In this document: positions 1-64,000 of the stretch, piece after piece
Numbering within the stretch: position 1 is the stretch's first letter
How the letters are laid out: each line of letters starts with the position of its first letter
Assembly (NCBI GenBank): GCA_963995525.1
Contig: OZ023213.1
Location: forward strand, 14,561,533 to 14,625,532
Reading direction: 5' to 3'
Source: Escarpia spicata
Lineage: Eukaryota; Annelida; Polychaeta; Sabellida; Siboglinidae
Length of the DNA stretch: 64,000 nt
Translations under genes and position numbers: made by a program
Notes under the pieces: generated by a model
The model's input: only the letters and a program-made list of their open reading frames with translations
The model's database searches: none
Told to the model about the DNA's origin: nothing

Positions 1-1660
1 GGTCTGCAAGAAGGAACAAGATACATTACATGAACAACCTAGCGGCAGAGGTAGAACGAGCTTCCGAACACCAAGAACAAGACACAATCTTCAGGATCAC
101 CTAGCAGATTTGCGGATGGCCATACAGTAACAGCACACTTATAAGAGACAAGAAAGGACATATGTTGACTTCACACAAAAAAGAACCAAAAGAAATGACC
201 AGAACATTTTAAACGAGTGCCAAACAGACACGATCCACCAGATCAGCCACACATCCAAGAAGCCGCCGAAGAACTAGACATCGACGTTTAGCCACCCACG
301 AAGGAAGAAATTGCTGTTGCTATCAACGAAATCAAGAATCAAAAGGCACCATGTCGTGACCAGATATATTAATAATTATTAAAAGCAGACGCAGAACCAG
401 TAGTCAGCCATATACTACCATTATTTGTGACGGCATGGAAGGAGAATAATATTCCGAAGGACTGGAGCAAAGGTTCACTCGTTAAAATCCCCAAGAAAGG
501 TGACCTGACATACTGTAACAACTTGCGAGGCACTGTCTGTCAGTCCCCACCACGGTCTTCTGTAAGATTATTATCAAGCCAATGTCAGCGGCAATATAAA
601 CTATGCTAAGAAAGGAGCAAGATGGATTCCAAAAAGGGACAGGATGTAACTACCACATTTTCTCTCTCAGAAATATAATCGAGCAGTGCACAGAATGGCA
701 GAGATAACTGTGTATACTCTTTGTAGACTTAAAAAAAAAAACTTTTGATAGCATTCACATAGATAAGGTATGAAGGATATTTCGTTCATATGGAAATCCA
801 TTACATAGTGTGGACATGATCAATCTGTTCTACGACTAATATAGGTGCACCATAGGTCAGTTTTACATTGCATTCAAGGTAAAAGTATGGGTCATGTAGG
901 ATGTGTCATCTCACTAGTGCTATACAACCTGGTCACTGCCTGGATTTAAAAAAAAACAGAAACAACAACAAAAGGGAGACGATGGACAATGTTCACATTT
1001 TTTTTCGATAACGTCTAATTCGATTATAGTGTAGCACTCCTGTCCCGTATGAGACATGACATGCAGGAAAAGACAAACACACTCAAGGACACCAGCACAT
1101 AATTAGGACTAAAGATAAACAACAAAAAATCAAAGGTGATGGAAATAAATCAGAGAAATCCGGTACAGATCTACCTCGATCATGAATGAGTGAAAACCAC
1201 AGACACCTTCACCTATCTGGGAAGCATAGTATGCAGAGATGCAGGGGCCGATGTTGAGATCAAGAATCGCATGAACAAGACTATACAGGTTTTCTTAAAA
1301 CAGAAACCTGTATGGAGATCAACAATATATTCTAGAAGAAAAGGCTGAGACTATACCGAAGCTGTGTACTCACAACTTTTATGTATGGATCACAATGCTG
1401 GGGTATGACAGAACTTGACCTCAAACACCTTTCTGCCTTCCAACAAAATGCCTTCGTAATATAATGAAAATATTCTGGACACAACAAATCTCCAACAAGA
1501 AACTGCTCAGAATTATTAGTCTAAACAATATGAAAAATAAACTCATCACAAGAAGATGGAGATTGATCAGCCATATCGTAAGAAGGAAAGACGACAGCAT
1601 CTCTAAAGGAGCACTCATATCGACACCTGAAGGAAAAAGAAAACGTGGACGACCAAATAA
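1..1660 (+). mobile_element. LINE-A, decayed non-LTR retrotransposon, left array flank
   Basis: Decayed reverse-transcriptase ORF of the endonuclease/reverse-transcriptase LINE type common in marine invertebrates and flatworms; the clade cannot be fixed by eye. Around 300-550 the broken frame reads TKEEIAVAINEIKNQKAP and later WSKGSLVKIPKKGDL and CNNLRGT, the family's early RT blocks. The region of the catalytic FADD box, near 1015-1050, reads FDYSVALLS and has lost the aspartate pair. At 1195-1660 the post-RT domain is clear: TDTFTYLGSIVCRDAG, NRMNK, KPVWRSTIYSR, then RRWRLISHIVRRKDD and PEGKRKRGRPNK. There are many frameshifts and stops, so it is not functional. It continues off the left edge. 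It lies tail-to-tail with the LINE-A fragment of U1. Confidence 0.85.
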
Positions 1661-1785
1661 ATATGTATGTATGAGAATCACGAAAAGAGGAACGTCGGAG
1701 TAATTAAGTGTACATTCCTCATTTGCCTTTGGCGAACATAAAAAACGCATTGAAAAATATGCATTATGTCTTCCTACTTGTTTAT

Positions 1786-2545
1786 TTTGGTCGTCCACGT
1801 TTTCTTTTTTCCTTCAGGTGTCGATATGAATGCTCCTTTGGAGATGCTGTCGTCTTTTGTTCACAGGATATGGCCGATCAATCTCCATTTTCTTGTGATG
1901 AATTTATTTTACATATTGTTTTGTCTAATAATTCTGAGCAGTTGCTTGTTGGAGATTTGTCGTGTTCAGAATATTGTCATTACATTTCGAAGGCATTTTG
2001 TTGAAAGGTATTAAGGTGTTTGGTGTCAAGTTCTGTCATACGCCAGCATAGTGATCCATAGAGACAAATTGTGATTACACAGCTTCGGCAAAGTTAGCCT
2101 TTTCTTTTAGAATATATTGTTGATCTCCAAACAGGTTTCTGTTTGAAGAAAACCTGTCTGGTCTTGTTCATGCGATTCTTTATGTCAACATCGGGCTCTG
2201 CTTCTTTGCATACTATGCTTCCCAGATAGGTGAAGGTGTCTGTGTTTTGCACTTATTCATGATCGAGGTAGATCTATACCGGATTTCTCTGATTTATTCC
2301 ATCACCTTTGATTTATTTTGTTTATCTTTAGTTCAAATTTTTGGTGGTGTATTTGCGTGTGTTTGTTTTTCCTGATTGTCATGTCGCATATGAGACAGAA
2401 CTGCTACATTATAATCGAATTCGACGTCATCGAGAAATGAGAACATTGTCCATCGTCTCCCTTCTGTTGGTCTTCTTGTTGTGTTTTCATAATCAAAGGA
2501 ATAATATTACTAAGATATTCCACTAAAACCGGATGCTCTATAGCA
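1786..2545 (-). mobile_element. LINE-A fragment, U1
   Basis: Reverse complement of the post-RT part of the LINE at 1-1660, beginning with the complement of the KRGRP segment near 1790 and running back to the segment before the FADD region near 2520. It carries stops and indels, so it is a relic. The open frames on the plus strand here are antisense to it. Confidence 0.85.
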
Positions 2546-2724
2546 GCATTCAGAGAGCATAGCGTAATAAGCTTTTATTTGATTGACCAGTCAACTGGTT
2601 CATCAGCAGATGCCCACTGCGTATGGCACGCGGTGGACATAGGTCGTGAAGAGGAAGTCATGTGCACAAGAACATATCAGTTAATTAATAAAATATGTTG
2701 GCACAAGACATCACAAACAATACG

Positions 2725-3600
2725 CGGAATGGCACAATTTGATGTATCATTTTGATGGTGACCTTGTTCATCCTACACTCCATAGTTAGGCCACCACTTT
2801 ACAATTCCATGCCAATCATATTGACGGGGATACATTACGCAAGGGTGTACAACATGGTCCAGTGTAGGTAGACAAAGTAGATAATTATGCAAACATTGTA
2901 ACTGTACAACGTTTGCGGAATGTCGCAGTTTTGAACACTCATCACTTGGTGATGACCTTGCTTGACCTTCACTCCACACTTACTGCACCACTTGATAGGT
3001 CCCCGTATTTTAGGGGAGACAATACTTTTTCAAAATGTATATCACATGGTCATGAGTAAATGTGTAACGAAGATAGGCTATAGGCCACCATTTTTACAGT
3101 ATAACTTTTACGGGACGGTGCAATTTTGAATATTTATCATTTGACGGTGACACAAACTCCATCAACTGATACCTCCAAGTGATATATTATTTAGATGGGA
3201 AGAAATTGTTGTTTCACTCTATATGTAACATGTCCATAGACTTGCAGTCGATACAGGATAATTGTAACTAAATAAAGTTCGCGGTATTCCAAAAGTTCAG
3301 ATATTCATAATTTTGTGGAGACCTGGTTTGACATTAGCTCCACACTTATTATACAGTGAAACAGCTTGATATCGTATCGTGTTTTGACAGGGCACCAATA
3401 CGCTTTCCAAAAATATATGGCATAGCTATTTTATTATTAGAGTAATTGTAATTATAATACATTTGCGAAAGCGGACAATTTCGAAAAATAATCATTTGAC
3501 GGTGACCTTGTTTGCCCTTGGAATCACGCTAGTTCTACGACAGGCCTCGTTGTGATGGCTATATCTAGGGTATACCCTTTGAGTTTTTGCATGGGGAGGG
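2725..3600. repeat. Nested degenerate tandem repeat, U1
   Basis: Five diverged copies of a block about 170-196 bp long. Each centres on a sequence like TTTGACGGTGACCTTGTTTG, preceded by an AATTTTGAATATT-like string and a 'GTTTGCGGA' string and followed by CTCCACACTTA. The GGTGACC-like cores lie near 2757, 2950, 3146, 3316 and 3501. Minus-strand reading frames here are by-products of the repeat. Confidence 0.6.
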
Positions 3601-4579
3601 GGACATTAAAGTCTTTCCTTTAAGTAGTGCCAAGCGCTCGTCTATTGAGGAGATATCAACGAATATCATGAATTTATATTGGTCAGAGCTAATTTCTATA
3701 TTCATCCGACAAATATGCATACTATGATTTGTTCACTAACGTAAAGAGTTCATACAAAAACGCTCAAGGATGCCAGAGTCGCACCGGTCGGATTATTGAT
3801 CTGCAAGATTAGAAGGTCGCAAAAATGCAACAAAACACCGTGCGGTCCTTAATGCTCGGTCCACCTTCATCTCAAGTCGGTATCAAGATAATATCTAGAA
3901 ATACAAATATGTTGCTGGATATACCCACCGATTGGTTTTGGCGTTTTGAGATATTGCTATTTAAAACAGTGTTTATTTATTTACTTTTATTATAACACTA
4001 ACTTTAGTTGGCCACCAAATAGCACTAGCGCATGAATAAAAACAAAGTCAACATTGACAAAAAAACAGGCTATTGTGATATGTTCGCCGCACATCAAGAA
4101 CAAACTGTCAATGCTTCACATAGCACTTGCCACTTGATAGTGAATATTTACACTGCGGCCAGGAACATTGGTATTTTCTTTGATGATTCAGCAAATGTGT
4201 CAAGTGGTATATCTTGATATACACAATATTGGAAGAAGTCGAAAACGTCTAGATAAGAACACCAAGCAGAAGAATGTGCATACCTACGTAACCTCTCGTT
4301 ATAACAGTGAAACTTTTTAATATACACATTTATTTCTTTTATTTCTTATTACTTTCTTTGAACTTGTCATTTTAAATAGTATGCAATACTGTTATTTTGC
4401 ATATTGTTTACTATTTATTATTGTTATAAACATTAGTGTTTTTAATAACCATGATATATATATAGGACGTAGATTGTTATGCCACTCTAATTTGTAAAAA
4501 TGACGTATTTTTGGCGCAGAAAAATTAAGTTACATTATTACTAGTATTAAACTGTACGGCGCGGTGTAAAAAAACTATT

Positions 4580-4815
4580 TAACATAAATGTCATGCGCCA
4601 CAGATATCCAACGCAGCTGACTTATTGCCGCCGTCATGCTGTGGTGGTCACACCGATGAATGCAGAGGTCGACACACGCTGGTACTCGCTGAATCATCTC
4701 AACGATATGAACCAGCTTTTTGGTATTGCAGACCAGGGCCACTTTTCAGAAGTCGAGCTGCGACGTGATCAGTTCTTTTATGCTCAGATGCGGCAGAGAT
4801 GTGAGTCGCGCTACA
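4580..4815 (-). mobile_element. LINE-B relic (CR1/L2-like RT C-terminal part), U1
   Basis: On the minus strand a broken frame runs through the conserved segment after the RT catalytic region of CR1/L2/Jockey-like LINEs: an ELITSQLDF-like block (family TSRLDYCN), then VEMIQRVPARVDL (family LQRVQNAAARL), then DHHSMTAAIRQLRWIPV (family DHITPVLKELHWLPV). The family sequences are from general knowledge, not a search. One internal stop replaces the family Cys after the LDF/LDY block. The plus-strand open frame over this interval is antisense. Confidence 0.6.
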
Positions 4816-5606
4816 CCACATGATTGACTTGCTCGACAGAATGCGTGTGCATAGAACATGAACGTTTCCTCATGTTCGCTTTATATCTGAGGCACCGTAC
4901 TCTCTTGAATTAATTGACGACGCTTCGTATGAAAATAATACATTTTCTCTGTTTGGAATTCGGTCTTGTATGTACACGTGCTTTTCACTATTTTTGTCTA
5001 TTACGCGACCCACTCGTCGATTAGCAGAGTACGTGTAATAACAATAAAATAAATAAGGCGCTCACTAACGATGAACTGCTCAAACCTTTATTATAGTATA
5101 CGTGCTACATACGGAGTGCATATGTTCAACCCGATAACAATGAACTTATTGTTATACAGAGGAGACTTTCTACGTCTTACACCCATCAACTGTGACGATC
5201 AATTTGTTGTTTGTAGGCATGTTTCTTTGCTGTGTTCTTTTGCACTTTAAAAAAAAAAAATCATATGTGTCAGACGGTATGTTATCAAAACCAAGGCGTA
5301 CACTTAAAATCTCGCATGGGTCTCTTATGTTTGGTAGATAAACTGTCGCTAAATATCATTGATATAGCGTATTTCGCAATTATATAAAGTATTCCAATGT
5401 GGTGATGCTGTCACCAACTACGTGTGTCTCCAATCTGTATACGGGATGAAGGCAGAGAGGTACATAGAACGAATAAACACTACAACTGACTTTAGCGGAA
5501 ATAGAAGAGGTGGCGAATATATGGTTTCAGCGTTTGTAGAATGGAAAATAATTGTAAAACACGCAAGACAAATCCGAAGTATGTATTTGAACATTCGGAT
5601 ACACAC

Positions 5607-5768
5607 CTACAAAATACACACTCACACACACAAACACTGACATACACAAAAACACACACACAAACACATAGACAAACACACACACATATAAACACCCACA
5701 CAAACACATACACACAAACACACACACACAAACACACATACACATACCAATACACACACATACGCACA
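5607..5768. repeat. (AC)n microsatellite, imperfect, U1
   Basis: Imperfect CA-rich tract with AAAC and ATAC interruptions, just beyond the predicted polyadenylation site of gene copy 1. Its position is the same in every unit, and its length and purity differ. Confidence 0.9.
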
Positions 5769-5890
5769 TATGCTCAGAAGGCAAATATAATTACGATATT
5801 ATTCTGCCAAAATAATTGTTCATAATGTTTTTTCATGCAATAGCTTAACTAATTTGTTAGATTTTGAAATAGAGACTCCGACACAACATA

Positions 5891-5915
5891 TTTATTGTAA
5901 AGAAGTAGCTTTATT
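5891..5915 (-). terminator. Polyadenylation signals, gene copy 1
   Basis: Two AATAAA hexamers on the minus strand (5910-5915 and 5891-5896), about 630 bp past the stop. They are the first AATAAA downstream of the coding region. The implied 3' UTR is long, and no transcript data support it. Confidence 0.45.
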
Positions 5916-6545
5916 TTAGCGAAATGTTCTCATACTAATGCTGGATACAGCGAACGTGTAGGACGTATATTCATATAACATTCTGTCCTTACATGCTCGC
6001 TTTTTCCATAATCTTGCGAAGAGAGACAGAGAGACCAGTGACAGCCACTACAAACGAGAAAATAACACAGTTATTTAGTGACGATATAACTCTGGTATAA
6101 CAATAACAATTACAACACTAATCATAATTATTATTATTATTATAAAAACATCAGAGTAATAATAACAATTAATTGCAAAGATTTTACAAAAATTTACATC
6201 AACTTGGTAGATACGCATATGTGAACAGCAGCAATTGTGTAAATAACCGATCGGTATGTCACACTTTGCATTCAGGATTTCTCTTTCTGGAAAGCAACTA
6301 CAAGAGCTACATCAGGAAAAAGAAAATAAAGCCAAAGAAATTACATTGTCAACTATTATCGATCCCCTCATTCAATACAGGATACAATGTGACGATATAA
6401 GATACACTGTGTGAACACTGAACATCGGTTACGATAACAGGCGCAGATGAATGACGGCGACGGCGAATAAGAATTCACAAAAGTTCTATGAAACATAATG
6501 TATATTTCAAAGGGTAAATGAGTAAGTCACCTTCTATTTTTCTGC

Positions 6546-8160
6546 TTATCGCTCGCCACAACAGCCGTTGCACCTTCTGACACAACGATGGCGTTTGCTG
6601 TCGAAGTGACGCCTGTATCCGCTGCATCGCCTGTAGCGAAGGGGACGTCCCCACTTGCAGTAGACGTAGCGATTGCATCCGTTGCAGACTGTCGCCTGCC
6701 ATCCGCTGTATTTCTCACAGTAAGTCTCTCTGCAGCCTACAAAAAACTTTATTTATACCTTTTATGATAAGAGTATTCATTGGGAACATAATTAAAACAA
6801 AACATGATATAACGTTCATTAAATCAGACTGCCATGGTTGTCACTAAGAACGTCTTGCACCATTCGCATATCTACAAAAATATGCGGCACGCGTTGACTT
6901 CACGCTGTACATAAAAAGATCAATGTGTACTTTGTAAAACGAAGGTGACCGCTATTGTTACAAGGAAAGGAACAAAACGTATACGAACCGCATCGTCCCA
7001 ATCTCGGGTAGTAAGACTGGTTCAATTCACATGAGTGGTAGTAGGTGGTGCCTCTGTTACATTTGTAATAGTAGCGACCGTAGAAGTAGGACGATGAGTA
7101 GTAGTTGGCGTTTCGGCTGTATCGACAGCGATCATTGCAGAGTCCTTCAAAACATAAACCACAATGACGTGATTTAAGAGTGTAGTCCACAACTATATAC
7201 TCCAGACGGCATGGGGTCAATGAAGTCTTTGGCTTATCTAGCGTCCAACAATTTCCCACCTACGGATATCCCGCGAACAGATGGCTGTCAATATAATTTG
7301 TGAACATATTCATACCGCTAGCATTAACACAATTATGAGATAATTGTTTCCAGTCATTTACTGTCCTCAGAATGAATGAGTACTTTCTGATATCCAAAAT
7401 ACACTGATTCTTCACTAATGTTGCGTTGTGCCCTCTGGTTATAATGTATTCTATCAGTTTGAAGAAAATATTTCCATCAATATCCTCATAACCCTTGAAT
7501 ATCTTAAAATCTTCTATTTCGTCTCCTCTTAGTCCCCTAGTCTCTATTCTTGTCAACCCACTTTCTAATAGGCGTAACCAATATCAAGTTAATTTTTATA
7601 ATTAATTACACCAATATTCAGCAATGTGATCGCTACTCTTACCACAGCTTCCAGAGACAGTGACGCATCGGTCCACGGGGCAACGGCCGTACACAACTCT
7701 CCTGCCGACACATCTGTAGTAGTAGGGCAGAGGCTTCACCAGTGACGGGTAGAAGTAGTTAGAGCGACGATTCCTGCAGCAATCGTAGTCGTAACCGTTC
7801 CAACATCCGTCGTAACGGTAGTGCGCTGAAAGGAAAAGCAAGTAAACCTTCGAATTGTTCAATCTTGTCCAACATTCCATGAGATTATAATACACACATA
7901 CCAATTCGCATGCACGTATTTAAGCATGCACGCATGCACGCACGCACGCGCGCGCGCGCACACACACATGCACACACAATCAAACACGACTAGGCCAAAT
8001 TATCCTAAAACACGAGAACATGCGCTCGTGTACGAGAAAGAGGACAAAATCACAAACACAAACACCCGGCAACACTGTCAATTTTACTTGATAATAATAC
8101 CGTACCTTCAGCCGCATATACAGCAACAAGAGCCAGCAATGCAATGAACAACTTCGCCAT
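6546..8160 (-). CDS. Secreted Cys/Tyr/Arg-rich protein with three CBM14-like modules, copy 1
   Basis: Spliced coding exons are 8106-8160, 7643-7825, 6989-7144 and 6546-6736, giving 194 residues. All junctions are GT-AG and all coding introns are phase 1. The start has a strong context (A at -3, G at +4) and opens the signal peptide MAKLFIALLALVAVYA. Module 1 (about residues 20-80), module 2 (81-131) and module 3 (133-194) each fill one exon. Each contains an aromatic-Y-C, 9-10 residues, C, then a later C, as in the second half of peritrophin-A/CBM14 chitin-binding domains: YYYRCVGRRVVYGRC, YYYKCNRGTTYYHSC and a Y-C...K/R-R-C version. The mature protein has about 28 Tyr and about 30 Arg. Chitin or matrix binding is inference; the N-terminal halves of the modules are atypical. 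Copy 1 differs from copies 3-5 at N93, H116, R167 and S178, the last replacing a cysteine. The last exon must be read in the frame giving CRETYCEKYSGW, not the longer-looking overlapping frame. Confidence 0.8.
7260..7580 (-). mobile_element. LINE-C (CR1-like) C-terminal fragment in intron 3, copy 1
   Basis: Lies within intron 3 (7145-7642) in the same orientation as the gene. An open frame of 98 codons reads ESGLTRIETRGLRGDEIEDF, then TRGHNATL, LDIRKYSF, RTVNDWKQL, and ends VNASGMNMF...NYIDSHL. This is the standard C-terminus of CR1-like LINE ORF2 (family RRLRGDLIE...LDVRK..F..RVVN.WN.LP..VV.A...N.FKN.LD). U1 alone keeps the frame open through YIDSHL. Confidence 0.8.
7913..7980. repeat. (GC/AC)n alternating purine-pyrimidine tract in intron 2, copy 1
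   Basis: GCATGCACGCACGC-type sequence leading into CGCGCGCGCG and ACACACAC, inside intron 2 (7826-8105). Strictly alternating purine-pyrimidine of this kind is the classic Z-DNA-prone composition. Confidence 0.85.
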
Positions 8161-8648
8161 GATGTCAGGTTTTCACCTACAATTATATCCAGTGTTTTAC
8201 ATCTTAGGCCGTATCACTGAATTATGTCTGCAGATATTTCAACGGATCTCTGCATTGAATTGTGTAATATAGCGTGAATGAAACTTGCATTCATTGCACA
8301 TGACGCTTTGTTATTACCTATATTAATGCCCGTATGTTGTGTGGATGTCTTGTTAGATGACAAACATGAGAGTAATACTTACCAAGTGTTAGACGACACA
8401 CAACATATTTAAATAAACTCATTAACGAGACTATATTTTAAATCATTCATCCCATAATACGTATAAACAAAGTGAATGCCTTATACGTCCCTGATTTAAC
8501 CATTCTTTATAGAAAACGACTTGTTATTACATCGCCCAGTCTAAACTCTTGTTTAAGTTAGTATACTTGTGGTGATCGTCTAACAAATAAGGAACACATA
8601 CCTATTTCAATATATATTTGTAAAGGTAAAAATGATTATCTTACTTAC

Positions 8649-8745
8649 CGTTTAGATGACGATGCGACCAACCGATCTTCGACTGAAGCAAGTTGTGCTA
8701 AAGTGTGGAAATGTTGCTGTGTTTATACACCTGTGTCTGAGTCAC
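8649..8745 (-). promoter_or_regulatory. TATA promoter and non-coding first exon, copy 1
   Basis: Minus-strand TATAAA at 8722-8727, with a CACCTG E-box touching it (8728-8733) and a TGAGTCA/TGACTCA AP-1-type site at 8738-8744. A start about 30 bp below the TATA box would be near 8696. The leader exon ends at 8649 before GTAAGTAAG. Intron 1 (8177-8648) is spliced to TGTAG|GTGAAAACC, 16 nt before the ATG. The same arrangement recurs in copies 2, 3, 5 and 6. Confidence 0.7.
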
Positions 8746-10950
8746 TGAGGCCTCGACGCCGAACAGGTAACAGTATTTGTTAGAAGTTAATCGAGTCACG
8801 ACGAATTAGAAGACGAAGGGGTGTTGGTGATCCTAAATACTAAAATCTATAAAAACGAAACGTTGCCATACGATGTAACTTATATGTGTCTGTTCTAATC
8901 GTCGTCTAATCCAAAATTAACACAGTTTTATAGCAATATAACAAGTGTGGTGTGATAAAGTAAACACAATATACTTTCCTAAACCACCTCACTTAAGATT
9001 ATCTTTAATCGATTCATCGTACTTCACCCGAGCAAACATTAATAATATGTCGTGTTACTGTACAACTGTTTTTCCTCGTTTTTCGTGTTTTCTTATTTGA
9101 ATTATGACCAGGTAATTACTTAGTTGACAAATTGCCTTTGTTAGCGTGTTTGTTTTTGCCAACTCATATTATACATAGCGTTTCACAATTCTGGTTTTTC
9201 ACATGTTGGCTCCAACTGACGTCATATCATGATACATACGTGTGCGATACATTGATGTAAATGTCAGCAAATTAATTAAGTATCCGGATAGTTTCTTGCA
9301 ATGTTGATATATATGTAGTTTTAACACTCGAACAAGTTGTTCATCCGAATTCTCTGAAATATGACATATTTGAAAAAGAATGTTTTAAGAAAAAAAGCAA
9401 TTATGGTGGCGAAAGAAATTACGATTATTTCGTGAGCACGTCTGTCAATTACACTTGACGATATGGCTTTATACTCCCATCATCTTTCTTGTGGACCAAC
9501 TTGGGTATCAGCACTGCTGTAGCGCTACATTGATCTGTTCCACCTCTTTCTTTCAGAATGCTGGTTTTGTGACGATGTTTTTGCATGTGTCCTGAAATGT
9601 TTTGTGGGACAGCCTGCTCACTACACCATCTGACGAGCAGAGGAAGAACATTTCCCTATGAACGCCGCCTGTGTCTAGAATTTCCTAGATATGTGATAAG
9701 AAACTATCGTTATTTATCTGGTAAATATAATATAATTGAATGAATGAATGAATTTTGTATTTGGGTTCAACAAGTGAAACACGGACATGTTCCAATATCA
9801 TTTATGTAGAAACTAGTTTACATAATTTTGTTCATACACGTGCTACTAAGGGATACTAGCAATTAGCAATGTTGCAATGGCTATGCTTAAAAAGCGTGCG
9901 TGCATTGAAAGATTAAAGACGCACCTGCCGTCGTGTAAGTTGTTTTTGTCATACAACGGTTTGTGAAAAAATACAGACACTTGTTTTTATCATGTTAAAG
10001 CACTCTACAATACAACATGTTTCCTTAGCAGCAACAGAGCGTCTTGTTGGTAGACAACAATGAGTTTTGTAAAATAAAATAATAATTGTTGACATTCGTG
10101 CGGAGATCAGCTCTTCAGAAAGTATACACATGCGTGTTTTGTGATATCAGGTGAATACCAACTCTTGAAAAGCAGCAGAATAGAAATTTATCCCTGATTT
10201 ACGTGGATGCCCCGAACTCTATGATGATTGCATATTGGAATAAACAGTACCCAACAAACGAGCAGTTCCATAATATATATACTCATGCGGACATACACAT
10301 AAATGCTGTCAAACATTCATAACATCAATTGCGGAAAGGTGTACGATCGCGACCACGACCAATTGCGCCGAACGAATTTAATTAGTGCAATGCACGATTC
10401 TTACGCGAGTCTTTCTTAAAAACCATGCTAATTTTTCAATTCTATGAAATTTCGTCATTAACTGAAATGACGCATAAGACGATGTAATAAACATAACCCT
10501 ATACATTGGTCAGGGAGAACGTCACTCAAACCGGACTGACAACTATCGTATGGCCTCCATTACCAGTACAAAGCCAATGTTAAGAGGTATGAGGAAAGAT
10601 CTTACCACCGATGCCACCGACTACGGTTAGGATCAGTAAGAAAGCACTACAATTTACTACACTAGTATACATCGTTCGAAGTTTTGAATCAATAACTCGT
10701 TTGATCTAATAATTCAAATCATCAGTAAAGTTGAGTAACTAGTATAAAATATTCAGGTGAATGTGCGACACGAGTATGGTAATTTATTAATGTGTTGATA
10801 TTGTCGTAATTCATAGATGTCTCAAAAACACGTCCCGCAAACGTTTAATGTTTGGGAGGCTAACTATATTCCCTTAAAGTCACCTTCGTCAAACTACCAG
10901 GTGCAATACTTTGTTTAACTGCTTAGTCAAACGATGCCGTTTTTTGTTAA

Positions 10951-11835
10951 GGTGGAAACAAGGGTCCTTCACCTTCTCCTGACTGCAGCTATCTTTGTAG
11001 TTTGGCACCAGCTTACATGTAGTTCTTTGAGTTATTTTTCTACAGTCTTACTCCTTGTTTGTTTTGGTCGTCCACGTTTTCTTTTTTCCTTCAGGTGTCG
11101 ATATGAGTGCCCATTTGGAGATACTGTCGTCTTTTGTTCACAGGATATGGCTGATCAATCTCCACCTTCTTGTGATGAATTTATTTTTCATATTGTTTTG
11201 TCTAATAATTCTGAGCATTTGCTTGTTGGAGAATCGTCGTATTCAGAATATTTTCATTATATTTCGAAGGCATTTTGTTGAAAGGTAGTAATGTGTTTGG
11301 TGTCAAGTTCTGTCATACACCAGCATTGTGATCCATACAGATACATTGTGAATACACAGCTTCGGCATAGTCTCAGCCTTTACTTCTAGAATATATTGTT
11401 GATCTCCAAAAGGGTTTCTGTTTGAAGAAAACCTGTCTGGACTTGTTCATGCGATTCGTTATGTCAACATCGGCCTCTGCAACTTTGCACACAATTCTTC
11501 CCAGATAGGTGAAGGTATCTGTGGTTTGCACTTATTCATGATTGAGGTAGATCTATATCGGATTTCTCTGATTGATTCCCATCACCTTTGATTTATTTTT
11601 GTTTATCTTTAGTTCTAATTTGTTGGTGGTGTATTTTCGTGTGTTTGTCTTTTCCTGATTGTCATGTCGCATATGAGACAGGACTGCTACATTATAATCG
11701 AATTCGACGTCATCGAGAAATGAGAACATTGTCCATCGTCTCCCTTCTGTTGGTCTTGTTGTTGTGTTTTCATAATCGAAGGAATAATATTACTAAGATA
11801 TTCCACTAAAACCGGATGCTCTATAGCAGCATAAA
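10951..11835 (-). mobile_element. LINE-A fragment, U2
   Basis: Same relic as at 1786-2545, with an additional C-terminal end (complement of the RRRWRTLVSTLC-like tail near 10955-11000). It is disrupted by stops. Plus-strand frames of about 115 codons here are antisense. Confidence 0.8.
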
Positions 11836-12013
11836 GAGAGCATAGCGTAACAAGCTTTTATTTGATTGACCAGTCAACTGATTCATCAGCAGTTGCCCAC
11901 TGCGTATTGCACGCGGTGGACATAGGTCGTGAAGAGGCTGTCATGTGCACAAGAACATATCAGTTAATTAATAACATATTTTGGCACAAGATATCACCAA
12001 CAATACGCGGAAT

Positions 12014-12925
12014 GGCACAATTTCATGTATCTTTTTGATGGTGACCTTGTTCAACCTATACTCCACAGTTAGGCCACCACTTTACAATTCCATGCCAATC
12101 ATATTGACGGCGATACATTACGCATGGGTGTACACCATTGTCCAGTGTAGGTAGACAAAGTAGATAATTATGCAAACATTGTAACTGTACAACGTTTGCG
12201 GAATGTCGCAGTTTTGAACACTCATCACTTGGTGATGACCTTGCTTGACCTTCACTCCACACTTACTGCACCACTTGATAGGTCCCCGTAGTATCCTGTA
12301 TTTAAGGGGAGACAGTACTTTTTCAAAATGTATATCACATGGTCATGAATAAATGTGTAACGAAGGTAGGCTATAGGCCACCATTGGTACAGTATAACGT
12401 TTGCGGGACGGTGCAATTTTGAATATTTATCAATTGACGGTGACACAAACTCCATCAACTGATACCTCCAAGTGATATATCATTTGGATGGGAAGAAATT
12501 GTTCTTTTGCGGTATATGTAACATGTCCATAGACTTGCAGTCGATACAGGGTAATTGTAACCAAATAACGTTCGCGGTATTCCAAAAGTTCAGATATTCA
12601 TAATTTTTTGGAGACATGGTTTGACATTAGCTCCACACTTATTATACAGTGAAACAGCTTGATATCGTATCGTGTTTTGACAGGGCACCAATACGCTTTC
12701 AAAAAATATATGGCATAGCTATTTTATTATTAGAGACATATATATGCTACCATTGTAATTATAATACACTTGCGAAAGCGGATAATTTCGAAATATATTC
12801 ATTTGACGGTGACCTTGTTTGCCCTTGGAATCATGCTAGTTCTACGATAGGCCTCGTTGTGATGGCCATATCTAGGGTATACCCTTTGAGTTTTTGTATG
12901 GGGAGGGGGACATTGAAGTATGCCC
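12014..12925. repeat. Nested degenerate tandem repeat, U2
   Basis: The same five-block array as in U1, with GGTGACC-type cores and CTCCACACTTA strings at corresponding spacing. Confidence 0.6.
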
Positions 12926-13888
12926 TTTAAGTAGTGCCTATCGCTCGTCTATTGAGGAGATATCAACGAATATCATGAAGTTATATTGGTCAGAGCTAAT
13001 TTATATATTCATCCGACAAATATGCATACTATGATTTGTTCACTAACGCAATGAGTTTATACAAAAACGCTCAAGGATGCCAGAGTTGCACAAGTCGGAT
13101 TATTGACATAGAATATTAGAAGGTCACAAAAATGCAACAAAACACCGTGCGGTCCCTTATGCTCGGTCCACCTTCATCTCAAGTCGGTATCAAGATAATA
13201 TCTAGAAATACAAATATGTCGCTGGATATACCCACCGATTGGTTTTGGCGTTTTGAGTTATTGCTATTTAAAACAGTGTTTATTTTTTTACTTTTATTAT
13301 AACACTAACTTTAGTTGGCCACCAAATAGCACTAGCGCATGAATAAACACAAAGTCAACATTGACAAATAAACAGGCTATTGTGATATGTTCGCCGCACA
13401 TCAAGAACAAACTGTCAATGCTTCACATAGCACTTGCCACTTGATAGTTAATATTTACACTGCGGCCAGGAACATTGGTATTTTCTTTGATGATTCAGCA
13501 AATGTGTCAAGTGGTATATCTTGATATACACAGTATTGGAAGAAGTCGAAATCGTCTAGATCAGAACACCAAGCAGAAGAATGTGCATATCTACGTAACT
13601 TCTCGTTATAACAGTGACACGTTTTAATATACACATTTCTTTCTTTTATTTCTTATTACTTTCTTTGAACTTGTCGTTTTAAATAGTATGCATTGTTGTT
13701 ACGTTTCATATTGTTTACTATTTATTATTGTTATAAATATTAGTGTTTTTAATAATCATGATATATATATAGGACATAGATTATAATGCGACTCTAATTT
13801 GTAATAATTACGTATTTTTGGCGCAGAGAAATTATGTTACATTATTACTAGTATTAACATGTGCGGCGCGGTGTCAAAAAACTATTTA

Positions 13889-14130
13889 ACATAAATTTCA
13901 TGCGCCACAGGTATCCAACGCAGCTGTCGTATTGCCGCCGTCATGCTGTGGTGGTCACACCGATGAATGCAGAGGTCGACACGGGCAGGTACTCGCTGAA
14001 TCATCTCAACGATATGAACCAGCTTTTTGGTATTGCAGACCAGGGCCACTTTTCAGAAGTCGAGCTGCGACGTGATCATTTCTTGTATGCTCAGATGCGG
14101 CAGAGATGTGATTCGCGCAACACCACATGA
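13889..14130 (-). mobile_element. LINE-B relic, U2
   Basis: Minus-strand frame with the TSQLDF, MIQRVPARVDL and AIRQLRWIPV blocks, as in U1. The 89-codon plus-strand frame is its antisense. Confidence 0.6.
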
Positions 14131-14912
14131 TTGACGTGCTCGACAGAATGCGTGTGCATAGAAGATGAACTTTTCATTCGCTTTATATCTGAGGCACCGT
14201 AGTATCTTGAATTAATTGACGACGCTTCGTATGAAAATAACACATTTTCTCTGTAAGGAATTCGGTCTTGTATGTACACGTGCTTTTCGCTATTTTGGTC
14301 TATTACGCGACCTACTCGTCGATTAGCAGAGTACGTGTAATAATAATAAAATAAATAAGGCGCTCACTAACGATGAACTGCTCAAACCTTTATTATAGTA
14401 TACGTGCTACATACGGAGTGCATATGTTCAACCCGATAACAATGAACATATTGTTATACAGATGAGACATTCTATATCTTACACCCATCAACTGTGACGA
14501 TAAATTTGTTGTTTCTAGGCATGTTTCTTTGCTGTGTTCTTTTGCACTTTTTATATAAAAAAATCATATGTGTCAGACGGTATGTTATCAAAACCAAGGC
14601 GTACACATAAAATCACGCATGGCTCTCTTATGTTTGGTAGATTAACTGTCGCTAAATATCATTGATATAGCGTATTTCGCTATTCTATATAGTATTCCAA
14701 TGTGGTGATGCTGTTACCAACTACGTTTGTCTCCAATCTGTATATGGGATGAAGGCAGAGTGGTACATAGAACGAATAAACACTACAACTGACTTTAGCG
14801 GAAATAGAAGACGTGGCGAATATATGGTTTCAGCGTTTGTAGAATGGAAAATAATTGTAAAACACGCAAGACAAATCCGAAGTATGTATTTGAACATTCG
14901 GATACACACCTA

Positions 14913-15120
<208 letters not shown>

Positions 15121-15244
15121 CATATGCTCAGAAGGCAAATATAATTACGACATTATTCTGCCAAAATAATTGTTCATAATGTTTTTTCATGCAATAGCTT
15201 AACTAATTTGGTAGATTTTGAAATAGAGACACCGACACAACATA

Positions 15245-15269
15245 TTTATTGTAAAGAAGTAGCTTTATT
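15245..15269 (-). terminator. Polyadenylation signals, gene copy 2
   Basis: Minus-strand AATAAA at 15264-15269 and 15245-15250, in the same position as in copy 1. Confidence 0.4.
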
Positions 15270-16615
15270 TTAGCGAAATGTTATCATACTGATGCTGGAT
15301 ACAGCGAACGTGTAGGACGTATATTCATATAACATTCTGTCCCTACATGCTCGCTTTTTCCATAATCTTGCCAAGTGAGACAGAGAGAGACCAGTGACAG
15401 CCACTACAAACGAGAAAATAACACAGTTATTTAGTGACGATATAACTCTGGTATAACAATAACAATTACAACACTAATCATAATAATAATTATTATTATA
15501 AAAACATCAGAGTAATAATAACAATTAATTGCAAAGATTTTACAAAAATTTACATCAACTTGGTAGATACGCATATGTGAACAGCAGCAATTGTGTAAAT
15601 AACCGATCGGTATGTCGCACTTTGCATTCAGGATTTCTCTTTCTGGAAACCAATTACAAGAGCTACATCAGTGAAAAGAAAATAAAGCCAAAGAAATTAC
15701 ATTGTCAACTATTATCGATCCCCTCATTCAATACAGGATACAATGTGACGATATAAGATACACTGTGTGAACACTGAACATCGGTTACGATAACAGGCGC
15801 AGATGAATAACGGCGACGGCGAATAAGAATTCACCAAAGTTCTATGAAAAATAATGTATATTTCAAAGGGTAAATGAGTAAGTCACCTTCTATTTTTCTG
15901 CTTATCGCTCGCCACAACAGCCGTTGCACCTTCTGACACAACGATGGCGTTTGCAGTCGAAGTGACGCCTGTATCCGCTGCATCGCTTGTAGCGAAGGGG
16001 ACGTCCCCACTTGCAGTAGACGTAGCGATTGCATCCGTTGCAGACTGTCGCCTGCCATCCGCTGTATTTCTCACAGTAAGTCTCTCTGCAGCCTACAAAA
16101 AACGTTATTTATACCTTTTATGAAAAGAGTATTCATTGGGAACATAATGAAAACAAAACATGATATAACGTTAATTAAATCAGACTGCCATGGATGTCAC
16201 TAAGAACGTCTTACACCATTCGCATATCTACAAAAATACGCGGCACGCGTTGACTTCACGCTGTACATAAAAAGATCAATGTGTACTTTGTAAAACGAAG
16301 GTGACCGCTATTGCTACAAGGAAAGGAACAAAACGTATACGAACCGCATCGTCCCAATCTCGGGTAGTAAGACTGGTTCAATTCACATGAGCGGTAGTAG
16401 GTGGTGCCTCTGTTACATTTGTAATAGTAACGACCGTAGAAGTAGGACGATGAGTAGTAGTGGGCGTTTCGGCTGTATCGACAGCGATCATTGCAGAGTC
16501 CTTCAAAACATAAACCACAATGACGTGATTTAAGAGTGTAGTCCACAACTATATACTCCAGACGGCATGGGGTCAATGAAGTCTTTGGCTTATCTAGCGT
16601 CCAACAATATCCAAC

Positions 16616-16936
16616 CTACGGATATCCCGCGAACAGATGGCTGTCAATTTAATTTGTGAACATATTCATACCGCTAGCATTAACACAATTATGAGATAAT
16701 TGTTTCCAGTCATTTACTGTCCTCAGAATGAATGAGTACTTTCTGATATCCAAAATACACTGATTCTTCACTAATGTTGCGTTGTGCCCTCTGGTTATAA
16801 TGTCTTCTATCAGTTTGAAGAAAATATTTACATCAATATCCTCATAACCCTTGAATATCTTAAAATCTTCTATTTCGTCTCCTCTTAGTCCCCTAGTCTC
16901 TATTCTTGTCAACCCACTTTCTAATAGGCGTAACCA
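16616..16936 (-). mobile_element. LINE-C fragment in intron 3, copy 2
   Basis: The same CR1-like C-terminal fragment as in copy 1. The frame is open for 87 codons and ends at a TAA directly after MFTN. Confidence 0.8.
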
Positions 16937-17265
16937 AGATCAACTTAATTATTATAATTAATTAAACCAATATTCAGCAATGTGATCGCTACTCTTACCA
17001 CAGCTTCCAGAGACAGTGACGCATCGGTCCACGGGGCAACGGCCGTACACAACTCTCCTGCCGACACATCTGTACTAGTAAGGCAGAGGCTTCACCAGTG
17101 ACGGGTAGAAGTAGTTAGAGCGACGATTCCTGCAGCAATCATAGTCGTAACCGTTCCAACATCCGTCGTAACGGTAGTGCGCTGAAAGGAAAAGTAAGTA
17201 AACCTTCGAATTTTTCAATCTTGTCCAACATTCCATGATATTATAATACACACACACCAATTCGC

Positions 17266-17328
17266 ATGCACGTATTTATGCATGCACGCACGCACGCGCG
17301 CGCGCGCGCACACACATGCACACACAAT
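17266..17328. repeat. (GC/AC)n tract in intron 2, copy 2
   Basis: GCATGCACGCACGC then (CG)n then ACACACATGC. The alternating run has a slightly different length from copy 1. Confidence 0.85.
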
Positions 17329-17996
17329 CAAACACGACTAGGCCAAATTATCCTAAAACACGAGAACATGCGCTCGTGTACGAGAAAGAGGACAAAATCA
17401 CAGACACAAACACCCGGCAACACTCTCAATTTTACTTGATAATAATACCATACCTTCAGCCGCATATACAGCAACAAGAGCCAGCAATGCAATGAACAAC
17501 TTCGCCATGATGTCAGGTTTTCACCTACAATTATATCCAGTGTTTTACATCTTAGGCCGTATCACTGAATTATGTCTGCAAATATTTCAACGGATCTCTG
17601 CATTGAATTGTGTAATAAAGCGTGAATGAAACTTGCATTCATTGCACATGACGCTTTGTTATTACTTATATTAATGCCCGTATGTTGTGTGGATGTCTTG
17701 TTAGATGACAAACATGAGAGTAATACTTACCAAGTGTTAGACGACACACAACATATTTAAATAAACTCATTAACGAGACTATATTTTAAATCATTCATCC
17801 CATAATACGCATAAACAAAGTGAATGCCTTATACGTCCCTGATTTACCCATTCGTTATAGAAAACGACTTGTTATTACATCGCTCAGTCTAAACTCTTGT
17901 TTAAGTTAGTATACTTGTGGTGATCGTCTAACAAATAAAGAACACATACCTATTTCAATATATATTTGTAAACGTAAAAATTATTATCTTACTTAC

Positions 17997-18093
17997 CGTT
18001 TAGATAACGATGCGACCAACCGATCTTCGACTGAAGCAAGTTGTGCTAAAGTGTGGAAATGTTGCCGTATTTATACACCTGTGTCTGAGTCAC
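17997..18093 (-). promoter_or_regulatory. TATA promoter and non-coding first exon, copy 2
   Basis: TATAAATA on the minus strand (TATAAA at 18070-18075) and the AP-1-type site at 18086-18092. The leader exon ends at 17997 before GTAAGT. The promoter looks intact although the coding region is broken. Confidence 0.65.
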
Positions 18094-19840
18094 TGAGGCC
18101 TCGACGCCGAACAGGTAACATTATTTGTTAGAAGTTAATCGAGTCACGACGAATTAGAAGACGAAGGGGTGTTGGTGATCCTAAATACAAAAATCTATAA
18201 AAACGAAACGTTGCCATACGATGTAACTTATATGTGTCTGTTCTAATCGTCGTCTAATCCAAAATTAACACAGTTTTATAGCAATATAACAAGTGTGGTG
18301 TGATAAAGTAAACACAATGCACTTTCCTAAACCACCTCACTTAAGATTCTCTTTAATCGATTCATCGTACTTCACCCGAGCAAACATTAATAATATGTCG
18401 TGTTACTGTACAACTGTTTTTCCTCGTTTTTCGTGTTTTCTTATTTGAATTATGACCAGGTAATTACTTAGTTGACAAATTGCCTTTGTTAGCGTGTTTC
18501 TTTTTGCCAACTAATATTATACATAGCGTTTCACAATTCTGGTTTTTCACATGTTGGCTCCAACTGACGTCATATCATGATACATACGTGTGCGATACAT
18601 TGATGTAAATGTCAGCAAATTGATTAAGTATCCGGATAGTTTCTTGCAATGTTGATATACATGTAGTTTTAACACGCGAACAAGTTGTTCATCCGAAATC
18701 TCTGAAATATGACATATTTGAAAAAGAATGTTTTAAGAAAAAAGCAGTTAGGGTGGCGAAAGAGATTACGAGTATTTATTGAGCACATCTGTCAATTACA
18801 CTTGACGATATGGCTTTATACTCCCATCATCTTTCTTGTGGACCAACTTGGGTATCAGCACTGCTGTAGCGCTACATTGATCTTTCAGAATGCTGGTTTT
18901 GTGACGATGTTTTTGTATGTGTCCTGAAATGTTTTGTGGGAGAGCCTGCTCACTACACCATATGACGAGCAGAGGAAGAACATTTCCCTATGAACGCCGC
19001 CTGTGTCTAGAATTTCCTAGATATGTGATAAGAAACTATCGTTATTTATCTGGTAAATATAATATAATTGAATGAATGAATGAATTTTGTATTTGTGTTC
19101 AACAAGTGAAACACGGACATGTTCCAATATCATTTATGTAGAAACTAGTTTACATAATTTTGTTCATACACGTGCTACTAAGGGATACTAGCAATTAGCA
19201 ATGTTGCAATGGCTATGCTTAAAAAGCGTGCGTGCATTGAAAGATTAAAGACGCACCTGCCGTCGTGTAAGTTGTTTTTGTCATACAACGGTTTGTGAAA
19301 AAATACAGACACTTGTTTTTACCATGTTAAAGCACTCTACAATACATCATGTTTCCTTAGCAGCAACAGAGCGTCCTGTAGGTAGACAACAATGAGTTTT
19401 GTACAATAAAATAATAATTGTTGACATTCGTGCGGAGATCAGCTCTTCAGAAAGTATACACATGCGTGTTTTGTGATGTCAGGTGAATACCAACTCTTGA
19501 AAAGCAGCAGAATAGAAATTTATCCCTGATTGACGTGGATGCCCCGAACACTATGATGATTGCATATTGGAATAAACAGTACCCAACAAACGAGCAGTTC
19601 CATAATATATATACACATGCGCACATACACATAAATGCTGTGAAACATTCATAACATCAATTGCGGAAAGGTGTACGATCGCGACCACGACCAATTGCGC
19701 CGAACGAATTTAATTATTGCAATGCACGATTCTTACGCGAGTCTTTCTTAAAAACCATGCTACTTTTTCAACTCGATGAAATTTCGTCATTAACTGGTTT
19801 AAAGTAACAACCAACGCCCTACGCCCGATCCTGTATTACG

Positions 19841-19984
19841 AGAGCGAGAGACAGAGAGCGCGAGAGAGACAGAGGAAGAGAGCGAGACAGAGAGCAAGAA
19901 AGCGAGAGAGAGGGAGTGAGAAAGATATTTAGTCAGAGACACTATGAGGAAGAGAGGGAGAGAGAGAGGGGGAAAACAGAAAGA
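19841..19984. repeat. GA-rich polypurine tract, U2
   Basis: About 140 bp almost entirely of purines on the plus strand (GAGAGCGAGAGACAGAGAG type), interrupted by a few C and T. It can form H-DNA/triplex in principle. It is absent at the matching place in U1. Confidence 0.9.
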
Positions 19985-20689
19985 TATACATTTATTTTGA
20001 TTAAAATATGCCTAGAGTAAGCTAGAAAACATACACAAAATTAAACTGTGTTGATAGCGTGAGAAGATGTAATAAACATAACCCTATACATTGGTCAGGG
20101 AGAACGTCACTCAAACCGGACTGACAACTATCGTATGGCCTCCATTACGAGTACAAAGCCAATTTTAAGAGGTATGAGGAAAGATCTTACCACCGATGCC
20201 ACCGCCTACGGTTAGGATCAGGAAGTAAGCACTACAATTTACTACACTAGTATACATCGTTCGAAGTTTTGAATCAATAACTCGTTTGATCTAATAATTC
20301 AAATCATCAGTAAAGTTGAGTAACTAGTATAAAATATTCAGGTGAATGTGCGACACGAGTATGGTAATTTATTAATGTGTTGATATTGTCGTATTTCATA
20401 GATGTCTCAAAAACACGTCCCGCAAACGTTTAATGTTTGGGAGGCTAACTATCTTCCCTTAAAGTCACCTTCGTCAAACTACCAGATGCAATACTTTGTT
20501 TAACTGCTTAGTCAAACGATGCCGTTTTTTGTTAACGAATAAACCATCGGTCACATACACATGTTTGTTTTCTTAAATATGCCAAGAGAATCACGAAAAG
20601 AGGAACGTCGGAGTAACTAAGTATACATTGCTCATTTGCCTTTGGCGAACATAAACAACGCATTGAAAAATATATGCATTATGTTTATA

Positions 20690-21605
20690 GACTTTTCTCC
20701 TCTTTATTGCCCATTGGCACATAGGGTGGAAACAAGGGTCCTCCACCTTCTCCTGACTGCAGCTGTCTTTGTAGTTTGGCACCAGCTTACATGTAGTTCT
20801 TTTAGTTATTTTTCTACAGTCTTACTCCTTGTTTGTTTTGGTCGTCCACGTTTTCTTTTTTCCTTCAGGTGTCGACATGAGTGCTCCTTTGGAGATACTG
20901 TCGTCTTTTGTTCACAGGATATGGCTGATCAATCTCCACCTTCTTGTGATGAATTTATTTTTCATATTGTTTTGTCTAATAATTCTGAGCATTTGTTTGT
21001 TGGAGAATCGTCGTGTTCAGAATATTTTCATTATATTTCAAAGGCATTTTGTTGAAAGGTAGTAAGGTGTTTGGTGTCAAGTTCTGTCATACGCCAGCAT
21101 TGTGATCCATACAGATAAATTGTGAATACACAGCTTCGGCATAGTATCAGACTTTACTTCTAGAATATATTGTTGATCTCCAAACGGGTTTCTGTTTGAA
21201 GAAAACCTGTCTGGTCTTGTTCATGCGATTCGTTATGTCAACATCGGCCTTTGCAACTTTGCACACAATTCTTCCCAGATAGGTGAAGGTATCTGTGGTT
21301 TGCACTTATTCATGATTGAGGTAGATCTATACCGGATTTCTCTGATTGATTCCCATCACCTTTGATTTATTTTTGTTTATCTTTAGTTCTAATTTTTTGG
21401 TGGTGTATTTTCGTGTGTTTGTCTTTTCCTGATTGTCATGTCGCATATGAGACAGGACTGCTACATTATAATCGAATTCGACGTCATCGAGAAATGAGAA
21501 CGTTGTCCATCGTCTCCCTTCTGTTGGTCTTGTTGTTGTGTTTTCATAATCGAAGGAATAATAATACTAAGATATTCCACTAAAATCGGATGCTCTATAG
21601 CAGCA
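20690..21605 (-). mobile_element. LINE-A fragment, U3
   Basis: Longest form of the unit fragment. It begins with the complement of the LINE C-terminus (RRRWRTLVSTLCANG-like) and runs back to the segment before the FADD region. It is decayed by stops and frameshifts. Confidence 0.8.
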
Positions 21606-21758
21606 TTCAGAGAGCATAGCGTAACAAGCTTTTATTTGATTGACCAGTCAATATGGCACGCGGTGGACATAGGTCGTGAAGAGGCTGTCATGTGCTCAAG
21701 AACATATCAGTTAATTAATAACATATTTTGGCACAAGATATCACCAACAATACGCGGA

Positions 21759-22673
21759 ATGGCACAATTTCATGTATCTTTTTGATGGTGACCTTGTTCA
21801 ACCTACACTCCACAGTTAGGCCACCACTTTACAATTCCATGCCAATCATATTGACGGTGATACCTTACGCATGGGTGTACACCATTGTCCAGTGTAGGTA
21901 GACAAAGTAGATAATTATGCAAACATTGTAACTGTACAACGTTTGAGGAATGTCGCAGTTTTGAACACTCATCACTTGGTGATGACCTTGCTTGACCTTC
22001 ACTCCACACTTACTGCACCACTTGATAGGTCCCCGTAGTATCCTGTATTTAAGGGGAGACAGTACTTTTTCAAAATGTATATCACATGGTCATGAGTAAA
22101 TGTGTAACGAAGGTAGGCTATAGGCCACCATTGGTACAATATAACGTTTGCGGGACGGTGCAATTTTGAATATTTATCAATTGACGGTGACACAAACTCC
22201 ATCAACTGATACCTCCAAGTGATATATCATTTGGATGGGAAGAAATTGTTCTTTCGCGGTATATGTAACATGTCCATAGACTTGCAGTCGATACAGGGTA
22301 ATTGTAACCAAATAACGTTCGCGTTATTCCAAAAGTTCAGATATTCATAATTTTGTGGAGACATGGTTTGACATTAGCTCCACACTTATTATACAGTGAA
22401 ACAGCTTGATATCGTATCGTGTTTTGACAGGGCACCAATACGCTTTCCAAAAATATATAGCATAGCTATTTTATTATTAGAGAAATATATATGCTACCAT
22501 TGTAATTATAATACGCTTGCGGAAGCGGATAATTTCGAAATATAATCATTTGACGGTGACCTTGTTTGCCCTTGGAATCACGCTAGTTCTACGACAGGCC
22601 TCGTTGTGATGGCCATATATAGGGTACACCCTTTGAGTTTTTGTATGGGGAGGGGGACATTTAAGTCTGCCCT
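21759..22673. repeat. Nested degenerate tandem repeat, U3
   Basis: Five blocks, colinear with U1 and U2. Confidence 0.6.
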
Positions 22674-23639
22674 TTAAGTAGTGCCTATCGCTCGTCTATT
22701 GAGGAGATATCAACGAATATCATGAAGTTATATTGGTCAGAGCTAATTTCTATATTCATCCGACAAATATGCATACTATGATTTGTTCACTAACGCAATG
22801 AGTTCATACAAAAACGCTCAAGGATGCCAGAGTGGCACCGGTCGGATTATTGACCTAGAATATTAGAAGGTCACAAAAATGCAACAAAACACCGTGCGGT
22901 CCCTAATGCTCGGTCCACCTTCATCTCAAGTCGGTATGAAGATAATATCTAGAAATACAAGTATGTCGCTGGATATACCCACCGATTGGTTTTGGCGTTT
23001 TGAGTTATTGCTATTTAAAACAGTGTTTATTTCTTTACTTTTATTATAACACTAACTTTAGTTGGCCACCAAATAGCACTAGCGCATGAATAAACACAAA
23101 GTCAACATTGACAAATAAACAGGCTATTGTGATATGTTCAACGCACATCAAGAACAAACTGTCAATGCTTCACATAGCACTTGCCACTTGATAGTGAATA
23201 TTTACACTGCGGCCAGGAACATTGGTATTTTCTTTGATGATTCAGCAAATGTGTCAAGTGGTATATCTTGATATACAAAGTATTGGAAGAAGTCGAAATC
23301 ATCTAGATCAGAACACCAAGCAGAAGAATGTGCATACCTACGTAACCTCTCGTTATAACAGTGACACTTTTTAATATACACATTTCTTTCTTTTATTTCT
23401 TATTACTTTCTTTGAACTTGTCGTTTTAAATAGTATGCATTGTTGTTACGTTTCATATTGTTTACTATTTATTATTGTTATAAACATTAGTGTTTTTAAT
23501 AATCATGATATATATAGGACATAGATTATAATGCGACTCTAATTTGTAATAATTACGTATTTTTGGCGCAGAGAAATTAGGTTACATTATTACTAGTATT
23601 AACATGTGCGGCGCTGTGTCAAAAAACTATTTAACATAA

Positions 23640-23875
23640 ATTTCATGCGCCACAGGTATCCAACGCAGCTGTCGTATTGCCGCCGTCATGCTGTGGTGGT
23701 CACACCGATGAATGCAGAGGTCGACACGCGCAGGTGATCGCTGAATCATCTCAACGATATGAACCAGCTTTTTGGTATTGCAGACCAGGGCCACTTTTCA
23801 GAAGTCGAGCTGCGACGTGATCAGTTCTTGTATGCTCAGATGCGGCAGAGATGTGATTCGCGCAACACCACATGA
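23640..23875 (-). mobile_element. LINE-B relic, U3
   Basis: Same relic as in U1. The antisense plus-strand frame is broken here by a TGA at the GTGATCG variant, which supports its being non-coding. Confidence 0.6.
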
Positions 23876-24654
23876 TTGACGTGCTCGACAGAATGCGTGT
23901 GCATAGAAGATGAACTTTTCCTCGCTTTATATCTGAGGCACCGTAGTATCTTGAATTAATTGACTACGCTTCGTATGAAAATAACACATTTTCTCTGTTT
24001 GGAATTCGGTCTTGTATGTACACGTGCTTTTCGCTATTTTGGTCTATTACGCGACCTACTCGTCAATTAGCAGAGTACGTGTAATAACAATAAAATAAAT
24101 AAGGCGCTCACTAACGATATACTGCTCAAACCTTTATTATAGTATACGTGCTACATACGGAGTGCATATTTTCAACCCGATAACAATGAACATATTGTTA
24201 TACAGATGATACATTCTATATCTTACACCCATCAACTGTGACGATCAATTTGTTGTTTCTAGGCATGTTTCTTTGCTGTGTTCTTTTGCACTTTTTATTT
24301 AAAAAAATCATATGTGTCAGACGGTATGTTATCACAACCAAGGCGTACACATAAAATCTCGCATGGCTCTCTTATGTTTGGTAGATAAACTGTCGCTAAA
24401 TATCATTGATATAGCGTATTTCGCTATTCTATAAAGTATTCCAATGTGGTGATGCTGTTACCAACAACGTGTGTCTCCAATCTGTATATGGGATGAAAGC
24501 AGAGTGGTACATAGAACGAATAAACACTACAACTGACTTTAGCGAAAATAGAAGAGGTGGCGAATATATGGTTTCAGCGTTTGTAGAATGGAAAATAATT
24601 GTAAAACACGCAAGACAAATCCGAAGTATGTATTTCAACATTCGGATACACACC

Positions 24655-24795
24655 TAAAAACACACACTCACACACACAAACACTGACATACACAAATACA
24701 CACACACAAACACATAGACAAACACACAAACACACACACACACAAACACACACACAAACCACACACTCATACACATACATATACACGCACACACG
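24655..24795. repeat. (AC)n microsatellite, imperfect, U3
   Basis: Short, interrupted CA tract, the shortest type in the array together with U4. Confidence 0.9.
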
Positions 24796-24921
24796 CACAT
24801 ATGCTCAGAAGGCAAATATAATTACGATATTATTCTGCCAAAATAATTGTTCATAATGTTTTTTCATGCAATAGCTTAACTAAGTTGGTAGATTTTGAAA
24901 TAGAGACACCGACACAACATA

Positions 24922-24946
24922 TTTATTGTAAAGAAGTAGCTTTATT
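24922..24946 (-). terminator. Polyadenylation signals, gene copy 3
   Basis: Minus-strand AATAAA at 24941-24946 and 24922-24927, in the conserved position. Confidence 0.45.
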
Positions 24947-25576
24947 TTAGCGAAATGTTCTCATACTGATGCTGGATACAGCGAACGTGTAGGACGTATA
25001 TTCATAGAACATTCTGTCCCTACATGCTAGCTTTTTCCATAATCTTGCGAAGTGAGACAGAGAGACCAGTGACAGCCACTACAAACGAGAAAATAACACA
25101 GTTATTTAGTGACGATATAACTCTGGTATAACAATAACAATTACAACACTAATCATAATAATTAGTATTATTATAAAAACATCAGAGTAATAATAACAAT
25201 TAATTGTAAAGATTTAAAAAAAAATTACATCAACTTTGTAGATACGCATATGTGAAAACCAGCAATTGTGTAAATAACCGATCGGTATGTCACACTTTGC
25301 ATTCAGGATTTCTCTTTCTGGAAACCAATTACAAGAGCTACATCAGTGAAAAGAAAATAAAGCCAAAGAAATTACATTGTCAACTATTATCGATCCCCTC
25401 ATTCAATATAGGATACAATGTGACGATATAAGATACACTGTGTGAACACTGAACATCGGTTACGATAACAGGCGCAGATGAATAACGGCGACGGCGAATA
25501 AGAATTCACAAAAGTTATATGAAAAATAATGTATATTTCAAAGGGTAAATGAGTAAGTCACCTTCTATTTTTCTGC

Positions 25577-27181
25577 TTATCGCTCGCCACAACAGCCGTT
25601 GCACCTTCTGACACAACGATGGCGTTTGCAGTCGAAGTGACGCCTATATCCGCTGCATCGCTTGTAGCGAAGGGGACGTCCCCACTTGCAGTAGACGTAG
25701 CGATTGCATCCGTTGCAGACTGTCGCCTGCCATCCGCTGTATTTCTCACAGTAAGTCTCTCTGCAGCCTACAAAAAACGTTATTTATAACTTTTATGATA
25801 AGAGTATTCATTGGGAACATAATGAAAACAAAACATGATATAACGTTAATTAAATCAGACTGCCATGGCTGTCACTAAGAACGTCTTACACCATTCGCAT
25901 ATCTACAAAAATACGCGGCACGCGTTGACTTCACGCTGTACATAAAAAGATCAATGTGTACTTTGTAAAACGAAGGTGACCGCTATTGCTACAAGGAAAG
26001 GAACAAAACGTATACGAACCGCATCGTCCCAATCTCGGGTAGTAAGACTGGTTCAATTCACATGAGCGGTAGTAGGTGGTGCCTCTGTTACATTTGTAAT
26101 AGTAACGACCGTAGAAGTAGGACGATGAGTAGTAGTGGGCGTTTCGGCTGTATCGACAGCGATCATTGCAGAGTCCTTCAAAACATAAACCACAATGACG
26201 TGATTTAAGAGTGTAGTCCACAACTATATACTCCAGACGGCATGGGGTCAATGAAGTCTTTGGCTTATCTAGCGTCCAACAATTTCCCACCTACGGATAT
26301 CCCGCGAACAGATGGCTGTCAATTTAATTTGTGAACATATTCATACCACTAGCATTAACACAATTATGAGATAATTGTTTCCAGTCATTTACTGTCCTCA
26401 GAATGAATGAGTACTTTCTGATATCCAAAATACACTGATTCTTCACTAATGTTGCGTTGTGCCCTCTGGTTATAATGTCTTCTATCAGTTTGAAGAAAAT
26501 ATTTACATCAATATCCTCATAACCCTTGAATATCTTAAAATCTTCTATTTCGTCTCCTCTTAGTCCCCTAGTCTCTATTCTTGTCAACCCACTTTCTAAT
26601 AGGCGTAACCAAGATCAACTTAATTATTATAATTAATTAAACCAATATTCAGCAATGTGATCGCTACTCTTACCACAGCTTCCAGAGACAGTGACGCATC
26701 GGTCCACGGGGCAACGGCCGTACACAACTCTCCTGCCGACACATCTGTAGTAGTAGGGCAGAGGCTTCACCAGTGACGGGTAGAAGTAGTTAGAGCGACG
26801 ATTCCTGCAGCAATCGTAGTCGTAACCGTTCCAACATCCGTCGTAACGGTAGTGTGCTGAAAGGAAAAGCAAGTAAACCTTCGAATTGTTCAATCTTGTC
26901 CAACATTCCATGAGATTATAATACACACACACCAATTCGCATGCACGTATTTATGCATGCACGCACGCACGCGCGCGCGCGCACACACATGCACACACAA
27001 TCAAACACGACTAGGCCAAATTATCCTAAAACACGAGAACATGCGCTCGTGTACGAGAAAGAGGACAAAATCACAGACACAAACACCCGGCAACACTGTC
27101 AATTTTACGTGATAATAATACCGTACCTTCAGCCGCATATACAGCAACAAGAGCCAGCAATGCAATGAACAACTTCGCCAT
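25577..27181 (-). CDS. Secreted Cys/Tyr/Arg-rich protein with three CBM14-like modules, copy 3
   Basis: Exons are 27127-27181, 26674-26856, 26020-26175 and 25577-25767, giving 194 residues with all GT-AG sites and phase-1 introns intact. It has a signal peptide, then modules of 7, 5 and 11 cysteines (23 in the mature protein, an odd number, so at least one Cys is unpaired or makes an intermolecular bond). The predicted protein is identical to copies 4 and 5. Against copy 4 I count four synonymous differences and no replacement. Promoter, leader exon and polyadenylation signals are present, so this copy appears fully expressible. It is the best reference sequence for the family. Function beyond a secreted chitin-binding-like protein is not established. 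Confidence 0.82.
26291..26611 (-). mobile_element. LINE-C fragment in intron 3, copy 3
   Basis: CR1-like C-terminal fragment with an open frame of 87 codons (26324-26587), ending in TAA after MFTN. Confidence 0.8.
26935..26998. repeat. (GC/AC)n tract in intron 2, copy 3
   Basis: Alternating purine-pyrimidine run as in copy 1, with minor length change. Confidence 0.85.
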
Positions 27182-27669
27182 GATGTCAGGTTTTCACCTA
27201 CAATTATATCCAGTGTTTTACATCTTAGGCCGTATCACTGAATTATGTCTGCAGATATTTCAACGGATCTCTGCATTGAATTGTGTAATATAGCGTGAAT
27301 GAAACTTGCATTCATTGCTCATGACGCTTTGTTATTACCTATATTAATGCCCGTATGTTGTGTGGATGTTTTGTTAGATGAAAAACATGAGTGTAATACT
27401 TACCAAGTGTTAGACGACACACAACATATTTAAATAAACTCATTAACGAGACTACATTTTAAATCATTCATCCCATAATACGCATAAACAAAGTGAATGC
27501 CTTATACGTCCCTGATTTACCCATTCGTTATAGAAAACGACTTGTTATTACATCGCCCAGTCTAAACTCTTGTTTAAGTTAGTTTACTTGTGGTGATCGT
27601 CTAACAAATAAAGAACACATACCTATTTCAATATATATTTGTAAACGTAAACATTATTATCTTACTTAC

Positions 27670-27766
27670 CGTTTAGATAACGATGCGACCAACCGATCTT
27701 CGACTGAAGGAAGTTGTGCTAAAGTGTGGAAATGTTGCCGTATTTATACAGCTGTGTCTGAGTCAC
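27670..27766 (-). promoter_or_regulatory. TATA promoter and non-coding first exon, copy 3
   Basis: TATAAA at 27743-27748; the adjoining E-box is CAGCTG rather than CACCTG; AP-1-type site at 27759-27765. The leader exon ends at 27670 before GTAAGT. Confidence 0.65.
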
Positions 27767-29527
27767 TGAGGCCTCGACGCCGAACAGGTAACAGTATTTG
27801 TTAGAAGTTAATCGAGTCACGACGAATTAGAAGACGAAGGGGTGTTGGTGATCCTAAATACTAAAATCTATAAAAACGAAACGTTGCCATACGATGTAAC
27901 TTATATGTGTCTGTTCTAATCGTCGTCTAATCCAAAATTAACACAGTTTTATAGCAATATAACAAGTGTGGTGTGATAAAGTAAACACAATGCACTTTCC
28001 TAAACCACCTCACTTAAGATTCTCTTTAATCAATTCATCGTACTTCACCCGAGCAAACATTAATAATATGTCGTGTTACTGTACAACTGTTTTTCCTCGT
28101 TTTTCGTGTTTTCTTATTTGAATTATGACCAGGTAATTACTTAGTTGACAAATTGCCTTTGTTAGCGTGTTTGTTTTTGCCAACTCATATTATACATAGC
28201 GTTTCACAATTCTGGTTTTTCACATGTTGACTCCAACTGATGTCATATCATGATACATACGTGTGCGATACATTGATGTAAATGTCAGCAAATTGATTAA
28301 GTATCCGGATAGTTTCTTGCAATGTTGATATACATGTAGTTTTAACACGCGAACAAGTTGTTCATCCGAAATCTCTGAAATATGACATATTTGAAAAAGA
28401 AAATTTTAAGAAAAAAGCAGTTAGGGTGGCGAAAGAGATTACGAGTATTTCCTGAGCACATCTGTCAATTACACTTGACGATATGGCTTTATACTCCCAT
28501 CATCTTTCTTGTGGACCAACTTGGGTATCAGCACTGCTGTAGCGCTACATTGATCTGTTCCACCTCTTTCTTTCAGAATGCTGGTTTTGTGACGATGTTT
28601 TTGCATGTGTCCTGAAATGTTTTGTGGGACAGCCTGCTCACTACACCATCTGTCGAGCAGAGGAAGAACATTTCCCTATGAACGCCGCCTGTGTCTAGAA
28701 TTTCCTAGATATGTGATAAGAAACTATCGTTATTTATCTGGTAAATATAATATAATTTAATGAATGAATGCATTTTGTAATTGTGTTCAACAAGTGAAAC
28801 AAGGACGTGTTCCAATATCATTTATGTAGAAACTAGTTTACATAATTTTGTTCATACACGTGCTACTAAGGGATACTAGCAATTAGCAATGTTGCAATGG
28901 CTATGCTTAAACAGCGTGCGTGTATTGAAAGATTAAAGACGCACCTGCCGTCGTGTAAGTTGTTTTTGTCATACAACGGTTTGTGAAAAAATACAGACAC
29001 TTGTTTTTACCATGTTAAAGCACTTTACAATACATCATGTTTCCATAGCAGCAACAGAGCGTCCAGTAGGTAGACAACAATGAGTTTTGTACAATAAAAT
29101 AATAATTGTTGACATTCGTGCGGAGATCTGCTCTTCAGAAAATATACACATGCGTGTTTTGTGATGTCAGGTGAATACCAACTCTTGAAAAGCAGCAGAA
29201 TATAAATTTATTCCTGATTGACGTGGATGCCCCGAACACTATGATGATTGCATATTGGAATAAACAGTACCCAACAAACGAGCAGTTCCATAATATATAT
29301 ACTCATGCGCACATACACATAAATGCTGTCAAACATTCATAACATCAATTGCGGAAAGGTGTACGATCGCGACCACGACCAATTGCGCCGAACGAATTTA
29401 ATTAGTGCAATGCACGATTCTTACGCGAGTCTTTCTTAAAAACCATGCTACTTTTTCAATTCGATGAAATTTCGTCATTAACTGGTTTAAGGTAACAACC
29501 AACGCCCTACGCCCGATCCTGTATTAC

Positions 29528-29670
29528 GAGAGCGAGAGACAGAGAGCGCGAGAGAGACAGAGGAAGAGAGCGAGACAGAGAGCAAGAAAGCGAGAGAGAG
29601 GGAGTGAGAAAGATATACAGTCAGAGACACTATGAGGAAGAGAGGGAGAGAGAGGGGGAAAACAGAAAGA
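29528..29670. repeat. GA-rich polypurine tract, U3
   Basis: Same polypurine tract as in U2, with a two-base length change in the GAGAGA run. Confidence 0.9.
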
Positions 29671-30375
29671 TATACATTTATTTTGATTAAAGTATGCCTA
29701 GAGTAAGCTAGAAAACATACACAAAATTAAACTGTGTTTATAGCGTGAGAAGATGTAATAAACATAACCCTATACATTGGTCAGGGAGAACGTCACTCAA
29801 ACCGGACTGACAACTATCGTATGGCCTCCATTACGAGTACAAAGCCAATTTTAAGAGGTATGAGGAAAGATCTTACCACCGATGCCACCGCCTACGGTTA
29901 GGATCAGTAAGTAAGCACTACAATTTACTACACTAGTATACATCGTTCGAAGTTTTGAATCAATAACTCGTTTGATCTAATAATTCAAATCATCAGTAAA
30001 GTTGAGTAACTAGTATACAATATTCAGGTGAATGTGCGACAAGAGTATGGAAAATTATTAATGTGTTGATATTGTCGTAATTCATAGATGTCTCAAAAAC
30101 ACGTCCCGCAAACGTTTAATGTTTGAGAGGCTAACTATCTTCCCTTAAAGTCACCTTCGTCAAACTACCAGATGCAATACTTTGTTTAACTGCTTAGTCA
30201 AACGATGCCGTTTTTTGTTAACGAATAAACCATCGGTCACATACACATGTTTGTTTTCTTAAATATGCCAAGAGAATCACGAAAAGAGGAACGTCGGAGT
30301 AACTAAGTATACATTGCTCATTTGCCTTTGGCGAACATAAACAACGCATTGAAAAATATATGCATTATGTTTATA

Positions 30376-31290
30376 GACTTTTCTCCTCTTTATTGCCCAT
30401 TGGCACATAGGGTGGAAACAAGGGTCCTCCACCGTCTCCTGAATGCAGCTATCTTTGTAGTTTGGCACCAGCTTTCATGTAGTTCTTTGAGTTATTTTTC
30501 TACAGTCTTCTTCCTTGTTTGTTTTGGTCGTCCTTGTTTTCTTTTTTCCTTCAGGTGTCTATATGAGTGCTCCTTTGCAGATACTGTCGTCTTTTGTTCA
30601 CAGGATATGGCTGATCAATCTCCACCTTCTTGTAATGAATTTATATTTAATATTGTTTTGTCTAATAATTCTGAGCATTTGCTTGTTGGAGAATCGTCGT
30701 GTTCTGAATATTTCTCATTATATTTCGAAGGCATTTTGTTGAAAGGTAGTAAGGTGTTTGGTGTCAAGTTCTGTCATACGCCAGCATTGTGATCCATACA
30801 GATAAATTGTGAATACACAGCTTCGGCATAGTCTCAGCCTTTACTTCTATAATATATTGTTGATCTCCAAACGGGTTTCTGTTTGAAGAAAACCTGTCTG
30901 GTCTTGATCATGCGATTCGTTATGTCAACATCGGCCTATGCAAATTTGCACACAATTCGTCCCAGATAGGTGAAGGTATCTGTGGTTTGCACTTATTCAT
31001 GATTGAGGTAGATCTATACCGGATTTCTCTGATTGATTCCCATCACCTTTGATTTATTTTTGTTTATCTTTAGTTCTAATTTTGTGGTGGTGTATTTTCG
31101 TGTGTTTGTCTTTTCCTGATTGTCATGTCGCATATGAGACAGGACTGCTACATTATAATCGAATTCGACGTCATCGAGAAATGAGAACGTTGTCCATCGT
31201 CTCCCTTCTGTTGGTCTTGTTGTTGTGTTTTTATAATCGAAGGAATAATATTACTAAGATATTCCACTAAAACCGGATGCTCTATAGCAG
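30376..31290 (-). mobile_element. LINE-A fragment, U4
   Basis: Same relic as in U3. A small indel near 30711 lengthens the antisense plus-strand frame to 156 codons without any coding meaning. Confidence 0.8.
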
Positions 31291-31450
31291 CATTCAGAGA
31301 GCATAGCGTAATAAGCTTTTATTTGATTGACCAGTCAACTGGTTCATCAGCAGATGCCCACTGCGTATGGCACGCGGTGGACATAGGTCGTGAAGAGGCA
31401 GTTAATTAATAACATATTTTGGCACAAGATATCACCAACAATACGCGGAA

Positions 31451-32360
31451 TGGTACAATTTCATGTATCTTTTTGATGGTGACCTTGTTCAACCTACACT
31501 CCACAGTTAGGCCACCACTTTACAATTCCATGCCAATCATATTGACGGGGATACATTGCGCATGGGTGTACACCATTGTCCAGTATACGTAGACAAAGTA
31601 GATAATTATGCAAACATTGTAACTGTACAACGTTTGCGGAATGTCGCAGTTTTGAACACTCATCACTTGGTGATGACCTTGCTTGACCTTCACTCCACAC
31701 TTACTGCACCACTTGGTAGGTCCCCGTAGTATCCTGTATTTAAGGGGAGACAGTACTTTTTCAAAATGTATATCACATGGTCATGAGTAAATGTGTAACG
31801 AAGGTAGGCTATAGGCCACCATTGGTACAGTATAACGTTTGCGGGACGGTGAAATTTTGAATATTTATCAATTGACGGTGACACAAACTCCATCAACTGA
31901 TACCTCCAAGTGATAAATCATTTGGATGGGAAGAAATTGTTCTTTCGCGGTATATGTAACATGTCCATAGACTTGCAGTCGATACAGGGTAATTGTAACC
32001 AAATAACGTTCGCGGTATTCCAAAAGTTCAGATATTCATAATTTTGTGGAGACATGGTTTGACATTAGCTCCAAATTTATTATACAGTGAAACAGCTTGA
32101 TATCGTATCGTGTTTTGACAGGGCACCAATACGCTTTCCAAAAATATATGGCATTGCTATTTTATTATTAGAGAAATAGATATGCTACCATTGTAATTAT
32201 AATACGCTTGCGGAAGCGGATAATTTCGAAATATAATCATTTGACGGTGATCTTATTTGCCCTTGGAATCATGCTAGTTCTACGACAGGCCTCGTTGTGA
32301 TGGCCATATCTAGGGTATACCCTTTGAGTTTTTGTATGGGGAGGGGGACATTTAAGTCTG
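31451..32360. repeat. Nested degenerate tandem repeat, U4
   Basis: Five blocks, colinear with the other units. Confidence 0.6.
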
Positions 32361-32804
32361 CCCTTTAAGTAGTGCCTATCGCTCGTCTATTGAGGAGATA
32401 TCAACGAATATCATGAAGTTATATTGGTCAGAGCTAATTTCTATATTCATCCGACAAATATGCATACTATGATTTGTTCACTAACGCAATGAGTTCATAC
32501 AAAAACGCTCAAGGATGCCAGAGTTGCACCGGTCGGATTATTGACCTAGAATATTAGAAGGTCACAAAAATGCAACAAAACACCGTGCGGTCCCTAATGC
32601 TCGGTCCACCTTCATCTCAAGTCGGTATCAAGATAATATATATAAATACAAATATGTCGCTGGATATACCACCGATTGGTTTTGGCGTTTTGAGTTATTG
32701 CTATTTAAAACAGTGTTTATTTATTTAATTTTATTATAACACTAACTTTAGTTGGCCACCAAATAGCACTAGCGCATGAATAAACACAAAGTCAACATTG
32801 ACAA

Positions 32805-34070
32805 ATAAACAGGCTATTGTGATATGTTCGCCGTATTTCATACGGTGGGGTGGTCACAGGTTCCTCTTGGTGACCTTGTGGCGGAATGGTCCCACCTTTT
32901 TGTAATTGCATGTGTCTATTGGTGGTGGAATGTTTGTATTGTTTGCTTAGGTTTATATTCATAGTGGTTTTATACTTCTACAGCGACAAATAATGTATGT
33001 CTGTATGTTGTCGTCATGTTGTAGGAATGTGTGCCTGAGAAACTTTGATGGGGCTGTACAAGGGTTCAGTTTCCCATCTGGTTTGCATGTTATACATCAC
33101 ATTCCTACTATCTTTATGCCCAAAAGTGGCTGCATTAGAAGCAATCCACTTTCCAATAAAAACGTCATCCTTTGGCCAATTTCAATTCTCAAACTACAAT
33201 GGGCTTGTGTTGGTTATTTCATAAATGAAGGTATGAACGCAGAGCATACTGTATTTTATGCAATGGCCAGGACAGGCCTAGTGCGGGTAGTGAGGTAACT
33301 GGCTGAGGCGATAATTACTTCCAGCTGTCTGGCTTAATAAAACCGCCCAGCGCCTTCAGCCAATCATGACATGCCAGGATTAGGCCCCAGCCTACGATTT
33401 GGATTAGCGGTTAAGCCGCCACTTGCGCGTTAGGTATCTGTGTGTCATGTCGTGTATATCCTGATATTTCTAAATCCGCCCTCCTCCTCACCTTTTTGCC
33501 TAGGCACGTTTATTTATACAACTACTGTACACCGTTGGTAAAAAAAAAAGTTGGAAAATGTCGCAACGCTTTCCCAAATTTCGGAGTTAACACAGGGCAT
33601 ATCCCAAATTCTTGAATGTGTTGGGTTTTGGTGCGTCGACAGGCTTTTTGTTTTACAAACAGTATATATTTTTCCTTATGTTTATACGGGATAGGCGGAA
33701 GGCGGAATGGCCCCACCTTTTTGTAGTTGCATGTGTCTATTGGTGGTGGAATGTTTGTATTGTTTGCTTAGGTTTATATTCATAGTGGTTTTATACTTCT
33801 ATAGCGACAAATAATGTATGTCTGTATATTGTCGTCATGTTGTAGGAATGTGTGCCTGAGAAACTTTGATGGGGCTGTACAAGGGTTCAGTTTCCCATCT
33901 GGTTTGCATGTTATACATCACATTCCTACTATCTTTATGCCCAAAAGTGGCTGCATTAGAAGCAATCCACTTTCCAATAAAAACGTCATCCTTTGGCCAA
34001 TTTCAATTCTCAAACTACAATGGGCTTGTTTTGGTTATTGCATAAACAGGCTATTGTGATATGTCCGCCG
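32805..34070. mobile_element. Insertion with terminal direct repeats and 29-bp target duplication, U4
   Basis: In U1-U3 and U6 the sequence ATAAACAGGCTATTGTGATA... runs straight on. Here it occurs twice (32805-32833 and 34042-34070, one mismatch) around a 1,208-bp insert. The insert has a module at about 32834-33222, a different central part (about 33223-33680), and a second direct copy of the module (about 33680-34041). The central part holds an A-run near 33540 and an AATAAAA string, with no recognisable protein. U5 has the same insertion at the same site with only one module. A small element with terminal direct repeats fits the pattern; the class is unknown. Confidence 0.65.
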
Positions 34071-34561
34071 CACATCAAGAACAAACTGTCAATGCTTCAC
34101 ATAGCACTTGCCACTTGATAGTGAATATTTACACTGCGGCCAGGAACATTGGTATTTTCTTTGATGATTCAGCATATGTGTCAAGTGGTATATCTTGATA
34201 TACACAGTATTGGAAGAAGTCGAAATCGTCTAGATCAGAACACCACGCAGAAGAATGTGCATACCTACGTAACCTCTCGTTATAACAGTGAAACTTTTTA
34301 ATATACACATTTATTTCTTTTATTTCTTATTACTTTCTTTGAACTTGTCGTTTTAAATAGTATGCATTGTTGTTACGTTTCATATTGTTTACTATTTATT
34401 ATTGTTATAAACATTAGTGTTTTTAATAATCATGATATATATAGGACATAGATTATAATGCGACTCTAATTTGTAATAATTACGTATTTTTGGCGCAGAG
34501 AAATTATGTTACATTATTACTAGTATTAACATGTGCGGCGCGGTGTCAAAAAACTATTTAA

Positions 34562-34800
34562 CATAAATGTCATGCGCCACAGGTATCCAACGCAGCTGTC
34601 GTATTGCCGCCGTCATGCTGTAGTGGTCACACCGATTAATGCAGAGGTCGACACGCGCAAGTACTCGCTGAATCATCTCAACGATATGAACCAGCTTTTT
34701 GGTATTGCAGACCAGGGCCACTTTCCAGAAGTCGAGCTGCGACGTGATCAGTTCTTGTATGCTCAGATGCGGCAGAGATGTGATTCGCGCAACACCACAT
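34562..34800 (-). mobile_element. LINE-B relic, U4
   Basis: Same relic as in U1. The minus-strand TSQLDF and QLRWIPV blocks are retained. Confidence 0.6.
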
Positions 34801-35579
34801 GATTGACGTGCTCGACAGAATGCGTGTGCATAGAAGATGAACTTTTCCTCGCTTTATATCTGAGGCACCGTAGTATCTTGAATTAATTGACGATGCTTCG
34901 CATGAAAATAACAAATTTTCTCTGTTTGGAATTCGGTCTTGTATGTACACGTGCTTTTCGCTATTTTGGTCTATTACGCGACCTACTCGTCGATTAGCAG
35001 AGTACGTGTAATAACAATAAAATAAATAAGGCGCTCACTAACGATGAACTGCTCAAACCTTTATTATAGTATACGTGCTACATACGGAGTGCATATGTTC
35101 AACCCGATAACAATGAACATATTGTTATACAGATGAGACATTCTATATCTTACACCCATCAACTGTGAAGATCAATTTGTTGTTTCTAGGCATGTTTCTT
35201 TGCTGTATTCTTTTGCACTTTTTATTTAAAAAATCATATGTGTCAGACGGTATGTTATCAAAACCAAGGCGTACACATAAAATCTCGCATGGCTCTCTTA
35301 TGTTTGGTAGATAAACTGTCGCTAAATATCATTGATATAGCGTATTTCGCTATTCTATAAAGTATTCCAATGTGGTGATGCTGTTACCAACTACGTGTGT
35401 CTCCAATCTGTATATGGGATGAAGGCAGAGTGGTACATAGAACGAATAAACACTACAACTGACTTTAGCGGAAATAGAAGAGGTGGCGAATATATGGTTT
35501 CAGCGTTTGTAGAATGGAAAATAATTGTAAAACACGCAAGACAAATCCGAAGAATGTATTTGAACATTCGGATACACAC

Positions 35580-35728
35580 CTACAAAATACACTCTCACAC
35601 ACACAAACACTGACATACACAAAAACACACACACAAACACATATACAAACACACACACACACACACACACACAGACACACACACAAACCACACACACATA
35701 CACATACATATACACGCACACACGCACA
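35580..35728. repeat. (AC)n microsatellite, imperfect, U4
   Basis: Interrupted CA tract, similar in length to U3. Confidence 0.9.
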
Positions 35729-35850
35729 TATGCTCAGAAGGCAAATATAATTACGATATTATTCTGCCAAAATAATTGTTCATAATGTTTTTTCATGCAA
35801 TAGCTTAACTAATTTGGTAGATTTTGAAATAGAGACACCGACACAATATA

Positions 35851-35875
35851 TTTATTGTAAAGAAGTAGCTTTATT
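35851..35875 (-). terminator. Polyadenylation signals, gene copy 4
   Basis: Minus-strand AATAAA at 35870-35875 and 35851-35856. Confidence 0.4.
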
Positions 35876-36505
35876 TTAGCGAAATGTTCTCATACTGATG
35901 CTGGATACAGCGAACGTGTAGGACGTATATTCATAGAACATTCTGTCCCTACATGCTCGCTTTTTCCATAATCTTGCGAAGTGAGACAGAGAGACCAGTG
36001 ACAGCCACTACAAACGAGAAAATAACACAGTTATTTAGTGACGATATAACTCTGGTATAACAATAACAATTACAACACAAATCATAATAATTATTATTAT
36101 TATAAAAACATCAGAGTAATAATAACAATTAATTGTAAAGATTTTACAAAAATTTACATCAACTTGGTAGATACGCATATGTGAACAGCAGCAATTGTGT
36201 AAATAACCGATCGGTATGTCACACTTTGCATTCAGGATTTATCTTTCTGGAAACCAATTACAAGAGCTACATCAGTGAAAAGAAAATAAAGCCAAAGAAA
36301 TTACATTGTCAACTAGTATCGATCCCCTCATTCAATACAGGATACAATGTGACGATATAAGATACACTGTGTGAACACTGAACATCGGTTACGATAACAG
36401 GCGCAGATGAATAACGGCGACGGCGAATAAGAATTCACAAAAGTTCTATGAAAAATAATGTATATTTCAAAGGGTAAATGAGTAAGTCACCTTCTATTTT
36501 TCTGC

Positions 36506-38114
36506 TTATCGCTCGCCACAACAGCCGTTGCACCTCCTGACACAACGATGGCGTTTGCAGTCGAAGTGACGCCTGTATCCGCTGCATCGCTTGTAGCGAA
36601 GGGGACGTCCCCACTTGCAGTAGACGTAGCGATTGCATCCGTTGCAGACTGTCGCCTGCCATCCGCTGTATTTCTCACAGTAAGTCTCTCTGCAGCCTAC
36701 AAAAAACGTTATTTATACCTTTTATGATAAGAGTATTCATTGGGAACATAATGAAAACAAAACATGATATAACGTTAATTAAATCAGACTGCCATGGTTG
36801 TCACTAAGAACGTCTTGCACCATTCGCATATCTACAAAAATGTGCGGCACGCGTTGACTTCACGCTGTACATAAAAAGATCAATGTGTACTTTGTAAAAC
36901 GAAGGTGACCGCTATTGTTACAAGGAAAGGAACAAAACGTATACGAACCGCATCGTCCCAATCTCGGGTAGTAAGACTGGTTCAATTCACATGAGCGGTA
37001 GTAGGTGGTGCCTCTGTTACATTTGTAATAGTAGCGACCGTAGAAGTAGGACGATGAGTAGTAGTGGGCGTTTCGGCTGTATCGACAGCGATCATTGCAG
37101 AGTCCTTCAAAACATAAACCACAATGACGTGATTTAAGAGTGTAGTCCACAACTATATACTCCAGACGGCATGGGGTCAATGAAGTCTTTGGCTTACCTA
37201 GCGTCCAACAATTTCCCACCTACGGATATCCCGCGAACAGATGGCTGTCAATTTAATTTGTGAACATATTCATACCGCTAGCATTAACACAATTATGAGA
37301 TAATTGTTTCCAGTCATTTACTGTCCTCAGAATGAATGAGTACTTTCTGATATCCAAAATACACTGATTCTTCACTAATGTTGCGTTGTGCCCTCTGGTT
37401 ATAATGTCTTCTATCAGTTTGAAAAAAATATTTCCATCAATATCCTCATAACCCTTGAATATCTTAAAATCTTCTATTTCGTCTCCTCTTAGTCCCCTAG
37501 TCTCTATTCTTGTCAAACCACTTTCTAATAGGCTTAACCAAGATCAACTTAATTATTATAATTAATTAAACCAATATTCAGCAATGTGATCGCTACTCTC
37601 ACCACAGCTTCCAGAGACAGTGACGCATCGGTCCACGGGGCAACGGCCGTACACAACTCTCCTGCCGACACATCTGTAGTAGTAGGGCAGAGGCTTCACC
37701 AGTGACGGGTAGAAGTAGTTAGAGCGACGATTCCTGCAGCAATCGTAGTCGTAACCGTTCCAACATCCGTCGTAACGGTAGTGCGCTGAAAGGAAAAGCA
37801 AGTAAACCTTCGAATTGTTCAATCTTGTCCAACATTCCATGAGATTATAATACACACACACACCAATTCGCATGCACGTATTTATGCATGCACGCATGCA
37901 CGCGCGCGCGCGCACACACACATGCACACACAATCAAACACGACTTGGCCAAATTATCCTAAAACACGAGAACATGCGCTCGTGTACGAGAAAGAGGACA
38001 AAATCACAGACACAAACACCCGGCAACACTGTCAATTTTACTTGATAATAATACCGTACCTTCAGCCGCATATACAGCAACAAGAGCCAGCAATGCAATG
38101 AACAACTTCGCCAT
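36506..38114 (-). CDS. Secreted Cys/Tyr/Arg-rich protein, copy 4, promoterless
   Basis: Exons are 38060-38114, 37603-37785, 36949-37104 and 36506-36696. The reading frame and splice sites are intact (the exon-3 donor is GTGAGA), and the 194-residue product is identical to copies 3 and 5. Upstream, a deletion of about 1.3 kb joins intron 1 at 38290 to the distal spacer, removing the donor of the leader exon, the leader exon, the TATA box and the AP-1-type site. The acceptor before the ATG exon (TGTAG at about 38131-38135) remains without a partner. Unless another promoter is used, this copy should be silent. The undamaged coding sequence implies the deletion is young or that gene conversion keeps repairing the exons. 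Confidence 0.75.
37220..37540 (-). mobile_element. LINE-C fragment in intron 3, copy 4
   Basis: CR1-like C-terminal fragment with an open frame of 87 codons at 37253-37516. Confidence 0.8.
37868..37931. repeat. (GC/AC)n tract in intron 2, copy 4
   Basis: Alternating purine-pyrimidine run as in the other copies. Confidence 0.85.
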
Positions 38115-39173
38115 GATGTCAGGTTTTCACCTACAATTATATCCAGTGTTTTACATCTTAGGCCGTATCACTGAATTATGTCTGCAGATATTTCAACGGA
38201 TCTCTGCATTGAATTGAGTAATATAGCGTGAATGAAACTTGCATTCATTGCACATGACGCTTTGTTATTACCTATATTAATGCCCGTATGTTCTTCCTGA
38301 CGAGCAGAGGAAGAACATTTCCCTATGAACGCCGCCTGTGTCTAGAATTTCCTAGATATGTGATAAGAAACTATCGTTATTTATCTGGTAAATATAATAT
38401 AATTGAATGAATGAATGAATTTTGTATTTGTGTTCAACAAGTGAAACACGGACATGTTCCAATATCATTTATGTAGAAACTAGTTTACATAATTTTGTTC
38501 ATACACGTGCTACTAAGGGATACTAGCAATTAGCAATGTTGCAATGGCTATGCTTAAAAAGCGTGCGTGCATTGAAAGATTAAAGACGCACCTGCCGTCG
38601 TGTAAGTTGTTTTTGTCATACAACGGTTTGTGAAAAAATACAGACACTTGTTTTTACCATGTTAAAGCACTCTACAATACATCATGTTTCCTTAGCAGCA
38701 ACAGAGCGTCCTGTAGGTAGACAACAATGAGTTTTGTACAATAAAATAATAATTGTTGACATTCGTGCGGAGATCAGCTCTTCAGAAAGTATACACATGC
38801 GTGTTTTGTGATGTCAGGTGAATACCAACTCTTGAAAAGCAGCAGAATAGAAATTTATCCCTGATTGACGTGGATGCCCCGAACACTATGATGATTGCAT
38901 ATTGGAATAAACAGTACCCAACAAACGAGCAGTTCCATAATATATATACTCATGCGCACATACACATAAATGCTGTCAAACATTCATAACATCAATTGCG
39001 GAAAGGTGTACGATCGCGACCACGACCAATTGCGCCGAACGAATTTAATTAGTGCAATGCACGATTCTTACGCGAGTCTTTCTTAAAAACCATGCTACTT
39101 TTTCAATTCGATGAAATTTCGTCATTAACTGGTTTAAAGTAACAACCAACGCCCTACGCCCGATCCTGTATTA

Positions 39174-39315
39174 AGAGAGCGAGAGACAGAGAGCGCGAGA
39201 GAGACAGAGGAAGAGAGCGAGACAGAGAGCAAGAAAGCGAGAGAGAGGGAGTGAGAAAGATATACAGTCAGAGACACTATGAGGAAGAGAGGGAGAGAGA
39301 GGGGGAAAACAGAAA
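39174..39315. repeat. GA-rich polypurine tract, U4
   Basis: Same tract as in U2 and U3. It begins TTAAGAGAGCG instead of TTACGAGAGCG, a variant shared with U6. Confidence 0.9.
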
Positions 39316-40022
39316 GATATACATTTATTTTGATAAAAATATGCCTAGAGTAAGCTAGAAAACATACACAAAATTAAACTGTGTTTATAGCGTGAGAAGA
39401 TGTAATAAACATAACCCTATACATTGGTCAGGGAGAACGTCATTCAAACCGGACTGACAACTATCGTATGGCCTCCATTACGAGTACAAAGCCAATTTTA
39501 AGAGGTATGAGGAAAGATCTTACCACCGATGCCACCGCCTACGGTTAGGATCAGTAAGTAAGCACTACAATTTACTACACTAGTATACATCGTTCGAAGT
39601 TTTGAATCAATAACTCGTTTGATCTAATAATACAAATCATCAGTAAAGTTGAGTAACTAGTATAACATATTCAGGTGAATGTGCGACAAGAGTATGGTAA
39701 TTTATTAATGTGTTGATATTGTCGTAATTCATAGATGTCTCAAAAACACGTCCCGCAAACGTTTAATGTTTGGGAGGCTAACTATCTTCCCTTAAAGTCA
39801 CCTTCGTCAAACTACCAGATGCAATACTTTGTTTAACTGCTTAGTCAAACGATGCCGTTTTTTGTTAACGAATAAACCATCGGTCACATACATATGTTTG
39901 TTTTCTTAAATATGCCAAGAGAATCACGAAAAGAGGAACGTCGGAGTAACTAAGTATACATTGCTCATTTGCCTTTGGCGAACATAAACAACGCATTGAA
40001 AAATATATGCATTATGTTTATA

Positions 40023-40940
40023 GACTTTTCTCCTCTTTATTGCCCATTGGCACATAGGGTGGAAACAAGGGTCCTCCACCTTCTCCTGAATGCAGCTATC
40101 TTTGTAGTTTGGCACCAGCTTACATGTAGTTGTTTGAGTTATTTTTATACCGTCTTCCTCCTTGTTTGTTTCGGTCGTCCTTGTTTTCTTTTTTCCTTCA
40201 GGTGTCGATATCAGTGCTCCTTTGCAGATACTGTCGTCTTTTGTTCACAGGATATGGCTGATCAATCTCCACCTTCTTGTGATGAATTTATTTTTCATAT
40301 TGTTTTGTCTAATAATTCTGAGCATTTGCTTGTTGGAGAATCGTCGTGTTCTGAATATTTTCATTATATTTCGAAGGCATCTTGTTGAAAGGTAGTAAGG
40401 TGCTTGGTGTCAAGTTCTGTCATACGCCAGCATTGTGATCCATACAGATAAACTGTGAGTACACAGCTTCGGCATAGTCTCAGCCTTTACTTCTATAATA
40501 TATTGTTGATCTCCAAACGGGTTTCTGTTTGAAGAAAACCTGTCTGGTCTTGATCATGCGATTCGTTATGTCAACATCGGCCTCTGCAAATGTGCACACA
40601 ATTCGTCCCAGATAGGTGAAGGTATATGTGGTTTGCACTTATTCATGATTGAGGTAGATCTATACCGGATTTCTCTGATTGATTCCCATCACCTTTGATT
40701 TATTTTTGTTTATCTTTAGTTATAATTTTTTGGTGTTGTGTTTTCGTGTGTTTGTCTTTTCCTGATTGTCATGTCGCATATGAGACAGGACTGCTACATT
40801 ATAATCGAATTCGACGTCATCGAGAAATGAGAACGTTGTCCATCGTCTCCCTTCTGTTGGTCTTGTTGTTGTGTTTTCATAATCGAAGGAATAATATTAC
40901 TAAGATATTCCACTAAAACCGGATGCTCTATAGCAGCATT
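40023..40940 (-). mobile_element. LINE-A fragment, U5
   Basis: Same relic as in U3 and U4, with several variants shared with U4. Confidence 0.8.
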
Positions 40941-41096
40941 CAGAGAGCATAGCGTAACAAGCTTTTATTTGATTGACCAGTCAACTGGTTCATCAGCAGA
41001 TGCCCACTGCGTATGGCACGCGGTGGACATAGGTCGTGAAGAGGCAGTTAATTAATAACATATTTTGGCACAAGATATCACCAACAATACGCGGAA

Positions 41097-42010
41097 TGGC
41101 ACAATTTCATGTATCTTTTTGATGGTGACCTTGTTCAACCTACACTCCACAGTTAGGCCACCACTTTACAATTCCATGCCAATCATATTGACGGGGATAC
41201 ATTGCGCATGGGTGTACACCATTGTCCAGTGTACGTAGACAAAGTCGATAATTATGCAAACATTGTAACTGTACAACGTTTGCGGAATGTCGCAGTTTTG
41301 AACACTCATCACTTGGTGATGACCTTGCTTGACCTTCACTCCACACTTATTGCACCATTTGGTAGGTCCCCGTAGTATCCTGTATTTAAGGGGAGACAGT
41401 ACTTTTTCAAAATGTATATCACATGGTCATGAGTAAATGTGTAACGAAGGTAGGCTATAGGCCACCATTGGTACAGTATAACGTTTGCGGGACGGTGCAA
41501 TTTTGAATATTTATCAATTGACGGTGACACAAACTCCATCAACTGATACTTCTAAGTGATAAATCATTTGGATGGGAAGAAATTGTTCTTTCGCGGTATA
41601 TGTAACATGTCCATAGAATTGCAGTCGATACAGGGTAATTGTAACCAAATAACGTTCGCGGTATTCCAAAAGTTCAGATATTCATAATTTTGTGGAGACA
41701 TGGTTTGACATTAGCTCCAAATTTATTATACAGTGAAACAGCTTGATATCGTATCGTGTTTTGACAGGGCACCAATACGCTTTCCAAAAATATATGGCAT
41801 AGCTATTTTATTATTAGAGAAATAGATATGCTACCATTGTAATTATAATACGCTTGCGGAAGCGGATAATTTCGAAATATAATCATTTGACGGTGACCTT
41901 GTTTGCCCTTGGAATCATGCTAGTTCTACGACAGGCCTCGTTGTGATGGCCATATCTAGGGTATACCCTTTGAGTTTTTGTATGGGGAGGGGGACATTTA
42001 AGTCTGCCCT
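41097..42010. repeat. Nested degenerate tandem repeat, U5
   Basis: Five blocks, colinear with the other units. Confidence 0.6.
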
Positions 42011-42451
42011 TTAAGTAGTGCCTATCGCTCGTCTATTGAGGAGATATCAACGAATATCATGAAGTTATATTGGTCAGAGCTAATTTCTATATTCATCCAA
42101 CAAATATGCATACTATGATTTGTTCACTAACGCAATGAGTTAATACAAAAACGCTCAAGGATGCCAGAGTTGCACCGGTCGGATTATTGACCTAGAATAT
42201 TAGAAGGTCACAAAAATGCAACAAAACACCGTTCGGTCCCTGATGCTCGGTCCACCTTCTTCTCAAGTCGGTATCAAGATAATATCTAGAAATACAAATA
42301 TGTCGCTGGATATACCCACCGATTGGTTTTGGCGTTTTGAGTTATTGCTATTTAAAACAGTGTTTATTTATTTACTTTTATTATAACACTAACTTTAGTT
42401 GGCCACCAAATAGCACTAGCGCATAAATAAACACAAAGTCAACATTGACAA

Positions 42452-42896
42452 ATAAACAGGCTATTGTGATATGTTCGCCGTGTTTCATACGGTGGGGTGG
42501 TCACAGGTTCCTCTTGGTGACCTTGTGGCGGAATGGCCCCACCTTTTTGTAATTGCATGTGTCTATTGGTGGTGGAATGTTTGTATTGTTTGCTTAGGTT
42601 TCTATTCATAGTGGTTTTATACTTCTATAGCGACAAATAATGTATATCTGTATATTGTCGTCATGTTGAAGGAATGTGTGCCTGAGAAACTTTGATGGGG
42701 CTGTACAAGGGTTCAGTTTCCCATCTGGTTTGCATGCTATACATCACATTCCTACTATCTTTATGCCCAAAAGTGGCTGCATTAGAAGCAATCCACTTTC
42801 CAATAAAAACGTCATCCTTTGGCCAATTTCAATTCTCAAACTACAATGGGCTTGTGTTGGTTATTGCATAAACATGCTATTGTGATATGTTCGCCG
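42452..42896. mobile_element. Insertion, single-module form, same site as U4
   Basis: The same 29-bp target duplication (42452-42480 and 42868-42896, one mismatch) surrounds a 387-bp insert equal to one module of the U4 element, without the central part. This is the relation of a solo terminal repeat to a complete element. Confidence 0.65.
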
Positions 42897-43387
42897 CACA
42901 TCAAGAACAAACTGTCAATGCTTCACATAGCACTTGCCACTTGATAGTGAATATTTACACTGCGGCCAGGAACATTGGTATTTTCTTAGATGATTCAGCA
43001 AATGTGTCAAGTGGTATATCTTGATATACACAGTATTGGAAGAAGTCGAAATCGTCTAGATCAGAACACCAAGCAGAAGAATGTGCATACCTACGTAACC
43101 TCTCGTTTTAACAGTGAAACGTTTTAATATACACATTTATTTGTTTTATTTCTTATTACTTTCTTTGAACTTGTCGTTTTAAATAGTATGCATTGTTGTT
43201 ACGTTTCATATTGTTTACTATTTATTAGTGTTATAAACATTAATGTTTTTAATAATCATGATATATATAGGACATAGATTATAATGCGACTCTAATTTGT
43301 AATAATTACGTATTTTTGGCGCAGATAAATTATTTTACATTATAACTAGTATTAACATGTGCGGCGCGGTGTCAAAAAACTATTTAA

Positions 43388-43628
43388 CATAAATGTCATG
43401 CGCCACAGGTATCCAACGCAGCTGTCGTATTGCCGCCGTCATGCTGTAGTGGTCACACCGATTAATGCAGAGGTCGACACGCGCAAGTACTCGATGAATC
43501 ATCTCAACGATATGAACCAGCTTTTTGGTATTGCAGACCAGGGCCACTTTCCAGAAGTCGAGCTGCGACGTGATCAGTTCTTGTATGCTCAGATGCGGCA
43601 GAGATGTGATTCGCGCAACACCACATGA
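43388..43628 (-). mobile_element. LINE-B relic, U5
   Basis: Same relic as in U4, with shared substitutions. Confidence 0.6.
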
Positions 43629-44399
43629 TTGACGTGCTCGACAGAATGCGTGTGCATAGAAGATGAACTTTTCCTCGCTTTATATCTGAGGCACCGTAGT
43701 ATCTTGAATTAATTGACGATGCTTCGCATGAAAATAACACATTTTCTCTGTTTGGAATTCGGTCTTGTATGTACACGTGCTTTTCGCTATTTTGGTCTAT
43801 TACGCGACCTACTCGTCGATTAGCAGAGTACGTGTAATAACAATAAAATAAATAAGGCGCTCACTAACGATGAACTGCTCAAACCTTTATTATAGTATAC
43901 GTGCTACATACGGAGTGCATATGTTCAACCCGATAACAATGAACATATTGTTATACAGATGAGACATTCTATATCTTACACCCATCAACTGTGAAGATCA
44001 ATTTGTTGTTTCTAGGCATGTTTCTTTGCTGTGTTCTTTTGCACTTTTTATTAAAAAATCATATGTGTCAGACGGTATGTTATCAAAACCAAGGCGTACA
44101 CATAAAATCTCGCATGGCTCTCTTATGTTTGGTAGATAAACTGTCGCTAAATATCATTGATATAGCGTATTTCGCTATTCTATAAAGTATTCCAATGTGG
44201 TGATGTTGTTACCAACTACGTGTGTCTCAAATCTGTATATGGGATGAAGGCAGAGTGGTACATAGAACGAATAAACAGTACAACTGACTTTAGCGGAAAT
44301 AGAAGAGGTGGCGAATATATGGTTTCAGCGTTTGTAGAATGGAAAATAATTGTAAAACACGCAAGACAAATCCGAAGAATGTATTTGAACATTCGGATA

Positions 44400-44640
<241 letters not shown>

Positions 44641-44760
44641 TGCTCAGAAGGCAAATATAATTACGATATTATTCTGCCAAAATAATTGTTCATAAAGTTT
44701 TTTCATGCAATAGCGTAACTAATTTGGTAGATTTTTAAATAGAGACATCGACACAACATA

Positions 44761-44785
44761 TTTATTGTAAAGAAGTAGCTTTATT
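44761..44785 (-). terminator. Polyadenylation signals, gene copy 5
   Basis: Minus-strand AATAAA at 44780-44785 and 44761-44766. Confidence 0.45.
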
Positions 44786-45415
44786 TTAACGAAATGTTCT
44801 CATACTGATGCAGGATACAGCGAACGTGTAGGACGTATATTCATAGAACATTCTGTCTCTACATGCTCGCTTTTTCCATAATCTTGCGAAGTGAGACAGA
44901 GAGACCAGTGACAGCCACTACAAACGAGAAAATAACACAGTTATTTAGTGACGATATAACTCTGATATAACAATAACAATTACAACACTAATCATAATAA
45001 TTATTATTATTATAAAAACATCAGAGTAATAATAACAATTAATTGTAAAGATTTTACAAAAATGTACATCAACTTGGTAGATACGCATATGTGAACAGCA
45101 GCAATTGTGTAAATAACCGATCTGTATGTCACACTTTGCATTCAGGATTTCTCTTTCTGGAAACCAATTACAAGAGCTACATCAGTGAAAAGAAAATAAA
45201 CCCAAAGAAATTACATTGTCAACTAGTATCGATGCCCTCATTCAATACAGGATACAATGTGACGATATAAGATACACTGTGTGAACACTGAACATCGGTT
45301 ACGATAACAGGCGCAGATGAATAACGGCGACGGCGAATAAGAATTCACAAAAGTTCTATGAAAAATAATGTATATTTCAAAGGGTAAATGAGTAAGTCAC
45401 CTTCTATTTTTCTGC

Positions 45416-47020
45416 TTATCGCTCGCCACAACAGCCGTTGCACCTTCTGACACAACGATGGCGTTTGCAGTCGAAGTGACGCCTGTATCCGCTGCATCGC
45501 TTGTAGCGAAGGGGACGTCCCCACTTGCAGTAGACGTAGCGATTGCATCCGTTGCAGACTGTCGCCTGCCATCCGCTGTATTTCTCACAGTAAGTCTCTC
45601 TGCAGCCTACAAAAAACGTTATTTATACCTTTTATGATAAGAGTATTCATTGGGAACATAATGAAAACAAAACATGATATAACGTTAATTAAATCAGACT
45701 GCCATGGTTGTCACTAAGAACGTCTTACACCATTCGCATATCTACAAAAATACGCGGCACGCGTTGACTTCACGCTTTACATAAAAAGATCAATGTGTAC
45801 TTTGTAAAACGAAGGTGACCGCTATTGCTACAAGGAAAGGAACAAAACGTATACGAACCGCATCGTCCCAATCTCGGGTAGTAAGACTGGTTCAATTCAC
45901 ATGAGCGGTAGTAGGTGGTGCCTCTGTTACATTTGTAATAGTAGCGACCGTAGAAGTAGGACGATGAGTAGTAGTGGGCGTTTCGGCTGTATCGACAGCG
46001 ATCATTGCAGAGTCCTTCAAAACATAAACCACAATGACGTGATTTAAGAGTGTATTCCACAACTATATACTCCAGACGGCATGGGGTCAATGAAGTCTTT
46101 GGCTTATCTAGCGTCCAACAATTTCCCACCTACGGATATCCCGCGAACAGATGGCTGTCAATTTAATTTGTGAACATATTCATACCGCTAGCATTAACAC
46201 AATTATGAGATAATTGTTTCCAGTCATTTACTCTCCTCAGAATGAATGAGTACTTTCTGATATCCAAAATACACTGATTCTTCACTAATGTTGCGTTGTG
46301 CCCTCTGGTTATAATGTCTTCTATCAGTTTGAAGAAAATATTTCCATCAATATCCTCATAACCCTTGAATAACTTAAAATATTATATTTCGTCTCCTCTT
46401 AGTCCCCTAGTCTCTATTCTTGTCAACCCACTTTCTAATAGGCGTAACCAAGATCAACTTAATTATTATAATTAATTAAACCAATATTCAGCAATGTGAT
46501 CGCTACTCTTACCACAGCTTCCAGAGACAGTGACGCATCGGTCCACGGGGCAACGGCCGTACACAACTCTCCTGCCGACACATCTGTAGTAGTAGGGCAG
46601 AGGCTTCACCAGTGACGGGTAGAAGTAGTTAGAGCGACGATTCCTGCAGCAATCGTAGTCGTAACCGTTCCAACATCCGTCGTAACGGTAGTGCGCTGAA
46701 AGGAAAAGCAAGTAAACCTTCGAATTGTTCAATCTTGTCCAACATTCCATGAGATTATAATACACACACACCAATTTGCATGCACCTATTTATGCATGCA
46801 CGCACGCACGCGCGCGCGCACACACACATGCACACACAATCAAACACGACTAGGCCAAATTATCCTAAAACACGAGAACATGCGCTCGTGTACGAGAAAG
46901 AGGACAAAATCACAGACATAAACACCCGGCAACACTGTCAATTTTACTTGATAATAATACCGTACCTTCAGCCGCATATACAGCAACAAGAGCCAGCAAT
47001 GCAATGAACAACTTCGCCAT
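45416..47020 (-). CDS. Secreted Cys/Tyr/Arg-rich protein with three CBM14-like modules, copy 5
   Basis: Exons are 46966-47020, 46513-46695, 45859-46014 and 45416-45606. The 194-residue product is identical to copies 3 and 4. Splice sites, Kozak context, promoter, leader exon and polyadenylation signals are all present. Together with copies 3 and 6 this is one of the copies most likely to be expressed. The intron-3 LINE fragment is more decayed here than in the other copies, while the exons are unchanged, which suggests constraint on the exons or exon-directed conversion. Confidence 0.82.
46130..46450 (-). mobile_element. LINE-C fragment in intron 3, copy 5, broken frame
   Basis: CR1-like C-terminal fragment. 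Substitutions near 46370-46385 create an in-frame TAA, so the open frame kept in the other five copies is lost. Confidence 0.8.
46778..46840. repeat. (GC/AC)n tract in intron 2, copy 5
   Basis: Alternating run with a shorter (CG)n core than in copies 2 and 6. Confidence 0.85.
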
Positions 47021-47508
47021 GATGTCAGGTTTTCACCTACAATTATATCCAGTGTTTTACATCTTAGGCGGTATCACTGAATTATGTCTGCAGATATTTC
47101 AACGGATCTCTGCATTGAATTGTGTAATATAGCGTGAATGAAACTTGCATTCATTGCACATGACGCTTTGTTATTACCTATATTAATGCCCGTATGTTGT
47201 GTGGATGTCTTGTTAGATGACAAACATGAGAGTAATACTTACCAAGTGTTAGACGACACACAACATATTTAAATAAACTCATTAACGAGACTATATTTTA
47301 AATCATTCATCCCATAATACGCATAAACAAAGTGAATGCCTTATACGTCCCTGATTTACCCATTCGTTATAGAAAACGACTTGTTATTACATCGCCCAGT
47401 CTAAACTCTTGCTTAAGTTAGTTTACTTGTGGTGATCGTCTAACAAATAAAGAACACATACCTATTTCAATATATATTTGTAAACGTAAAAATGATTATC
47501 TTACTTAC

Positions 47509-47605
47509 CGTTTAGATAACGATGCGACCAACCGATCTTCGACTGAAGCAAGTTGTGCTAAAGTGTGGAAATGTTGCCGTATTTATACACCTGTGTCTGA
47601 GTCAT
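47509..47605 (-). promoter_or_regulatory. TATA promoter and non-coding first exon, copy 5
   Basis: TATAAA at 47582-47587 and AP-1-type site at 47598-47604, retained despite a neighbouring substitution. The leader exon ends at 47509 before GTAAGT. Confidence 0.65.
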
Positions 47606-49305
47606 TGAGGCCTCGACACCGAACAGGTAACATAATTTGTTAGAAGTTAATCGAGTCACGACGAATTAGAAGACGAAGGGGTGTTGGTGATCCTAAATAC
47701 TAAAATCTATAAAAACGAAACGTTGCCATACGATGTAACTTATATGTGTCTGTTCTAATCGTCGTCTAATCCAAAATTAACACAGTTTTATAGCAATATA
47801 ACAAGTGTGGTGTGATAAAGTAAACACAATGCACTTTCCTAAACCACCTCACTTAAGATTCTCTTTAATCGATTCATCGTACTTCACCCGAGCAAACATT
47901 AATAATATGTCGTGTTACTGTACAACTGTTTTTCCTCGTTTTTCGTGTTTTCTTATTTGAATTATGACCAGGTAATTACTTAGTTGACAAATTGCCTTTG
48001 TTAGCGTGTTTGTTTTTGCCAACTCATATTATACATAGCGTTTCACAATTCTGGTTTTTCACATGTTGGCTCCAACTGACGTCATATCATGATACATACG
48101 TGTGCGATACATTGATGTAAATGTCAGCAAATTGATTAAGTATCCGGATAGTTTCTTGCAATGTTGATATACATGTAGTTTTAACACGCGAACAAGTTGT
48201 TCATCCGAATTCTCTGAAATGTGACATATTTGAAAAAGAATGTTTTAAGAAAAAAGCAGTTAGGGGGGCGAAAGAGATTACGAGTATTTCTTGAGCACAT
48301 CTGTCAATTACAACTTGGGTATCAGCACTGCTGTAGCGCTACATTGATCTTTCAGAATGCTGGTTTTGTGACGATGTTTTTGCATGTGTCCTGAAATGTT
48401 TTGTGGGACAGCCTGCTCACTACACCATCTGACGAGCAGAGGAAGAACATTTCCCTATGAACGCCGCCTGTGTCTAGAATTTCCTAGATATGTGATAAGA
48501 AACTATCGTTATTTATCTGGTAAATATAATATAATTGAATGAATGAATGAATTTTGTATTTGTGTTCAACAAGTGAAACACGGACATGTTCCAATATCAT
48601 TTATGTAGAAACTAGTTTACATAATTTTGTTCATACACGTGCTACTAAGGGATACTAGCAATTAGCAATGTTGCAATGGCTATGCTTAAAAAGCGTGCGT
48701 GCATTGAAAGATTAAAGACGCACCTGCCGTCGTGTAAGTTGTTTTTGTCATACAACGGTTTGTGAAAAAATACAGACACTTGTTTTTACCATGTTAAAGC
48801 ACTCTACAATACATCATGTTTCCTTAGCAGCAACAGAGCGTCCTGTAGGTAGACAACAATGAGTTTTGTACAATAAAATAATAATTGTTGACATTCGTGC
48901 GGAGATCAGCTCTTCAGAAAGTATACACATGCGTGTTTTGTGATGTCAGGTGAATACCAACTCTTGAAAAGCAGCAGAATAGAAATTTATCCCTGATTGA
49001 CGTGGATGCCCCGAACACTATGATGATTGCATTTTGGAATAAACAGTACCCAACAAACGAGCAGTTCCATAATATATATACTCATGCGCACATACACATA
49101 AATGCTGTCAAACATTCATAACATCAATTGCGGAAAGGTGTACGATCGCGACCACGACCAATTGCGCCGAACGAATTTAATTAGTGCAATGCACGATTCT
49201 TACGCGAGTCTTTCTTAAAAACCATGCTAATTTTTCAATTCGATGAAATTTCGTCATTAACTGGTTTAAAGTAACAACCAACGCCCTACGCCCGATCCTG
49301 TATTA

Positions 49306-49450
49306 CGAGAGCGAGAGACAGAGAGCGCGAGAGAGACAGAGGAAGAGAGCGAGACAGAGAGCAAGAAAGCGAGAGAGAGGGAGTGAGAAAGATATACAGT
49401 CAGAGACTATATGAGGAAGAGAGGGAGAGAGAGGGGGAAAACAGAAAGAT
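49306..49450. repeat. GA-rich polypurine tract, U5
   Basis: Same polypurine tract as in U2-U4. Confidence 0.9.
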
Positions 49451-50154
49451 ATACATTTATTTTGATTAAAATATGCCTAGTGTAAGCTAGAAAACATACA
49501 CAAAATTAAACTGTGTTTATAGCGTGAGAAGATGTAATAAACATAACCCTATACATTGGTCAGGGAGAACGTCTTTCAAACCGGACTGACAACTATCGTA
49601 TGGCCTCCATTACGAGTACAAAGCCAATTTTAAGAGGTATGAGGAAAGATCTTACCACTGATGCCACCGCCTACGGTTAGGATCAGTAAGTAAGCACTAC
49701 AATTTACTACACTAGTATACATCGTTCGAAGTTTTGAATCAATAACTCGTTTGATCTAATAATTCAAATCATCAGTAAAGTTGAGTAACTAGTATAACAT
49801 ATTCAGGTGAATGTGCGAAAAGAGTATGGTAATTTATTAATGTGTTGATATTGTCGTAATTCATAGATGTCTCAAAAACACGTCCAGCAAACGTTTAATG
49901 TTTGGGAGGCTAACTATCTTCCCTTAAAGTCACCTTCGTCAAACTACCAGATGCATTACTTTGTTTAACTGCTTAGTCAAACGATGCCGTTTTTTGTTAA
50001 CGAATAAACCATCGGTCACATACACATGTTTGTTTTCTTAAATATGACAAGAGAATCACGAAAAGAGGAACGTCGGAGTAACTAAGTATACATTGCTCAT
50101 TTGCCTTTGGCGAACATAAACAACGCATTGAAAAATATATGCCTTATGTTTATA

Positions 50155-51070
50155 GACTTTTCTCCTCTTTATTGCCCATTGGCACATAGGGTGGAAACAA
50201 GGGTCCTCCACCTTCTCCTGACTGAAACTATCTTTGTAGTTTGGCACCAGCTTACATGTAGTTCTTTGACTTATTTTTCTACAGTCTTACTCCTTGTTTG
50301 TTTTGGTCGTCCGCGTTTTCTTTTTTCCTTCAGGTGTCGATATGAGTGCTCCTTTGGAGATACTGTCGTCTTTTGTTCACAGGATATGGCTGATCAATCT
50401 CCACCTTCTTGTAATGAATTTATTTTTCATATTGTTTTGTCTAATAATTGTGAGTATTTGCTTGTTGGAGAATCGTCGTGTTCAGAATATTTTCATTATA
50501 TTTCAAAGGCATTTTGTTGAAAGGTAGTAAGGTGTTTGGTGTCAAGTTCTGTCATACGCCAGCATTGTGATCCATACAGATAAATTGTGAATACACAGCT
50601 TCGGCATAGTATCAGACTTTACTTCTAGAATATATTGTTGATCTCCAAACGGGTTTCTGTTTGAAGAAAACCTGTCTGGTCTTGTTCATGCGATTCGTTA
50701 TGTCAACATCGGCCTCTGCAACTTTGCACACAATTCTTCCCAGATAGGTGAAGGTATCTGTGGTTTGCATTTATTCATGATTGAGGTAGATCTATACCGG
50801 ATTTCTCTGATTGATTCCAATCACCTTTGATTTATTTTGTTTATCTTTAGTTCTAATTTGTTGGTGGTGTATTTTCGTGTGTTTGTCTTTTCCTGATTGT
50901 CATGTCGCATATGAGACAGGACTGCTACATTATAATCGAATTCGACGTCATCGAGAAATGATAACGTTGTCCATCGTCTCCCTTCTGTTGGTCTTGTTGT
51001 TGTGTTTTCATAATCGAAGGAATAATATTACTAAGATATTCCACTAAAACCGGATACTCTATAGCAGCAT
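50155..51070 (-). mobile_element. LINE-A fragment, U6
   Basis: Same decayed relic as in U3. Confidence 0.8.
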
Positions 51071-51225
51071 TCAGAGAGCATAGCGTAACAAGCTTTTATT
51101 TGATTGACCAGTCAATATGGCACGCGGTGGACATAGGTCGTGAAGAGGCTGTCATGTGCACAAGAACATATCAGTTAATTAATAACATATTTTGGCACAA
51201 GATATCACCAACAATACGCGGAATG

Positions 51226-52140
51226 GCACAATTTCATGTATCTTTTTGATGGTGACCTTGTTCAACCTACACTCCACAGTTAGGCCACCACTTTACAATT
51301 CCATGCCAATCATATTGACGGGGATACATTACGCATGGGTGTACACCATTGTCCAGTGTAGGTAGACAAAGTAGATCATTATGCAAACATTGTAACTGTA
51401 CAACGTTTGCGGAATGTCGCAGTTTTGAACACTCATCACTTGGTGATGACCTTGCTTGACCTTCACTCCACACTTACTGCACCACTTGATGGGTCCCCGT
51501 AGTATCCTGTATTTAAGGGGAGACAGTACTTTTTCAAAATGTATATCACATGGTCATGAGTAAATGTGTAACGAAGGTAGGCTATAGGCCACCATTGGTA
51601 CAGTATAACGTTTGCGGGACGGTGCAATTTTGAATATTTATCAATTGACGGTGACACAAACTCCATCAACTGATACCTCCAAGTGATATATCATTTGGAT
51701 GGGAAGAAATTGTTCTTTCGCGGTATATGTAACATGTCCATAGACTTGCAGTCGATACAGGGTAATTGTAATCAAATAACGTTCGCGGTATTCCAAAAGT
51801 TCAGATATTCATAATTTTGTGGAGACATGGTTTGACATTAGCTCCAAATTTATAATACAGTGAAACAGCTTGATATCGTATCGTGTGTTGACAGGGCACC
51901 AATACGTTTTCCAAAAATATATGGCATAGCTATTTTATTATTAGAGAAATATATATGCTACCATTGTAATTATAATACGCTTGCGGAAGCGGATAATTTC
52001 GAAATATAATCATTTGACGGTGACCTTGTTTGCCCTTGGAATCATGCTAGTTCTACGACAGGCCTCGTTGTGATGGCCATATCTAGGGTATACCCTTTGA
52101 ATTTTTGTATGGGGAGGGGGACATTTAAGTCTGCCCTTTA
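51226..52140. repeat. Nested degenerate tandem repeat, U6
   Basis: Five blocks, colinear with the other units. Confidence 0.6.
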
Positions 52141-53099
52141 AGTAGTGCCTATCGCTCGTCTATTGAGGAGATATCAACGAATATCATGAAGTTATATTGG
52201 TCAGAGCTAATTTCTATATTCATCCGACAAATATGCATACTATGATTTGTTCACTAACGCAATGAGTTCATACAAAAACGCTCAAGGATGCCAGAGTTGC
52301 ACCGGTCGGATTATTGACCTAGAATATTATAAGGTCACAAAAATGCAACAAAACACCGTGCGGTCCCTAATGCTCGGTCCACCTTCATCTCAAGTCGGTA
52401 TCAAGATAATATCTAGAAATAAAAATATGTCGCTGGATATACCCACCGATTGGTTTTGGCGTTTTGAGTTATTGCTATTTAAAACAGTGTTTATTTCTTT
52501 ACTTTTATTATAACACTAACTTTAGTTGGCCACCAAATAGCACTAGCGCATGAATAAACACAAAGTCAACATCGACAAATAAACAGGCTATTGTGATATG
52601 TTCGCCGCACATCAAGAACAAACTGTCAATGCTTCACATAGCACTTGCCACTTGATAGTGAATATTTACACTGCGGCCAGGAACATTGGTATTTTCTTTG
52701 ATGATTCAGCAAATGTGTCAAGTGGTATATCTTGATATACACAGTATTGGAAGAAGTCGAAATCGTCTAGATCAGAACACCAAGCAGAAGAATGTGCATA
52801 CCTACGTAACCTCTCGTTATAACAGTGAAACTTTTTAATATACACATTTCTTTCTTTTATTTCTTAATACTTTCTTTGGACTTGTCGTTTTAAATAGTAT
52901 GCATTGTTGTTACGTTTCATATTGTTTACTATTTATTATTGTTATAAACATTAGTGTTTTTAATAATCATGATATATATAGGACATAGATTATAATGCGA
53001 CTCTTATTTGTAATAATTATGTATTTTTGGCGCAGAGAAACTATGTTACATTATTACTAGTATTAACATGTGCGGCGCTGTGTCAAAAAACTATTTAAC

Positions 53100-53338
53100 A
53101 TAAATTTCATGCGCCACAGGTATCCAACGCAGCTGTCGTATTGCCGCCGTCATGCTGTGGTGGTCACACCGATGAATGCAGAGGTCGACACGGGCAGGTA
53201 CTCGCTGAATCATCTCAACGATATGAACCAGCTTTTTGGTATTGCAGACCAGGGCCACTTTTCAGAAGTCAAGCTGCGACGTGCTCAGTTCTTGTATGCT
53301 CAGATGGGGCAGAGATGTGATTCGCGCAACACCACATG
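53100..53338 (-). mobile_element. LINE-B relic, U6
   Basis: Same relic as in the other units. Confidence 0.6.
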
Positions 53339-54114
53339 ATTGACGTGCTCGACAGAATGCGTGTGCATAGAAGATGAACTTTTCCTCGCTTTATATCTGA
53401 GGCACCGTAGTATCTTGAATTAATTGACGACGCTTCGTATGAAAATAACACATTTTCTCTGTTTGGAATTCGGTCTTGTATGTACACGTGCTTTTCGCTA
53501 TTTTGGTTTATTATGCGACCTACTCGTCGATTAGCAGAGTACGTGTAATAACAATAAAATAAATAAGGCGCTCACTAACGATGAACTGCTCAAACCTTTA
53601 TTATAGTATACGTTCTACATACGGAGTGCATATGTTCAACCCGATAACAATGAACATATTGTTATACAGATGAGACATTCTATATCTTACACCCATCAAC
53701 TGTGAAGATCAATTTGTTGTTTCTAGGCATGTTTCTTTGCTGTGTTCTTTTGCACTTTTTAATAAAAAATCATATGTGTCAGACGGTATGTTATCAAAAC
53801 CAAGGCGTACACATAAAATCTCGCATGGCTCTCTTATGTTTGGTAGATAAACTGTCGCTAAATATCATTGATATAGCGTATTTCGCTATTCTATAAAGTA
53901 TTCCAATGTGGTGATGCTGTTACCAACTACGTGTGTCTCCAATCTGTATATGGGATGAAGGCAGAGTGGTACATAGAACGAATAAACACTACAACTGACT
54001 TTAGCGGAAATAGAAGAGGGGGCGAATATATGATTTCAGCGTTTGTAGAATGGAAAATAATTGTAAAACACGCAAGACAAATCCGAAGAATGTATTTGAA
54101 CATTCGGATACACA

Positions 54115-54181
54115 CATACAAAACACACACTCACACGCACAAACACTGACATACACAAAAACACACACACAAACACATATA

Positions 54182-54279
<98 letters not shown>

Positions 54280-54322
54280 AACCACACACACATACACATA
54301 CATATACACGCACACACGCACA
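54115..54322. repeat. (AC)n microsatellite, U6
   Basis: Pure (AC) run from about 54186 to 54265, flanked by imperfect CA repeats. Confidence 0.95.
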
Positions 54323-54444
54323 TATGCTCAGAAGGCAAATATAATTACGATATTATTCTGCCAAAATAATTGTTCATAATGTTTTTTCATGCAATAGCTT
54401 AACTAATTTGGTAGATTTTGAAATAGACACACCGACACAACATA

Positions 54445-54469
54445 TTTATTGTAAAGAAGTAGCTTTATT
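54445..54469 (-). terminator. Polyadenylation signals, gene copy 6
   Basis: Minus-strand AATAAA at 54464-54469 and 54445-54450. Confidence 0.45.
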
Positions 54470-55105
54470 TTAGCGAAATGTTCTCATACTGATGCTGGAT
54501 ACAGCGAACGTGTAGGACGTATATTCATAGAACATTCTGTCCCTACATGCTCGCTTTTTCCATAATCTTGCGAAGTGAGACAGATAGACCAGTGACAGCC
54601 ACTACAAACGAGAAAATAACACAGTTATTTAGTGACGATATAACTCTGGTATAACAATAACAATTACAACACTAATCATAATAATTAGTATTATTATAAA
54701 AACATCAGAGTAAGAGTAATAATAACAATTAATTGTAAAGATTTTACAAAAATTTACATCAACTTGGTAGATACGCATATGTGAACACCAGCAATTGTGT
54801 AAATAACCGATCGGTATGTCACACTTTGCATTCAGGATTTCTCTTTCTGGAAACCAATTACAAGAGCTACATCAGTGAAAAGAAAATAAAGCCAAAGAAA
54901 TTACATTGTCAACTATTATCGATCCCCTCATTCAATACAGGATACAATGTGACGATATAAGATACACTGTTTGAACACTGAACATCGGTTACGATAACAG
55001 GCGCAGATGAATAACGGCGACGGCGAATAAGAATTCACAAAAGTTCTATGAAAAATAATGTATATTTCAAAGGGTAAATGAGTAAGTCACCTTCTAATTT
55101 TCTGC

Positions 55106-56706
55106 TTATCGCTCGCCACAACAGCCGTTGCACCTTCTGACACAACGATGGCGTTTGCAGTCGAAGTGACGCCTGTATCCGCTGCATCGCTTGTAGCGAA
55201 GGGGACGTCCCCACCTGCAGTAGACGTAGCGATTGCATCCGTTGCAGACTGTCGCCTGCCATCCGCTGTATTTCTCACAGTAAGTCTCTCTGCAGCCTAA
55301 AAAAAAGTTATTTATACCTTTTATGATAAGAGTATTCATTGGGAACATAATGAAAACAAAACATGATATAACGTTAATTAAATCAGACTGCCATGGTTGT
55401 CACTAAGAACGTCTTACACCATTCGCATATCTACAAAAATACGCGGCACGCGTTGACTTCACGCTGTACATAAAAAGATCAATGTGTACTTTGTAAAACG
55501 AAAGTGACCGCTATTGCTACAAGGAAAGGAACAAAACGTATACGAACCGCATCGTCCCAATCTTGGGTAGTAAGACTGGTTCAATTCACATGAGCGGTAG
55601 TAGGTGGTGCCTCTGTTACATTTGTAATAGTAACGACCGTAGAAGTAGGACGATGAGTAGTAGTGGGCGTTTCGGCTGTATCGACAGCGATCATTGCAGA
55701 GTCCTTCAAAACATAAACCACAATGACGTGATTTAAGAGTGTAGTCCACAACTACATACTCCAGACGGCATGGGTTCAATGAAGTATTTGGCTTATCTAG
55801 CGTCCAACAATTTCCCACCATATCCCGCGAACAGATGGCTGTCAATTTAATTTGTGAACATATTCATACCGCTAGCATTAACACAATTATGATATAATTG
55901 TTTCCAGTCACTTACTGTCCTCAGAATGAAAGAGTACTTTCTGATATCCAAAATACACTGATTCTTCACTAATGTTGCGTTGTGCCCTCTGGTTATAATG
56001 TCTTCTATCAGTTTGAAGACAATATTTCCATCAATATCCTCATAACCCTTGAATATCTTAAAATCTTCTATTTCGTCTCCTCTTAGTCCCCTAGTCTCTA
56101 TTCTTGTCAACCCACTTTCTAATAGGCGTAATCAAGATCAACTTAATTATTATAATTAATTAAACCAATATTCAGCAATGTGATCGCTACTCTTACCACA
56201 GCTTCCAGAGACAGTGACGCATCGGTCCACGGGGCAACGGCCGTACACAACTCTCCTGCCGACACATCTGTAGTAGTAGGGCAGAGGCTTCACCAGTGAC
56301 GGGTAGAAGTAGTTAGAGCGACGATTCCTGCAGCAATCGTAGTCGTAACCGTTCCAACATCCGTCGTAACGGTAGTGCGCTGAAAGGAAAAGCAAGTAAA
56401 CCTTCGAATTGTTCAATCTTGTCCAACATTCCATGAGATTATAATACACACACACCAATTCGCATGCACGTATTTATGCATGCACGCACGCACGCGCGCG
56501 CGCGCGCACACACATGCACACACAATCAAACACGACTAGGCCAAATTATCCTAAAACACGAGAACATGCGCTCGTGTACGAGAAAGAGGACAAAATCACA
56601 GACACAAACACCCGGCAACACTGTCAATTTTACTTGATAATAATACCGTACCTTCAGCCGCATATACAGCAACAAGAGCCAGCAATGCAATGAACAACTT
56701 CGCCAT
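55106..56706 (-). CDS. Secreted Cys/Tyr/Arg-rich protein with three CBM14-like modules, copy 6
   Basis: Exons are 56652-56706, 56197-56379, 55548-55703 and 55106-55296, giving 194 residues. It differs from copies 3-5 by Lys159 to Arg (AAG to AGG), directly after a module-3 cysteine; the other changes are synonymous. The acceptor of the last exon is TTTTTTTTAG|GC, after a one-base loss that still leaves a good site. Here the correct frame of the last exon is open well upstream of the exon, which makes the CRETYCEKYSGW reading easy to see. Promoter, leader exon and polyadenylation signals are present. Confidence 0.82.
55825..56134 (-). mobile_element. LINE-C fragment in intron 3, copy 6
   Basis: CR1-like C-terminal fragment with an open frame of 87 codons at 55847-56110. 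A five-base deletion lies just downstream. Confidence 0.8.
56459..56523. repeat. (GC/AC)n tract in intron 2, copy 6
   Basis: Alternating run with one of the longest (CG)n cores in the array. Confidence 0.85.
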
Positions 56707-57194
56707 GATGTCAGGTTTTCACCTACAATTATATCCAGTGTTTTACATCTTAGGCCGTATCACTGAATTATGTCTGCAGATATTTCAACGGATCTCTGCA
56801 TTGAATTGTGTAATATAGCGTGAATGAAACTTGCATTCATTGCACATGACGCTTTGTTATTACCTATATTAATGCCCGTATGTTGTGTGGATGTCTTGTT
56901 AGATGACAAACATGAGAGTAATACTTACCAAGTGTTAGACGACACACAACATATTTAAATAAACTCATTAACGAGACTATATTTTAAATCATTCATCCCA
57001 TAATACGCATAAACAAAGTGAATGCCTTATACGTCCCTGATTTACCCATTCGTTATAGAAAACGACTTGTTATTACATCGCCCAGTCTAAACTCTTGTTT
57101 AAGTTAGTATACTTGTGGTGATCGTCTAACAAATAAAGAACACATACCTATTTCAATATATATTTGTAAACGTAAACATTATTATCTTACTTAC

Positions 57195-57291
57195 CGTTTA
57201 GATAACGATGCGACCAACCGATCTTCGACTGAAGCAAGTTGAGCTAAAGTGTGGAAATGTTGCCGTATTTATACACCTGTGTCTGAGTCAC
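57195..57291 (-). promoter_or_regulatory. TATA promoter and non-coding first exon, copy 6
   Basis: TATAAA at 57268-57273 and AP-1-type site at 57284-57290. The leader exon ends at 57195 before GTAAGT. Confidence 0.65.
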
Positions 57292-58327
57292 TGAGGCCTC
57301 GACGCCGAACAGGTAACAGTATTTGTTAGAAGTTAATCGAGTCACGACGAATTAGAAGACGAAGGGGTGTTGGTGATCCTAAATACTAAAATCTATAAAA
57401 ACGAAACGTTGCCATACTATGTAACTTATATGTGTCTGTTCTAATCGTCGTCTAATCCAAAATTAACACAGTTTTATAGCAATATAACAAGTGTGGTGTG
57501 ATAAAGTAAACACAATGCACTTTCCTAAACCACCTCACTTAAGATTCTCTTTAATCGATTCATCGTACTTCACCCGAGCAAACATTAATAATATGTCGTG
57601 TTACTGTACAACTGTTTTTCCTCGTTTTTCGTGTTTTCTTATTTGAATTATGACCAGGTAATTACTTAGTTGACAAATTGCCTTTGTTAGCGTGTTTGTT
57701 TTTGCCAACTCATATTATACATAGCGTTTCACAATTCTGGTTTTTCACATGATGGCTCCAACTGACGTCATATCATGATACATACGTGTGCGATACATTG
57801 ATGTAAATGTCAGCAAATTGATTAAGTATCCGGATAGTTTCTTGCAATGTTGATATACATGTAGTTTTAACACGCGAACAAGTTGTTCATCCGAATTCTC
57901 TGAAATATGACATATTTGAAAAAGAATGTTTTAAGAAAAAAGCAGTTAGGGTGGCGAAAGAGATTACGAGTATTTCTTGAGCACATCTGTCAATTACAAC
58001 TTGGGTATCAGCACTGCTGTAGCGCTACATTGATCTTTCAGAATGCTAGTTTTGTGACGATGTTTTTGCATGTGTCCTGAAATGTTTTGTGGGACAGCCT
58101 GCTCACTACACCATCTGACGAGCAGAGGAATAACATTTCCCTATGAACGCCGCATGTGTCTAGAATTTCCTAGATATGTGATAAGAAACTATCGTTATTT
58201 ATCTGGTAAATATAATATAATTGAATGAATGAATGAATTTTGTATTTGGGTTCAACAAGTGAAACACGGACATGTTCCAATATCATTTATGTAGAAACTA
58301 GTTTACATAATTTTGTTCACACACGTG

Positions 58328-58483
58328 CTACTAATTTTATTAGGTGATGTATTGATTCAGTTAAAGTTTTATTGGAAAAGGTGGCTCCTCGATAGCGACT
58401 ACCATAGTCTTAGAGGAGTCTCCTGACCTTACTTTGTCTGGGTCAAACAAATTAAAATTCTTCTTCTTCTTCTTCTTCTACTA
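58328..58483 (+). mobile_element. Short retroposon-like insertion with (TTC)n tail, U6
   Basis: All other units with this region read straight through GTGCTACTAAGGG. Here CTACTA is duplicated (58328-58333 and 58478-58483) around 144 bp that end in a (TTC)n tail of about six units preceded by AAACAAATTAAAA. Target duplication plus a simple-repeat tail is typical of a SINE or a 5'-truncated LINE 3' end. No coding sequence is present. Confidence 0.7.
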
Positions 58484-59139
58484 AGGGATACTAGCAATTA
58501 GCAATGTTGCAATGGCTATGCTTAAAAAGCGTGCGTGCATTGAAAGATTAAAGACGCACCTGCCGTCGTGTAAGTTGTTTTTGTCATACAACGGTTTGTG
58601 AAAAAATACAGACACTTGTTTTTACCATGTTAAAGCACTCTACAATACATCATGTTTCCTTAGCAGCAATAGATCGTCCTGTAGGTAAACAACAATGAGT
58701 TTTGTACAATAAAATAATAATTGTTGACATTCGTGCGGAGATCAGCTCTTCAGAAAGTATACACATGCGTGTTTTGTGATGTCAGGTGAATACCAACTCT
58801 TGAAAAGCAGCAGAATAAAAATTTATCCCTGATTGACGTGGATGCCCCGAACACTATGATGATTGCATATTGGAATAAACAGTACCCAACAAACGAGCAG
58901 TTCCATAATATATATACTCATGCGCACATACACATAAATGCTGTCAAACATTCATAACATCAATTGCGGAAAGGTGTACGATCGCGACCACGACCAATTG
59001 CGCCGAACGAATTTAATTAGTACAATGCACGATTCTTACGCGAGTCTTTCTTAAAACCATGCTACTTTTTCAATTCGATGAAATTTCGTCATTAACTGGT
59101 TTAAAGTAACAACCAACGCCCTACGCCCGATCCTGTATT

Positions 59140-59281
59140 AAGAGAGCGAGAGACAGAGAGCGTGAGAGAGACAGAGGAAAAGAGCGAGACAGAGAGCAAG
59201 AAAGCGAGAGAGAGGGAGTGAGAAAGATATACAGTCACAGACACTGTGAGGAAGAGAGGGAGAGAGAGGGGGAAAACAGAA
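59140..59281. repeat. GA-rich polypurine tract, U6
   Basis: Same tract as in U2-U5, with a GCGTGAGAG variant and a few private substitutions. Confidence 0.9.
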
Positions 59282-59989
59282 ATATATACATTTATTTTGA
59301 TTAAAATATGCCTAGAGTAAGCTAGAAAACATACACAAAATTAAACTGTGTTTATAGCATGAGAATATGTAATAAACATAACCCTATACATTGGTCAGGG
59401 AGAACGTCACTCAAACCGGACTGACAACTATCGTATGGCCTCCATTACAAGTACAAAGACAATTTTAAGAGGTATGAGGAAAGATCTTACCACCGATGCC
59501 ACCGCCTACGGTTAGGATCAGTAAGTAAGCACTACAATTTACTACACTAGTATACATCGTTCGAAGTTTTGAATCAATAACTCGTTTGATCTAATAATTC
59601 AAATCATCAGTAAAGTTGAGTAACTAGTATAAAATATTCAGGTGAATGTGCGACAAGAGTATGGTAATTTATTAATGTGTTGATATTGTCGTAATTCATA
59701 TATGTCTCAAAAACACGTCCCGCAAACGTTTAATGTTTGGGAGGCTAACTATCTTCCCTTAAAGTCACCTTCGTCAAACTACCAGATGCAATACTTTGTT
59801 TAACTGCTTAGTCAAACGATGCCGTTTTTTGTTAACGAATAAACCATCGGTCACATACACATGTTTGTTTTCTTAAATATGCCAAGAGAATCACGAAAAG
59901 AGGAACGTCGGAGTAACTAAGTATACATTGCTCATTTGCCTTTGGCGAACATAAACAACGCATTGAAAAATATATGCATTATGTTTATA

Positions 59990-60905
59990 GACTTTTCTCC
60001 TCTTTATTGCCCATTGGCACATAGGGTGGAAACAAGGGTCCTCCACCTTCTCCTGTTGCAGCTATCTTTGTAGTTTGGCACCAGCTTACATGTAGTTCTT
60101 TGAGTTATTTTTCTACAGTCTTACTCCTTGTTTGTTTCGGTCGTCCACGTTTTCTTTTTTCCTTCAGGTGTCGATATGAGTGCTCCTTTGGATATATTGT
60201 CGTCTTTTGTTCACAGGATATGGCTGATCAATCTCCACCTTCTTGTGATGAATTTATTTTTCATATTGTTTTGTCTAATAATTCTGAGCATTTGCTTGTT
60301 GGAGAATCGTCGTGTTCAGAATATTTTCATTATATTTCGAAGGCATTTTGTTGAAAGGTAGTAAGGTGTTTGGTGTCAAGTTCTGTCATACGCCAGCATT
60401 GTAATCCATACAGATAAATTGTGAATACACAGCTTCGGCATAGTCTCTGCCTTTACTTCTAGAATATATTGTTGATCTCCAAACGGGTTTCTGTTTGAAG
60501 AAAACCTGTCTGGTCTTGTTCATGCGATTCGTTATGTCAACATCGGCCTCTGCAACTTTGCACACAATTCTTCCCAGATAGGTGAAGGTATCTGTGGTTT
60601 GCACTTATTCATGATTGAGGTAGATCTATACCGGATTTCTCTGATTGATTCCCATCACCTTTGATTTATTTTTGTTTATCTTTAGTTCTAATTTTTTGGT
60701 GGTGTATTTTCGTGTGTTTTTCTTTTCCTGATTGTCATGTCGCATATGAGACAGGACTGCTACATTATAATCGAATTCGACGTCATCGAGAAATGAGAAC
60801 ATTGTCCATCGTCTCCCTTCTGTTGGTCTTGTTGTTGTGTTTTCATAATCGAAGGAATGATATTACTAAGATATTCCACTAAAACCGGATGCTCTATAGC
60901 AGCAT
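59990..60905 (-). mobile_element. LINE-A fragment, U7
   Basis: Same relic as in the other units. The minus-strand frame TDTFTYLGRIVCKVAEADVD to KPVWRSTIYSRSKG (60386-60604) is the longest intact piece in the array. Confidence 0.85.
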
Positions 60906-61086
60906 TCAGAGAGCATAGCGTAACAAGCTTTTATTTGATTGACCAGTCAACTGGTTCATCAACAGATGCCCACTGCGTATTGCACGCGGTGGACATAGGT
61001 CGTGAAGAGGCTGTCATGTGCACAAGAACATATCAGTTAATTAATAACATATTTTGGCACAAGATATCACCAACAATACGCGGAAT

Positions 61087-61998
61087 GGCACAATTTCATG
61101 TATCTTTTTGATGGTGACCTTGTTCAACCTACACTCCACAGTTAGGCCACCACTTTACAATTCCATGCCAATTATATTGACTGGGATACATTAAGCATGG
61201 GTGTACACCATTGTACAGTGTAGGTAGACAAAGTAGATAATTATGAAAACATTGTAACTGTACAACGTTTGCGGAATGTCGCAGTTTTGAACACTCATCA
61301 CTTGGTGATGACCTTGCTTGACCTTCACTCCACACTTACTGTACCACTTGATAGGTCCCAGTAGTATCCCGTATTTAAGGGGAGACAGTACTTTTTCAAA
61401 ATGTATATCACATGGTCATTAGTAAATGTGTAACAAAGGTAGGCTATTGGCCACCATTGGTACAGTATAACGTTTGCGGGACGGTGCAATTTTGAATATT
61501 TATCAATTGACGGTGACACAAACTCCATCAACTCATTCCTCCAAGTGATATATCATTTGGATGGGAAGAAATTGTTCTTTCGCGGTATATGTAACATGTC
61601 CATAGACTTGCAGTCGATACAGGGTAATTGTAACCAAATAACGTTCGCTGTATTCCAAAAGTTTAGATATTCATAATTTTGTGGAGACATGGTTTGACAT
61701 TAGCTCCACACTTATTATACAGTGAAACAGCTTGATATCATATCGTGTTTTGACAGGGCACCAATACGCTTTCCAAAAATATATGGCATGGCCATTTTTT
61801 TATTAGAAAAATAGATATGCAACCATTGTAATTATAATACGTTTGCGGAAGCGAACAATTTCTCAATATAATCATTTGCGGTGACCTTGTTTGCCCTTGG
61901 AATCATGCTAGTTCTTCGACAGGCCTCGTTGTGATGGGGATACCTAGGGTACATACTTTGGGTTTTTGTATGGGGAGGGGGTCATTTTAGTCTGTCCG
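61087..61998. repeat. Nested degenerate tandem repeat, U7
   Basis: Five blocks. The last one lies past the divergence step and is visibly more different from its counterparts. Confidence 0.55.
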
Positions 61999-62974
61999 TT
62001 AAGTAGTGCCTATCGTTCGTCTATTGAGGAGATATAAACGAATATCATGAAGTTATATTGGGCAGAGCTAATTTGTGTATTCATGCGACAAATATGCATA
62101 CTATGATTTGTTCACTGACATAATCATACAACAATACACCATATACCCTGAAAACATGCGTTTGGACATATCATTTTGATTGTTTGGATGTTTACAATTC
62201 GAGATATTCAGGAAAGTAGTATATCTATTTTAAAGGCGATAGCAAATTTGCATATTAATGAGTTAATACAAAAACGCTCAAGGATGCCAGAGTGGCACCC
62301 GTCGGATTATTGAAGAAGATTAGAAGGTCACAAAAATGCAAGAAAACACCGTGCGGACCCTAATGCACTGTCCACCTTCATCTCAAGTCCGTATAAAGAT
62401 AATATCAACAAATACAAATATGTCGCTGGATATACCCACCGATTGGTTTTGGTGTTTTGAGGTATTGCTAATTAAAACAGTGTTGATTTAGTTATTTTTA
62501 CTATAACATTAATTTAATTGGCCACAAAATACCACTAGCGCATGAAAAAATGTTCGCCGCACATCAAGAACAAATTGTCAATGCTTCACATAACACTTGC
62601 CACTTGATAGTGAATATTTACACTGCGGCCAGGAATATTGATGATTCAACAAATGTGTGATGTGGTATATCTTGATGTCCACAGTATTGGAAGAATTCGA
62701 AATCGTCTAGATCAGAACACCAAGGTAACCTCTCGTTACAACAGTAAAACTTTTTGTTATATACTTTTTATTTATTTATTTATTATTATTCTCTTTGAAC
62801 TCGTCGTTTTAAATAGTATGCACTGATGTTGTAATGTTTAATATGTTTTAGTATTTATTATTGTTAGAAATATTAATGTTTTTAATAATCATGATATATG
62901 TAGGACATAGACTGTAATGCCACTCTATTATGGAATAATTGCGTATTTTTGGCTCGGTGACCAAAAAAACTGCC

Positions 62975-63200
62975 ACAGGTAGCCAACGCAGCTCTCTTAT
63001 TTCCGCCGTCATGTTTTGGTGGTCACGGTGATGAATGCAGAGGTCGACACGCGCAGGTGATCGCTGAATCATCTCGACGATATGAGGCAGCTTTTTGGTA
63101 TTACCGACCAGGGCCGCTTTTCAGAAGTCGAGCGACGAAGTGATCAGTTCTTGTATGCTCAGATGCGGCAGAGATGTGATTCGCGCTACACCACATGATT
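62975..63200 (-). mobile_element. LINE-B relic, U7, diverged
   Basis: The minus strand still shows MIQRSPARVDLCIHHRDHQ and TAEIRELRWLPVA, closer to the general LINE pattern (RELRWLPV) than in U1-U6. This supports the identification of the relic and an older, independent history for this part. Confidence 0.65.
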
Positions 63201-64000
63201 GACGTGCTCGACAGAATGCGTGTGCATAGAAGATGAACGTTTCCTCATGCTCGCTTTATATCTGAGGCACCGTACTATCTTGAATTTATTGACGACGCTT
63301 CGTATGAAAATAACACATTTTCTCTGTTTGGAATTCGTTTTTGTATGCACACATGCTTATTGCTATTGTTCTCTATTACGCGAACTACTCGACGATTAGC
63401 AGGGGACGTGTAATATAACGAAAATAAATAAGGCGCTGACTAACGATGAACTGTTCAAACCTTTGTTAATGTAAACGTCATGTTGGACACTTCTTGAAAA
63501 CATTTTCTGCATTCAGTCTATACAAAATCGAAGCGGTATTATTTTCAAGTTTAAATAATTAAACACTTTTGTTTTATTCGTGTTTCGACATTTTCTCCAA
63601 ATACTAGTGCTACTTACGGTTCGACCCGATAACAATAAATATATTGTTGTACTGATAAGACATTCTCAATCTCACACACAACAATCGTGACTTTCACATT
63701 GTTGTGTCTAGGCTTGTTTGTTTGCTGTGTTCTCTTGCACTTCGGCATTTAGGAAATCATATATTTGAGACGGTATAGTGAGTTTAGCTATTATGATTTT
63801 GTTGTCGAGCGTATACTAAACATTACGATGTTTTTATGTTTAAACATAATATACTGACCTTCTCATTACTGCATGTCATCATAAATTGTAGATTTAAAGT
63901 GGCATGGGTTGTCTGTGCTTTGTCGATCATGCATTATCAATGCGTTTCGCGGAGTATCAATTATTTCATAAACAACGCATACATGCTTTGTATTGTTAGT

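Follow-up and report, generated by a model that had tools for sequence, protein, structure and literature searches.

A tandem array of spliced genes for a predicted secreted, cysteine-rich protein of peritrophin-like appearance in the tubeworm Escarpia spicata

Chitin-binding tube families are described as expanded in tandem in the vestimentiferan tubeworms Paraescarpia echinospica and Lamellibrachia luymesi, and the phylostratum given for ExoChtBD is Siboglinidae (PMC8476170). In Riftia, a beta-chitin-specific binding protein (Chamoy et al. 2001, as reported in PMC2175520 and PMC8476170) is linked to the tube, and two such transcripts represent 24 and 59 clones of one subtracted body-wall library. 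Some proteins with the CBM14 fold bind no chitin, as described for EHEP, a digestive protein of the sea hare Aplysia (PMC10619976). At the level of DNA, the human macrosatellites DXZ4 and D4Z4 are described as kilobase-scale head-to-tail repeats.

The locus considered here lies in a stretch of 64,000 nucleotides (the window), most of which is occupied by a head-to-tail array. The layout, obtained from self-blastn and the alignment of the units, is as follows.

1674–64000: the array as far as it is covered, comprising six complete units and a truncated seventh
1768–11044: unit 1, 9277 bp
11045–20818: unit 2, 9774 bp
20819–30504: unit 3, 9686 bp
30505–40151: unit 4, 9647 bp
40152–50283: unit 5, 10132 bp
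50284–60117: unit 6, 9834 bp
60118–64000: unit 7, partial, cut by the window end ahead of the gene's place

The original prediction was of seven near-identical units marked by a recurring short landmark, each complete unit carrying one spliced gene for a secreted protein. The landmark is present at all seven positions, exact at 1789, 11066, 20840 and 60139, with one mismatch at 50305 and with two (GGTCGTCCTTG) at 30526 and 40173, and its six spacings (9277, 9774, 9686, 9647, 10132 and 9834 bp) are correct; by a uniform-base estimate, about 0.5 matches with at most one mismatch would be expected by chance on one strand. Comparison of the window with itself displays the head-to-tail repeats directly, the six complete units being 9,277–10,132 bp long. 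The long self-alignments (1768–10464 with 11045–19796 at 95.2%, and 10948–23139 with 20722–32829 at 96.7%, both from self-blastn) exclude chance as the source of the repeat structure. The count of seven holds with the reservation that only six units are complete. A homologous spliced gene is found in each of these six, in four coding exons on the minus strand, and the locus is a real tandem amplification.

The homology of the array starts at 1674 on the left and its right edge lies beyond the window; an end at 63478 was considered and rejected, as homology runs on to at least about 63776 at about 80%. Since the left edge adjoins a retroelement-like copy, the array may extend to the left of the window start. 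Related fragments are found within the units, one of which is given below.

1–1667, plus strand: degenerate retroelement-like copy at the array's left edge, in the opposite orientation to the fragments in the units
20837–21526, minus strand: retroelement-like fragment with the landmark, in unit 3 (self-blastn; a matching fragment is present in all seven units)

The landmark sits inside a dispersed retroelement-like repeat and outside the gene. Only positions 966–1667 of the left-edge copy (943–1657 for one unit) match the fragments of the units, at 86–88% identity. By its motifs the repeat is a putative retroelement and the left copy would carry a reverse transcriptase; this retroelement-like reading rests on those motifs together with the dispersed and inverted arrangement of the repeat. 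Five peptide pieces of it gave no reverse-transcriptase match in Pfam, only three sub-threshold, unrelated rows, and one repeat peptide gave a single unnamed match with 63 member sequences in the protein collection.

The gene encodes a protein of 194 amino acids with 23 cysteines and is interrupted by phase-1 introns. As unit 7 is cut before its gene, the window contains six copies.

6546–8160, minus strand: copy 1, exons 8106–8160, 7643–7825, 6989–7144, 6546–6736
15902–17508, minus strand: copy 2, exons 17454–17508, 16999–17181, 16345–16500, 15902–16092
25577–27181, minus strand: copy 3 (reference), exons 27127–27181, 26674–26856, 26020–26175, 25577–25767
36506–38114, minus strand: copy 4, exons 38060–38114, 37603–37785, 36949–37104, 36506–36696
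45416–47020, minus strand: copy 5, exons 46966–47020, 46513–46695, 45859–46014, 45416–45606
55106–56706, minus strand: copy 6, exons 56652–56706, 56197–56379, 55548–55703, 55106–55296
27670–27716, minus strand: putative noncoding first exon of copy 3, with an inferred start and a consensus-like donor G|GTAAGT at its end
27734–27752, minus strand: TATA-like core promoter of copy 3, GCTGTATAAATACGGCAAC

Copies 3, 4 and 5 give an identical protein, from which that of copy 6 differs by one residue (K159R) and that of copy 1 by four missense differences, including C178S, while copy 2 has an in-frame stop at residue 54. A TATA-like box and a putative noncoding first exon lie upstream of five of the six copies, the counterparts of the box starting at 8731 (copy 1, TATAAACA), 18079 (copy 2), 47591 (copy 5) and 57277 (copy 6); from these features a promoter region and a noncoding first exon can be inferred. 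The coding sequence of copy 4 is intact, but its TATA-like box and putative first exon fall within 1,287 missing columns, and no TATA-like box was found within 900 bp upstream. Because of the nonsense codon in copy 2 and the loss of the promoter region in copy 4, at most four of the six copies look able to give a normal transcript and protein.

A prokaryotic-style reading of the window was rejected: it contains no tRNA and no Rfam match at gathering thresholds, and 11 of its stop-to-stop frames have 120 aa or more, the longest being 161 aa; two of these, on the minus strand, contain a gene exon. The plus-strand frames near 10.9, 20.6, 30.3, 40.0 and 50.1 kb continue onto the opposite strand of the retroelement-like repeat and were also set aside as not being the gene.

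The predicted near-identity of the units is borne out for units 1–6 over aligned bases, where pairwise identity is 96.0–98.4%, but not for their indels, which reach 1,287 columns, nor for parts of units 1 and 7. The first ~4 kb of unit 1 diverge by 3.9–7.8% from the other units; unit 7 diverges by 2.0–3.6% over its first ~1.6 kb and by about 8% or more thereafter (beyond ~62.1 kb). Private indels span 69–1287 columns. In unit 4, 1237 columns are inserted within ~32.8–34.0 kb, part of this insertion being common to unit 5, and 1287 columns are deleted at 38292; unit 6 has a private 150-column insertion near 58.3–58.5 kb. The unit alignment has 62 informative sites, and incompatibility affects 36% of all pairs of them and 25% of neighbouring ones (mean of 500 shuffles 36%, minimum 18%), a pattern that suggests sequence exchange between units.

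Variable sites number 13 of 585 in the coding sequence versus 62 of 1192 in the introns, the latter counted without the first exon, since copy 4 has gaps in those columns and they were left out. The coding changes are mostly synonymous relative to opportunity, and these two features together indicate that the protein is constrained at the level of its coding sequence. In copies 3–6, a subset picked after the data had been seen, there are five synonymous sites and one nonsynonymous site (p = 0.002).

The encoded protein has a signal-peptide-like start, in agreement with the prediction of secretion, and is basic (pI 9.4), with 29 Tyr and 29 Arg among its 194 residues. Like EHEP, a protein of about 200 residues with three consecutive peritrophin-A domains (PMC10619976), it is Cys-rich, and it appears to have three consecutive domains of this kind. 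Pfam CBM_14 (PF01607) scores 12.4 bits (E 0.18), below the curated cut-off of 22.1 bits, and against a set of 10 sequences it matches seven, with a best E of 0.026. The peritrophin-A spacing given for EHEP is CX15CX5CX9CX12CX5-9C (PMC10619976); the central spacings agree with it in part, domain 1 having X9, domain 2 both X9 and X12, and domain 3 X5 and X10, while the outer cysteines are shifted or missing. The best fold match by E-value is EHEP (PDB codes 8in3 and 8in6) at 20% identity and with low TM-scores, and tachycitin is a weaker one. Domain 1 alone gave 26 Foldseek matches at E up to 10 and none at E up to 0.001, many rows being unrelated SH2 domains, and a sequence search of solved structures gave no match. 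The fold looks peritrophin-A/CBM14-like, on structure models of modest quality.

A profile search (E up to 10), which reaches only proteins sharing short exact words, yielded 35 matches; the 15 that are named are all from vestimentiferan tubeworms and carry no annotation beyond hypothetical or uncharacterised, except for one that is also called "secreted protein", and the other 20 are unnamed. The name of the Riftia beta-chitin-binding protein is absent among these matches. Fused or paired gene models in other tubeworms suggest that the family has tandem copies there as well.

By description, the array gene is similar to the ChtBD2/ExoChtBD tube-matrix families in being of chitin-binding-like type and duplicated in tandem, and to the Riftia protein in its proposed link to the tube. 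By this analogy the array would belong to an already known kind, the tandem expansion of chitin-binding-like tubeworm genes. The term "macrosatellite" of the original prediction is fair for size, but "tandem gene family" describes the locus better: as compared with DXZ4 and D4Z4, the tubeworm units each hold an ordinary spliced gene, with promoter-like sequence in five of six.

The most likely reading is that the amplified gene encodes a secreted basic protein of ~21 kDa with three Cys-rich peritrophin-A/CBM14-like domains that serves in the chitin tube or cuticle matrix, with the extra copies raising output. Each head-to-tail repeat would include, besides the gene, its own promoter region and ~7.5 kb of DNA from its flanks. 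Unequal crossing over or gene conversion would have spread and homogenised the copies, and may also have damaged some of them. The protein would be a matrix component that binds or packs beta-chitin, a bulk structural protein whose output would rise with copy number. A tube-building role is perhaps the function of the gene. Selection for dosage, which the original prediction put forward alongside a locus variable in copy number, is plausible, while the nonsense codon of copy 2 and the missing promoter region of copy 4 argue against a simple dosage story.

The persistence of these two copies and the private indels of several units are what would be expected if copy number were neutral, the array growing and shrinking by unequal crossing over and selection merely keeping some working copies. 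Units 1 and 7 are also more diverged at the array's edges than the interior is, as expected if turnover takes place mainly inside the array. The apparent constraint on copies 3–6 speaks for the retention of several copies, though not for dosage itself, and the gene models suggestive of tandem copies in other tubeworms also weigh against neutrality, which is a real possibility without being the favoured one.

The protein could instead have another extracellular role, in antimicrobial or mucosal defence or in the binding of phenolics or metals. In line with this, EHEP, the best fold match, is unlike the proposed tube protein in binding tannins and not chitin (PMC10619976), the weaker match tachycitin is antimicrobial with a chitin-binding function, and the array protein is basic and rich in Tyr and Arg. 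However, the named relatives occur only in chitin-tube dwellers with described tandem chitin-binding expansions (PMC8476170), and such a role is unlikely. Very improbable is an assembly error that multiplied one or two genuine copies or haplotypes into an array; such an error would not readily explain units that differ by 1.6–4% over aligned bases and carry private indels of 69–1287 columns, nor the gene models that suggest tandem copies in other tubeworms.

A broader and more speculative proposal is that a strongly diverged, three-domain peritrophin-like family restricted to vestimentiferans supplies the tube matrix in bulk and that several lineages keep it in homogenised tandem arrays, with a copy number that tracks tube output in fast-growing vent as opposed to slow-growing seep species. 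The array, in which working-looking, promoterless and nonsense copies lie side by side, offers a way to examine whether the amount of a structural protein that is made depends on the number of gene copies, and at what pace arrays of this kind turn over between vent and seep species.

The array is composed of head-to-tail units, six complete and a seventh cut by the end of the window. The landmark, a short sequence said in the original prediction to recur once per unit, was located at all seven of its positions (exactly at four, with one mismatch at one and with two mismatches at two), and self-alignment of the window gave long head-to-tail matches at the predicted unit spacing. Cut at the homologous start, the complete units measure 9277, 9774, 9686, 9647, 10132 and 9834 bp, and the partial unit 7 measures 3883 bp. 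The homology of unit 7 persists at ~80% up to at least ~63776, which places the right edge of the array outside the window. The left homology edge, at 1674, adjoins a degenerate repeat copy, and the array may therefore continue to the left of the window. The repeats at this edge and within the units are:

1–1667, degenerate copy of what we take, from reverse-transcriptase-like peptides and familiar motifs, to be a retroelement-like repeat; one end abuts the left edge of the array
966–1667, part of this copy with an inverted counterpart in all seven units
21914–22560 (unit 3), a 73-bp repeat present in three diverged copies, spaced by 205 and 369 bp, with 68% and 71% identity to the reference copy
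24636–24806 (unit 3, with counterparts), CA-rich microsatellite of unit-dependent length; aligning the units opens gaps of 46–69 columns here, and the length might serve as a marker to distinguish units
29529–29662 (unit 3), GA-rich purine tract upstream of the gene
32880–34046 (unit 4), insertion of 1.2 kb within which ~346 bp are directly repeated (98%) at a spacing of 821 bp
42527–42872 (unit 5), single copy of the ~346-bp stretch repeated in unit 4

As had been predicted, there is one spliced gene per complete unit, in all six on the minus strand; the place of a unit 7 gene, if present, lies beyond the window. In every copy the coding exons are 55, 183, 156 and 191 bp long and are separated by GT-AG introns, all of phase 1. 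The third donor, GTTCGT, is weak; the same join is present in gene models of Ridgeia, and the Ridgeia relatives P0001–P0003 reproduce all three joins. By similarity to copy 3, five of the six copies possess a TATA-like box and, ~35 bp past it, a putative noncoding exon of 47 bp that ends in a consensus-like donor. The protein of 194 residues (23 Cys, 29 Tyr, 29 Arg) has a hydrophobic start, presumably a signal peptide, and from residue 19 onward has a mass of 21.3 kDa and a pI of 9.4. It has three cysteine-rich stretches, one each from exons 2, 3 and 4.

Copies 3, 4 and 5 encode an identical protein, copy 6 differs by K159R, and copy 1 by H93N, R116H, K167R and C178S, the cysteine lost in the last of these being absent also from P0003. 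A stop codon interrupts copy 2 at residue 54, and copy 4, with its coding sequence intact, is missing 1287 columns that include the TATA-like box and the putative first exon. Consequently, at most four of the six copies look able to yield a normal transcript and protein.

Over aligned bases, units 1–6 are 96.0–98.4% identical pairwise, and unit 7, with a badly aligned final stretch, is 89–91% identical to the others. The deletion in unit 4 and a 1237-column insertion in the same unit are the largest indels of the alignment. Scored in 400-bp steps, the differences are unevenly spread. Among units 2–6 they amount to 1.3–2.7% in 22 of 25 steps and 3.8–5.6% in the other three; unit 1 differs from these units by 3.9–7.8% over the first ~4 kb and by 1.6–4.2% further on, and unit 7 differs by 2.0–3.6% over the first ~1.6 kb and then by about 8% or more. 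A similar interior with diverged edges suggests turnover of the array through unequal crossing over or conversion; the site-pattern tests point to exchange between units without being decisive.

Compared pairwise, the six copies differ on average by 0.79% within coding exons and by 1.98% within the introns separating these. Columns gapped in any copy were dropped from the site counts, which leaves out the putative first exon, together with the outer part of the intron that follows, because copy 4 lacks both. In coding sequence 13 of 585 sites are variable. The introns and the leader beside the start codon have 62 variable among 1192 gap-free sites (Fisher p=0.0025 for the contrast with coding sequence), and for the noncoding sequence of the unit the count is 571 of 7272 gap-free sites. 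The coding sequence was more conserved than every one of 1259 noncoding 585-bp blocks, kept from 2000 random starts for having >300 usable sites. The 13 coding sites comprise seven synonymous, five missense (four in copy 1) and one nonsense, a significant synonymous excess (p=0.0097 for about 125 synonymous versus 457 nonsynonymous sites available), and synonymous sites and introns vary about equally (p=0.83). The tests, which assume site independence, are evidence of purifying selection acting on the protein; selection on copy number is not what they measure.

A protein search with copy 3 gave 20 matches among 47 candidates. A profile built from eight sequences yielded 35 matches out of 1241 candidates: eight from Ridgeia piscesae, seven from Lamellibrachia satsuma and 20 unnamed. 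P0001, the best match, has 79% identity across 97% of the query, and the named relatives are annotated as hypothetical or uncharacterised, one also as 'secreted protein'. Since the search finds only proteins with short exact words in common, restriction of the family to vestimentiferans is provisional. In P0034 (L. satsuma), an exon-4-like stretch in another frame precedes the signal-peptide exon, which is followed by the first part of exon 2; in P0008 (R. piscesae), exon 1, exon 3 and an exon-4-like stretch precede exon 2; the relatives P0013 and P0016 have two different exon 2 sequences, and the longest contig listed for both is 24,118 bases. These gene models suggest tandem copies in other tubeworms too. 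The diverged Ridgeia relatives P0001, P0002 and P0003 represent clusters containing 8, 20 and 10 sequences; the Ridgeia genome may hold many near-identical copies, or the records may be redundant.

No earlier description of the array or the protein family was found in the literature looked at, and one may still exist. The array is a fresh case of an already known phenomenon. For Paraescarpia echinospica, PMC8476170 reports 35 tube matrix proteins; in this species and in Lamellibrachia luymesi it describes the ChtBD2, ExoChtBD and LamG families as expanded in tandem. In Riftia, some chitin-related genes are reported to be expanded and lineage-specific (PMC8789280), and beta-chitin-binding transcripts to account for many body-wall clones of a subtracted library (PMC2175520). 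Most likely, the array represents a tandemly amplified tubeworm gene whose secreted, three-domain, peritrophin-like product helps to build the chitin tube or cuticle. Selection for dosage is plausible for such a bulk structural protein, but upkeep of the array is uneven, as the two damaged copies show.
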